From assembly GCA_032622095.1 (NCBI GenBank), contig CP136069.1, positions 43,500,194-43,564,193 on the forward strand: 64,000 nt of DNA, written 5' to 3'. The notes under the pieces were generated by a model. The model worked only from the letters and a program-made list of their open reading frames with translations. It did not search any database and had not been told where the DNA came from. Below are positions 1-64,000 of the stretch, piece after piece. How positions within the stretch are numbered: position 1 is the stretch's first letter; every line of letters starts with the position of its first letter. This DNA comes from Siphonodentalium dalli (Eukaryota; Mollusca; Scaphopoda; Gadilida; Siphonodentaliidae). Both the position numbers and the translations under genes were made by a program.

Positions 1-221
1 AGAATCAGTTTTTAGAACTTGAAAGAACACAATTCGTCGTAATGAAATAATGTGAGAAAAGAAATCAGTTCGGTTCCGCTTTACATTTGTGTTCGTCACC
101 GGAATTGTTTGAAGTTTTACAAGAGTTTTGTTGGCATGTCTGCTTCAATGGAATAAGTGTCTGATGTGTGTGAATGAAGTAGGGCCCCAGTCTATCTTGG
201 GGCAGACGATATAAAAATTAG
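1..221 (+). promoter_or_regulatory. 5' flank / 5' leader of the first exon
   Basis: This sequence lies upstream of the ATG at 222. It holds several upstream ATGs: a 6-codon uORF opening at 136 and closing at 156, a 16-codon uORF opening at 163 and closing at 213, and a 2-codon ATG-AAG-stop at 173. A TATAAAA word lies only about 12 bases before the main ATG, too close to be its promoter. If the main ATG is used, the leader would be inhibitory by uORF load. The transcription start cannot be placed. An upstream splice acceptor cannot be excluded, for example at the AG near 205, but its pyrimidine tract is poor. Confidence 0.3.
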
Positions 222-369
222 ATGTACTTTCCGGAAGTGGAGCCCCGCCCCGAGTCAGGTGACGAAGGAACGATGCCCGCTGGGTTCTATAAGACGCAGT
301 ATGGATATTATGAATCGTCAGATGAGTACTGCATGGATTTAGAGGAGGAACCAGTCGTCGAGAGCCCAG
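222..369 (+). CDS. first coding exon of an unidentified host gene (partial)
   Basis: An ATG at 222 opens 49 full codons plus one base, up to a splice donor at 370 (CCAG then GTTAGT). The codon immediately before the ATG is an in-frame TAG, so this ATG starts the protein. The peptide begins MYFPEVEPRPESGDEG, continues with a Tyr-rich patch (QYGYYESSDEY, residues 26-36) and ends acidic (DLEEEPVVESP, residues 39-49). Read unspliced, the frame stops at once inside the donor (GGT-TAG), as expected for an exon edge. The exon is richer in GC than its surroundings and does not overlap any repeat seen here. It is acidic and low in hydrophobics, with no signal peptide or membrane segment, which would suit the disordered N-terminus of a nuclear or regulatory protein (inference). 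I do not recognise the family, and the next exon is not identifiable in the window, so the intron is either very long or contains undetected exons. Confidence 0.6.
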
Positions 370-857
370 GTTAGTCCCGCGTTATATCGATGCCAACTGT
401 ATCCCCCATAGGATAGGATAGGATATTTTTATTTCAATATACACATATTAATACATGATACATTTGACAAATATTACATTGTATATTCGAGGGGGTGGCA
501 TAGTCAGGCTAGACTGTCTTACTGCCGCCCCCTTAAAGACGAAAAGATGTTACGATAGGCGGTCAGGGTTCATTTTACAATGCACGGCTAAATAATTATG
601 TATCTCACAATGGTTGCATTTAACTGGATTATATGCATGGAGGATATACGTCTAGATAAATCGATTATTGGTTACTCGATGGTTTGTCTCTTTCTTGTCA
701 GTGAGATGTTCCTTGAAAGTCGAGTAGGAATGTGTTGAGTGAGGTTGTGGATTGCGATATAGCGGAAGTCACTTATTGACGAGCTACCACACAGTCGGGA
801 CATCTTTGATTGTTGCATTTAATTGTTACGCGGACCCAGTGGCTCAGTCAGTATCAT
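370..857 (-). mobile_element. probable LINE 3' end (minus strand) inside the first intron
   Basis: After the splice donor, three GGATA repeats (411-425) are followed by TTTTTATTTC. Read on the minus strand this is a polyadenylation-like AATAAAAA followed by a short (TATCC)n tail, as several invertebrate LINEs end. The block at 480-535 (GGGGGTGGCATAGTCAGGCT) would be the 3' untranslated part. No reverse transcriptase is present, and no reading frame is recognised upstream on the minus strand, so this is a short 5'-truncated copy at most. Confidence 0.35.
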
Positions 858-1086
858 TTAACCCTTTCATGGCGGGAGTTGCTCTGGCACAGCATTACAT
901 ATCATGTGCTCAGTGCATTATCTTATATGTGCGAGACTCTGGCTTACAGGGTCGAGGTCATTATTGCTAGGCCAATGCATTATCTTAGATATGCGAGGCT
1001 CCCTATGGGAGACTCGCATATATAAGAGAATGCTTTGGAACAATGTTTTCACAAATTTCAGGAAGCTCCAGTCATGGAAGGGTTAA
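858..1086. mobile_element. TTAA-flanked MITE, CCCTTTCATG-ended (piggyBac-like)
   Basis: TTAA sites at 858-861 and 1083-1086 flank inverted ends: CCCTTTCATGGC on the left and the complement of CCCTTCCATGAC on the right. TTAA targets with CCC-starting ends are typical of the piggyBac superfamily. The 229-bp element has no coding capacity. Its centre (about 968-1045) is the palindrome CCAATGCATTATCTTAGATA, which returns as TATATAAGAGAATGC, the same hairpin found in MITEs with other ends in this window. The left part (905-935) carries a decayed second arm. Confidence 0.7.
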
Positions 1087-1338
1087 GAAATAACACTTCT
1101 TTCGATTAACCCCTTTTATACTAAATCGATTCTTCCATTCAGTTATAAAAATATACATTGATAGCGTCTATTATTCACTGCGAGTGGTGTACCGGTAATA
1201 ACAGCAGACAACGGACAAAATAATATGTAGATACAGTAATGCAAGAGCAGAATGATTCCTATTCATTTGTGGGACATGTTCAGATAATAAATTCAACAAA
1301 CGACATAAATAGTTCATATGGGAACTTACTCGTCAATT
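1087..1338. repeat. dispersed repeat, copy 1
   Basis: The part at about 1150-1310 resembles 7780-7935: both contain GCAGAATGATTC, then GGGA(C/A)ATGTTCAG, then a TTCAACAAAC word, in the same order and spacing. No gene is visible. The repeat family is not identified. Confidence 0.45.
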
Positions 1339-1648
1339 TATCAATTTTATGGAGAAACATATGTATATTGGTGAAAACTGGACGTGTTTGACTAATACTG
1401 GGATTAAATGATAAGAAATAACTCTTGTTTCGATTAAGGTTATGAGTTATAACCGAACAGTTTGAAGATAAATTAACTTTATAACGTGTTATATATTTTG
1501 ACTTCAAATATTCAGTTATAACTGCATAACTCCAACCCTTTCTATATTAAACACTAAATGACGAGTTATTTCTTATCATTTAATCCCAGTATTAGTCAAA
1601 CACGTCCAGTTTTCACCAATATACATGTTTCGCTATAAAATTGATACA
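1339..1648. repeat. long inverted repeat (foldback)
   Basis: A left arm of about 93 bp (1339-1431) matches the reverse complement of the right arm (1559-1648) almost base for base. Examples are ACTAATACTGGGATTAAATG on the left and CATTTAATCCCAGTATTAGT on the right, including the core GACGTGTTTGAC. The loop is about 127 bp and AT-rich. The open frame on the minus strand here merely crosses the left arm. This is most likely a palindromic MITE or foldback element. Confidence 0.75.
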
Positions 1649-1870
1649 TTTTTTGCGATCAACAACTATGATTTTGGAATAAACATCAGTTCTGTCCATC
1701 ACTTATACAGTTGAATAGAAATTTGATCTTCATTGTTTCGATTCGTCGGGTCAATCGGAACCGACATTGCTGGTATCGTGCCACACATGTGTGCAGTTGC
1801 CACTGTTGCGCACACATATGTACTTTCTGGAGGAATGACACATACCGATTAATGTTATCGATATATAACC
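1649..1870. other. no recognised feature
   Basis: AT-rich sequence with no repeat partner found in the window and no credible gene. Reading frames crossing it run on into the element at 1871 and lack any recognisable motif. Confidence 0.4.
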
Positions 1871-2372
1871 TTAAAGGTACGGTTGGCCTTGGCGGTGGGT
1901 ATCCTGTGAAAATATTTCCACCCGTCAAAAACCGCCACAAACAGAAGGAACAACAAAATGTAGATATACTTTGTGCGTATACAAATAAGAAATATCGCAT
2001 AAACAGTATGTTATTGTCATATTTTTGACCATTGTTATGTAAACAAAAGCATAAAAAGTTACTTTTCTGGTGTTTGTTTATATTATGATGGTAAACACAA
2101 AGAGCGTTCTTTGTGGGTGAATTCCTGTTATGGAACGAATAAAGAGCGTTTATGCCATTTGTGTGTGATTAGCCAGCAGAATTGTGCTGTCTTCTGTAAC
2201 ACAATCAGGCTCTTGCTTAGGTAAAATATAGTAAATCTTTATGATAACATGCTGTTTACGCGATGATCATGGTATATATGAACGAAACTGTATGCGTTTT
2301 AATGTTTTTCTGTTTACGGTGATTGGAACAAATATGAATATTTTCGACAACTAAGGCCTCACGTGCCTTTAA
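1871..2372 (+). mobile_element. TTAA-flanked MITE, family A (copy 1)
   Basis: TTAA at 1871-1874 and 2369-2372 bound inverted ends AGGTACGG/AGGCACGTG with a GGCCTT(G/A)G continuation. The 502-bp body is nearly identical to 30539-31041 in the same orientation, so both are recent. It is non-coding and contains the recurring word AAAGAGCGTT twice, around 2099 and 2141. It is related in reverse orientation to 9060-9596 and to 59811-60402. Confidence 0.8.
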
Positions 2373-2517
2373 TGGCACAAACAACTGTCTTCAGTATTCC
2401 CTGAATTTACAGCTTATGATTAAAATATAGCCCACTAACCAATCATAAACTGTCCTGCAAATGGCGATGTTCGTTCCATTCCAGATAAGCGCCATTTACA
2501 ATATGTGCTAAGGGAGG
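2373..2517. other. no recognised feature
   Basis: AT-rich spacer between two MITEs. Nothing supportable is visible. Confidence 0.4.
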
Positions 2518-2740
2518 TTAAAGTGATGTGAAACACTCCGGTATGGTGATAATATAGAATTGGAGAATATATTGTTCAGAGTAGTTATTTTTACAAATAT
2601 TATATCTAAATTGACAACACAGACCGTCATTATTATATATTAATTAAATGCAGTGACTGCCGATGGCAAAATTGTTTTCGTTGGTTTATTGCCGATAGAA
2701 GCGTCCCGATTCGAGTAGTAAATATTTACAATTTAGCGTA
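2518..2740 (+). mobile_element. dispersed element, family B (copy 1)
   Basis: It begins at a TTAA (2518) with AAGTGATGTGAAACACTCCG and ends near AATATTTACAATT. The same sequence appears in reverse orientation at 8836-9046, where it follows a piece of family A. No coding content. It could be a TTAA-type MITE, but the second TTAA is not seen. Confidence 0.6.
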
Positions 2741-2891
2741 GTTCAGACAATGTTTTCTATGGACTAGTACGGTCGATTTGCTTGAGATTTTCAGTGATGT
2801 TAGTAAAATGCTAAATTCCTCCAGTTGGCACAGCACCTGAATACTAACTTACCAGTTTCTCGCACCGGAACGAGTACATGATATGTCTTTA

Positions 2892-2987
2892 AGGGCGATT
2901 ACACATGAAGCTGCAAGAAAATATCTGCAAGAAAATATCAGGTACAATTGTACTCTGATAGTTTCTTGCTGCAAAGATTACGCCCGT
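2892..2987. mobile_element. small palindromic MITE
   Basis: GGGCGATTACACATGAAGC and GCTGCAAGAAA on the left mirror TTTCTTGCTGCAAAGATTACGCCC on the right as a hairpin of about 96 bp. The apex is the perfect palindrome GTACAATTGTAC. Ends starting GGGCG would suit a PIF/Harbinger-like or other MITE, but the target duplication is not clear. Confidence 0.65.
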
Positions 2988-3986
2988 GAGAAAGCGGCGG
3001 GTTAGTTGACGTTGATTGAGCTCAATGTGACTAGTGTTCGTCGTGTTTGTTGAAGTGAATTACTGCGGGCAAACAACCTATAGTCCATATCGAATATTCA
3101 TAGAGTTATAAAGTGCTATGGAAAATTTAAAATACCACCTATTTTAACGAGAAAGGAACGCACCCTCGTCGTTGGAGTAGGGATGTGTGTTCGGGGACGC
3201 GGTGAGCTCTGATGTATGTTCTCATTACTTGATATTCCAACCAGTGTAACTAGTTGCACATCTTCCTACTTTTGGTCAAAATTTTGGTTTGGTTCATCTA
3301 TGCATCCCCTCTATGCATACAGTCCAAATTAAAGTAAAACAACTAAATCAAGGCATGCATGTGAGGTACCAAATTATAAAGCATCCCCATATACGCAGAG
3401 GGTTTCCGTTCGGGGGTGTCCACCTTGGGAAATTCAAAGCCAAACCAAGCCACATTATATACGCTCCTGTCTACTGTAAGGCGCTCATTTATACATGTCT
3501 ATCGATGATGGAACGGATCATTCAAAGTCAGTATCCGCATGACGCTATCGGCGTCATAATACCCATGTCAGTTGTATGGTGACTGTTGCAAATGACGTGT
3601 GATGAGAATGTATAAATTTCCTCTCGATCTGTCTCGATCGGAAATTCCAATTCACTCGTTTACCTCCGTAACGACTACATTAATTCCCCGGCTTTGTATT
3701 AGCCCAACGCACGTTGTTGTCCAGGTGAGCACATGCATGTTTACACGGATAGACGCTTGCGTTCAACCAAAGTGATCGCATCCCAACCAGAGAAACAACT
3801 ATTTGTTTCGCGATGGTTAATTCCAAAAAAAGCGTCGTCTCTTCTGCGGAAAATAAATTAAACAACGGGCATTTGGGATTCGATAAGGTCGGAATAACAT
3901 GTTTCCACTACATTTTTGTCGAAGCACATTTCCGATTGGAATGACAAAATAAATGCCCTAGGATAGCACTGAGATGGCCAATTTGT
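2988..3986. other. no recognised feature (1 kb)
   Basis: No repeat partner, splice-bounded exon or motif-bearing frame was found. Open frames here (for example 3289-3582) have no recognisable domain and look like chance. Confidence 0.4.
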
Positions 3987-4342
3987 TTAACCCTTTACCC
4001 AACAGAAGGGCCCTGTGCCAATGCATTCTCTTATATATGCGAGTCGACCATATGTCGCCTCGCATATATAAGAGAATGCATTGGCTTAACACATTAAAAA
4101 TTATAAAATTGTTTTTTTAGGCCAATGCATTCTCTTATATATGCGAGGCGACCTATGGTCGACTCGCATATATAAGATAATGCATTGGCACAGGGTATAA
4201 CTATAACCATCACAATGTGGTCAATGAGCCGGTTCCAATGATATCCATATTTGTATGGTTTTATTGAGACAGACCGAAGATATTTTAGGCTGTTGAAGCT
4301 TTATTTGGCCGGTTTTGGCCGGTTTGTTGGGTAAAGGGCTAA
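3987..4342 (+). mobile_element. TTAA MITE, CCCTTTACCCAACA-ended, complete
   Basis: TTAA at 3987 and its mutated partner CTAA at 4339 bound 14-bp perfect inverted ends, CCCTTTACCCAACA and TGTTGGGTAAAGGG. The interior carries two copies of the conserved hairpin (about 4019-4084 and 4121-4189), then a unique segment (4195-4320). A truncated inverted copy lies at 5097-5455. Non-coding; piggyBac-like by its TTAA target and CCC ends. Confidence 0.85.
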
Positions 4343-4662
4343 GCCTAACAGAAATGTCAGTTCCTCGCATATTGCAATTTGAAAGACTTGGTGCAACTGA
4401 TTGGAATGCACATTTATATGCATGTATATAGTAAACTGCTTACCATTTATGAACTGTAGCTGCTGATGGATATCAAAGGGAGATCATTTATACTTCAGAA
4501 TTAGGTGAAATGGTTTTGAACAGAAAATTATATTTCTAAACTGGAAAGCTAATATTGTGATCTATAGTGTGTTAGTTAAAATATATTTATTTTGTTAGGA
4601 AAAATGGCTTTTGTCTTGAAACCAAGGAAGTGACATATTTAGGAACGGTGCCACTGCAAATT
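4343..4662. other. no recognised feature
   Basis: AT-rich spacer with no repeat partner or credible frame. Confidence 0.4.
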
Positions 4663-4806
4663 GCGCTATCTGTATATATTGCACTATCTGTATATATTCC
4701 GCTATCTGTATATATTGCACTATCTGTATATATTCAGCTATCTGTATATATTCCGCTATCTGTATATATTCCGCTATCTGTATATATTGCACTATCTGTA
4801 TAAATT
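4663..4806. repeat. 18-bp minisatellite, 8 units
   Basis: Eight head-to-tail units of the form NNNCTATCTGTATATATT, differing mainly in their first three bases (GCG, GCA, CCG, CAG). The 18-bp period keeps a minus-strand frame open as a 6-residue repeat, which is a by-product of the array and not evidence of a protein. Confidence 0.95.
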
Positions 4807-5096
4807 CAGAAAAACGAACCAAGTCTTGCACTAACTGAGTGTACTATATAGCTATTAATGAATCAACTAGTTTGAAAGTGTAGCTTTGTTTGTGGACGAT
4901 GCGATTTGGTTCCCGACTACTATGACTACTATAAATTGGTCGGGGACTATATGATTTGATCCCCGACAAAACTTTAAAATTTGGTCCTGCTCGTGATGTG
5001 GACCAAATCGTGAGAGTCGGTGACCAAAGCGTCAACTGTGTACATGTGAATGATCGCGTGAAATGGTCCGGGACCAAACAGAAGATTTCCATTAAT
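4807..5096. repeat. spacer with a GGTCCCCGAC-like repeat
   Basis: Contains several TTGGT-CCCGAC and CGGGGAC words in both orientations (4905-5080). Related words occur at 7590-7675 (AGTTCCCCGACC, TGTGAATGA). Likely remnants of one MITE family; boundaries not resolvable. Confidence 0.3.
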
Positions 5097-5455
5097 TTAA
5101 CCCTTTACCCAACAAACCGGCCAAAAACGCCCAAATAAAGCTTCAACAGCCTAAAATATCTTCGGTCTGTCTCAATAACACCATACAAATATGGATATCA
5201 TTGGAACCGGCTCATTGACCACATTGTGATAGTTACAGTTATGCCCTGTGCCAATGCATTCTCTTATATATGCGAGTCGACCATAGGTCGCCTCGCATAT
5301 ATAAGAGAATGCATTGGCCTAAAACAAATATATAATTTTTTCTTACATTTGTTAACAATTAATATGTGTTAAGCCAATGCATTCTCTTATATATGCGAGG
5401 CGACCTATGGTCGACTCGCATATATAAGAGAATGTATTGGCACAGGGCCGCTCTG
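5097..5455 (-). mobile_element. TTAA MITE, CCCTTTACCCAACA-ended, truncated at one end
   Basis: TTAA at 5097 and CCCTTTACCCAACA at 5101 start an inverted copy of 3987-4342. The unique segment comes first, then two copies of the hairpin (about 5249-5318 and 5373-5442). Homology stops near 5455, so the terminal repeat on this side is missing. Confidence 0.8.
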
Positions 5456-5759
5456 AATGTTGATTTTGAGCCCATCGACTCCACCTCAGGTTTCAAAAAG
5501 AGACACGCAGGTTTCAATCATAAATGTACCCCACGATTAGCGAGAACACGTGTTTTTTTTATCCCCACCACAATGGGTCTACAACTCCAAGTTTACTGTG
5601 TTTCACATCCGATCCGTTTATTTATTCAGATCAATAAGATGAATTCATAGCAAAGGCAGAAAGTGTTGTTTCTGCAACTGTTTTCCCATTCTGCTCTACA
5701 GTTTACTCATGCATGTACATTGTACAACTCTAAAAGCCATTGCCAACACTGTATAGCTG
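5456..5759. other. no recognised feature
   Basis: No domain-bearing frame. The region may be 5' debris of the following LINE fragment. Confidence 0.35.
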
Positions 5760-6300
5760 TGTGCAAACCCTACCGAAAAATCAACTGCCCCTACTTTCTT
5801 GCGACAAGATATGACAATTCATCCATCCAGCTACCGTAAACTATGGAATAGCCTTCCACCAGAAGCAAAATGTTGTGACTCAGTTTCAGAATTCAAGAGA
5901 CATATCTCCAAAGATCGCAATACCATACCATCATATCGTTATAAAACGTTTACAAGACCAGGGTCAAATCCACCACTGTCGTCTGGGAACCTATTACAGT
6001 AACTTGAAATATGACCTGTTTTGTAATCACCTAAATAATAATCCATTCTGCGATTGTGGGGAACTTGAGACCTCCGAACATTTTTTACTTCACTGTCCGA
6101 TTTACAAAAACGAGAGAGATAACTGTTTTGTGGGTCCTATTATGACATTAAATGTGAACACTTTGCTTAATGGATCGGTTAATTTAACGTACAGTGAAAA
6201 TGCAGTCATTTTCATGTCACTCCAACATTTCATATATAGAACCAAACGATTGAACTGTGAATCATCACTGACTGACATACATACCTCATCTAAAGGGTAG
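5760..6300 (+). mobile_element. LINE C-terminal fragment, frameshifted
   Basis: Two overlapping plus-strand frames give the usual tail of a non-LTR retrotransposon protein. The first (about 5799-6002) has HPSSYRKLWNSLPPEAK, the 'LWNSLP' block. The second (about 5950-6300) has HHCRLGTYYSNLK, then the zinc knuckle CDCGELETSEHFLLHCP and a closing stop at 6298. At least two frame breaks separate the blocks, and a third piece resembling the segment before LWNSLP lies upstream (about 5775-5815). No reverse transcriptase is present. The knuckle (C-x-C-x8-H-x4-C) is the nucleic-acid-binding end of CR1/L2/Jockey-type ORF2 proteins in many invertebrates. The copy is dead. Confidence 0.75.
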
Positions 6301-6720
6301 TGAAAACAAATCAGAGCGCTCTCACAGCAAAATTATGTAATGCGGGGGGGGGGGGGTCGGACCTGCAGCGATCAGCCGCGGATATGCTCGCGGGTGTTTG
6401 TGGAGCGGACAATTCGTCACTCGAGACCAAAAAATTATGAAGCAATTTTATATCGCGGAAATGGCCACGAATAAGCCTAGGCTTACTGCCAGATCCCCTA
6501 ATCTCACATGTATGTTTGTGTATGTTATATTTGTATTTATGTGCCTACTTGAGAAATAAAATATTGTTTACACTAAAAGTCAACTGCACAATTCACGCAT
6601 GCAAATGTTACTTATCACAGAGATGGAGCATATATACACTGAGAAAAAATCGGGTCAAATTGACTAAGTTATGGTTAGTCAGAAGCAAAATCATGTTTAA
6701 TATTCATTGCTAAATGTTCA
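6301..6720. other. no gene; 13-base poly-G tract
   Basis: A run of 13 G (6344-6356) follows the LINE fragment. The rest holds no recognised feature. Confidence 0.4.
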
Positions 6721-7252
6721 ATTTCCGACTAAATCCTGAAAAAGTTACCCATAATTCTGCTGTGGTAATGGAGTCGATTAATTAGGGCATTACTGTATAT
6801 CCCTCAACAGACAAAAATTGTAATCTGCACGAGTTTTAGAGAATTGATAAAACTTGTCCTGCTTTCAACTCGGTGTCGGATTACGGGTATATCGTCTGGA
6901 TGAGAATTGGAATAATTTCCACCAAATTACATTTTCACCTTTCCGGTGACTATTACAAGTTAGTCGTTATGACGCAATCCTGGTATAATGCCCCAATCAG
7001 TCGTTTTGACTGATAATTAAGACAAACATCATCATAGTCATTATGAATAATGTTCTGAATTATGACTAAATTTAGTTATCCTATGGGCAAACTTTTAACT
7101 AACCTAAGTTAGTCATATTGGCTACCCCCCCCCCCCCGCACATTTATATATCAAGTGCATGAGGCTGAAAAATAAGGAGTTTTATCTACATTAAAATTCT
7201 CATCAGCCGTAATCGACTTCCCAGTCGGAACAGCCTATAAATGGTCCCACTT
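6721..7252. repeat. dispersed repeat and poly-C tract
   Basis: The part at 6721-6797 matches 55525-55606 closely (CCGACTAAATCCTGAAAA, ATAATTCTGCTGTGG, GGGCATTACTGTA). A run of 13 C sits at 7125-7137. The rest (6798-7124) is AT-rich with scattered GTTAGTCA/TGACTAA words in both orientations, suggesting an old MITE. Confidence 0.45.
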
Positions 7253-7422
7253 CTTGACAGGGTTCCTCGAATGATTTATTGCGTATTCTGACAGGGTTCC
7301 TCGAATGATGTATTGCGTATTCTGACAGGGTTCCTCGAATGATTTATTGCGTATTCTGACAGGGTTCCTCGAATGATGTATTGCGTATTCTGACATGGTT
7401 CCTCGAATGATGTATTGCGTAT
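7253..7422. repeat. 34-bp minisatellite, 5 units
   Basis: Five direct units of TCTGACAGGGTTCCTCGAAT followed by GAT(T/G)TATTGCGTAT. Units 1 and 3 have TTTATT while 2, 4 and 5 have TGTATT, so part of the array expanded as a dimer. No coding role is evident. Confidence 0.95.
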
Positions 7423-8183
7423 TCGGAAGCCATCTATCCAATGATCCAATTTGATCTAATATACAAAACGCAAGAAAGCATTTACCTGCAATAGTGTCTT
7501 AACTATGCATGATACGATGGCAAGCACAATATTGATATCCTTTCTACAGAATGTTCCCCATATTAGAAAATGCATGTAAACGCAGACAATTTCCCCGGCA
7601 TAGTCCCTGACTAAATCAGAGGCAAAAATAGTTCCCCGACCAAAAATATGACGCCGACTATTTCTCACCATGTGAATGACCCTTAAGCATGTGATAAAAT
7701 GTCCATGGCTATCATTGCTGATGAAAAAGCCGCCTTAATCCTTTCAATAGTAAATGGATTCTCCCATTGAGCCATACAAGTTTACATTGGAACGGTTGAT
7801 TATTCATTTGGGGGTGGGTGTTCAGGTCATAAATGCAAACAACAGACGAATAACAGATAATACAAAAGCAGAATGATTCATTGGTGGGAAATGTTCAGTT
7901 AATAAGTTCAACAAACAACCATTGGTACATTTTAGATACCATAATATAATCATATCTCACCTATGGTCCCATTAACATGAGGAACTGAAGTTTTTAAACG
8001 TTTTGAAGCGTCCATACTTTCGTTTCGACCAGAAGCAATATACAATAAAGAGCGTTTTCAATTTTGATCGTTGCTACTCTTTTTTATCGTAAAAAAGAAT
8101 CACTGCTTTTGTGGATTTTTGCGATGCATGACCAACTGATGGTGATTGGGTAACTATTAGCAAAATGTTCTACCAATCATCGA
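7423..8183. repeat. spacer containing dispersed repeat copy 2
   Basis: About 7780-7935 is the partner of 1150-1310. The rest has the AGTTCCCCGACC words noted for 4807-5096, and an AATAAAGAGCGTTTT word at 8044 shared with family A elements. No gene seen. Confidence 0.4.
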
Positions 8184-8664
8184 CAAGCCTGAGTATAAGG
8201 TGCCTGTCATTTGCAGAATGAGGTCCCCAGAGGGTGAATATGGTGATGCTATCCCGCATAGCGGGCTAGCAAACCAAATTCACCCTCAGGGGACCTCATT
8301 CTGCATGCCCACATCTGCAATGGGAGACATAGACTCAGATTGAAGTTCCCAAATGGTGAATATTGTGGTGTACACCCATTGGGAACCTCGATTTTGCAAT
8401 GTGTCATCTGCCAATTTGGGGGATATAGAGAAACTAAACTAAACAAGAAATAGAATCTACGTGAAGAAGTTTCTATATAAATTTGATAATAACAAGAAAC
8501 TTTCCAGAGAAGATGTGGCCAGAGAAGATGTGGCCTAAGCAGAATGAGGTCACCAGAGGATGAGTTTTGTGATACTAGCCCGCTATATGCGTGATAGCGT
8601 CACTAAATTCACCCTCTGTGGACCTCATTCGGCAAATGAAAGACACACTATAATCAGGCTTGAT
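8184..8664. mobile_element. double-hairpin element, family C (copy 1)
   Basis: Inverted ends of roughly 50 bp start CAAGCCTGA and continue through TTTGC(A/C)GAATGAGGTC. Each end is itself a palindrome: GAATGAGGTCCCCAGAGGGT returns as CACCCTCAGGGGACCTCATTC around a GC-rich turn. The central part has a weaker hairpin (CCAAATGGTGAAT with ACACCCATTGGGA). The second complete copy is 24693-25150. Non-coding. Confidence 0.75.
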
Positions 8665-8741
8665 CAGCAACCTAAGTCGGTCACTTGCTGCATTGATAAT
8701 TCTGTATTCGTCCTACTTTTATATTCGGCCTACTGTCAGTG

Positions 8742-9059
8742 TTAAAGGCACAGGCGGCGTTCATTGCAGATATATTCATATTTGTTCAAATCGCCATCGA
8801 CAGAAGGAATATTAAAATATATATAGTTTTGTTCAATTGTAAATATTTACTATACTCGATTCGGGACGCATCTATCGGCGATAAACTGACGAAATGATTT
8901 CGCCATCGAGCGTCACTGCATTTAATTAATATATAAGAATGACGATGAGTGTTGTCAATTTGGATATGATATTTGTAAAAATTACTACTTTCAACAATGA
9001 TTATTCTCAATTTATCACCCTACCGGAGTGCTTCACGTCACTTTAATTGGATAGAAATG
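8742..9059. mobile_element. family A fragment joined to family B element
   Basis: TTAA at 8742 starts 94 bp that repeat the left end of the neighbouring element at 9060. At about 8836 the sequence switches to the reverse copy of family B (partner 2518-2740), ending at TTAA 9043-9046. The arrangement fits a B insertion or a duplication of the A end during insertion. Confidence 0.55.
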
Positions 9060-9596
9060 TTAAAGGTACGGGCGGCGTTCGTTGCAGAAATATTCATATT
9101 TGTTCAAATCGCCATCAACAGAATGAATATTATAATATATATAGTTTTGTTCATATGCCAAACATAATCAGCGCGTAAATAGTATAATGCCGTCAAGACG
9201 TACGATGGTGTACGTAAACAAGAGCCTGCTTGTGTTACAGAAGTTGTGCTTCTATTTACACAACACAGCGCAATTCTATTGGTTAATCACACACAAATGA
9301 TATAAACGCTCTTTATTATTTCCATATCAGGAAAACAGTAACAAATAACGCTCTTTATGTTTACCATATCCGGATCTAAACAAAAGCCAAGTAATGTAAC
9401 GTTTTTTGCTTTTGTTTACATAACAAAGGGGAAAAATTGACAATAACATACTGTTTATGCCATATTTCTGATTTGTGTAAGAACAAAGTCTGTCTATATT
9501 TTACTATTCTTTCTGTTTATGGCGGTTTTTGACGGAGTTGAATATTTTAACAGCATGCCCACCGCCAACACCGCCCGTATCTTTAAACTCCCCATT
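9060..9596 (-). mobile_element. TTAA-flanked MITE, family A (copy 2, inverted)
   Basis: TTAA at 9060 and 9593 with ends AGGTACGGGCGGCG and, in reverse, AGATACGGGCGGTG. The body is the diverged reverse complement of 1871-2372 (shared AACGCTCTTTAT words and TTGCTTTTGTTTACATAACA). Non-coding. Confidence 0.7.
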
Positions 9597-9768
9597 TCCA
9601 AACAACTATTTTGTTCTCAAATCATAAGGCACTGAAACACTGGGAAAAATGTTGGAAATTGATCAATGATTATAGTCTGTTATTCATTGTGTGACAGTCG
9701 TCATATCTTTCTCAAATTAAGACGAAAAGAGGGTATGATCAAGGGTGTATCATAGCATAGCCAGCGCT
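9597..9768. other. no recognised feature
   Basis: Short AT-rich spacer. Confidence 0.4.
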
Positions 9769-10061
9769 TTAACCCTTTCAGTGCCAGGGGCCGATCTCAT
9801 CGGCCTTAATTTACGGTCTGTAAAATCGGCCCTAAAAAAATGAAAAAATAAAAAACATTTTTTTGTTTTTAGATTTATAAAACAATTATTAAAATTGTAA
9901 AAAATTGTAAAAAATAATATCAAATGATGAAAAATTGTTAGGCCAATGCATTCTCTTATATATGCGAGACGACCTATGGTCGACTCGCATATATAAGAGA
10001 ATGCATTGACACAGGGTATATGGGTTAATACAAAAATCGGCCCTGGCACTCAAAGGGTTAA
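9769..10061. mobile_element. TTAA MITE, CCCTTT(C/G)AGTGCCAGGG-ended
   Basis: TTAA at 9769 and 10058 flank inverted ends CCCTTTCAGTGCCAGGG and the complement of CCCTTTGAGTGCCAGGG. These ends differ from those at 3987, yet the interior (about 9941-10012) holds the same conserved hairpin, CCAATGCATTCTCTTATATA. This is the clearest case of one hairpin in two TTAA families. Confidence 0.85.
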
Positions 10062-10361
10062 AACTATGTTCAGCTCCATTCTGTGTCGACTCGGGCCATC
10101 TTTAACTCGAGTATTATAAATTGCCTGTGTCGCTTTAATCATAGCTTTCACCATCAACATTTGTTTGACTTTAGTTGGAAGGCTATCGCCCAAACGGAGG
10201 CAGAGATAGTTTTGGATAAATCGGAGTCTGGTCGTCCGGAAATTGCTGTTATTGACGAACACTATGTGAGAAATGTTCCAGTCTGGGGGAGTGGGTGTAT
10301 GTTAACGCTGTATAACCTCTCCTATTCTTGATGCAATTCGTTCCACCTAAATGCACACTTA
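10062..10361. other. no recognised feature
   Basis: Open on both strands, but neither reading contains a known motif. Confidence 0.35.
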
Positions 10362-10586
10362 ATGTTCGAATGCCCAGAGAGCATTATATACAACATATTC
10401 TATATCATTTACCATTTGAAAGAGGAAGCTCCAAAACATTGTATTATCAACTTATGCGGTCGAATAAACTATGAAGACGTTGTTTTTTTTGTCGAGGTAC
10501 CGACAACATGCGTTCTGACTGGTTCTGCAGTTAATTTTGATCTGAACTGTACTGTCAGTCTAGTATTATCGATGGAAGGAGAATAA
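10362..10586 (+). mobile_element. possible LINE C-terminal fragment
   Basis: A 74-residue frame begins MFECPESIIYN and continues with LKEEAPKHCIINLCGR. The opening resembles the 'H-L-x-F-E-C-P' close of LINE zinc knuckles, with the preceding Cys/His part out of frame. Weak evidence; it could be a chance frame in AT-rich DNA. Confidence 0.25.
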
Positions 10587-11640
10587 CTACATCTCCTATT
10601 GTTTTTTTTATTTTGATGTATTTTGGGTAGATAAAGGGGTCAGTCTTGTGTGAGTTAATCAGAGAATCTCCGTCACTTGGTGGATACTCCAAGGCCGCAG
10701 CTGTTCTGTACCCTGGTTGAATGTATATATTTTTGGTTTTATTTCATGCCAACAACAGCCAATAACTCTGACTGTATGGAAATAATCGGGTACTCAAACA
10801 TTAAGTGAGCCTTTATTAAATGTCACGAAATTCCATGGCGCTGGGTGTATATTTTATTTTACGACATCAAGGCGATAATTCGGCTGAGTGGTCCGGGTCA
10901 AATCAGCAAGCTCTGATATTACATTACCTTTAACTGCGAATGTTCTGGGCGTCATGTGCCGAAATGGACCCACTGGGATTTCGAAATCAGCCATAGACCA
11001 ATTAGATAATTGGTTGTACGGTCATATCTGCTCAAATGTGTCTTATCACTCCCCGACTACAGACAACTAGCTGTTATTCCATAAATGCCAGCTACATCAG
11101 AGGTCATGGCGACGAAAAATCACTCTCACGGTCCCAATGGAAGATCAAGTTGAATGCTTGATTGTGTCTAGGTTGGGAATTTTACCGAACATTCTGGAAC
11201 CGAAAAACATTTACGACTGAATCGTGTTAACATTCAACCAAATTACAGGCTATCTAATGGTTTAATCCCATATTCGGACGCCCGTGAGTCTAGACGAGGC
11301 AATTGTTACGACAAAGATTATTGCGAACTTTTCTATTTGTCGCCCATTGCATTTGCGATAGGCTCGGGTGACTGACTGTGTGTGTCATTCCAATCAATCA
11401 ATCAACAGGAACTCAATGTAATACAATAAGTAGACGACACAGGACGACATATGTGACCCACCAATGAATAGAACTCATCCTGAACGTGCATTATCCGTTT
11501 GTCTGTCTTGTCTTATATCTCACAAACATCACTCCGGGTGAAAAATAGATATTTCAAATGTACCCTTATATAACTGATGGGAGAATACGTTTTGGCCAAA
11601 TTGGGTAGGGTGTGTCACCCTCCCCAACTTTGGCAAAAAT
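10587..11640. other. no recognised feature (1 kb)
   Basis: No repeat partner, exon signature or motif-bearing frame could be supported. Confidence 0.4.
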
Positions 11641-13039
11641 CTTCAACATTTGAAAATGTCATGCCGGATTTTGAGGGGTTAATAACATCGGCCGTGGACG
11701 CGTTAGCGAGTCAATATATGAAATTCACACTCAGATGTATTGTACTACCACGCATCACCAAAATATACTGTCCGAAAACACACGAAGACACCCGGGCTCC
11801 ACAGGGCTCTCTTATATAGCCAATATCGGTGTTTGCGGGGTTAATAACACCGGCCGGAGTCGAGTGAGCGAGTAAAAGTTTCTAGGTTGCCCTCGTGGGG
11901 TATGTCGCTACATTATAACGTCGAGATATAGTGTCTACGGGCCCGTTAGGGCGCCCGGGCGGTTCCGGCTGTCCTGTACTCTTTTTGTTTGTATACTATT
12001 TTACCGGATTTTGAGGGGTTAATAACATCGGCCGTGGACGCGTCAATGAGTCAATATATGAAATTCACACTCAGGTGTATTGCAGTACCACGCATCACCA
12101 AAAATATACTGCCCGAAAACACACGAAGACCCCCGGGCTCCCCTGGCTCTCTTATCTAGCCAATATCGGTATTTGCGGGGTTAATAACACCGGTCGGAGT
12201 CGAGTGAGCGAGTAACATTTTCTATGTTACCCTCGTGTGGTATGTCGCTACATTATAACGTCGATATATAGTGTCCACGGGCCCATGGGGGCGCCCGTGC
12301 GGTCCTCTGCTCTTTTTGTTTATATGGTATTTTATATTGGGGTATGTCGCTACATTATAACGTCGAGATATAGTGTCTACGGGCCCGTTGGGGCGCCCGG
12401 GCGGTTCCGGGCTGTCCTGTACTCTTTTTGTTTGTATAATATTTTACCGGATTTTGAGGGGTTAATAACATCGGCCGTGGACGCGTCAACGAGTCAATAT
12501 ATGAAATTCACACTCAGGTGTATTGCACTACCGAGAATCACCAAAATATACTGTCCGAAAACACACGAAGACACCCGGGCTCCCCTGGCTCTCTTATCTA
12601 GCCAATATCGGTATTTGCGGGGTTAATAACACCGGTCGGAGTCGAGTGAGCGAGTAACATTTTCTATGTTACCCTCGTGGGGTATGTCGCTACGTTATAA
12701 CGTCGAAATATAGTGTCCACGGGCCCATGGGGGCGCCCGTGCGGTCCTCTGCTCTTTTTGTTTATATGGTATTTTACCGGATTTTGAGGGGTTAATAACA
12801 TCGGCCGTGGACGCGTCAACGAGTCAATATATGAAATTCACACTCAGGTGTATTGCACTACCACGCATCACCAAAATATATTGTCCGAATACACATGAAG
12901 ACACCCGTAATCACCCGGTATCTCTTAGCCAATATCGGCATGTGTGGCGTTAATAACACCGGCCGGAGTCGAGTGAGCGAGTAAAATTTTCCAGGTTGAC
13001 CCCGTGTGGTATGTCGCTACGTTATAACGTCGAGATATA
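11641..13039 (+). repeat. satellite array, 330-440 bp unit, 4 copies
   Basis: The landmark CCGGATTTTGAGGGGTTAAT recurs at 11664, 12004, 12447 and 12777 (spacings 340, 443, 330). Each unit continues through ATCGGCCGTGGACGCG, GTATGTCGCTAC, TTATAACGTCGA and CACGGGCCC. The 443-bp unit contains an extra internal duplication of about 110 bp (12239-12450). Units are moderately GC-rich. Frames inside are repeat-derived. The array is interrupted at 13039 and resumes at 15301. Confidence 0.9.
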
Positions 13040-15300
13040 GGTCCGAATCGGCATCTCCAGTTTAGACCTAGTTTAAACTACCAGTTTAAACTGGGTTTTA
13101 GTAGTAAAACCAAGTTTTTCTCCACCGCTGGGACGACATAGATTTGGTCGATTGCGTTACCTGTGTGCCACACTTGTCCAATTGCAAGAATAGGAGGCGT
13201 GGTCTGTCTGTTTATTATCGCTACTTGTCAATTCATTGTCCGGTCACGCGACCTGTTGTCGCTATATAATCTCCTAATCAGGGGAATAACCCGTGCGCTT
13301 TGAGAAATCACGCCGAATGCACGGTCTGTTGTATAACGGTTAGATATTATCTAATATCATGGACGAACGTGACTTTTGGAACTCAAATATATCTCTTGAG
13401 GGCATGGGTGGGGGCCCGCCACAAATACCCATAGAAACACCACCACCCCGGGGGGTACCATCCGGACGGGTGAAAATGGGTTTGGACCATTTTTGAGAAC
13501 GGGAAGGATTTCGGCGAATTTGACGGCATGAATGGGTGGCTCGCCCATAATACCCGATAGAAACATCACCCCTCACCCCGGGATAACAGGGGTATGGACG
13601 GTAAGGATTTAGGCTAATTAATTTGGCAGCAGGAGTGGGTGGCACGATCAAAATACACCATAGAACCACCCCTACCCACCCTCACCGGGGGGGAGGGGTC
13701 CCACCAGAGGAGGTGGAAATTGGGTACGCCCAAATACCGAATAGAAATACCCCAACCCTCACCCCCGGGGAAGGGTACCTCAAATAACGCATATAAACAC
13801 CCCACCCCTCACATCCGGGCGGGGTGGGTGGGTTACCACCCGAGGGGTGAAGATGGGATATGAACCATGTTCGAGAACAGTAAGGATTTCGGCCAATTTG
13901 ACGACATTTGTGTGGCCCGCTCCAAATATCCCATATAGACACCCTACCCTCATCCGTGGAGGGTACCATCCTGCTGGGGTGAAAATGGGGTATGGAGCAT
14001 TTTATTCATTATTCGCAAAAACATGCCTCTGTTGGTCAATATTACGGCATGTGTAGGTGGCCCGCCCCAAATACCCCATATAATGGGGTATGGACCGTTA
14101 TCGAGAACGGTAAGGATTTCGGCCAATATGACGTCATTGGTGGGCGGCCCGCCCTCAAATATAGCCATAGAAACACCCCCACCCTTACCGCGGGTGGTTC
14201 TACCCGAGCGGGTGAAAATGGGGTCCGGGGTGGAGTGGGGTGTTTCTATGGGGGGCATTTGCGATGTGCCACCCACCGTTCTCGAAAATGGTCCATACCC
14301 CATTTCACCCCCTTGGGGTGGTACCCCCTCGGTGGTACCCCCCCCCCCCCCGGATGTGAGGGGTGGGGTGTTTCTATGGGTTATTTGGGGCGAGCCACCC
14401 ACCCATACTATCAAATTGGCCGAAATCCTTACAGTTCTCCAAAATAGTCCATACTCCACCCCCTCAGGGTGGCCGTTACCCTCCCCCGGGTGAAGGCTGG
14501 GTGTCTCTGATGGGTATTTGGGCGGGCCACCAACCCATGCGTCAAATTGACCGAAAGAGACCTTTTTGTGAATAAGGAATCAGTTTCAAAAGTCATGTTC
14601 GTGTCTAACGTGTCAATCTGATCAGTCCGATCCCGCCATGCTCTCAGCCGCCAAATCGACATCCGAACGAGCGAATTGCAAACAGACATATATAGCAAGA
14701 AATCATCCATCACACTGGCACATATTTTGTTAGAATTTATCTCATAAGTACCGACATCGCCTCCCCGAATTCCACTAAGACTCTCTTGCATCTACATTGA
14801 GTGACAAACGCCCGCGCATAAACGCCTCCCCCAATTCGAAATAAACACTCCCATATTCACGAAGAAACAACATCAATATTGGGCGAAAAATATCGGCCGA
14901 ATAATTAAACCCAAAAAACTAGGTTTTAGTCAAACCTGGGGTAGGGTGGTTTAACTTTGAATTTTTTTCAAAGTATATTTAAAGGTGTATGTTCGAGGCG
15001 AGACGTATGGTACGTATAAATCATATATACCTAAGCTTATACTGATCATTATATAGCCAATTCACCACAAACAATTAGTAATATTACCATAACTTTATCA
15101 CGTTAATAAAACCTAGTTTCAACTTAAACTGAGTTTATCACAAAACTTGGTTTAAGTACGCTAAAACCCAGTTTTACTCCCATAAACCTGGTTTAACTAC
15201 TGTAAAACCAAGTTTAAACCCTACTTAAACCTAGTTTAAACTGGAGTTAAACCTGGTCTAGAATAAAACCTAGTCTAAACCAGAGATGCCGATTCGGACC
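13040..15300. mobile_element. 2.26 kb inverted-repeat element inserted in the satellite
   Basis: The satellite breaks after GAGATATA (13039) and resumes with ATAGTGTCC (15301); uninterrupted units read GATATAGTGTC, so ATA is an inferred 3-bp target duplication. The insert begins and ends with an 18-bp perfect inverted repeat, GGTCCGAATCGGCATCTC. Subterminal regions (13060-13115 and 15110-15285) are dense in AAACC(T/A)AGTTTAAAC-type words in both orientations. The middle (13370-14560) is a GC-rich array with opposed halves. Frames of 60-169 codons in the middle follow the array and show no transposase motif. Non-autonomous DNA transposon of uncertain superfamily. Confidence 0.8.
13370..14560. 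repeat. GC-rich inverted tandem array inside the insert
   Basis: Units with AAGGATTTCGGC(C/G)AATTTGACG, a CCCGCCC-AATACCC block and CC(G/C)GGGGGGTACC blocks recur in plus orientation (13480, 13880, 14110) and in reverse orientation after about 14240 (for example CAAATTGGCCGAAATCCTTA at 14411). The region can form a large imperfect hairpin. It includes a 14-base C tract at 14338-14351. Confidence 0.75.
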
Positions 15301-15356
15301 ATAGTGTCCACGGGCCCATGGGGGCGCCCGGGCGGTCCCGGGCGGTCCCGGGCGGT
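15301..15356 (+). repeat. resumed satellite fragment
   Basis: ATAGTGTCCACGGGCCCATG followed by GGGGCGCCCGGGCGG continues the satellite unit broken at 13039. GGGCGGTCCC is triplicated before the array ends. Confidence 0.85.
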
Positions 15357-16112
15357 AATTAGTCACACCCTGCCTGACACATTAGTTGGGATTTTTTTTA
15401 CCACGATTAGACTGAAACAACTGTTGTGACAGTCTTCCAACTATAGTAGCTTGTGTGAAATTTACTTTAGACCACAAGTACAGTATTTTTCTATCATCGG
15501 TCAAATGTTTGGACTGAAATGCCCATCTTAAGTTTTCCATTCCCAACCACCGGGGGGGGGGGGGGTGTGGTGTAGTGTTGTCAATTTCAAAAAAAAATTG
15601 GAAGGTTGGGGTAGGAGTTAGCGAATTCCAACTCAAAGGGTGCAAATGGAATTTTACATATATTGGGATATGATGTCTGTCCAAGGGAGCGCACTTGGAA
15701 TTTCGAAATTAGACACACCTCAATATATGACTTTAAATAAACTAGCAGACAGTTTCCATGGCAACAACGTTATTCGGTTGCAATTTACCCAGTAACTATC
15801 TGAACTGGGACAAAATGTATATGCTTAATTGAACTTAGTAGAAGATTTACCTTGTATTGGGGTAATAAATGTATGTCACCAAAAACAAGGTAGGATCAGT
15901 TACTTAATTGTTGTGTGACATTTAAGCCAATACTGTGTAAAAAGTTACTATTAACTGGATAAGAACAGTTACTAAAAATTTAGTAAAATCTTAATAATAT
16001 GGTGCCCAACGAGATTTACTCAATGCATGGGGTTAATTTTACTAACGTTTAGGTAGTTAAAATGACCCAAATGCTAGTAAAATCTTACTGATATAAGGGT
16101 AACATTTACCCT
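15357..16112. other. no gene; 14-base poly-G tract and weak repeats
   Basis: A run of 14 G lies at 15552-15565. Between 15780 and 16110 AT-rich words such as TAGTAAAATCTTA and GGGTAA recur, probably an old MITE; its ends cannot be set. Confidence 0.35.
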
Positions 16113-18646
16113 ATGTTTTTAGAGTGTATTATACGTTTGAGCGAGGTCCCGGGCGGACGCGCACTTATCGAAATTCTATATATTATTGACTATGAATTGA
16201 TATCAGCTGGAATTGGTTGCTCCATAACCGAGTTGAATGCAGTCCGTTCCATTTCGCATGTCACTTCTGACAGGTCTCTCCTCGGTATCTCGCTGCAGGG
16301 AATAAAGAACGATATGAGAAGAGTTTCAGAATACCATTCGATCTTAAATTGAATCGGGGTGTACCAATTTGTACTCTCCGTGAAAGTGTGCTCTTTTTAC
16401 TTTTTTTTTGGATCCACGGAGTATCGATCATTCGCTGATGAAAAACGGTCACATGCTATTTCAGATTTCTAGTCGTAATTGGAGCGCTTTGAGAACGTGA
16501 CGCGAGATGAACCCTAGAGCTCGTGGTAATCTATTTCGGTCGAGAATATTTTTCATTTAGCCTTGCCATCCTAAATATGTTAGGGTCTGTTAAAAATGCC
16601 CGTCGGTCCGATTTGGTACCAAACTTTTTTTTAATTTCCAAGCCAATTTTCCGCTTACATCTTTTCGACTAAATTGCTTTTCTAATAATGGAACAAATAA
16701 TGAAAACAAAACAAATTCAAAAAGTTTGGGAAAAGATGGACCGTACTTTGGCCCGTGGTCATACAGATAGTGATGGTGGTCCTTAAATCGCCAGTAACAT
16801 ACCGTCTTCCTTCCTCATGGCGATCAACGTTAGGACCCTCCTGCATGGTCTTGCGAACATTTACGTCCCGACGATCAGGACTGAGTACACCCCTCATAAA
16901 AGAAAAACAAAAGAAAAACATCTTGCATGCAAGAACTGCGGAGCAGGCTTAACAAAATATCGACGGTTCCAGACCTATCGGTACCGGAACGGTTCCGCGT
17001 GTGGTACCGCGGTACCGGTTTCGTTTCCGGTACTGAAAGTCTCAATTGATAATATTGTATATGGCTACTTGGATTTATACGAGTTATATGCACAATGTGC
17101 CAGGTACGAAATACATGTTGATCTTATGGCTGGAAGTAGATAAAATGTGGATTTAGAAGAATTTAAATAATAAATTTCGCCAATTGATTGACCAATCATG
17201 TATTTTCAATATAACAAAAACACTTCAAAAGAAGTATTTCAAGCAAAGATACATATAACATCAAGCAAAATGCAGTTGGCAATATGTCGTTTGAACGTGT
17301 CTTTGAACAATGAGTGTAAGATTCCATCTTACAAACATATTGTAATCGAATGGGTGTAGATGACGTAATCGCCATAAATGTAATTGATTTTATATCCAAA
17401 TTCGTAACAAGCAACGTCATTCCGGTGTATGGCTATGATATCATGCGCAGCTTCCTGTTAAAGGTGAAAGTTCGTTTCCAAGTTTACAACACGCGAATGA
17501 GGCCGTCGACACACACGTTGAGTTATTTACAATACCAAGTCAACTGCATGATGACTTCGGCAGCCTACAATGTTGATGTGGGGATCTTTTCTGTTTGATT
17601 TCATCTTATTGATATTCATAGATGTATGAATGCCATAATCTCATAGGAACAAGAGCTTTTTAAATACCCAAAAGTATGCAAATATCAACCAAAAAGTGAA
17701 TACATGGATTTACCTCCCGTACCTCCCGTATCATGGAAGCTTGCTAAGGACCTAAATTGTTATCGGATAGTTGCCGGTTTTGTATTCGTGCGCCAAGATG
17801 TGGGATTTCAACACTGGGCGAAAAAATAGTTCTGCGCGAATTTAAATATAATATTTAAGTACAAGGTAAGTATACGTGCGTATTGAGATATCAACGCGGA
17901 TCGGAGTGGCCATGATTAGCTATTCGATCTGACATCAATTTGACGATGATCGATGACTCTCTACTCCAGTCCAGTGTACATACGATGGCAACTTCTCCCC
18001 AGAGTGTACTTGGAGTAACAGTCTTGGAAATCTGGATTCAACACGAACTGTAGGTTTAACATGCGCCGGAGTAACCAGGATCGATAATTCGAGTTACACC
18101 TGATCGAGAACAGTTGACAATGATCGATCAAATCACAGCGGGGCCGCGCGTTTAATGACATTAACAACGGTGTTCAGTTAATTCCCATTCTGACCGATAT
18201 ATAAATGTGATGTCACGTCGTGGTTACATATAAATCCCGGAAATGGACCTGGGTTGGAAGAAAGTGTAGTGAGTCCAGATATATACGTATATCAATTGTC
18301 GGTACAACAAGGTTGCGGGCCCTAGCTGTGGGGGAAGTGTATATTTAGACTAATATCGATGTCAAACGAGAGTTAAGGCGATTCAATGTATATATACTGA
18401 CTATATATATATATACAAACTGGCCATTTTGCCAAATTTCTGTACCAAATTCTATCAAAACCAGCCGGCACCATTGTGCTATAAATTCTTAGACCGTATA
18501 TATATAGTAAAATACTGGATTTGATGCCAGTGTGGATAAAAGTCAAGTCGTTCATCTGTTGAGTTTGATGAAAATTAATAATGTGATATTTGGGAAGAGC
18601 ATTGGTGAAAATGTAAATTTCAAGAGAGACCCTATTGGTACAAGTA
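16113..18646. other. no recognised gene (2.5 kb)
   Basis: Frames at 16682-17143 and 17350-17598 lack known domains. Between 16975 and 17040 GGTACCG/CGGTACC words recur in both orientations, a local palindromic cluster. A (TA)n-rich patch lies near 18400. Nothing else is supportable. Confidence 0.35.
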
Positions 18647-18780
18647 CTGCAGATGAAATCAAAACAATCAGATGAAAGTGATACAGAGATGAGCGTCCCA
18701 CATCTAATCTAGCCAAGCTGGCAGAACCGCGTCACGAAATCACGAGGAATATCGTAAGGCCCGTGATAACAGATGAATAA
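18647..18780 (+). repeat. direct repeat, copy 1
   Basis: About 134 bp matching 19239-19372 in the same orientation (AATCAAAACAATCAGA, GAGCGTCCC, AACCGCGTCACGAAATC). Copy 2 contains a 32-codon open frame, KQSEESDTELSVPR in part; copy 1 is open over much of the same frame but ends in TAG. A relic of coding DNA is possible but unproven. Confidence 0.6.
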
Positions 18781-19238
18781 GGACCATGAAAACTAGCTTC
18801 TCAAAACAATACATTTGTTAGAGGGCGTAGCTTCAATTTTGGAAGCTTACTTTTCGGTAATATCCGCGGTGATCATCAATGTTGAAATTGCGCCACAGTA
18901 ACCCAGGTTTGGTGTGAAGAAAGCCCAATTCGTATACGGGTGATGCAATTAGTGACATAGTTAGTTCCCTTGCAACCACCTGTCCAGTAAACATTTGCAC
19001 TCAAATCGCTCACTGCCCTTATTTTTGTTGCATATAAACATGGCCAGTTTATTGCAAACCAAAGGCATGTGTACTGCAGACTTTATTTTATGTAATCAAT
19101 TATACCAGGGATTCGCAGAAAGGCGTCGCAGGCAATGATCAGCAATTGCCGGGCATCGAATTATATTATGAAATGTGTGAGAATTTGACACGTACTGCCG
19201 AATTGCGGGTATTAATCATGGACAATATCAGGACGTTA
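18781..19238. other. no recognised feature
   Basis: Spacer between the two direct repeats. Confidence 0.4.
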
Positions 19239-19372
19239 TTACTGCAAATGAAATCAAAACAATCAGAAGAAAGTGACACTGAGCTGAGCGTCCCGCGTCT
19301 AATCTCATCAAGCTGATAGAACCGCGTCACGAAATCCCGAGGAATCTCGCAACGCCCGTGATAGAAGAATAA
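19239..19372 (+). repeat. direct repeat, copy 2
   Basis: Partner of 18647-18780, about 590 bp away and roughly 85-90% similar by eye. An ATG at 19219 opens a frame through the repeat (MDNIRTLLLQMKSKQSEESD) that stops after 32 codons. Confidence 0.6.
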
Positions 19373-20102
19373 TAGGCGCTACGGGAACTTATCGACGAAA
19401 TTGTTCCTCCATCTCTCATCCGAATAGCTCTCTTTACAGTGTCATCTCAACAAGTTATATCAGGCTTTGTAGTCTAGGCGGTGCTAGGGGTAGGTGTCGC
19501 CCAGCGGTGAAATTTGTGCGACCATCGTTTACGTATGAGAAAACATTACTCTATAGTTTTCAAATGCAGAGGGCGCCGAGCCGAAACAGGTGACACAATA
19601 TCTATTTTTGTTTCATATGGTACCCTACCGAACAATTGACATATTTTCAGTGGTTGACAGGCAATAGACAACTGGCTAATAGGACACCAAAATGGGACCA
19701 ACGAAAACATCGTTGCACATTCATGTGGTAAATGTTGACACTTAATCAGATTCAACATAGTATTTCTGATTTCGCGACGTCATGGTGAAGAATTTAACCT
19801 GATGCGTGGACAATTCAAGGCGATTCAGATAAAGTGTCATGCATTAACTCCATACACATATATATAGCATATATACCAAATTCTTCCATGTTATATATTT
19901 TGTGAAAAGGTGGGATATTCGCAACATAAAACAAAAGTGTTCGTACAAACATTAAGTCTTTCCAAATTGTGAAATAATATACAAACAATTATCCCCCAAT
20001 TTCATAAATATTTACAAAGAGGTGTCTCTAAATATATTAGCTGCATAGTGTTTTTTTCTTTCTTTCTCAATGTTATATACTTGCCGATCAGAACACTAAA
20101 AT
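19373..20102. other. no recognised feature
   Basis: No repeat partner or credible coding frame. Confidence 0.4.
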
Positions 20103-20380
20103 ATGGTGTCCTGTTTCCACCACATACTTTTTTCGCTTCCTTCGTTTTGTTTTTTCGCTTTCTTCGGTTCTTTCGCGACGAAGCATGCGAAATAATCTCA
20201 ATTATTTTGGTTCCTTCGCCACGAAGGAACCGAAGGAAGCGAAACAATAAAACAAAGCAAGGGAAAAATCAAATGACGAAAGCGAAAAAACATCATTGTT
20301 ATTTCGCTTGCTTCGTTTGGTTTTTTCGATTTCGGCGGTTCCGATTATTTCGCTTGCTTCGCCGCGAAACAGGACACCAT
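20103..20380. mobile_element. short TIR element, ATGGTGTCCTGTTTC-ended
   Basis: ATGGTGTCCTGTTTC at 20103 is mirrored by GAAACAGGACACCAT ending at 20380. The 278-bp interior is full of TTCGC/GCGAA words and internal hairpins (GTTCCTTCGCCACGAAGGAAC). Frames crossing it are low-complexity (Phe/Arg-rich) artefacts. Confidence 0.7.
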
Positions 20381-20385
20381 GCTAA

Positions 20386-20432
20386 AAAGTTCCCAGGTTT
20401 TGGACCGGTAGAGTAAAATCTATACGGGCGCA
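20386..20432. mobile_element. fragment of the 47665-48203 foldback family
   Basis: AAAAGTTCCCAGGTTTTG and ATCTATACGGGCG correspond to AAAAGTTCCCAGATTTTG and ATCTCTACGGGCG at about 48116-48160. Only the outer part of the arm survives, wedged between two other elements. Confidence 0.5.
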
Positions 20433-20438
20433 CACTTA

Positions 20439-20946
20439 CAGTACCAGTCAGAACAAGTGGTATATTGAGGTGCGCCTTTATTGCGATATTGAGCGCGCTT
20501 AATTTCGAGAAATGCGCGATTATAGCGCAATACCAACAATCTGTCGCGCTTATTATTGCGATATTGAGCGCAAACTATTGCGATATTAAACGCGCAAAAT
20601 TTCATACAGACCCGATTGAGTTATATTTATATTAGATAAATAATGTGCATATAGTGTACATATAGCGCACATATAGCATTTACAACTATAATTATATACA
20701 AATCCTAAACATTGTCTCTATTTATGCAATAATCAATATATAGAAGAAGCAATCATTTGCTTTAAATGTCACAATTTAGAGCGCAAGATGCCGCAATATT
20801 AAGCGCGAAATATTGCGATATTAAGAGCAAAATATTGCAATAATATCGCAATCGGCGCTCTGAAAAGCGTTTCCACTTGCAATATTATTGCGATATTGTG
20901 CGCGAAAGTAGCGCGCTTAATATAACACTTCTTTTGACTGGTACTG
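20439..20946. mobile_element. Tc1-like MITE with TA target site
   Basis: TA-CAGTACCAGTCA at the left (TA at 20437) and TGACTGGTACTG-TA at the right (TA at 20947) match the CAGTACCAGTC ends typical of Tc1-like elements. The 508-bp body lacks a transposase and consists of TTGCGATATT and GCGCGC words in both orientations, giving strong self-complementarity. A related fragment lies at 33905-34066. Confidence 0.75.
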
Positions 20947-20948
20947 TA

Positions 20949-21545
20949 GTAGACATTCATAGCTTGATCTACATAAACCCCGATTAACCTATTACGGGGC
21001 CTCGTATACCCCTATCATTATTGTCATGGAGTCGATTGTCTGTTGTTAAACAGAGAATAATTGCAATCACAAGATCCACTGCGTATGTCGATAGGAGTGA
21101 CTGGGGGAGACTATTGTGTCCTAACTTCGGTACAGATCGAAAATGAGTCGGGTTTGTTCAATATAAATTGTGTCGGTGTTACACGAAGAGTCGTGTATAT
21201 AAATTCTCTTATACTTGCAGCCAAATTTTAAAACTGAAATAGCAGTCATTTGGAAATTCTCCTACAATATTTTCTTAGGGTGAAATTATTTTTACAGTTG
21301 GAAAATCTGAGATATTAGTTGGCAAATTGCAATTCAATGGTGTGTAAATCAAGTATAACAACCTTTGGGAGTTTGTTGTCCTGATGGGGGGGGGGTGAAA
21401 TGTAAAATATTGACTCCTAGTATGTTAGAAATGGCAATCATTGTTCATAAGACTTTGCAATGTCAAGATCAATCCTACAACTTAAAGCTGTGTGTTGAAT
21501 AACATACACATGAATACTTACAGTGTTTGAACTGTGTGTCCTTGC
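20949..21545. other. no gene; 10-base poly-G
   Basis: Nothing recognised apart from a 10-base G run at 21386-21395. Confidence 0.4.
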
Positions 21546-21884
21546 TTATCGGCTGCTTGCAACATTGGACATCACTACACGATGAGGATGAATCATTCCA
21601 ATGCCTATTGTCAGAACTAAGTTAATAAATTTAGAACTTATCAGGAAAATATATTCAGTGACGACGTGCCCGAAACAATATTTCCATGCACATGGTCTAT
21701 TCCCGTCTGCGGACGCGAATGCCAACATTGACGTGGCTAGAGGGTCCTCATTGTGGGAGGCGTCAATCTTGACATTTCCAACTGCACCTCCCCATTCTGA
21801 ACCGGACAAAACTCCAAAAAACCAATATTTTGACCAAACGTAGCAACATATGATACTGTGGTATAAAAACAACAAATTCCCCAT
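21546..21884 (-). CDS. weak candidate coding segment, unidentified
   Basis: A 112-codon minus-strand frame whose middle (about 21640-21810) looks more protein-like than chance frames here: GSEWGGAVGNVKIDASHNED and ASADGNRPCAWKYCFG. A possible acceptor (TTTTTTGGAG) precedes it on the minus strand, but no convincing donor follows. The plus strand is open over the same stretch, which weakens the case. No family recognised. It could be an exon, a decayed transposon, or chance. Confidence 0.2.
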   Translation of the reverse strand: MGNLLFLYHSIICCYVWSKYWFFGVLSGSEWGGAVGNVKIDASHNEDPLATSMLAFASADGNRPCAWKYCFGHVVTEYIFLISSKFINLVLTIGIGMIHPHRVVMSNVASSR

Positions 21885-22077
21885 TAATTACTGGTTGGAC
21901 GACCAGACAATGAGAACATTCCAACCTATATATTATGTTGTTTCATTTCCAACTAGTGGAGTGTCAGGCATGAATTTGTTTGTTGAACTGTTGAAATTGT
22001 GTACCAAAGTTGTGTCAAATCCAAACCTCATGTCGCCACGTACCTGTGTGCGACTACAAGCTGGGACTTTAAGGCCT

Positions 22078-22130
22078 GATTCTTCATCTCCAGTTTAAGC
22101 CTCCGAGTTTAAACCTAGTTTAAACCTACA
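22078..22130 (+). mobile_element. fragment of the 13040-15300 element family
   Basis: GATTCTTCATCTCCAGTTTA followed by GAGTTTAAACCTAGTTTAAA resembles the left end of the insert (CGGCATCTCCAGTTTAGACC). Only about 50 bp remain. Confidence 0.45.
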
Positions 22131-22309
22131 TTGACGGTCCAAACAAACGGGGCCTATATATGTTTGAGGTCGCTCGATGGCTGGCTGATTCGGTGAGATT
22201 AGCATGCAGTCAAACTATACACAGTTAACAGGCGGACTAAAAGAAGGCCAGTATAGAATTATTATTGGCCCGCCTCAATTAACGAGAACAAGCACCCTAG
22301 CCTCTCATA

Positions 22310-22582
22310 TATATATATATGAGAATGCACTGGCTTATAGTAAATATAGGTAGGCCGATGAATTCTCTTATATATGCGAGGATCCCTATGGGAGACTGGC
22401 ATACATGTATATCACAGAGATACTCGCATATATAAGAGAATGCATTGGCATAGGGTTTTCGAAATATTTCAGGAAGCTCCAGTTATGGAAGGGTTTAGGT
22501 CGAACTGCTACATATATATAATAGAATGCAATGGCGCAGGATATTTAATGCTGAACCAGCTCAGCTCCCGCCGTCAAGCTTA
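22310..22582. mobile_element. composite of two TTAA MITE remnants with the shared hairpin
   Basis: A hairpin copy (about 22353-22448) has a loop expanded by about 30 bp, then AGGAAGCTCCAGTTATGGAA, the right end of the 858-1086 family. From 22500 the sequence is the reverse of that family's left part, ending AGCTCCCGCCGTCAAGCTTAA at 22582. Two copies thus sit tail to tail. Confidence 0.6.
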
Positions 22583-23454
22583 ATAGTCACTGCGCGTCCG
22601 TTGATGAGAACAGGCCCATATTAACGCCACCGGTGTATACTGTTCTACAAATTTTAGAAATCTGTGGTCCCATGGGGATTTTATAAATAGATAATTGTTT
22701 TTTCCGGTTATTTTGGGATGCGTTAAAGTTGTACTGCGACCCCGAGTCCGGTAAAAGCTGTAGTTGGAATGTCCAAGTTCGTGAAAGTTCTACTGACTAT
22801 GCTGGTGATTTGAGAAGCTTTAATTGTTTTATGATATTGTAGGAAGGCTAATCTGGGCGTGTCAAGTTGAGCTATAGCGATGGGATATCTCGCGGGACAA
22901 CACATTTCGGGTTTTCGTGGGGTGTGTATTCGCTGGATGTCTTATAGTTGCAGTGTGTAACTATTATGACCGCGTTAATTGCGTTCGATGTTTAGGTATG
23001 AACAATGGCTGGGCCATGCACACTTGAAGATTTTATGGCGGGAACACAATTTTTGATCCGCATTTAGAAGCTTTCTGGTTTGGTGAATGATAAACCTGCA
23101 GTAATAAGCCGTAGTTTTTTGGTAATAATTTGACGGATTAGTTGTTTTAACGGAATTCTGAGGCGGTGCATTAATGTAACCAGTATATTTTATATTATAA
23201 TTTATATTACCATTTCTGACTATGGGAAAGCGACATACCACAACAGCAAGACAGTGATGGGGACTAGGTGACGCGGTGGTTATATGGCGTCGGTCGAATC
23301 CAATCTAACTGACATTTTGTTCGATATATCCAGACATGGGTTATGGCCCCACTTTGGGTTTTTGTCCCCTCCCCCGCATGTAATGATGGTCTTGAACAAG
23401 GAAGGCGATATTTTATCGCCAGTGACAGTGTTGCCTCATACACTGTAGCATATA
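22583..23454. repeat. spacer with a dispersed repeat
   Basis: About 22712-22790 (GTTGTACTGCGACCCCGAGT, GGTAAAAGCTGTAGTTG) is an inverted partner of 60870-60965. The rest has no recognised feature. Confidence 0.4.
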
Positions 23455-24005
23455 CAATGTAACATTTTCCCAATCTCTTTGAAAAGCCGACGAAACTCAT
23501 ATCGGATGTACGTCTCTAGATGTCTCTATTAAAATTAATTTCTGTAATTGAAGGGATTCCCCCCCATTTCATTGGAGAGTGGCACAGACTATGCGCGATT
23601 TCATTTGTTTATGGCATAACAGATCAGAGGTCAATGACGTATTGACAATTTTCCCACGCATTGTCAAACTCAAATATTGTTGGAAAACTGAATACAGGCG
23701 ATATATCCATAACTCATTCTACTCATCGCAATATCTCATCTTCAAAGTTTTTGTCAGTCAACGATATTCATGACGGATTATTCTTTCGCATCTTGTTGTA
23801 TTTATAACTATTTCTAAATAATACGATTCTCATACACATTTACTACGCCAGGAATTCACTCCATATTCGGAAATGGTTTATTACGTCATGTTGGGAATGC
23901 CGCGTCGTCGTAGAAATGAAATATAATGGACACATCTAGAGACGTACATCCGATAGCAGTTTCGTCGGCTTTTCAAAGAGGCTGGCATTTTCCATATATT
24001 GTTAA
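23455..24005. repeat. foldback element
   Basis: TTTGAAAAGCCGACGAAAC and ATCGGATGTACGTCTCTAGA on the left (23476-23525) recur in reverse complement at 23928-23982. Weaker similarity extends both outward and inward. Non-coding. Confidence 0.65.
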
Positions 24006-24046
24006 TCGCTAAATAGTCAACTGGGGAACATTTAATCGACGGAAAT

Positions 24047-24300
24047 TTGCCTGTCATTTGCAGAATGAGGTCCCCGGATGGCGAATTTAGTTACGCTATC
24101 GCGCGAAGGGGGCTGGCATCACCAAATTCACCCTCTGGGTACCTCATTCTGCGTGGCCTCATATGCTATGGGAGACATAGACTCAGACTGAAGTCCCCAA
24201 ATGGTGAATATTGTAATGTACTCCCATTGGGAACCTCGATTATGCAATGCGTTATCTGCCAATTTGGGGAAATTGAGGACGTCATGTCGAACCAATCGGT
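24047..24300. mobile_element. family C double-hairpin element, partial
   Basis: Begins at CCTGTCATTTGCAGAATGAG and includes the first terminal hairpin and the central CCAAATGGTGAAT/CCCATTGGGA part, then loses homology before the second terminal hairpin. Confidence 0.65.
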
Positions 24301-24692
24301 CCGTAAAAAGAGTTTTACTTATATTCACAAACACGATGCTTATTATATATACCACATACATGTATAGATGTTTACGAATGACTTGGAAAATCTACTTTAG
24401 GTCTGGGAAACCTGTGGATGTCCTAAATTTCATAAGGTCACCAGTGTGCCAAGACGCAATTACCAAACAACAAGGCCGTAACGTGAAACGTGATATCACC
24501 AATCGTGAATCTCGCGGACGTAAGCGTGGTCTCGTTTAGTTGACGGACTGTAGGTCCAACGTGACGTATGTGTATCACGTGAACAACATTTCCTTTTGTG
24601 GACATTCGCTATACGTTTTAGGACATACGTGACCGTATAACTACATATATATTTTAATCGACGTCAAGAGGGAATCACGTAATCAATTTAGT
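24301..24692. other. no recognised feature
   Basis: Spacer between two family C copies. Confidence 0.4.
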
Positions 24693-25150
24693 CAAGCCTG
24701 AGTTTAGTGTGCCTGTCATTTGCAGAATGAGGTCCCCAGAGGGTGAATTTGGTGACGCTGTCCGCATAGCGGGCTAGAATCACCAAATTCACTCTCTGTG
24801 GACCTCAGTCTGCGTGGTCTCATCTGCTATGGGAGACATGGACTTAGATTGAAGTTTCCAAATGGTGAATAGTGTGATGAACACCCATTGGGAACAGCGA
24901 TTATGCAATGTGTCGTCTGCCAATTTGGGGATATGGAAAAACTAAACTAAAAAAGAAATAGAATCTATGTGAAGAAGTTTCTATAGAAATTTGATAATAA
25001 AGAAACTTTCCAGAGAAGGTGAGGCCTAAGCAGAATGAGGTCCCCAGAGGGTGCATTTATTGATGCATCCCGCTATGCGGGATAGCGTCACTAAATTCAC
25101 CCCCTTGGACCTCATTCTGCAAATGACAGGCACATTAAAATCAGGCCTGA
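24693..25150. mobile_element. double-hairpin element, family C (complete)
   Basis: CAAGCCTGAGTTTAGTGTGC at the left mirrors GCACATTAAAATCAGGCCTG at the right. Both ends fold into their own hairpins (GAATGAGGTCCCCAGAGGGT in the stem). Same layout as 8184-8664. Confidence 0.8.
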
Positions 25151-25740
25151 TTTTAGTGGCTCATAATTGCTAATTGTTAACGACAACGAAAGACGCTATT
25201 GCACCATTCAACCACAGTTCGCCACAGGGAGCATACTGTAGTATGTGACGACGGCGTTGAATTTTAACTAATTTTACCGAGTATATCACGCACGAGAGGT
25301 GTTAGCGGAGTGTATATACGCCGGATACTAGTGCGATTCGTGTACCTCGTTTCGAAGAAGATGGTTTTCATCTCTCTCTTCCCTGAACCTTCTGTGTGCG
25401 GTCAGTGCTATAATAATAATTCCTTGTTAGAGAGATCAGCTTCTGTCACTGCTGTTTTTTCATATTGTTTTCCATGAAAATCGGACAGTACATTTACTAC
25501 TTTTAGAAGTTTACACTTTTATGCTGTTTGATTGAAAATTAATCTTTTAGTAATTCACTTTCAAGTGAAATATGATAACCCTGGTGTTTTTTTCTTTAGT
25601 TTTGTAAATAATAATGCAACCATGTCTTCAAAATATGATTCATAGCAATGTGTGTCGCTGTTATTGTTGTTATTGGTGGGTTGCCGGGAGGAGAAGGAAT
25701 ACATAACTGCGCACGAGACATGCCTTCAAAGAATATTATA
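25151..25740. other. no recognised feature
   Basis: AT-rich spacer; no gene or repeat partner seen. Confidence 0.4.
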
Positions 25741-27078
25741 AGGCCTAACAAAAAAAGACATTTGTTTCCGCTAACCCGACCGACCCTATTTTAAACCCCC
25801 GACCCTAAACTTTTTATTGCCATTGCAAAAAAAAAAAAAAAAGATAAAAAAAAAAAAACAATTGTTTTTTTTCTTTCAATTTAGGTCCCAATTCATATCA
25901 TAACAAGATGCAAAAAGTGCCAAAAACATTTATATATATTGACATAAGAAATTTTAGTTTACAAAAAGATTTAGTTTAACAGTTGGAATCATAATGTAAA
26001 GTATGTTTGGCTTTATCTAGCTTTCATTTGTGAAAACTTCAAATAGTTTCAGTTCAGGTTTGTTATGATTCAGCCTTCAGACTTCAGTATAAATTTCAAT
26101 CAAATACAGTACAGGAACATTAACAATTTGATCGAGTCAACCTGGTTATCAGGTGGGATCTCATATTAAATACCAAATGAAAAATTAACATAGAGATTAG
26201 TACTATAAATAGTAAATACTAACTAAATAGACATTGTTTCTGTACTACATGTAGACGTAGTATATTATGTATGTGTCTCACTTGAATTTTATAAAATAGC
26301 CTATTATATGAATTAGAATGATAATGGTAAGTCTCATTTCAAGCAGGATAAGCATAATCCATTGAACCAAAAGATATCTGACAATAAGTTATAAGCATTT
26401 CCAATCCATACATATATAAAAAATTCCAAAGTTATGCTTGAGAAACTTGATCAAATTGACCTCTCAGTAAAATTCAAAATACTGACTCAAAGTGCCCTAG
26501 ATTAGCTCTAAATGCAATGGATTTTCAAAAAATTTCAAGGGGAGAACCCCCACCATCAGCAGGGGTCACCCCTCCGAAACCTTCCTCTGCTCGGGCCTTC
26601 AGGTTATGCCTTTGGCATATCATTGCCCAAAAACAGGTGTCCCCAAAAAATACCTAGATCCTTCACTGAATGCGGAGGAGAAGGTGGGGTTGTGAAGCCA
26701 TCATAAGAGATCGGTACAAGACGGTCACTCCAATATGTGACAGTGCAGTGGTGCTGGACTGTCTCCAGTTGTCGCCAGACCATGTGGGAAATATTAGGAT
26801 TATCAAAGACTATATTAGTATAGACTAGTATATATGTAAATATTGAAGCATACATGTATGTAAGATTGAATTGGAGTTTTTAGTTCCTTCTGTCATTTGG
26901 GTTGACCTGATTGGGGCTAAGAAGTGCATAGTTTGGGTTATTGACAAGTATTATACAGTTATTTTTAAAGATACTGGAAGAAAAAAAGTTAACCAAAAAA
27001 AAAAGTTAAGCCTACCTACCTACCCTAATTTTTTTTTCAGCTCGTTAGCGGAAACAAATGTATTATTTTGTTAGGCCT
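25741..27078. mobile_element. 1.34 kb non-autonomous TIR element
   Basis: AGGCCTAACAAAA then ACATTTGTTTCCGCTAAC at the left are mirrored by GTTAGCGGAAACAAATGT then TTTTGTTAGGCCT at the right. Poly-A/poly-T rich zones border each end (25829-25870, 26991-27035). The interior has a short frame (26512-26706) rich in Pro/Gly, without a known domain. No target duplication is clear. Confidence 0.75.
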
Positions 27079-28170
27079 AATGTGTATCTTCAATACTTTT
27101 TGATGCAGTGTCAAAAATAAGTGTTTTTGGTCTACATAACCATCAACACTCTTGTCTGGGATATGTAATTACACATATCCACGGCATCCCCGCTTGATAA
27201 TTCTCCACTTTATTAACGCCTCTAGCAACCAATGATCCAAAGTCGCCCCCTTTTTTCCGAGGAAAGCACTTTGTGTGAAAATCAATTAGACCCATGGAAC
27301 AGAGGCATCACAATAAAATAGTGCCTTGAACAGAATTTCCCACTTTGCTAATGTTCGAAGCTCTCGCATATAAATATTCATAAATCGCGTGGGATTTTTG
27401 TAGCCCCCACGGCAGTAAAGTTCGGTGTTTAGAACCACGGTGCTTGTGTTCTCACTGTTATTGACAGTTCTTCATCTTAGATTCCTTTAGGCTACAATGT
27501 TATAAATATTTTACAGACATAAGTAGAAACGTTTCAGTGGCCACTGATTTGGCACCCCGTTCGGACCGCCACACACACATCATAACCATTCATCCAAATC
27601 CACCATAAATATTTAAGTATGAAGGGACGTGTAACATGCAGTCCGACCACCCTACCCGGTTCAACTGCCATAAATATTTGTGCCTATCGATAATTCCTTC
27701 CAGCGTAACCGTCACGGCTGGTACCGGGCCAGATTGACCCCACATTCTGGCATTCAATCATACAACTTTGAAGTTTAAAAATCACAATTTCCTTACAATG
27801 CCTCCATATATACATATATATACATAGCCCGTCTGTGTTACACTACATCGTTATCGAAGATTGGTCAGCTGCCAATTGGGCCACCTGTTTCATGTCCAAT
27901 AACACACACCCCCAATAGCACACAGACCATAACACGAACACGACGTCACAAATTGTTGAGCGATCATTCTTATTGGTCCAGTAATACAGTCCACGAGAAT
28001 TCTTTTAAGTTGAACGGTGTTTGTTAAAAGTGTCCGAACACAATGTGTGCCTTTAAATATTTTCTAATTGCATGTCACAGGCGAAACTCTTCCATGTTTT
28101 GGAATGAGAGCATGAATGCGTGAATGTATTTTGTCTCTTCCTCTGTTGTTATTCTTCTTTCTCAATAAAA
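27079..28170. other. no recognised gene (1.1 kb)
   Basis: Three ATAAATATT words (27367, 27607, 27672) are the only notable pattern. No frame with a motif. Confidence 0.35.
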
Positions 28171-29110
28171 AAATGAAAAAAAACAAAGAAATTGTTGACC
28201 TAATCAATAAAAGCGGTCAGCAGAATAATTGGGCGTGCTTTTCAAAGTTAAGCCTATGGTGAAATTCCGCCGTTGACTTGTTCGGCGCACCCCCATCAGA
28301 TGGGGTAGAATCCTACAATGTACTAACCCCGAGATTCTCGAATGGGCCAAAAGGCCCATTCCGTAACCCCTCATAATTTAGCCTTTATTTAAAAATACAT
28401 GGGAAAAAAAGGAGAAAAAAAAGGGAAGAAGCGTTTTTTTATGAACAAATTTCTTCTTCTTTCCGTCGCTGGAGTCCAGACGAGGGGGGTGTTTAGCCCC
28501 TGGAACACTGTAGGTCGTTGGTAGCTGCAGTGCCCCAGTAGGTGTTGTTACCTCGTCGATGACGGTGCTGGACTCCTGGTAGCTGTTATCCGGAGTCCGG
28601 CTGACGTGATATTGTAATCAAATCCAAGGAGCCTGAGAAGAAGGCCAGTTGGAAGTCGTCCGGATGTCCTGGTAACATTTATCCAGCAGCTCCTGTCTTC
28701 TCCTGGCATCATCCCGTTGATTTCCTGGAGGGCATCTTCCACTCGCTGGGCTCTGGAATCCAGGTCTCCAACCGCTCTGGTGATCCAATAGCAGGAGACC
28801 GGCCGAGATTCCAGCGAAGTACTGCGCCCTCCATTCTGTCAACAGAGCCGACCCGACAGCCAAAATCTGAGATCGAAGCGGGATCAGACAATGACTGTCG
28901 AGTCATCCAGGCTAATCCGCGGCATCAGCACAGCCGAGTCGACACTGGGTGCCAGCGTTGAGATAATCCGGTCCGTGCTGGCTATCCAAGCAGGTAAGCC
29001 GGTGAGTGATCTTGATCCGTGCTGGGCCGGCGGTCTGTGGCGCACCCGAAGGTACGATCCTCTCTCTCAATGTAATATATACAAACATATGTTTTTTATA
29101 TCGTAACGTC
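28171..29110. other. GC-rich island of unknown nature, possible decayed coding DNA
   Basis: About 28450-29050 is distinctly richer in GC than its flanks. On the minus strand, three frames are open in turn with protein-like text: AVGSALLTEWRAQYFAG (28820-28863), AVGDLDSRAQRVEDALQEIN (28730-28785), and DNSYQESSTVIDEVTTPTGA (28545-28600). This could be an old frameshifted gene or transposon. On the plus strand a donor-like GCAG-GTAAGC lies at 28993. Family not recognised; GC richness alone lengthens chance frames. Confidence 0.3.
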
Positions 29111-30538
29111 ACCCTCTACATGTGAAGCCACATGGTTAAACAAATAATTAATTAATATTTTTAGTCAGCTATTGGTGCGGTGAGTAAGACAGGCACCTGA
29201 ACTTCGTGACATCAGCGCCTCAAATCGACAGCCCATTGTTTTTTATTTCCATACAAATTTAAACCATGACTTTAGCATAAAGTTACAAGGAATTAAATAT
29301 GTTGAATTATCGTTCTTTGAAAAATACAGGGACATTATTTACTACGGGTTAAAAAATCACTGGCAGCTGATTGGTGTATTATCTTCAGAAAATTAAATGC
29401 ATAAAATTTTAAAATATGCATTACCTGATCAGATCATGTAGATCTATACTGAATATGAACTATGATTATTATTGTGGGAATTTGGGATGAGAAATTATAT
29501 AAGGGTAGGTGAATTTTTGTTTTCAAAATTTACTGCTGAACTGACGGTAATAATGAAAGCGGGAAATTTTGAACTGGAAACGCTCCGGTACCCCGAATAT
29601 TTTTTCGGTTCAAATTATGTCTCAGGTTTGGTTCTTTCAGAATTGAAGGGAACATTGTACAAATTATTCGAATCCTGCGCGTGTTGGGACATAATGTTAA
29701 CACTGCGGCCTATGGGAAATAATTAGTTCCTTGTGACCATACCGCCCCATCTCCATGGAAACCTGGATCTCCGCTGGCACCTCTGTACGATTCCTTGATA
29801 AATATATGCATTGGCCGTAGTTACAGTGGGGAGTGACCTCTGCCGATTTTTTTTTACCCGGGGCAAACATTTGATCGCGGAAGGAATTTATAGAAATGTT
29901 ACGTATACGTGTGTGATTAATAATGTGGTCTCGCTCCCTTGTTCTCTTCATAACCGAAATTACATGTTTTATAAAACGGTGGAGTTGGAAAAATAAGTTA
30001 TCTTAAGTTTTCCGATTATACATGTACCATAATTAGTATACCAGCAAAAGTTGTTGCCATATGCACTAATACAGTGGATCAATATGGGTTTTTTTTATTG
30101 AAAATAATCAATAATAACCCTTTCGTGATGGAATGACCATTTTCTTCTTTAAATAATCTTGTTAATTACTTGTAAGTCGAAGTTATATACTAATGCTTAA
30201 AGAGAATCGAATACACTTTGTTTGAGAAATCCTCGTAACAATTGTTATCCAGATGAATATGTATATCCATGTGTATTGTATTCCATGTAGACCACGTCTG
30301 CTTTTGTATGTATTACTCTCAAGTACTGCATGCAATTACAGTTTAATGGAATATAAAGTACATAACACATTGAATATTGGATGGACTTCGCCGGTTGTCA
30401 GGACAATGATGGTTACCCACTGCTGCCATTGGTATTATATAACATGGCATAATGTTACTCAGAATTTTATCTTTCTAGTTTGAAATTATACATTTTAATA
30501 AATATCACAATTTCAATTCCACAAAATATTATGCATGG
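29111..30538. other. no recognised gene (1.4 kb)
   Basis: AT-rich; frames present lack motifs. No repeat partner found. Confidence 0.4.
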
Positions 30539-31041
30539 TTAAAGGTACGGTTGGCCTTGGCGGTGGGTATCCTGTGAAAATATATCCACCCGTCAAAAAC
30601 CGCCACAAACAGAAAGAACAACAAAATGTAGACAGACTTTGTCCGTATACAAATAAGAAATATCGCATAAACAGTATGTTATTGTCATATATTTGACCAT
30701 TGTTATGTAAACAAAAGCATAAAAAGTTACTTTTCTGGTGTTTGTTTATATTATGATGGTAAACATAAAGAGCGTTCTTTGTGGGTGAATTCCTGATATG
30801 GAACGAATAAAGAGCGTTTATGCGATTTGTGTGTGATTAGCCAGCAGCATTGTGCTGTCTTCTGTAACACAATCAGGCTCTTGCTTAGGTAAAATATAGT
30901 AAATCTTTATGATAACATGCTGTTTACGCGGTGGTCATGGTATATATGAACGAAACTGTATGCGATTTAATGTTTTTTCTGTTTACGGTGATTGGAACAA
31001 ATATGAATATTTTCGACAACTAAGGCCTCACGTGCCTTTAA
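30539..31041 (+). mobile_element. TTAA-flanked MITE, family A (copy 3)
   Basis: TTAA at 30539 and 31038 with ends AGGTACGGTTGGCCTTGG and the complement of AGGCACGTGAGGCCTTAG. Differs from 1871-2372 at only scattered positions over 503 bp, so the two moved recently or come from one active source. Confidence 0.85.
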
Positions 31042-31444
31042 TATAAGTAATACGTGAACAAAAACAATTACGAAAGGTCATAAGTGACAACGCTCTTTAT
31101 TGTCCGCAGTTTTGGGTGGCAAAATCATAGACGCTCTTTATAAGATCGATCATTTGATTTTTGCTATGGTACAATCTAATTATTTTCGGGTATAGAACAT
31201 GTACCGATGATCGTTTTGTGGTGCCAATTCGGACTGGGCATCTTTGAACTTTAAAAAAGGATGCAGTTTATATATATATTCTCCCAACCAATATACACAG
31301 TGTCACATGTGACGCAATACAATTCTGCTCATTATTATATACTACCTGGCCTGTCCTAAAAATTACCCAATTAGTGATGACACGTTAGTTTTTACAAGAG
31401 TACAATTTTGGGAACATGACATTGATTTCAATTGAACGTGCTCT
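31042..31444. other. spacer with AACGCTCTTTAT words
   Basis: Two AC(A/G)CTCTTTAT words (31089, 31131) link this stretch to family A interiors, perhaps an adjoining degraded copy. No gene. Confidence 0.3.
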
Positions 31445-33818
31445 TTGTCTTTAGAGAGAGATTCTTTATTGCCTCCTTGGAGGAGAGATATTTTGTACAA
31501 GTATATACATACATGTAGATATAAATACAACGGTGAAGTGTGAACATAATTAATATAGTAATTACATAAAAGTAACGTGCATGCCTAATGTCAGGCTCAC
31601 TTTGGTACGGGCGCGTCGCGTCTTATCTGTCAAACTTTCATCGGCGTGAGAAAAGCAAAATGCATTACAATTATAGCAATATATATAATGCGCATCCGAA
31701 TGTTTGAGCCCATACAGACAAATAGTATAGCATTTCACATATCTACACTGTCCCGATACTTGACAACATTACATATATCTTTATCTGATATATATAATGC
31801 CCAAATTGATCGTCAACCATATTTTGTTTTCTTCTCTTCTGCATTTAAGCTACGTCACATGCGTGTGGGCTGTAATTTTCTGAATTAATCTGAGAACAAT
31901 TATTTTGCCCTATTTAGGGAACACATTACAAATAAAAAAGATGCAGACATATCAATAACAGAGTCCCGATAGTGTCCAACGGCGTCCAAGAGTGATGGGT
32001 GATCACTTCCCAAGATTAGAGACAACAAGTCCTCCTTCTCTATAGACCGAACATATACAAATAAACTTAAATACCGCAGTAGTCGATGACTCGTTCCCAG
32101 AAACTATTTCGCAGTGACAGGATCGGGAATGAAGAGCAAGTGAACATAATGTGCTCAAGGTCGTTATCGTATATACACAAGCACTGACGACATGTTAGAT
32201 TATTTGGGTACGTTGTCTTGTTAAGAAGAATTGCAAGGTTCTTGTATTTTGATGATAAGGTAGGTTGTGAGCGCAAACGCTTCCAAACGTACCAGCCGGA
32301 GAGTGGGTTGGGAACAACCTTCCAGAACACACTCAGGTCAGAATCGTTTGAGACTGACGTGCGCCACGATGAAATATAAAACAGTTTTACTGTCTCCCTC
32401 ACGATACGTTTCCATGTAGTTTGGTTTGGAAATACACCAAGGTCTAAAAGATTATCCAAGAAGGAATCAAGGCGATAGGATCTTAATATAGGCAGTATCT
32501 CCTTGACGAATCCAGATGCCGGTCTGTTGTACAAGCGCTGCAAATGTGCTTTGGCCAGGAACATTTTCAGTGGATCCTGTTTGTGTGATGGAAGGTTTAT
32601 AAGAATACCAAGGAAGCCCAGTTTACGAATGTGTGTTTCCATCTCCATTGGTAAGATACCCAAAAGTCCGAGAGAAAGTTTTGTACTGGCGCGTCTAGGC
32701 AGACTCTGAGCAGATTTAACACATGTACGTAATGAACGTTCAACGATTGTTATAGCAGTTGTTTGTTGTAATGACATCACCGCACAACCGTACAGTGCTT
32801 TCGGTTGGACGACAGTGTTGATTATGTTGCACATTGTAATTGGCGTAGCATGGCGTAGTAATCGGTTACCAGCGATGGCGAAGAAAGTTTTTCTCATTAT
32901 TGACGAAATATGTGAACTGTGAGACACAACAGACACGAACTTCCCTTGTACCAAGCCAAGGTGTGCACATTCGGTATCCTCTGTTAGTGAATCGGAACCC
33001 AGCATCTAGATACGTAGATTACGATTATGTGCGGCCTTTGACTCATTAAAGACGACAGTCTTACTTTTTGAGCACGAGAAACTGAATCTCCAGTTGATAC
33101 TGTACTTGTAGCATGTGTCTATCAGATTGTCCAGACCGTGTTTAGTTAGCGACATAATGGTGATGTCGTCTGCTGTAGTTGGGGAAACACATGAAATTGA
33201 ACCAACATGTAGGCCAAACGGAGAATTCCTCAAGTCTATTAGTAGATCGTTTATGTACACCAGGTAGCACAGTGGTGAGAGGACCGCCCCTTGTCTTGTC
33301 CCTTGGCCGATGCTGAACTTATCAGAGAATCTGTTGTTAGAGAACACCATGCTGTTCACATCCGTGTGGATGTTGCCGAGAAGTCTGATGAATTTGCTGG
33401 AAAAGCCCAGACGTATAAATTTAAACAGAAGGCCTTCGTACCACACTCTATCGAAGGCCTTTTTATAATCCAGGAATGCTACAAACACTTTTGATCCATT
33501 ATCTTTTGCGTGTGATATACCTTCATGTAAGACAAATGACGTGATGTTGCAACCAAAACCTTTTTGGAATCCATATTGTAATTGATCCGGGAAGTTAGAA
33601 AGTTCCCTTGCGCTGAGGATTCTTTGCAGTATAATTTTTTCAAACAGTTTATAGATCACAGGTAGGAGGGTTATGGCCCGGTAGCTGTCGGGAGACGTAG
33701 CAGGCTTATGCTGTCCTAGGCCTTTATACAGAGGAATAATAACACCAAGTTTCATACCCGGTGGGATCCATTCTAGATCCAGTATGGCGTTGAATAAAAA
33801 TACATACATTAAATACAT
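31445..33818 (-). mobile_element. LINE retrotransposon, 5'-truncated, with RT and C-terminal domain
   Basis: On the minus strand, 33818 to 33006 encodes the reverse transcriptase: PPGMKLGVIIPLYKG (residues 19-33), FLDYKKAFDRVW (115-126, first catalytic Asp), GTRQGAVLSPL (173-183) and PTTADDI (213-219). An in-frame TAG at 33006-33008 interrupts it; the same frame continues to 32067 as 312 further codons with the knuckle CRQC...EHIMFTC near its end. The frame then stops, but a shifted frame carries on to 31900 (EKEDLLSLILGSDHPSLLDA), a C-terminal extension. The 3' end, near 31445-31480, reads GGAGGCAATAAAGAA on the minus strand. YADD has become TADD. The endonuclease is absent: homology begins just before RT. 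The copy is dead but young enough to keep about 640 codons of LINE text. Confidence 0.9.
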
Positions 33819-33904
33819 TAAGACTCAATCTTAGTTCTCACAATACATTAGCGCAATACATATATTTGACTAACATACATATCACAATATTACACGTGCA
33901 TGCA

Positions 33905-34066
33905 ATTTTGTCGCGCTCAATTTTGATAGAATGCGCGATTAATATCGTGATATTCTACGTTCAATATCGCAATATTAAGGGCGATAAATTTTCTGTATAA
34001 TCGCCCCTTGTTCTGCGCTCAATGTCACAATAAAGGCGCGCCTCAATATGTCACCTGTTTGGACAT
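33905..34066. mobile_element. fragment related to the 20439 Tc1-like MITE
   Basis: ATGCGCGATTA-TATCGTGATATT, CAATATCGCAATATTAAG and AAAGGCGCGCCTCAATAT match the interior and one near-end of 20439-20946 in reverse orientation. Terminal CAGTACCAGTC is not preserved. Confidence 0.55.
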
Positions 34067-34319
34067 GGTAAATTGACCACATCCTTTAGCCAATCGTGTT
34101 TACTCCATATTAACCTTGACGGAAGTTAATAGAATCCAATGTGTATGTATATTTACACTCTAGTTAAACAACAACACCACCATAGTCACTAACGTTCCAT
34201 TGGAGTTGAATAGACCCTTCTATAAATCTCTACAATTAACATTCAGACCAAATACTCAAAGTGCTTACGTGATGCTCATGTCTAGTCGCCATATTTCCCA
34301 TTTGTTGAAGGCCGCAGTG
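34067..34319. other. no recognised feature
   Basis: Spacer. Confidence 0.4.
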
Positions 34320-34607
34320 TTACTTTCCGTCCGTTATGTCAAATATTCCACCTTGTCTTCCAACCAGAACCAAATCGACGTCAATGATGTTGCCGAATCC
34401 CAGTGCGCTGTGCCATCCATCAAACACCGGTGATGACCCAATATATCGCACCGTAAGCGGATGTTCCCTAGTTAGGGTGCCAACATACCATCTCGATAAA
34501 TAGATTTGCCCCCCTTTGTGGTTTTGGCAGACGCTCGCTAATCCAATAGTGTTGCCAATATGTTTCAATCCGTCCGCGGTACCGAGTTTTACTCGATTAG
34601 GATGCAA
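34320..34607 (-). CDS. candidate coding segment, unidentified
   Basis: A 95-codon minus-strand frame with balanced, protein-like composition: LGTADGLKHIGNTIGLASVC, GGQIYLSRWYVGTL and DGWHSALGFGNIIDVDLVLV occur in order, then VGRQGGIFDITDGK and a stop at 34320. It stays in frame about 9 residues further upstream (about 34637), after a TGA. Gly/Trp/Ile pattern suggests a beta-rich fold (inference). No clear splice acceptor bounds it. I do not recognise the family; an exon, a retrocopy relic or a transposon piece are all possible. The plus strand is also largely open here. Confidence 0.3.
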   Translation of the reverse strand: MHPNRVKLGTADGLKHIGNTIGLASVCQNHKGGQIYLSRWYVGTLTREHPLTVRYIGSSPVFDGWHSALGFGNIIDVDLVLVGRQGGIFDITDGK

Positions 34608-35990
34608 TTGTTTCCCGTAGAAACAGCTGTCCCCGGATCAAGCGACCGGTCATTATCGGGTGATTACCATGTTCCTAGAAAGCGTACCCTATCAATTTTA
34701 CCAATCGTCGGCTACTGCTAATATACAGCTGGCAAATTGACTCGTAGATGTCTTTTGCCTTGGGTGTCAACCAATATCTGGGAAGTTGGGTCATATGCTC
34801 TGTGTTAATTTAATAAAGAATATACAAGACATTGCGACGATAGAATGAACACAATCAGGGGAGGACAGGGTGGCTTAGCTTGTAATGTGCATGGCGCATT
34901 AGGTCAGCAATGGCGTTGCGCGCACTAATCCTCATATACTCGTTGATCTGTGATCCTCATGGGAGATAACTGATTCATGTATCTGGGTAAGTTTATCTGT
35001 GCCTTTCCGGGGATCGGTATATTCTACTAGAAATTTAATATACAAGGTCAGACGTTTTAAATTCATTGACCCTTGGTCGGGGTTCTGCATACATGTACCT
35101 TGCGGCACGCTTCCGCGGATATTTGCAGCATAGCACAACAGTGAGAGCCAGAACTCATTGTCTTGTCGTACGAATGGTCCTTGGATGTGGGGGGGGGGGG
35201 GTGATCAGACGAATATTTAACACATTTCTATAATAAGCCGCATCTGATTGATTTGATTTGCACAAACCCCGTGTCTAAACCACTCGACGAAAAGCGAGGT
35301 TTACAGATATAGCGATATCACGTATTTTCCATGTATCGAATATACTTGACATTTACTGCCCGTTTAGTTTGAAATATGGAAAATCTTTAAACTTGGAGTT
35401 TGACTCTGCGTGTATGTACGTAAACGCCGACATATGGCATCCCAAGAGGCAAAAGCAATTTGTAATAACTGACAGCGGGTTGGCCGTTATAACTGACCAC
35501 AGCGCGTGTTACATATATCAGGTCTCTAACTATCGGCAGCGTTTAGTTTAATTGAATAGAATTAAGCTTCCAGCTTCTTTATCGCCATTCCGTGAAGCCT
35601 GACATTTAATGGAAAATACTGGGGTTCACATGAAATTAAATTAAAAATTTATGCAGTGAACGTTCATGACCTATTTATCCATTGCGTTCTTGTGCATGCA
35701 TTTTTAATGTCCCGCCCGTCGAGGTGGGTGTAACGTGTCTTACCCTCGGGATTAAGGTCGCCTTCAATGATTTGTCAAAAGTTAGAGATATGTCCATATT
35801 TCAGGCAAAATATTAATTATGCACTTTAAATTAAATGAAATCTTGCCATTTGTGACCATTGCTGAATAACTGTGAGGAGGCCTCCTGATACTATATAGTG
35901 GGTGTTACAATGTGAGATAAGTACTAATAAGTACTAATAATTTAATACACCGGGTTACTGGGTTATAAATAAATTGTTTTTTTTTTCCAC
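34608..35990. other. no recognised gene; 13-base poly-G
   Basis: A 13-base G run at 35189-35201. Frames at 34932-35138 are open on both strands but carry no known motif. Nothing else supportable. Confidence 0.35.
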
Positions 35991-36330
35991 AGTAACCATT
36001 AACGTCTACTGCAGAATCGCCTAACAACTAAAATAAAAAATATTCTCACGAATATCCAAACTAACAGTTACAAAGTTACATTTGGAAGTAATTTAAAAAC
36101 AGATCCGTTTTCTGATTTACAAAGTTATATTTGATAACTTCCAATAATCTTCCAACACGAAAAACTAAAATATTATCGAGAATCTCCAACTATCAGTCAT
36201 GTATAAATGCTCTGTAGTACACAGTTACATTTACTAACTGAGGAATCTTCCGCAGTCAAAATAAATATATTGTCACGAATCTCGAAACTGATAGTTACAA
36301 ATTTACATTTGGAAGGCACCCGTGAGCCGG
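35991..36330. repeat. degenerate repeat cluster, part 1
   Basis: Words such as AGTTACA(A)AGTTACATTT, AACTGAGGAATCTTCC and ATATT(C/G)TCACGAATCT recur two or three times here and again at 37340-37430 and 37870-37990, interrupted by other DNA. Probably a tandem family of roughly 110-170 bp, broken by insertions. Confidence 0.5.
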
Positions 36331-37339
36331 GAACCAATGCAGTGGTGTGAAAGGTAATTGAAGAGGTGGTACATTGGACATCAGTAACCACATTGACTTG
36401 ATCAAATAGCACACCCCCGTTTTCACGATGTATAGGACATTTGTCCATTTGCGTTGTTTTGCCTGCAGTCGTTTTCACACCCTTGTATTTTAATGTATAT
36501 ATATATCTTGTATTCCTCCATTTCTGAAGAGTCAATATATAATAAAGCAAAATACGTAGAATATAAATAAGGAATTACACAAATATTTCATGCACAAACA
36601 ATTATGTACAAACACAGAGACACAAGACATTAATATAATTGGACACACACATATATAGTGGCCTGAAAACCGTAAACATGCGCATATACACGTACAAGAT
36701 TACACGATGGAAAATATCAACGCAGTGATGGTTAGAGAAGGAATGCAATAAATAGGCTACATAAGCTGGCATGAAAATACAAAAAAAAAACGCTATGTAC
36801 AAGAATAGATAGCCTTCGTGTCAACATCAAATATACCTTTACATATAACCATACGAAAAGACCGGCAAGAGAGCAATCAACCCAGGAAAAGAATATCATT
36901 CGAATTATATGTACATGAACACGAGCTTACATATGTCAGAGACCACATCAACAAACACACACCCTCTCGACCACACCCGTACGCATACACGATCGCAAAC
37001 ACATACAATCGTACATACATACGCTATGATGTACTATCACAACAACACTCAATAAGATCATATCGGTCATATATGTCCACAAACACATATATTCAAATCA
37101 ACCCACAAACATCAGACAAATACATTTCACACACTTTCTCACCGACAATCACGCGCGTGTCAGCATACACATTGTAAACAATGCATCCGTGTGTATATGG
37201 ATGCACAACCATACATACACTTACTTAAACCAACATACGACTATAGTATGAATTTAAATCTTGCATGTTCATGTACGCACCATGCAGCAAAACATATATC
37301 AAACGCATAAACGGTTTAGTGGGGTTACATGTAAATTGG
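36331..37339. other. AC-rich low-complexity stretch, no gene
   Basis: From about 36600 to 37220 the plus strand is dominated by ACACAT/ACATAC words. This keeps a 119-codon frame open (36818-37177) with biased His/Thr/Tyr content; it is not credible as a protein. Confidence 0.5.
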
Positions 37340-37436
37340 GTTTCTTACGTCTACTACAGGATCGTCCAACAATAAAAATACAAATAATTATGCCCACGAA
37401 CCTCCAAACTAAGGGTTACAGAGAACGTTAAAAGTT
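37340..37436. repeat. degenerate repeat cluster, part 2
   Basis: CGTCTACTACAGGATCGTCC resembles CGTCTACTGCAGAATCGCC at 36002; the unit is cut at about 37430 by the LINE tail that follows. Confidence 0.4.
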
Positions 37437-37600
37437 CAAGTTCAAAAGCTTTATTTATAAAGGCAGGCATTTTAAATTACAAACATGAGCATTGAGCTCT
37501 TAGCTGACTTGTAAAATAATGAATATGTACATAAACAGTAACGTGAATAAAACACAACCTATCGGAAAAATAAATTACATGTATATTAGCTAAAACATTG
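37437..37600 (-). mobile_element. LINE 3' end (minus strand)
   Basis: On the minus strand the segment ends TTTATAAATAAAGCTTTTGA followed by ACTTGAACTT, a polyadenylation-like signal and a short (GAACTT)n tail, as in several mollusc LINEs. No coding part is retained. Confidence 0.5.
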
Positions 37601-38000
37601 TAAAAGACGAATACAATCTCTGAGGACAAAAGCGTATAAGACACAAATATGTATATTATTCATATACAGCACAGTAATGTGCACAACAAGTCCATATTTC
37701 ATTCCTGGATAACACGTTTTGTTCCATTCAGAGATACCAGACCAGAAAGTGATGATTAAAATACAAACATACATATAATTAGGATATCCTACAGGCACTG
37801 TATTTACATTTAAAATTCCAGGTTTCTAACATACATTCAAAGTATTTCATCGTCTCTTTGGAATTAATTTAAAAATGCTCCATGTTCTGAGTTACAAAGT
37901 TATATTTGTTAACTGAGGAATCTTCCAACAAGCAAAATAAAAATATTCTGACGAATCTGGAGGCTACACGTGGGTGGTTTTTTTTTTGGAATGAGACCAC
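37601..38000. repeat. degenerate repeat cluster, part 3
   Basis: About 37863-37990 again has AACTGAGGAATCTTCCAAC and ATATTCTGACGAATCT. The part before it may be the body of the truncated LINE; no frame confirms this. Confidence 0.35.
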
Positions 38001-40348
38001 CGGGAGAGCCGGGACTCATTGTATTGTCATGTCAATAGTCATTGAAGAAGATTATGCGGCGATTCAGATGTATATTTAACAGGTAACCACATGCATTGTA
38101 GAATTGATTTTGATTAGCACAATCCCAGAGTTATCACACATAGGACTTATCTGTTCCTTTGTGTTATTTTTGCTTGCAGTCGTTTTCACATCCATGTATT
38201 TGTAATGGACCCGTCGGGTGCGTGTAATATAATTTACCTTCGGTAATAATGATCACATTTCTCAAGTTCTGTGATTTGTCAAACGACTGGAACCGATGTA
38301 TACTATTCAAGAATCTCACAACCGGTTTGAAATGAACACCGTTATACGAGCTAAACTCTGGTACTTGAGAACTTGCGTGACACATCACGTGATTGCTTTA
38401 TGTCATGCTCGATACATTAATATCATGACTCTTTGAAGTCGAGCTTGCGGCTCTCTAAGCCGAGGAGGTTTTGTGCGTATCATTTTCCAAAGCTTTCACT
38501 TCCATTTAGTTCATTTCATTGTATTATTTATTAAACATTGCACTCTGATGTCACGTGGTACAGTGTGTAATTCATCGACGCACTCTGAACTCTCCCGGGA
38601 TCCCCTCAGTATTCATTCCCACTCTCACTTGGTTGAGTTAACAGTGTGACACTAGCTGCGCCTGTGGCGCTCTTGGTGTGTAATGCTTTTAGTCCATTAT
38701 ACAGAAAATTGCTATATCAGTGTTGATTTTCCGGTTCAAATGATATCATGTTCCATTTGTGGTTTGCTTGCACCATAACAAATCCGTACATCGTACCCGA
38801 CCCAAGAGCACTGGGAACACGTAGTGGGTTCAGGTCGTTTACGTTTGCGCAGATTCGAGAGTTGTCTTATTTCTTCAACATGTCATGAATTGAAGCTTTT
38901 CTGAATGTTCAACTGTTGGACCTTTCCCGCAAGGCTCAACATGAGTTTGAACTTTCACACCAAACATAGGTTAACATTGTTCTCTTAGTTTGATTTTCCA
39001 ACCATTAATTAGTGGGGAGTTTATTATTTTTAAACCAGCTGTCGCATTTGTTCCTACTTTTGTACTGAAATGGCTATTAGTTCAAAATGTTCTCACCTTA
39101 GGGGGTGTTAGGTTGGAAACTTACAACGGTTGTAAATCTTCAGTTGTGGTTCAAATGGTCCGGTTGGACAATTGAAAGTGGGCACCTCCAACATACCATC
39201 GAGCGCGTCTCTGTCAATCAGGGAGGCAGATGAGCAGTTGCTCCTCTAGTCTTCAACGAGGGGACACAGAGAAGGGCAGATTTCACATTGTATGCTCCAT
39301 TCAAGCACGGCACATGGTAGAAAATACCCCAAGTAACAAACTGAAATATGAATGTTATATTGTCCTCATAACAAAATATATCCATGGCGACAGATATGAG
39401 GTTCTTGAAAGTGTTCAAGATTTCAGTTTTTGTGATGTATCCTACAAGGTTACAGTTTTTGTCATGCTACAAATTTTAAAAGCACAGAACTATCTCGTTA
39501 GAATTTATTTCCGCGTAGTACATCAGACACTTTGTTGTCCCCTGCTTTTGCATACATTACATTGGGCCATGAAATGTCAGCGCATCGAATTACTACGCTT
39601 GGCGGTGACAATGGCTTATCTTGACAATTCTCGCCGTGGAAGCCCACTCTCTTTTTTTCAGGAGAGCATGCACTCCATGACTGGATCCAGCAGTTCATTT
39701 AAACGGTGCACTAATCCCTATTGACAGCTCAAGACGGCTTCCGCCAGCGATAAAGACAGATTCCATCTGCGTGTCGGAACAGATTAGCACTCTCTCGGAC
39801 CTGATTTAATGGGTAGGATCATTACGCGAATCAACACGGCTTGTAGCTAACGATATCTTCCAATTCTCCTCACGCAGCCGCTGGGACGCGCTGTGACGGC
39901 GGCGCCCGCATGCAACTGCTCCACGAAGACTCTTATTATAAAACAGAATCTAATCTTTCAGGTGAACTGAAAACTGTCGCTTGACACAAAATCTCATTTC
40001 CGTACATCGGGAAATTCAAAAGCCGTAATGTCACTTAACTGTGTTCATTTTAAACATGACATCTCTTCTGAAACATAGTACTGTTTCGAGTAAAAGGAAG
40101 ATAATTCAAGAATAAGAAATAGGGGATACATTTTTAGCAGTATTTTTTTTCTGAAAACTAACTTAAATTATACTTTGAGTTGAATCTTTATGAAAATAAT
40201 TGAAACCAACACTGAAAGCTGACATTGGTATCGTTTAATTTGGGTTGGGAAAATTGTTTTTGTAACGGTGTAAATGCGGCGCCAGCATGCGACGAGTGTT
40301 GTTGGACATTCGTCTCAACATTCGCCGATAATAACATACACATCCTTT
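38001..40348. other. no recognised gene (2.3 kb)
   Basis: A 164-codon plus-strand frame at 39230-39724 is the longest here, but its composition is erratic, has no known motif, and its ends match no splice sites. A GC-rich patch lies at 39840-39920. Nothing is firmly supported. Confidence 0.35.
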
Positions 40349-41228
40349 AATAAGTAAGGGTTAGAACACAAGAATTGTTCTTCACCAGAATCAATCGAGT
40401 CGAAGACGAGATTTATTCTGGTAAAGAACTATTCGTGTGCTCTGACCGACTTAGAGCACAATTGATCCCACATTATGCAATCAGCTGGAAATGTGCCGTT
40501 GATCGTGTTTTGACCACGACGCACAATCCGTGCGCTGGCCGCGATTGGACACAATAGCCGGTTAGCCACGCCCAATAACGTGATTAACATGCAATGATCG
40601 CCGTTGAATGTGAATAGATATGTCCGAAACAACACGGACTGGTCCCACTTTAAAGCACCCGTGCGATTTGTCTGTTATGAGATGCGTGTTTCTAACAATG
40701 GGATAATCACTGAACTATTCCTTCGCCAGTCTGGGGAATTGGTGTGCTTTACCAAAAATCAGGGAACGGTTGCAACAATGGAAGTGTGCTCTAATAATAT
40801 TTACAAGTACTTAGAGCACAATCCAATTGTTACAATCGTTCTCAGATTTGTGTTTCTAACAATGGGATAATCAATGAACTATTCCTTCGCCAGTCTTGGG
40901 AATTGGTGTGCTTTACCAAAAATCAGGGAACGGTTGCAACAATGGAAGTGTGCTCTAATAATATTTACAAGTACTTAGAGCACAATCCAATTGTTACAAT
41001 CGTTCTCAGATTTGTGTTTCTAACAATGGGATAATTGAACTACCAGTTGGAAATTTCTAACCCAAGGAGGGGTGAGCAAATTGTATTTCCCGTATATGGA
41101 GATTTGTTCTGGCTTTGCATTTGCAAGTCGGTTAGAGCATGCGATTAGTTATTTATCAGAATAAATCTCGTATTTGACTCGATTGATTCTGGTCAAGAAC
41201 TGTTCTCATGCTCTAACCCTTACGTAAA
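40349..41228. mobile_element. TIR element with an internal 164-bp tandem repeat
   Basis: The left end (40349-40450; AAGGGTTAGAACACAAGAA, CAGAATCAATCGAGTC) is mirrored by the right end (41127-41228; GACTCGATTGATTCTG, CATGCTCTAACCCTTA), giving about 95-bp terminal inverted repeats. Between them a 164-bp unit beginning GTGTTTCTAACAATGGGATA occurs at 40686, 40850 and, cut short, 41014. Each unit has TGCTCTAA and TTAGAGCA facing each other. Non-coding. Confidence 0.8.
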
Positions 41229-41400
41229 TATCCTGTATGAGATTTACGAGTCGACATCCAAGATTGCAACGCAATAAACAACCGTGCTTATAATTATATA
41301 GCCTGTGACGGCTTGTCAGATTAACGAATTCTGTGTTTTGCGAGTTCAAAACAATTAACACCAAAAATACGGAGATATGCGACAGTCATCCTTCCTTGGT

Positions 41401-41890
41401 GTTATTCACGGTGGGGAATCACGTGGTTTCGAGTTGATGAGTATCACGCATTCAAAATGGCCGATGCGATCGCAAACGCGACCAGAAACGAGGAAAAATG
41501 TAATAAACTACGATATGACATATTACATATTATTTTGTCGGCTACGAGTATATGCTATAATAGTTTTCAAACAAGATACCTCATTTGTGTCCAAACTCAC
41601 AGTTGTTTGCTCTAACATTCTGACCAAAGTTCTCAGTCCAATTAGGATTCCCTAGATGTATTGACTGGTGTATTCCACTAACCTCAGACTGCCAACTTTG
41701 ATCAGAATGTTGTAAGAACCTACTGTGTATTTCTGAACAAATAAGGTATCAACTTGTTTTAAAAATAAACTAGCAATTGTGACAGTTCCTAATATATTAT
41801 GTTTTTTGTACAATTGCGCTCGTCTATGACATTTTTAATGCGTGGTACTCATCAATCTCGAAACCACGTGATTCCCCATGCACCGTGTTA
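41401..41890. mobile_element. foldback element
   Basis: The left half (GGGGAATCACGTGGTTTCGA, then ATACCTCATTTGT, then TTCTGACCAAAGTT) corresponds in reverse complement to the right half (TCGAAACCACGTGATTCCCC at the end). Arms are about 240 bp, imperfect inward. The 92-codon frame across the left arm (41377-41655) is a by-product. Confidence 0.75.
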
Positions 41891-42360
41891 TTTGTTATAC
41901 ATAAGTATGAGATTTATTTAAATGAATTTACAACGACCAATGGGCCAACGGACCGGATATAGTATATAAGGGACATACGGAAAGTTTTAAGCAGAGGTCG
42001 GCTCCATGAAAAAGGCTTACAATGTGTGTGAAATCGGATTTATTTAATTCCTTTCCCCAACGAGTATGCATGATATTTGGAACCTATGTCCGCATTGGAA
42101 TAGGGAATACATTTTAATTATTGTCTTAATTTTTCTTACAGTATTCATATTTGTTTGCTTTTATTAAACGTTTTTTTCTGAAACTCACGAAAACGTGTGA
42201 ATCGAGTGTGTATTTTATGTTTTTATAATCAGCTTGAGTTGGGTATAAGCCCAATTACATGTAAGAGCATATATGGACTGCATTGATGTAAATTTCCTCG
42301 TTCTATTATATTACAATGTTCCCAATACAGTTACTTCATTGCGGATTACATTTAAAGGGG

Positions 42361-42697
42361 TACTGTACACTAAATCTGGCCATTTGTGGCACCATCTCCT
42401 TTTATACTCAACAAAATATATGCAAAAAATGAATGAATTTGAGCCATAGATGATTGCAAAATACACTCATTTACTTTATGAACTATGTAAAACAACATGG
42501 TAATTATAATGAAAATGAATTTATGACTGGAATCATAAATTCATTTTCATTATAATTACCATGTTGTTTGCATCGTTGATAGACCACGTGAGTGTATTTT
42601 GCATTAATCCATGGCTCAAATTCATTCATTTGTTGGATATATTCTGTTGAGTATAAAAGGATATGGTCCTATAAATGGCCGGATTAAGTGTACAGTA
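42361..42697. mobile_element. large palindromic MITE
   Basis: TACTGTACAC-TAAATCTGGCC at the left mirrors GGCCGGATTAAGTGTACAGTA at the right. The centre is a perfect inverted repeat of about 35 bp per arm around a 6-base turn (42492-42567; TTATAATGAAAATGAATTTA in one arm). Nearly the whole 337 bp can fold. Confidence 0.85.
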
Positions 42698-43194
42698 ATT
42701 ACGTTATCCTTATTTCCTTCAGATCTTTTGTCCAAATTTATATTGATCTAATTTTAATTACATTCATCTGCAATAATACTCGGTATAAAATTTTCTTGAG
42801 CATTTGTATTCTTCTATTAGACACAAGTATCACAATCGTTTTTGAGTGTTCTGCGTTGGTGAGCGGTGTATTTGTACGGTTTTGATCTGAAAGGGTTCGC
42901 TACAATGACGTCACTCGGTGCAGTAGTCACGTCCACGCGCTAACAAATAGCCAATATTGTCATAAATCAAAAGTGTGATCCTGAGAGAATCAGTGCCAAT
43001 ACGACGATAACGAAGACCGGTTATGGCAGTAGGATTTAGAACATTCCTTTGGTGTCGAATTGATTTTTTTAATTATCAGAAAAACATTAATCAAACTTGA
43101 CTGCCTGCCTCGTCGGTCGATATTTTCAATGAACTCCTTCCTACCATCTCAATCCACAACTAGCAATACTGCATTACGATGCTGCTGCTGTGGT
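42698..43194. other. no recognised feature
   Basis: AT-rich spacer; frames lack motifs. Confidence 0.4.
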
Positions 43195-43210
43195 CACCAG
43201 CAGGGGGCGT
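43195..43210 (+). promoter_or_regulatory. possible CTCF-type site
   Basis: TCACCAGCAGGGGGCG matches the core of the bilaterian CTCF motif (CCASYAGRKGGCRS-like, 14 of the core positions). A single motif has limited predictive value, and occupancy cannot be judged from sequence. Confidence 0.4.
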
Positions 43211-44636
43211 CTATTATCTCGAATCAAGGTCATTTGCGTAATCGTTATGCAATATAACATAGCGTATATATATCATTCATATTGATTGAAACGAAGGAAT
43301 ACAATTAATAAGTGGCCACCGTTTAATGTTGATTTCCATGCAAATACCCAACGCAAAGATTGTGAAATTCAACTGCGAGGATTATAAGACTTGCATGCAT
43401 GATTGCTTGGTTTATGATAATACTGATACTAAGAGACGTGTATATGGCGTATGAGCTTGCAACAGGTTTCATATAGTCATGTCTGTTGCGTGGTATTCAA
43501 TTCCAAATATAATACACTGTTAAAAGTGTCCGTAATATTCGTTATAATTATGTCACCGTTAATTTTCTGCCGGAGCTGGAAGTCTATAGAAAGCAATCAA
43601 AACTGTGCGGATAAATACATCAGACACCCACTAGTTCCCGGATACCGTCATACATATTTTTTTTGTAACGAAGTTGTACATAGTAATTATACAGTTAAAG
43701 ATTCCTCTACTAGACTCGTTCCTTAAATTAGTTACACGTATGGGTGGGTTTATATTCACACTGACCTGTATTATGCGTCATATATACATATGGCAAACCA
43801 GGTTTTGTCAAACGGGACGTTACATTGTGGACTGTTTTTGTTTACTCAATCTGGAAATGGCTAGTTTACCGACGAGTTCGCCCGAAGAGTGCACGTCGCA
43901 GTCAACAGATTGTTAGATTAAATCTGGTTGAATCGCTATGAAATCAGGGCGATGTGAATTTGCGTGCCAGCCGCCGTTACTGGTGTCCTGCGAGAGAGTG
44001 TGATCGTTCATTCCGTGATGATTTATCCCCATCTGAGTTGCGATCCGTAGTTAAATCACATTCCCGATGATTTCGTAGTTTATTTTTTCCAATGTGCCGT
44101 TTAAACAGACAGTTCGACCGGCATTGTGAGTTGATGACTCGGCAAAGTGATGCCATTGGGATTATGTTAAAAAATATCTACCCAATTTATGAATGATACA
44201 AGGGGACACACTGCGAATTCAATTACATGCATGTCATAATTGTCAACGTGTGTCCCCAAAATGTTCCAAACGATGTTGTATATCCTGAAAATAAACTCAT
44301 AATGAACTTATTTCAAAAACACAAATAAACTCATATCGGCATTGTTTGAATCTAAATACCATAGGCGATATAATTAATTAATCTAAATCGACTTACCAGA
44401 TATGCACTCCTTATAATGCGATTTAACGGTGGCCTGTCCCATACAATGGAATAACTGGTATAAGTCCAATGTGGGCTTATTTTATAATCAAATAAGTCCA
44501 ATATGAACCTATGTCAATATATTGGTCCAAAATGAACATAATTTGCAAGATGGTATGTTGTGTATAATCAGCAACAGCTTTATGTTGATGGAAACGAATC
44601 AACAAAATCACGTAACTTGTACAGTACAAAGATCAT
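43211..44636. other. no recognised gene (1.4 kb)
   Basis: Frames at 43451-43916 have no known domain. Short words such as AGTCCAATATGAAC recur near 44460-44540. Nothing else supportable. Confidence 0.35.
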
Positions 44637-45030
44637 TAGACACACGTACGTGTAACTTGTAATATGCGTTACTATGGTATTGCCATAGAGACTCGATTGT
44701 GTTTATTTGTCATTCTGTGCTGATCCACACATTACTGGTTTCCTGATGAATGCTACATGCTGATGTTGATTTCCGTTCTGTTAAACCACGACAGGCATGT
44801 AAGGCACCCCCAATTAGACCAGCGATACACTTATTTGGCTTGAATCAAATTAAATTTGGTTAGCAGAATATGGGATTATCCCTCTTCGCTACAAGTTTCG
44901 TATGCCACGCATTGGACACAAAACTTCTGAACTATTTGGCCTTGTATGTGTGGGCGTCATGGTCATGTGAGGCAGGTGACTTTCATTGGCAATGACAACA
45001 CACGTTACAAGTTACTCGTACGTGTGTCTG
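44637..45030. mobile_element. TIR element, AGACACACGTACG-ended
   Basis: AGACACACGTACGTGTAACTT at the left mirrors AGTTACTCGTACGTGTGTCT at the right; about 25-bp inverted ends around a 345-bp non-coding interior. Target duplication unclear. Confidence 0.65.
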
Positions 45031-45655
45031 ATCCTGGATATTACTGTCGGGTTTTCTGACGTCAACATGCATATGCATGCTTTCCACATATTACAGACTC
45101 GTTAAATCGTCAGTTTAAACCATGTTTCAACCCTATGTCAGCAATCAGAAGCAGAACGATCGATTGAAGTTGATGTGTAGTGTTCTTCCAACATAAATGT
45201 CGAGGTCAAGAGATGTAGAGGCGAATGTTATATTGTGAAGTGTGTTTCTGTCATGTATGAACATCTCATAAGGTGGGGAACGGCACAATCTCGTTTATGC
45301 CGTACAACATGTCAATGACACATTCAAACTATTGGAAGCAAGTAACTTTCAAGCAATGGCTTAACTAACGATAACTATATTTACTTACCATGACCCCAAA
45401 CAGTAAAGGCATTTTCATGTAGGTCAAGTCAGTGACTTGATATATTGTTAAAATTGCCAACTGATAAAAACAAGGCCCAAGTGACCTCATGTCATTTAAA
45501 ATCTTGCCTTCCGGGTGGCCCATCAAAGGAACTCTTAATCTTCTCATATAACTCATTGGGTAGCAAAATGCAGTTCATCATCTCCAAAAGAAAACTTTTT
45601 GGATTGTTCAGAAATGGGGCGTTTGATCCTTCGTCGGAGATATTGCCAAATCTTT
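45031..45655 (-). other. spacer with a weak exon-like segment on the minus strand
   Basis: Around 45391-45540 a minus-strand frame (GHPEGKILNDMRSLGPCFYQ in part) ends at a good donor, GTCATG-GTAAGTAA (complement at 45384-45397). No convincing acceptor or known motif supports it. The plus-strand frame 45445-45696 runs into the array that follows. Confidence 0.2.
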
Positions 45656-47065
45656 CTGACGCCCACCCAACAATACCTCCTACGTGGACCCCCTAGATGG
45701 ACAAAACGGAAAAACGTTTGTCCTGAAACTGTCTCCCCATGGGTCATTGAAGACTGTTTAGGATTTTAGTGTAGTTGGTTCTCTCTCTTATTATTTCAGA
45801 CACTCTCCCCACAAAACCTCCTACATGGACCCCCTAGATGGACAAAACGGAAAACAAATTTTCTCCTGAAACTGTCTCTACATGGGTCAATGAAGACTGT
45901 TTAGGATTTTAGTGCAGTTGGTTCTCTCTCTTATTCTTTCAGGCACTCACACCACAACAGCTCATACATGGACCCCCTAGATGAACAAAACGGAAAACGT
46001 TTGTCCTGAAACTCTCTCCCCATGGGTCATTGTAAGACTGTTTAGGATTTTAGTGTAGTTGGTTCTCTCTCTTATTATTTCAGACACTCTCCCCACAAAA
46101 CCTCCTACATGGACCCCCTAGATGGACAAAACGGAAAACAAATTTTCTCCTGAAACTGTCTCTACATGGGTCAATGAAGACTGTTTAGGATTTTAGTGCA
46201 GTTGGTTCTCTCTCTTATTCTTTCAGGCACTCACACCACAACAGCTCATACATGGACCCCCTAGATGAACAAAACGGAAAACGTTTGTCCTGAAACTCTC
46301 TCCCCATGGGTCATTGAAGACTGTTTAGGATTTTAGTGTAGTTGGTTCTCTCTCTTATTATTTCAGACACTCTCCCCACAAAACCTCCTACATGGACCCC
46401 CTAGATGGACAAAACGGAAAACAAATTTTCTCCTGAAACTGTCTCTACATGGGTCAATGAAGACTGTTTAGGATTTTAGTGCAGTTGGTTCTCTCTCTTA
46501 TTCTTTCAGGCACTCACACCACAACAGCTCATACATGGACCCCCTAGATGAACAAAACGGAAAACGTTTGTCCTGAAACTCTCTCCCCATGGGTCATTGA
46601 AGACTGTTTAGGATTTTAGTGTAGTTGGTTCTCTCTCTTATTATTTCAGACACTCTCCCCACAAAACCTCCTACATGGACCCCCTAGATGGACAAAACGG
46701 AAAACAAATTTTCTCCTGAAACTGTCTCTACATGGGTCAATGAAGACTGTTTAGGATTTTAGTGCAGTTGGTTCTCTCTCTTATTCTTTCAGGCACTCAC
46801 ACCACAACAGCTCATACATGGACCCCCTAGATGAACAAAACGGAAAACGTTTCTCCTGAAACTCTCTCCCCATGGGTCATTGTAAGACTGTTTAGGATTT
46901 TAGTGTAGTTGGTTCTCTCTCTTATTCTTTCAGGCACTCACACCACAACATCTCCTACATGGACCCCCTAGATGAACAAAACGGAAAACGTTTCTCCTGA
47001 AACTCTCTCCCCATGGGTCAATGAAGACTCTTTAGGATTTTAGTGTAGTTGATTCTCTCTCTTAT
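45656..47065 (+). repeat. 141/143-bp dimeric tandem array, 10 units
   Basis: GGACCCCCTAGATG recurs with spacings 141, 143, 141, 143, 140, 143, 140, 143, 141. Odd units read CACAAAACCTCCTACATGG, even units CACAACAGCTCATACATGG, so the array expanded as a dimer of about 284 bp. Units 2-10 each begin after GTTCTCTCTCTTATTNTTTCAG, a strong 3'-splice-site-like tract. Two units (donors at 46032 and 46882) also have ATT-GTAAGA after 89 bases; the others read ATTGAAGA or CAATGAAGA. Every frame has stops, so it is not coding as it stands. Confidence 0.9.
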
Positions 47066-47664
47066 TTTATTGATCATGCAGACGTACGCTGCCGAGAGCG
47101 ATTTGTGATTCTAACACTCGATGCAGAAGCTTCGCTAGCTGCTTCGTAACAACGAGGCTACATGGCACTCTAATTACAGGATCGCGATGAGGATCACGAA
47201 ACAGACAACGTGACTCACTCGTGTCACCTTGTCGCCTGAAGCGTTCTACTGTCAACGAGAAATACACGCTCACATCCGCTCTGAAAATTAGCTTTCAAGT
47301 TATCTCATTATCCGCATGCTAACCCCATGTATCTATGTCGAGCAGCGCCGATAAAGAGCTATTTGCTAGCAAAACATAACGCTCTTCATATATATTATTG
47401 AGCAACAGTATAACAAATGTACAGATCCTGGCATAGGCGCTGGGTGTTGCATTGAATCGCGTTCGTAAATTCAATGTGGGTGACACATTAATTATTAGAC
47501 TGTTCGTTGTTCTAGTGATTGTGGCCGAATACCAAATATATAGATGTCAACACGTCATGCACAACTCCTAACTGTGTTTACCTAATTCTCAATATGGCAA
47601 TCCTAATGTGTACTATATACAGCAACTGAATTTGTGTTTATATTTGCTAATTTCAGTTCACTTG
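47066..47664. other. no recognised feature
   Basis: A (47340-47400) pair of AAAGAGCTATTT/ AACGCTCTTCAT words recalls family A. No gene. Confidence 0.35.
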
Positions 47665-48203
47665 AGTTATTAGATCATGTCATGAATCTCTACTCTGGCT
47701 AACGCCCGTAGATATCATATTCCACCAGTACAAAACCTGGGAACTTTTTGAAGTTTTGACAGGGAACCTTATAAAGTCACCAAAAAAAACGCAAGGAATA
47801 TATTTCTTAGTTATTATTTGTTCCTTAATAATATACTTCACTGTACGTGAAGGTCCCAACTAGAATGTCCCGATTTAAGTGACGTTGTGAGCAATTTGCT
47901 TTGCGTCGCTTACAATTATGGAATTTCTCCTGGGTAATTAATTCGATGTTTATTGCTTTTTCGGCTCACAATAGTCACAGCAAAGCATGCAATTTCCAGT
48001 TGGGACCTTCGATCACATATACAGTAAAGTTCATTATCAAGGAACATGTAATAACTAAGACATATATTCCCTGCGTTATTTTTTCGACTTTATAAGGTTC
48101 TCTGTCAAAACTTCAAAAAGTTCCCAGATTTTGTACTGGTGGAATATGATCTCTACGGGCGTTAGCCAGAGTAGAGATTCATGGCATGGTCTAGTGAGTT
48201 ATA
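47665..48203. mobile_element. 540-bp foldback element, near-perfect arms
   Basis: CATGAATCTCTACTCTGGCT and AACGCCCGTAGATATCATATT at the left are mirrored by AATATGATCTCTACGGGCGTT and AGCCAGAGTAGAGATTCATG at the right. The match continues inward through AACTTTTTGAAGTTTTGACA and GGTCCCAACT to a short loop near 47930. Non-coding. A fragment of the same family is at 20386-20432. Confidence 0.85.
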
Positions 48204-49926
48204 TAATAAATAAACCACCAAAACGAAATTTCCAAATTTAATATAAGTATGTGTGTACTGTATTACCCAGAGTATCCGGAAAATTCACCTCACCCATAGA
48301 AACCTGTATGTGTGGTCACACATAGAAACATGTATGTTTGGTTGAGGTGAATGTTTCACCAGCCTGTGACAACAACCCATGACACTTTTAGTTAGCGCCC
48401 CAATGGTAGGCAAACGACCACTATTGACTATCTCTCCCTCGTAATATATATTATATTCATGGATACACTAACTCAGTATGGATGTTCATAGATTCGATTT
48501 CAGGTTGAAAAGTTTAAATGTTAGTCATCAAGTAATCTACTAAATTTTCGTCTCAGCGATCTTTGCATGAAACACACGGGTACCCTTGTCATATTACTGC
48601 AGATAACCGACCGTAAATGGTGGGTTATCATCCCAGTATAGCTTCTAAATTCTTGGAGTTCGAGTTTATTGTGATTTATTAATTCAAATCTCTTTCTTCA
48701 GAAGATCCAATTCGAGACCAATTAGGAGCCAATCCCGTCTTCTGCTTAACTAGACCCCGGCTATACGTCGCTTCAGTGCAACCAAGCCAGTAGTAAGTCT
48801 CAAGGCAAAACTATTGCTGGGCTCGTTCCTAGCGCTCGCCTTCTCTATGCTAAGGCTCAACGTTCCGGTATGTCGTGTAGTTGGACGGAATAGTGAGCGG
48901 ATTGAATGAGCCAGATACGAGACTAAAATATTGCCGGCCTAATTTTAGTAGGCGTCGTGACGTATTAATTCCAATAGGAAATCGGGGGATGCCCTGCTTT
49001 ACATATGATTGTAAACAATGTAACTCGGACTGAGCTCCATTTATGAAAAACAACGATAAATAGGCATTCACAAAGATACATGAAATATTTTGCCAACAAT
49101 ATATCTATGTTCAGAGAATCATTGTTAAGTTTTTGGGTTCTTTCAGTCAGTCATTTATTGCTTTCAGAATCGATTGACGGAAACCCAAAAAGTTGGATAG
49201 CAACGGGGATGCTCTTTTCTGGTTTGTTGGTTGGTTGGGGAATTTCTCGCATGACGTCATTTGCCAAATGGCGGATTTAATGTCCTGCATGGTCTCTCAT
49301 GGCGGCGAATAATGACAGAGCGTCATGGAGCCAGCGTCTAGTCTAGTCTTCTGCTAGTCGTCTATCTCTTGAATGTCAACGCTGTCAAAGGGGAACAATC
49401 ACTTCCGCCAAGAAAATTAGCTTCCCCATTATCTCATTAACAACATGTGATTGTCGGAACAAACTCACGAGACACACAGACTACGCATCGGATGTGTTTT
49501 ATAGCTAGCACCACATGATCAATCTTGCACCACAGACATTCGACAGAGCAATATTGTCGACGAATTTACCTACGGCTGTCTCGTTGTGTACCTCGTCTTG
49601 GAACGGCGGTGCCCAACAGTTTTACCAACATACATGTAGATACTATATATTGATACTGGATCCAATAGTAGCTACAGCCCAGAAAGGGTTCCAGGTTACT
49701 ATACATGTACATGTAAATCAATGGACTCAAACCTTTCAAATTTCCCAACATTTCCTCGCGGAAATTCGTACATAATCCTGCATAATCGACATATAATGTC
49801 AAATAGGTACATAATGTGATTATTTGATTATTTAAGCAGATAATGAATCCTTACCCGTTATTTCGTTTTACACATGTTAAAGAGCGTACACCTGAAATGT
49901 CGCGAGTTGGCTTATTTATGTTTATG
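48204..49926. other. no recognised gene; small hairpin
   Basis: ATTCACCTCA and TGAGGTGAAT (48284-48352) bracket two copies of ATAGAAAC-TGTATGT. Frames at 48850-49802 have no known domain. Nothing else supportable. Confidence 0.35.
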
Positions 49927-50033
49927 TCATAATCTGCTTAGAATCGCCTCATTATGAGTCGACAATGTGACTAATATGTACTTATTTTCAGCACATTGTC
50001 GATTCAAAATGGGGCGATTCTAAGCAGATTATC
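49927..50033. repeat. hairpin, about 107 bp
   Basis: ATAATCTGCTTAGAATCGCC then GTCGACAATGTG return as CACATTGTCGATTC then GGCGATTCTAAGCAGATTAT. Flanking AAGCAGATAAT and AAGTAGATAAT words may mark the outer ends of a larger MITE (49845-50075). Confidence 0.7.
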
Positions 50034-51435
50034 TACATTCACCTAAAACATGTTGTATAATAAGTAGATAATGTTCTGGTTTTCGAGAGAACAGGCTGAA
50101 TTTCCAGCTTCGAGGAACTGATATACATGTATCTTTGAGGTTGGAACAATTTTCCACCTCAGCGCCATCCCGCACATCAACCTTAGAAACAATCGGATAT
50201 CGTATCGAAAACGGCTATTAAATTTCCTGTTTACGCTTCAATGGCGGGGAGAATAAAAGTTTCCTGGGCGATTGCGTAAAGTGTACATATTAACTAGATT
50301 ACGATATTACGCGAGAAGCAATAGTTTTCTTTATAATTCGTCTTTATTGGCCGAGTTCGGAGATGAGTGTAAGATAAATATGCCATCAGCATAATGACGG
50401 AATATTTGGTCCCGGATTAAGTGCTGCGTTAGTGTTAGCAACACGTCCTCGGGCTCATTCTTTCATCCACGCCGTTGTGTTGTGGTGTTAGAAAAGGGTC
50501 TCGATTGCATGACATGTCTGCGCATAACACCGATATCGCACAGTTCGGGAGCAGTAAATTGCACGATCTCTGTTGACAATTTCGGAGGGAAGAGCTGCGT
50601 CGGCCCCTCCTATATATATATATATATATATATAGTGTTTCAGGAGTCCTGTCGATTGCACTCAACCCCATGACAGTCTGGATAAAGTTGCGAATAGCGG
50701 AATAATAATTTTTCTTTCTATGCACACAAATCTATGTCTTATATATGATGGTAATTAGATATATCTGTAGAATAAGTGTTGTTCTATACTGTGTGCCGCG
50801 AAAATATAGACAGGTGGCTATATTAAAATAGGTTAGACTATCACCCCTGGTCAATTAAAGAAAGTCATTCTCACATTTGACCCTCGATTATAAATAATTT
50901 GGGGTATTGTTTCAATGAAAATATATAGCTTCAAGCAATATAGGTCCAAGAGTGATCCGATAATCATATTCATAACAACGGTCTTAAGTGCGCATTAATC
51001 TCTCTGAGTGTCAAGGGAAATCGGAATAGAGTTTTAGCTGATTTGGGCTTCCATACAACATCGATCTTGTTCAGTAGACGAATATCAACACTTAAAAATA
51101 AGACACATCAGTCTGGAAGCTTGTAGACAATTGCATTGCCAAACTATCAAATATATTTACCACTTGGTTCAATGAACGTGATCCAATACTCATTTATGTC
51201 AACACTATATATGTAATGTTCCAAATACTCAAATATAACATTGATTTATTGCTAATAGCTCCCGTGGCGTCTTGATCACCAAACGGTACCACAACAACTA
51301 TTTATTGAAAGTGAGAAATGTTCGACTGATTGTCTAATAGCAATATACATGTGTATACTGTGTACTGAAGATTGTGAATTAGAAATATATCAAAGATCAA
51401 TCTCAAACTATCTTCAATGTGAAATTCCCTGCTGC
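50034..51435. other. no gene; (TA)n microsatellite and a stray element end
   Basis: A (TA)n run of about 22 bases ends at 50632. GACTATCACCCCTGGTCAA at 50837 is an isolated terminal sequence of the 51757 foldback family. No credible gene. Confidence 0.4.
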
Positions 51436-51713
51436 TACAGTTATGCCCTGTGCCAATGCATTCTCTTATATATGCGAGTCGACCATAGGTCGCCTCGCAT
51501 ATATAAGAGAATGCATTCTTTAACAATTTAATAATTTTTTCTTACATTTTTTAACAATTTTTATAATATTTTTCTACATTCTTTGACAGTTTTATCATTT
51601 TTAATATGTGTTAAGCCAATGCATTCTCTTATATATGCGAGGCGACCTATGGTCGACTCGCATATATAAGAGAAAGCATTGGCACAGGGCCGTTCTGTTG
51701 GGTAAAGGGTTAA
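51436..51713 (+). mobile_element. TTAA MITE, CCCTTTACCCAACA-ended, left-truncated
   Basis: The right end TGTTGGGTAAAGGGTTAA (TTAA 51710-51713) is intact. Two hairpin copies (about 51450-51516 and 51614-51681) surround an AT-rich centre. Homology on the left starts at CTACAGTTATGCCCTG, so the left terminal repeat is lost. Confidence 0.8.
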
Positions 51714-51756
51714 GAAGGCACACCATTTGCTCGTATTCACCGATTGGGTTTATATA

Positions 51757-52279
51757 TAGTCACCCCTGGTCAAGTGGTCCTGCTAATATGCTATGATGCG
51801 GTTGAGTCCTGCTGAATTGCTATGATGAGGGCAAACTGATGCTGTTAACAAAAAGTACCGTTATATGTTTTTAATTTGTAGTTTTCGCGGTGTTCCGATA
51901 ATCTGAACTTATCCAGGAAAAGCCGTTATGCGTATTAAACATTCAAAAACATATTTATTGCGAAATACTTTTAATACTGGTTGTATTAGTTGTTGAAAAT
52001 CGACTATAATCAAGATTACTTTTCGCGTCGTTTTAGAAACACCAGCGCAGGCATTATTATACTTTTCAAAAATATACATGTTCTTGAATGTTTCATACGC
52101 ACATTGGTTTTGTTCTCAAATCGCTCGGATTAGCCAAACACCGCGAAAATTCCAACTTTAGAAAATATAACGGTACTTTTTCGTAACGTCATCAGTTTGC
52201 ACTACCCGCATCATAGCAATTCAGCAGGACCACCAGCATCATAGCATATTAGCAGGACCACTTGACCAGGGGTGATAGT
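51757..52279. mobile_element. foldback element, CACCCCTGGTCAAGTGG-ended
   Basis: CACCCCTGGTCAAGTGGTCC and TATGCTATGATG at the left are mirrored by CATCATAGCATA and GGACCACTTGACCAGGGGTG at the right; within each arm, TGCTATGATG is duplicated. Non-coding, 523 bp. A diverged right half lies at 57231-57522. Confidence 0.8.
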
Positions 52280-53175
52280 CTAGACGGTTTATACTGGGCG
52301 AGGCTCAAAGCGAAGCTATCATTGGTCGTCGATCGGATAGCCATTGACGCGCTATAGGATCAACCAATCAAAGGGGGTTTGACTACGACTGTTGATTGCC
52401 GTTACATAAACACCTTCGCATATAAGTACTTGCTTGGTTCATATTAATTATGAGCAATCGTGGGGAAAGGTCGTGGAGCGAAATATTCCACTGGCAAAAG
52501 GAACGGTTATTTACGTGCCAACGTCCCGATTCTGGAATATAAGGAGACGGGAAGTTTCCACCAGCCCAAGTATATATATCCAACACCTACTCCGCAGAAA
52601 GATTCAGTCCCAGTCTCTATCGCTATGCGGCTTGTATCCAGCAAGTGTTAACGATTTAGTCGTGTGGTCGTGCCTATTGACAACTGGCAAATCTGATAGA
52701 TTTGGGTTAATCATATCGATGATAGTATGTGTCGTGAACGCTATCGAATGTACATTGTGCGTTCAGCCGTTACCAAATAAACTACCCGGTTTATAGAATA
52801 AACCGGTTTATAGAATAAACCCAGTTGGTGAATACGACCCCTAACGTTTGGAAACTACTTTAATAGTTTGACGATTACGTAGGATGAAAAGAGCCACCGT
52901 CTAACTGTTGCAACTTCTACCTTCTAGCAAGCAAACTGCTGTTATCCTATCTGTATCAACGAACACTATATCTCATCGGGGATGCAGGTCCCACGACGCA
53001 TGTACTCCTTGTCATAGGTAGCGGGTCATGCCATCCGCTTTTAATGGATATAGGAAATACCAATATAACGTAAATGGGGTCGAATTGCAGGCTTTCGTTT
53101 AATCAGCTGATTGTTATTGCCCTGTGATCGCATTGCCACTCCGTCTGATCAGCAGGCTGAGTCTCTCTGTGATGG
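52280..53175. other. no recognised gene
   Basis: A 120-codon plus-strand frame (52434-52796) has no known domain and overlaps an opposing open frame. AAACCGGTTTATAGAATA is duplicated at 52786-52820. Confidence 0.35.
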
Positions 53176-54425
53176 GAGATAACGTCATCTGATATAATAA
53201 AACCGTGCATCATAATCTCACTGTCAATCCACCTAGTCGATATGTAAACTCTCCCGGGATAGCGCCATGTGGCTCGGGGTATGAGTGAATTAAGGGAGCA
53301 ATAATAAGGCTTTTAAATGATCATAAAGCTCTGTTTGATGTTATGCCATTTATACTAGTCTGTCATCAGTGTTGGGAGTTTAGTGTCAGAATCAGCCATG
53401 ACCAACTCATGTCTATAAATTAATCAACAAATACGGTCGGCTAAAAGCCTACATAATTGATCAAAAGAATCTTTGATACTTCCACAATAAAACATGTTTT
53501 TTTATTGTTTGTTTTCCGTATTGAACTTGTTTTCGGCCGGCAAACATTGATATATCTGTGTGATTTAGAACGTACTGTTTCCAATTGTAAACCATACGAC
53601 ATGAGTTATATTTAGTTTATTTCTGACAAACTCACCGACACTCCGATTCAGAGGATGAGCCTCTGAGATAACGTCATTTGATATCAAACCGCGCAGCCTA
53701 ATCTCACCTTCAATCCACGTAGTCGATATGTAAAATCTACCGGGATAGCGCCATACGGCTTTGAAATTAGTGAATTAAAGGAGCAATAATAAGGCTTTTA
53801 AATGATCATAAAGCCCTGTTTGATGTTATACCATTTCTCCTAGTCTGTCATCAGTGTTGGGAGTTTAGTGTCAGAATCAGTGGTGATGAGCTCACGTGGA
53901 CTTGGCCACTTAATGCGCGATGCTGGAATGCAAATTACAACAGAGCTCCGCTCTGTAGTCGATAAATAAATCAACAAATACGGTCGGCTAAAAACCTACA
54001 TATTAATTGGTCAAAATAATCATTGATGCTTCCACATAAAAACATAGTTTTTTGTTTTGTTTTGTTTTTCTTTTCTCATTGACTTTTTTCGGCCGGCAAA
54101 CTTTGATATATCTATGATTTAGAACAAACTCTTTCAATTGTAAACCATACGACATGAGATATATTTAGTATATTTTTAACATACCCACCGACACTAAATT
54201 CCAGATGATGAGCCTTTGAGATAAGCGTCATTTGATTTGAAACCGTGAGCCTAATGTCACTGTCAATCTACGGGATAGTGCCGTACGGCTTATGGGATAA
54301 GTGAATGAATGGATGGAACAATAATAAGGGGTTTAAATGATCATTAACATTAAAGCCCAGTTTGAATTTATGTCATTTCTACTATGTTGACTATCAGTGC
54401 TGATGGTTCAGAGTCAGAGTCATAA
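53176..54425 (+). repeat. degenerate tandem triplication, about 490-550 bp
   Basis: GAGATAACGTCAT(C/T)TGAT at 53176 and 53665 and GAGATAAGCGTCATTTGAT at 54218 start three direct copies that share CAATAATAAGGCTTTTAAAT, GGGAGTTTAGTGTCAGAATC and TTTCGGCCGGCAAAC. Copy 2 carries an extra 70 bp or so around 53890-53960; copy 3 is incomplete. Confidence 0.8.
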
Positions 54426-55524
54426 TGATGGAACATATTATATAAACAATAATACAAATATAAAAACATGGGGTATAAACTGCGTGTATGATTTACAGTT
54501 ACCACCATTTACTATATATAATGCCACGTGTACATAAATGATATATGCAATAATCACATCACACGATGATTCTCGCAGAACGAGATATATATATTTGACT
54601 ATGTAGAAGCTCGGTATTCTTTGTTTAAATTGATGTTTCGTTTCGACAGAAATGACATGAACATATTTGTATGACCATGTGAATTTTCAGTACAATAAAA
54701 CTTTAGTCTCAGTATTAATGGGCAAGGTTGAATTAATGATATATAAGTCACAGTGTGACTTGTGTTCTGACTAGTATTGTGTCTCGTGTGTGAGTTAGTG
54801 GGTAATGTATTTTGTAAGAATTCCCAATGGTTTCGTGTGTTATGCCATAATAAATTGTGTATTATTTATCAGTTCATTTGCACTTTCGGAATATCAGAGT
54901 ACCTATCCATCGAAAGTACCAGTATACATGTAGTAACACTTCCACTATAGTATTAGTTGAATGAAATATATCTTGGTTGCCTCCACCGATTCAATCGTCA
55001 CCGTCGTCGATTCGGCTTACCGATCTCAGACTCGTCTATACATAATCACATTATTGCCGACGGACTACTTTTTATTTCAATATCCCGATGGTTGCCGGGG
55101 TCGAACGAAGTATTTTTCGCCTGGGAATTCCCAATCCAATCGCACTGTTTGTATTTCTCCATTCGTGTAACAAGTTTCATCAATGATAATGGATAATGAT
55201 ATATGACTAGTGAATATGTTTCAAATTCCGTCGTGTTTCATTTGCGAAAACGTTACAACACTACATAATGCTTCGATTGGAGTAAAATCCTATAAACACG
55301 ATAGCTTTGACAAACTCAATGACATTGCTGGTATTGACATTAATTTTGAGTCGTAACTATAAACTTTGCCAAACCTGTATAAGTCAGGTAGAGACATTCC
55401 ACCTATTCCAGACCCGATTGAAATGTGTATGCCAAAGTCAACATTACAAACTATCAGAAAATGTTAAGAATAATAGGAAAACGGCTAACACTCCAAATAT
55501 GAGAGCTTTCCGATGAATGGCAAC
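54426..55524. other. no recognised gene (1.1 kb)
   Basis: Frames at 54957-55196 are open in two registers without known motifs. No repeat partner found. Confidence 0.35.
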
Positions 55525-55606
55525 AAGCCATATTTCCGACTAAATCCTGAAAAGTTACCCATAATTCTGCTGTGGTTCAGAAGTCGATTATTTAGGGCAT
55601 TACTGT
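55525..55606 (+). repeat. dispersed repeat, partner of 6721-6797
   Basis: TTTCCGACTAAATCCTGAAA, ATAATTCTGCTGTGG and GGGCATTACTGTA occur in the same order as at 6721. Confidence 0.6.
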
Positions 55607-55859
55607 AGGTGACAGACGTATTGTTGTACCGCCATCACACAGTCGAAGATGAGTGCTCGGAATATGAATATTCAGAAAGGCAAGGACATTCTCCAATATC
55701 ATATCACTGTGTGATGCCGAGTCTACAATCGGTGCAAGGAAGTCCGATTGTCTAGGTTAACATTGACTTCGTAATATATACAGTACTAGCCGATGTGTCC
55801 GACTTCGTCCGAGCTATTTAGGGATTTCTTTGTGATCGCCTACGTCTGGGCAGTATATA
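55607..55859. other. spacer; start of LINE-tail-like DNA
   Basis: From about 55785 the text GCCGATGTGTCCGACTTCGTC resembles the CCGGCTTCGCCCG-type heads common beside RTE/Penelope tails. Confidence 0.3.
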
Positions 55860-56640
55860 CAACGTCTGGATAAACTATTGTTCGATCGGTCCAGAAACAT
55901 GCATATATGAGGGTATATGAGCGAGGTCAAGGCCAAGGACACGGTGGCACGTGAATTTGGACCCCGCCAATATTGTTCCCGGGATCAAAGTAGGCCTACA
56001 TACCAAATTTGAGTCGGATCGGTCGAGTCCAGAACATGCCTATATGAGCGTATATGAGCGAGGTCAAGGCCAAGGAAACGGTCGTACGTGAATTGACCCG
56101 CCCATATTGTTCCCGGGATCAAAGTAGGCCTACATAACAAATTTGAATCGGATCAGTCGAGGTCCAGAAACATGCTTATATGAGCGTATATGAGCGAGGT
56201 CAAGGTCAAAGACACGGTCGCACGTGAAATTAGACCCGCCCATATTGTTCCCGGGATCAAAGTAGGCCTACATACCAAATTTGAGTCGGATAACTCGAGA
56301 TCCAGAAACATGCCTATATATGAGCGTATATGAGCGATGTCAAGGTCAAAGACACGGTCGCATGTGAAATTTGACCCACCCATATTGTTCCCGGGATCAA
56401 AGTAGGCCTACATACCAAATTTGAGTCGGATCGGTCGAGGTCCAGAAACATGCCTATATGAGCGTATATGAGCAAGGCCAAGGACACGGTCGCACGTGGA
56501 CCCGCCCATATTGTTCCCGGGATCAAAGTAGGCCTATATACCAAATTTGTGTCGGATCGGTCCAGCAGTTTTCGAGTCTATAACACACACATACATACAC
56601 ACATACAGACAGAAGTTCCAAAAAATATATCATAGACTAG
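55860..56640 (+). repeat. RTE-like tail repeated in tandem, 5 units
   Basis: GGGATCAAAGTAGGCCTACA recurs at 55981, 56115, 56253, 56393 and 56519 (spacings 134, 138, 140, 126). Each unit has CCAAATTTGAGTCGGATCGG and GAGCGTATATGAGCGAGGTC. The last passes into CAGTTTTCGAGTCTATAACA and ACAC/ACAGACAGA microsatellite, the style of RTE-clade LINE 3' tails (family inference from that ending). Open minus-strand frames here are repeat artefacts. Confidence 0.75.
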
Positions 56641-57230
56641 CAGATTAGCCCGCCACTGGCGGGATTGGTCACATGGCTTTGGTCGATCCATTAATTTTCG
56701 TTTTTCAAGGTAACCCCGTACGTCGCTGCCACCATTGATGCCCGAAATATCGCCCAAGGTCATTTGCGGGTACCCGTGTCAAGGTAATGTTGTGTGGACA
56801 AAATAACCGGACAAAACTATTTCCCGTCCCGAGTTGACCATACATAACAAATTCCACATCGATGTCACCGCTGACTACCGAGATATCGCCCAAGGTCATT
56901 TGTGGGTACCCGTTTCAAGGTCAAGGTCACCTCGGGCGGACAAACTGACCCGACGAAATTCTCCACCGTCCCTTGGAACCCCTAAGTACGAAATTTCGTA
57001 TCGATATCCCCAGTTTCCGAGACGGTCAAATGCCGTATATATTTTCACTAAAGTAGATAAACGCTCTTTAATAGCGACGCCTCATAGACAAACGCTCATT
57101 AATAATCACGCGATTAACCCATCAATCCATTACGGTGGCAGTTGAAGTGTGAAGGAGTGGTCGCACCCTTAGATAGGAAGTTTGGGCTCAATCGGTCGAG
57201 CCGTTTTCGAGTCTATAAAGGATATACACT
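56641..57230 (+). repeat. second RTE-tail-like block
   Basis: GATATCGCCCAAGGTCATTT and GGGTACCCGT occur twice (56746, 56882), and the block ends GGCTCAATCGGTCGAGCCGT then TTTCGAGTCTATAAAGG, again a LINE-tail ending. Probably an older relative of the array before it. Confidence 0.5.
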
Positions 57231-57522
57231 GTGAAATATTTTAATAATGTGTTGGTTGTTGCATGCAAACCGACTACAATCAAGTTAACTATTCCTGTGG
57301 TTGTTTAAAGCACCAGCGTAGTCATTATTAAAATATTCTACAATATATATTATCTTGATTGTTTTATACACATACTGGCTTTTTCTCAACTCACCGAAAT
57401 TATCCAAACACCGCGAAAATTACAACTTTCGAAAAATTAACGGTAATAACAGGATCATAGCAATACAGCACGATCAACAAATAGCACAGCAAATTACCAC
57501 ACCACTTAACTAGGGGTGATTA
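57231..57522. mobile_element. half copy of the 51757 foldback family
   Basis: CCAAACACCGCGAAAATTACA, GATCATAGCAATACAGCA and CACTTAACTAGGGGTGAT follow the right half of 51757-52279 in order; the left end is missing. Confidence 0.6.
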
Positions 57523-57713
57523 CGATGTGTAGCTGACCAGGAATATTACATACTTTCATATTCACCAATCGTCAGTCAAATGTTAGTCGCCTTCGGTGGC
57601 CCATTGAACAACATCTCTGATCACAGTTGGTTCATTAACGATCCGATATATCACACTTAAACAGAATGATTTATTACTGGGCGTCTGAGTACTAGACGGT
57701 CCAAGGCAACCGG
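57523..57713. other. no recognised feature
   Basis: Short spacer. Confidence 0.4.
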
Positions 57714-58135
57714 TTACGACCAATTTGTGAGATTCTCAGTTGGAACCTCGCCGTGATATGCCATAGAACTTTCACTCTCTTGACACAGTTCGTTGTGAAG
57801 TCATGCATACATGAGTCGAATTATAAACAAAGTGATGTATTTATAGACCAAGTCAGTTCCGATGTAAAAAGTCAAGTCAATATTCTTTGTTTGGTAATAC
57901 ATGAGCATAATAATATACGTATGTTTTACTTACGACCAATTTGTGAGATTCTCAGTTGGGACCTCGCCATGATATGCCATAGAACTTTCACTCTCTTGAC
58001 ACAATTCGTTGTGAAGTCATGCATGCATGAGTCGAATTGTAAACAAAGTGATGTATTTATAGACCAAGTCAGTGCCGGTGTAAAAAGTCAAGTCAATATT
58101 CTTTGTTTGATAATACATTAACATAATAATACACG
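57714..58135 (+). repeat. 216-bp tandem duplication
   Basis: The unit starting TTACGACCAATTTGTGAGAT at 57714 repeats at 57930 with few differences. As 216 is divisible by 3 and the unit happens to be open, a 122-codon frame spans both; the substitutions between copies change amino acids about as often as not (Ile/Met, Tyr/Cys, Ser/Ala, Asp/Gly), which does not suggest selection on a protein. Confidence 0.9.
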
Positions 58136-58439
58136 AATATAATGGGCGCTTGTCGGAAAACAAAAGCTTTTGAATAGCAGAAATCTTGGAAGAGAAAATA
58201 ATTTAACAAGAATAAAAAAACATGAAATTATTACAACGTAAACCGTTTTTTGGCAATTGCTGTAAGCCGTACGCGTATGAAGCCTTGTGTTGTGAAAAAA
58301 GAGAGAATGTTTTAAGTAATAATAATAATAATATTAATAATCTGTCCATTTATACAGCGATTTTCACAGTGAATTAATTTCAATGCACTTTACTCAATTA
58401 TTACCTCGGTCTTAGGGCGCGTGACATCACGGTCAGCAC
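58136..58439. other. no gene; (AAT)n microsatellite
   Basis: Short (AAT)n run near 58318-58335. No recognised feature. Confidence 0.4.
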
Positions 58440-59105
58440 CAGCCTCCACCCAGGCAGCAACCCCGGGAGGAGAACATCAAATATTTTGCAATGTAGGCTC
58501 CGATACAACTGCAGTGATCTCAACTTCGATAAATTTAAAAATTACATATCCTTAAGCCCGTGTTGCTCCTGCGGTAACCAATGTGAAGACGCAAGCCATT
58601 TTGTCGTCGAATGTCCTTTCTACACAGAAGCAAGGAATCGTATGTGGACACAACTAGATGAGCATAAAGTGGTCATCACCAGTATTAAAGATATTCTCTT
58701 TGGCATACCCGAAATTAGTGACACCTTGAACAGGCGATTATTCGAGACAGTACAATCATTCATCATTTCCACAGACCGATTTCAGTAATCATTATTCCAT
58801 TGACTCCGCCCACTGCCACTGCCACAGCCACAACTACAACCTACATGTGTTTGATTGGGAGCCGGTTCCCCTGTGTATACATAGCCGATCACATGGGACA
58901 CCGTTTCTCACACAAATAACAACAAAACTTTCATTCCTGCAAAACCATAGACTTTAATTCATCAGCAGCTGAACGCCAGGGGAGAGGAGCTTCAATAAGT
59001 TTCGTAACTTGTGCTCCGATCCCCTGTGCACCCACAACATCATCCATATATTATGTTTGTAAATTATTCCATGTAATTGTGGGTCACAATAAATATGTTC
59101 AAACA
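58440..59105 (+). mobile_element. LINE C-terminal fragment with 3' end
   Basis: The frame around 58450-58788 reads PGSNPGRRTSNILQCRLRYN, then CSCG...CEDASHFVVECPFY (zinc knuckle), and stops at 58786. This is the tail of a CR1/L2/Jockey-style ORF2 protein, akin to but distinct from 5760-6300, which shares its RPGSNP and CRL blocks. Downstream non-coding DNA ends ACAATAAATATG then (CAAA)n-like bases near 59105, a plausible element 3' end. No RT is left. Confidence 0.75.
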
Positions 59106-59810
59106 AACAAAAAACCCCGGCTGCCGTAAAGAATTTCTGCGCATATGAACGTTAACATACTGACAAGGTATATCGACACCGGTACCGAGTAATCTTTTAA
59201 CACATGAGTGTAAGGGTATATTTTTCAGAGCCTGTAAGATTTTTATACCTGTATATTCCATATTCCGTATTCGTCGACCTATATTGTACAGTCTTCTTAG
59301 ATGCCCAGGGTAAGTTCGTATACGCATTGATTGATTAGCGATCACAATTAAAGATGTTCTATCTCTTCCTAAACAAATCATATCTAGATAATACAGTGTG
59401 TTTGTTTAAATTATTTCCTGTCAGACTGTCTATCCACTTACATGAAAAATGGTTGTTGTTTTTTTTAAACCACTTTTTTTTTATAATTCGAACATATTTC
59501 TCATATTGTGAGGGTAATGAGTTGTTGTTATAGTACTATAACATACATATCGTTTCTCAATATTATTTTTTTCTCAAATTTTTTCGGTTTATACAGTTTA
59601 TAAAGGTCTATAAGAAACGAGTTGTTGAGAATGAGCTTACTATGTCATCATAAGCTATCCAGCGATTGGCAATCTGGTTTTATTCTCGATAAGGACGAAA
59701 GTGTAAATGGGTAGTACATGTATAACCTTATTCTTGTATCTGGACAAGTTTTTAAGTTGGCTACCAGGGGTGGTGGTTTATATGTGCAGTAGAGCGATTC
59801 GCCATTTGTA
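59106..59810. other. no recognised feature
   Basis: AT-rich spacer with a few frames lacking motifs. Confidence 0.4.
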
Positions 59811-60402
59811 TTAAAGGCACGGATGGCCTTCGGTATAGGTTATAATTTAGAAATAATAGTTTCCAAATTATGAAAATTTCCTCAAGAAAAGAGTAATAGT
59901 ACAGTATAATGATAGAATGAATGCGATATTTCCACAAAACACTGTGTGAGCCGAGCGTTGTTTATATGCAACACATAAAGAATGAGCGATAAGCAAAACA
60001 CCCAACACTGTGACGATTTGTGTTGGAGAGCGATTTACGCCAATTTTACGGTGACCCATTCAACTATGAAATATTGAAGATTATCAAGCGCTATGCCAGT
60101 ATCATGTATAAACATCTTGATGGAAATTTTAACCAAAGTTCCCATGGTGGGGGTCTACCAGGTGTTGACTATTTTGCTTATCGCATACTCTTTACGTACT
60201 GTACTGTAATATAACATGGCTTTTGTTTACTAACACATCATACGAACTTGACAATAACATACTATTTACGGGATATTTATGATCGGTATATATAAGAACA
60301 AAATATGTCTATATTTTAATATTCTTTCTGTTTGTGATGGTTTTAACGGATGTGACAATTTTTAACAGCAATACCCACCGCGAAGACCACCCGTATCTTT
60401 AA
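59811..60402 (-). mobile_element. TTAA-flanked MITE, family A (copy 4, diverged)
   Basis: TTAA at 59811 and 60399 with ends AGGCACGGATGGCCTTCGG and the complement of AGATACGGGTGGTCTTCG. GACAATAACATACTATTTAC and TTAACAGCAATACCCACCGC match the inverted copy at 9060-9596. Its middle differs, so it is a subfamily. Confidence 0.7.
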
Positions 60403-60869
60403 TCATCTCCCTTCTTCTACATTAACAGCGCCTGAAACGAATCAAGCAATCGATGAAGTCCTTATATAACATTTGATGTTATCTTGAGTGTCATGTCTAT
60501 CTGATAGCAGCAGTTTGGAATAAACTATAAAGAGACGAGACGAGACGAAAGTGTCTGTGTACCATGAATAGGCGAAATGGGAAACGAAGAATGTGTCACT
60601 TTGGCTCAATGGTCTCGAATGTAACTTGGGTTTTTACTGTCGGAGCTTGGATTAAACCAGTGTTTATCTCGAAAACGCCTGCAAATGGGAGACAAGAAAA
60701 CCATAGTCATAAATGGCAACGAGCTCAAGATGATATATTATATACACATGATTGTAATTATAGAATATTTTTCATTTCTGTTATTTGTAACTGGCATAGC
60801 TTATCACAAACCAAAAATCAACATTATTGACATAATGTAAACATCAATAAACGAAATTGAAATTCTCAA
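60403..60869. other. no recognised feature
   Basis: Frames present lack motifs. Confidence 0.4.
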
Positions 60870-60965
60870 CTACACCTTTTACCGGGCTCGGCCTAGGGGT
60901 CTCACTACAGTTAGGACTCGGGGTCGCACTACAACTTTTAATGTGTCCAATAATTAACATTATAT
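60870..60965 (-). repeat. dispersed repeat, partner of 22712-22790
   Basis: ACTCGGGGTCGCACTACAAC is the reverse complement, with one change, of the word at 22730. Confidence 0.5.
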
Positions 60966-61019
60966 AAATAGAACCCCCAGCGCTATGGCAGGGCCCAGGC
61001 GAAACAGAATGTGTACATT

Positions 61020-61110
61020 AGTATACACGCGGCGCGCGTAATGACGAATCTGGCCCGTGGATTTTGCTTGCGTCGGTCTGCTCAAGTTTATGCTATATAA
61101 TCACGCTTGT
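61020..61110 (+). repeat. dispersed repeat, copy 1
   Basis: TCTGGCCC(G/A)TGG-TTTTGCT(T/C)GCGTCG and GTTTATGCTA appear here and at 62503-62572 in the same order. Confidence 0.5.
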
Positions 61111-61582
61111 CCTTTTGGGCATTTAATGTGACTCACACAAAGAGACAAGGCGGCTGTATCCAGTTAATAGACGAAACCGGTAACAAATAATGGCACTTTC
61201 GCCAAAAGTGTAAACTCGGCGTGCATGGGTATATTCCATTCGGAACCCTACTTAAACGGACATGACTCGTTCGAACGCCAAAATTATGTATACAGGCAAT
61301 GGGTGTATCAAAACATACAGACACGGAAGACAAATTCAGCGAAATAGCCCTGAAATTATACGTTTTATTTATTATATTTTTCGATAAATTTGAGATCGTT
61401 TCGCTTGTGCCTGTTCAATTTTTATAATCAGCGACCGCGTAATAATTGTACCCGTAAAGCATGGGAATAAAATCTAGAGCTGTCGTCGCCCTGAAACGTC
61501 TATGTATGTACATGTACTACATCATTTTGATAATTAAAACGAGAAAGATGTGCGTGAAGTTTTTAAATACATGTAGCTTCAT
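61111..61582. other. no recognised feature
   Basis: No gene or partner found. Confidence 0.4.
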
Positions 61583-61964
61583 GTTATCCTATAGCTGAAG
61601 GGGTCATGCACTCTTACCAAAACATGTGCTGAAGGGTACACAGGATTTTCAAAATGTAGGGTACACAGGGTTTGAAATGTCGGTCTAAAAGACATTCAGT
61701 TTTCGTATCTGTCATGATTTCTGTTAGAGAATAATTGTTTACGTTCCAATGAATATTAAAATGTACTGAAAACAAACTGCTGATGGGCACCAGACTTTCA
61801 TAAACACATGCGTTTAAGTAATGGTGTTCGTGCCAATCACAAACCCTGTATACCCTTCAGCACATTTTCAAACCCTGTGTACCCTTCAGCACATTTTCAA
61901 ACCCTGTGTACCCTTCAGCACTTTTTATGGTGAGAGTGACCCCTTCAGCTATACTATAGGATAA
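61583..61964. mobile_element. TIR element, GTTATCCTATAGCTGAAGGG-ended
   Basis: GTTATCCTATAGCTGAAGGGG at the left mirrors CCCCTTCAGCTATACTATAGG at the right. Inside the ends, TGCTGAAGGGTACACAGG-type words repeat (two at left, three at right, spacing about 32 bp). Non-coding, 382 bp. Confidence 0.8.
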
Positions 61965-62502
61965 CTAGAAATATACCTTTCCGAACATCAGGTGTTATTC
62001 CGTTATTCTAGAATTGCAAAGAATACAGATGCATGGTGCACGATTTGTTGGGGGGTCAGATATTAGTATTCGACGTTGTATATTTAATGACTTTGAATAA
62101 TGCGTCTTTCTCGGACATATAATGCTCGCAGAGGTAGTTCGGGTATTTATCGACATATTTCGGTACCGGGAAACATTCAAAAGCCAATAGCATTATGGTG
62201 TACTTTGTAGCGCAAACCGCCATGTGGCTTTAAACAAGAGGGTGTTTTTTTCTCTCGATCTGTTCAGAAGAATATGTAATTTTGACAGAACTCGATATTT
62301 CTCATCGGAGCATTGAATAAACTGACTTTTTCACTGAACCGAAATGTCGATCTGGTAAGGTCCAGATGGCTGTGTCCGTGCATGTAAATATAGGCGAACC
62401 CGGTGAAGAATGCGTCACTTGTGTTCACCTCAACATTTCTCGCCAATGACACTGAATACACCGACGCGTTTTTCTCTCTAAATCGTGTTCAAATTGGAAA
62501 TG
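61965..62502. other. no recognised feature
   Basis: Frames without motifs; no partner found. Confidence 0.4.
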
Positions 62503-62572
62503 GCGTCTCTGGCCCATGGGTTTTGCTCGCGTCGATCTGGTCAGGTTTATGCTAACCACGCTTGCGCTTTGA
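62503..62572 (+). repeat. dispersed repeat, copy 2
   Basis: Partner of 61020-61110. Confidence 0.5.
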
Positions 62573-62985
62573 GCAACACTTCATCGATCAGACTAGGGAT
62601 CATTAACCGTGATGATAGATGGGTTTCTAAGTACGGTGATTTACTGCCTCTACGTCTTGGTGCTAGACAAACGTAACCGTGTTACACGATCAGCCGATTG
62701 CGTCGTTCTGAGTACAAGACTAAGTTCATCCATAATCAGACCCGGAGACCGCCGTTTTGTTTACAGATTCATAATGTGGAGATCCCACAAACAGTCGGTG
62801 GGCTGACCGTTAAAGTGGTACATATTGTTCATGCCTCAAAATTATACATATTAACTCACCAAATCCTCCCGTTTGTTATAGCATAAAGCGTAAATATGTT
62901 TTTCTAACAAGCAGCCTTGTATCGATCACAAAGGCATCAACTACCATACGAGCAGACGATATACAGCTAATAGCGCTAACAATAG
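62573..62985. other. no recognised feature
   Basis: Short frames only. Confidence 0.4.
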
Positions 62986-63249
62986 CGACAAAGAATAATA
63001 ACTATAATTCTGGCAGTTATATTTTGTGGGAATACGAAGGAGATCATAGTACACCTTTTCTTTGAATGCGCAGCCTCAAAATCAATACTGCTTGAATTTC
63101 AAGACCTTTTAAAATATTCTGGACACCACACAGAGTTAACTTATCGAACAACATGCATGGAAAATAAACATGGTAGTAAGACGTTTAGATGCGAACCGTC
63201 CTTTGAGTTGAACCCGTTAACTCACCCAACGGAGAGATTCAATAGTTAA
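62986..63249 (+). mobile_element. LINE C-terminal zinc-knuckle fragment
   Basis: After a TAG at 62983, a frame without its own ATG runs 88 codons to a stop at 63247. It contains FCGNTKEIIVHLFFEC (63022-63069) followed by LLEFQDLLKYSG, the typical 'C-G-x-E-E-T-x-x-H-L-F-x-E-C' close of LINE ORF2 proteins. The first Cys pair is incomplete. This is a short remnant, unrelated in detail to the two other knuckle fragments. Confidence 0.55.
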
Positions 63250-63730
63250 CGCAATGCAAGTCCCAACGCATATCTTATACGGCATCGAAGCACGTTCGTC
63301 GTGACGTCATGTCGTAGTTCTTTGTTTTCAATCATTCCAGATGGCGGCTTATAGTGTGCGAACCGAAGGCATCTTTACTTGTATTTATAATATTAAAGAT
63401 TTAGTTGTTATGATTTGACAGGTTTGGGATTATCGTTGAGTTCATTTATAACATGTATTAATTATAGATTGATCTTCACTATTGCATTTATAACGATATC
63501 GAACTTATCAAATATGCAATCGGAAACGTTATATAGCTCAAAGGGCGTGTGCTCAATGGATCCAACGCAACGGAACAACGGAACGCAGTCATATAAGCGC
63601 TACTTGACAAAGAGGTACATTGTAAAATACATGTACATGTATGAAACAATACTTCCAACCACCACTGTAATCTTAAAGGCCACACAGAGCCCGACTTACG
63701 TTCATATTTTTGGGAAGGGTCTTGTCCTGA
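63250..63730. other. no recognised feature
   Basis: Frames 63415-63822 (plus) and 63488-63742 (minus) oppose each other and show no motif; the former is out of register with the LINE text that follows. Confidence 0.35.
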
Positions 63731-64000
63731 GACTATCAGCAAAACGTTCCCTCACAGGCCCTACATATACATGTAATACAACAATACATCGCAGAATTGG
63801 GCAGATTCCCAGTTATACATGATGCGATTACTCAACAATTTAGATATATGAAAACAATTTCGAACCTTTCAAGTGGGTGCTTGGTACATGATGCATACAT
63901 CGAATCACTTAGAGACCCTTCTATTTCATTATGCAATGAATTATATGGAAAATACGGCGTCGATATTTCAGACCGCCGGAGATTCCAAGGGATACAAGAG
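63731..64000 (+). mobile_element. LINE ORF2 fragment running off the window edge
   Basis: From a stop at 63728 a frame stays open to the window end (90 codons). From about 63785 it reads IAELGRFPVIHDAITQQFRY, later SGCLVHDAYIESLRD and ELYGKYGVDISD. The 'ELGRFP' block between RT and the C-terminal knuckle is standard in many invertebrate non-LTR ORF2 proteins. The RT upstream is absent, so the copy is 5'-truncated or rearranged at about 63780; more of its 3' part should lie beyond 64000. Confidence 0.65.

Follow-up and report, generated by a model that had tools for sequence, protein, structure and literature searches.

A shared hairpin core in MITE families with unrelated ends in the genome of Siphonodentalium dalli

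The stretch of DNA analysed here (the window; 64,000 nucleotides of the scaphopod Siphonodentalium dalli, assembly GCA_032622095.1, contig CP136069.1, positions 43,500,194 to 43,564,193) contains complete and damaged MITEs of three families, here called A, S and C, with the same hairpin in their interior (Table 1). The hairpin is an imperfect palindrome of 67 nt, with a 26-bp stem, a T-C mismatch, a 5-bp stem and a 3-nt centre. Its arms have 20 matches in the window at up to three mismatches (≤3), against 0.01 expected. An earlier note on this DNA had listed nine hairpin sites, and all nine were located; eight are intact 67-nt hairpins, but the ninth is a broken cluster in the damaged C-like element. 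The end types that the note had assigned are present at 858 (CCCTTTCATG), at 3987 (CCCTTTACCCAACA), on the left of the element at 5097 and at 9769 (CCCTTTCAGTGCCAGG/CCCTTTGAGTGCCAGG). They do not hold at 22310, which lacks CCCTTTCATG, on the left of the element at 51436 or on the right of the one at 5097.

Table 1. MITEs and an example hairpin in the window (positions count from its first letter).
Feature	Position	Strand	Details
C-family TTAA MITE	858..1086	+	ends CCCTTTCATGGCGG / CCCTTCCATGACTG, of the type CCCTTTCATG; one type II hairpin, 972-1038; degenerate first hairpin, arm at 910
A-family TTAA MITE	3987..4342	+	CCCTTTACCCAACA ends, with CTAA in place of the right TTAA by mutation; hairpins 4018-4084 and 4122-4188, inverted to each other
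Example 67-nt hairpin	4018..4084	+	one change within its 5-bp stem
A-family MITE, opposite orientation	5097..5452	-	hairpins 5251-5317 and 5374-5440; left end present, right end lost near 5452
S-family TTAA MITE	9769..10061	-	CCCTTT(C/G)AGTGCCAGG ends, read as CCCTTTCAGTGCCAGG/CCCTTTGAGTGCCAGG; one hairpin, 9943-10009
Damaged C-like element	22314..22534	+	four arm matches, none of them in an intact 67-nt hairpin; left end absent, right end C-like, near 22468-22496
A-family MITE	51436..51713	-	hairpins 51453-51519 and 51616-51682; left (window) end missing, end kept at 51696-51713

The hairpin is real and is present in more than 100,000 copies in the genome. Exact inner stems number 146,484 in 2.23 Gb, against a single match for a reversed-pattern control, and viral contigs gave no exact match. 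At the level of titles and abstracts, no paper was found on this sequence or on a hairpin core common to MITEs with unrelated ends. Outside the window a fourth carrier family, E, was found. The end words of the four families occur 91,621 (A), 23,232 (S), 18,051 (E) and 3,213 (C) times in the genome, and control words 0 times. In copies fetched by their paired ends, which all lie within the initial 13 Mb of a single contig, hairpin arms are present in 19/19 of A, 17/18 of S and 16/16 of E. Among 34 hairpin clusters fetched through the hairpin itself, six have no A, S, C or E end nearby, although one of these six, L015:81, is probably part of a C element. C is over-represented in this set because 11 of the 34 (L117-L128 without L123) were chosen for having no exact end of A, S or E.

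TTAA forms part of the end words of A, S and C, and these words occur as inverted pairs. It is found at both ends of 37 A and S elements, which were selected for TTAA; in C copies with both ends it is present in L119, L135, L136 and L128, while L131 has TTAC. With their TTAA flanks, inverted ends beginning CCCTTT and, as far as copies were read, no coding region, these three families resemble piggyBac-like MITEs, and their TTAA-CCCTTT start is also that of the autonomous piggyBac-like elements of this genome. Family E differs, in that its target duplication is not TTAA. It is a 4-bp AWWT, mostly ATAT, that is exact in 12 of 16 copies, and the fifth base never matches. The note had proposed looking for hairpin copies outside TTAA elements, and E provides them.

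What the families have in common is larger than the hairpin. The shared core consists of CCCTGTG, the hairpin and an AT-rich tail with units of ∼30 bp, mostly in two inverted copies. The consensuses of A, S and E do not differ in CCCTGTG or the hairpin, and their tails are identical at 54/63, 49/56 and 50/61 positions (82-88%). Against dinucleotide shuffles, which are a rough standard on short and partly AT-rich sequence, the tails A-, S+ and E+ reach z values of 8.6-15.2, and several other pairings, such as E+ with E- or L028 with all others, stay at chance. By the similarly rough measure of mononucleotide shuffles, the ends are alike within families, where 1/300, 0/300 and 0/300 shuffles do as well as the real ends. 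Between families they are at chance level (18 comparisons, the lowest with 25/300 shuffles as good). The claim of one conserved hairpin in MITEs with different ends is borne out. Such a distribution suggests transfer of an internal core from one transposon family to another with unrelated ends. The idea of a cargo exchanged between families fits best, with the amendment that the cargo also includes CCCTGTG and the tail and is usually present twice, in inverted orientation.

The earlier note had also held that the hairpin is better conserved than the ends. Between families this is correct, the consensus hairpin being identical in A, S and E and the ends at chance. Within families, shared variants were counted in 44 end-selected copies, after six S or E copies had been dropped as duplicated loci; the alignments exclude L038 and L042 (A) and L074 (S). 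Shared variants occur in 0/240 columns in the arms, 10/169 in the outer parts, 40/232 in tail and interior and 7/121 in the S interior. Nine of the ten outer columns come from A, where the contrast between arms and outer parts is clear (p 0.004). S shows no such difference (0/48 in the arms, 0/40 in the outer parts), and in E the arms have 0/96 against 27/152. Private changes do not support the claim, with rates of 0.0098 in the arms and 0.0106 in the outer parts. Since they are rarer in the arms than in the tail, the loop and the S interior, unequal mutation could have a share in the pattern. Changed positions in 119 hairpins are one-armed in 108 of 115 cases and two-armed in seven, four of which are one change of the C lineage. 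Between lineages, two-sided pair changes occupy 29 cells; shuffles give 11.8, and 0/500 of them reach 29. Arm invariance in source copies, together with decay one arm at a time, fits a cis-acting element that the source copies would need.

No transposase gene was found to carry A, S, C or E ends, and no A, S or C ends were seen in the 20 loci and L003-L008 that were inspected among 128 piggyBac-like matches (116 of 649 candidates were scored). A DNA search with the right arm of A, in which very common words are skipped, also scored none. Nor was a hairpin seen beside 26 piggyBac-like transposase genes, most of whose 3' ends were not located; the count is zero in 20 5' stretches, 20 3' stretches and six whole loci, and L101 has a lone arm with seven mismatches and no partner arm. 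In three groups of these hairpin-less loci TTAA-CCCTTT forms a sharp 5' border, and L111, which starts CCCTTTACCCATC, is like A in its first letters only. Four widely spaced end pairs of A, S and E (L056, L076, L159 and L160) had been considered as autonomous elements, but they are MITEs that contain nested insertions or lie next to other copies, and no transposase-like frame was recognised in them by eye.

We hold with moderate confidence that the core is portable, is oldest in C and was captured by A, S and E, and that its palindrome is a cis-acting site for multiplication. C, a TTAA piggyBac-like family, is the most diverged carrier, the changes in its loop are compensated, and it looks ancestral. 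MITE families with unrelated ends (A, S and E) would have taken over the core from there and then multiplied. The palindrome, which their multiplication would require, is most likely a subterminal binding or synapsis site, recognised by a transposase or by a host DNA-binding dimer; source lineages would hold it invariant, and ordinary copies would lose one arm at a time. A single piggyBac-type binding site fails to explain E, because E is not a TTAA family, yet its arms are invariant too. A further-reaching form of the idea, which we consider doubtful, is that the core works as a portable amplifier. As a selfish cis-element it would raise the multiplication of any MITE that captures it, whichever the transposase superfamily; by taking up the same core, unrelated families would have reached 10^4 to 10^5 copies.

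It is also possible, if unlikely, that the core is a transposon in its own right, bounded by CCCTGTG...CACAGGG and perhaps inserting at TA, which landed in several MITEs by its own activity and was then carried along. The note had likewise considered an independent palindrome landing in them. Homology does border at CCCTGTG/CACAGGG in the families compared, and TA adjoins the core at both borders in E and, in S, L028/L121 and L012, at the border that can be read. The A and C consensuses have no TA border. The E core occurs without E ends in L027 and in L014 and its duplicate L123, but no clear target duplication surrounds L027 or L014. Exact-pattern searches yielded one E palindrome that lacks the hairpin and has A/T at its centre (L137), a single case against 18,051 E ends, and one A copy lacks the hairpin, apparently by deletion. 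Furthermore, the arms of a passenger should drift, yet those of A and E are invariant.

That the hairpin is a source of small RNA or a two-way promoter we regard as improbable. Its length and RNA folding (z -7.9 to -12.5 for four window hairpins) are like those of a short precursor, and the two-sided pair changes would suit such a role, as would TATATAAG, which is present in both arms, in agreement with the note's remark on words on both strands. However, no Rfam match reaches the gathering score in five loci, and the matches that fall short of it are weak, mainly to miRNA families and usual for a long hairpin. A promoter alone requires neither paired arms nor 26 bp of arm invariance nor two-sided pair changes. 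The arms might also stay alike because one is copied onto the other with the hairpin as template, giving invariance without function. Long palindromes do rearrange here, L001, L069 and L121 having central deletions and L010 a copied piece of arm, and two-sided pair changes between lineages could arise in this way, but the great excess of one-armed changes and the persistence of the T-C mismatch in 115 of 119 hairpins speak against it, and we think it quite unlikely. Descent of A, S and C from one diverged TTAA family with an inherited hairpin, at equal divergence, which the note had named as the refuting case, is rejected despite their common TTAA-CCCTTT start and homologous cores, because past CCCTTT the ends are at chance between families while the tails are 82-88% identical, the same 5' tip occurs in hairpin-less piggyBac-like elements, and E is not TTAA.

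Foldback elements, of which the Drosophila element Tetris is reportedly one, resemble the carriers of the core in having long inverted arms and internal motifs. As far as its description goes, so does Tm1 of root-knot nematodes, some copies of which include a histone hairpin motif (PMC3169594), but Tm1 differs from the core carriers in its 9-bp duplications and in having ends of its own. PiggyBac is described as having a 19-bp subterminal palindrome bound by a dimer of the CRD domains of the transposase (PMC7351741), and piggyBac and piggyBat as having palindromes inside the transposon ends (PMC11707139). The present palindrome differs in being 67 nt long, in being common word for word to families with different ends and in not having been found in the piggyBac-like loci examined. 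In mPing, internal parts of the MITE can promote or inhibit transposition (PMC9921582); that effect is described within one family, whereas here the same internal part is found in several. From piggyBac-like MITEs the present carriers differ in that a hairpin core links families of unrelated ends and in that one of them, E, is not a TTAA element.

MITE families commonly share their ends and differ in their insides. Here it is the reverse, with the inside shared and the ends different, and this holds across two kinds of target duplication. Should the core aid multiplication whatever the transposase, the success of a MITE can be a matter of a transferable internal element; should it be a passenger, it offers a natural and very abundant marker of exchange among transposon families.

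Within the window, the hairpin module described in the earlier note is present: with 3 mismatches allowed, its 20-nt arm has 20 matches where 0.01 would be expected, and there are eight intact 67-nt hairpins as well as a broken cluster (see table). Each hairpin has a 26-bp stem, a single mismatch, a further 5-bp stem and a centre of 3 nt; RNA folding of four of them gave z values of -7.9 to -12.5. The note had also placed the hairpins in TTAA-flanked MITEs with three kinds of ends. Such ends are indeed found at 858, 3987, 5097 (a left end) and 9769, but there is no such left end at 22310, and the element at 51436 has a right end only.

Features located in the window and on one assembly contig (C1 in G000)
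Feature	Sequence	Position	Details
Broken hairpin cluster	window	22314-22534	
18-bp tandem repeat	window	4660-4800	flanked by two oppositely oriented A elements
34-bp tandem repeat	window	7221-7458	
Two adjoining open frames	window, minus strand	32067-33824	resemble non-LTR reverse transcriptase (by eye)
Tandem array	window	45610-47066	about ten 140-143-bp units, higher period 283 bp
~138-bp tandem repeat	window	55888-56582	five copies, AAGGTCAAGG-like words inside
Large tandem arrays	C1	735542-785694 and 825885-920839	~14.55-kb and 11.17-kb units, A elements in every unit
Same-direction C-family ends	C1	3257437-3272879 and 4907860-4924003	spaced for example by 111, 222 or 370 bases; look like C elements turned into tandem arrays

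With 2 mismatches allowed, the 26-nt arm has 214,225 plus 213,288 matches (reversed control 0) in the assembly holding the window (2,226,750,531 bases, 9 contigs), which also contains 146,484 inner stems with exactly 15 bases between the halves (control 1). On the assumption of one hairpin per two arms, the arithmetic gives an estimated ~214,000 hairpins, about 0.6% of the genome. Of eight 8-kb stretches sampled at round coordinates on seven contigs, two (L035, L036) had arms when 6 mismatches were allowed.

Loci were sampled in two ways, one set being fetched via a hairpin and the other via an end. The ends near the 34 hairpin clusters of the first set, eleven of which were chosen for the absence of exact A, S and E ends, were those of family C in 10 cases, E in 7, S in 6 and A in 5, with none in 6. 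Families A, S and C have TTAA flanks and start with CCCTTT. Elements of E, the fourth carrier, begin with GTGACCCGCCATATC and have a 4-bp duplication, AWWT, whose two sides match exactly in 12 of 16 elements and, judged by eye, in 5 of 6 others. End words occur 91,621 times in the genome for A, 23,232 for S, 18,051 for E and 3,213 for C (controls 0). Paired-end elements were drawn from listed places, 100 per search, and among those fetched from the matches listed, hairpin arms were present in 19/19 of A, 17/18 of S and 16/16 of E; the sole S exception, L074, has lost the hairpin and retained the tail. A hairpin-bearing repeat without recognised ends occurs twice (L028 and L121), and hairpin-free TTAA MITEs are present too (in L001, L029 and L035). 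In L022 and L023, which are nearly identical loci, the first hairpin of the E elements ends abruptly in its loop at GGC-rich sequence.

Homology between families is bounded on both sides by CCCTGTG/CACAGGG, and inside these borders an AT-rich tail adjoining the hairpin is common to them. The consensuses of A, S and E do not differ in CCCTGTG and the hairpin, and their tail identities are 54/63, 49/56 and 50/61. Compared with shuffles, the tails labelled A-, S+ and E+ gave z of 8.6 to 15.2, and for A- against L015 and L017, which have C-type tails, z was 9.3 and 5.9, the remaining pairings having values down to chance. The sequence past CCCTTT is alike inside families (shuffles as good: A 1/300, C 0/300, S 0/300) while it is at chance between them (18 comparisons; lowest 25/300). 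Core and tails match between families while the ends are at chance, so ends and core differ in history. One core common to MITE families with unrelated ends is a real, very abundant and unusual case of sharing.

Six C copies show 89.5-94.3% identity to their own consensus, and A copies lie ~3% off theirs in the outer parts and tail. Many C copies combine type II loops (CTCCC/GGGAG) with a short interior, and other C-ended copies (L120, L128, L133, L134) combine type I loops (CGACC/GGTCG) with the AT-rich tail; the type II loop word was counted 32,012 times at up to 1 mismatch (control 0). We infer a direction of descent from C to A, S and E, in which type II C elements would have given rise to type I C elements, and the core would then have been captured by A, S and E.

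The genome has numerous piggyBac-like transposase genes, with at least 128 matches (116 of 649 candidates scored). Three groups of independent piggyBac-like copies have TTAA-CCCTTT with sharp borders at their 5' tips, which makes it a shared tip of piggyBac-like elements in this genome. Among autonomous elements, no hairpin was found in 20 5' stretches (1.25 kb) and 20 3' stretches (1.4 kb) of such loci, nor in six further loci. A matching end pair was located in only 1/20 of the former (L113/L155), so that many 3' ends may fall outside the stretches read. The stretches scanned do include one unpartnered arm, in L101, which has 7 mismatches.

In known piggyBac ends, a dimer formed by the C-terminal domains of the transposase is described as binding a 19-bp palindrome (PMC7351741). 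The ends of piggyBat are described as having palindromes that are imperfect, as well as subterminal parts with an inhibitory effect (PMC11707139), and mPing mobility as tuned by internal sequence (PMC9921582). By analogy, the hairpin is a candidate subterminal binding site in A, S and C, and this would be its most ordinary function there. Such a site does not cover E, which has another duplication yet invariant arms. This leaves room for a factor common to several transposon superfamilies, or for movement of the core on its own. The case for the latter is thin: one E element has no hairpin, L027 and L014 (duplicated as L123) contain E cores that lack E ends, and the core is bordered by TA in only some of the families.

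Constraint on the palindrome was assessed in 44 copies (17 A, 13 S, 14 E) after removal of duplicated loci; CpG, A/T runs of at least four bases and the end words by which copies had been located were not counted. Columns with a variant in two or more copies numbered 0/240 in the arms and 0/55 in the loops against 10/169 in the outer parts (p 1.2e-4), with 40/232 in tails and interior and 7/121 in the S interior. By family, the arms had 0/96 against 9/115 in the outer parts in A (p 0.004), 0/48 against 0/40 in S, and 0/96 against 27/152 in tail and interior in E (p 9e-7). Per site, arms had 0.0098 private changes and outer parts 0.0106 (p 0.8); the rates were 0.0308 for tails and 0.0295 for loops. 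Over 119 hairpins, 108 altered arm positions were one-armed and 7 two-armed; 6 of the latter were complementary, 4 of these being one C-lineage change, and the T-C mismatch separating the two stem parts was retained in 115/119. In 26 chosen hairpins (24 distinct, type II included) two-sided changes occurred at 5/31 pairs, a number that is unremarkable against shuffles (78/500), while two-sided cells numbered 29 against 11.8 in shuffles (0/500 as high). Central deletions are seen in the hairpins of L001, L069 and L121, and the L010 loop holds a copied arm piece; such rearrangements are as expected if the palindrome misfolds while being copied.

From these variant and pair-change counts, source lineages thus retain the palindrome, which is altered between lineages in paired fashion, and single copies lose one arm at a time. 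The preponderance of one-armed decay speaks against simple copying of one arm onto the other as the reason why the arms are alike. The pattern as a whole, as read from the sequences, speaks for a role of the hairpin in multiplication.
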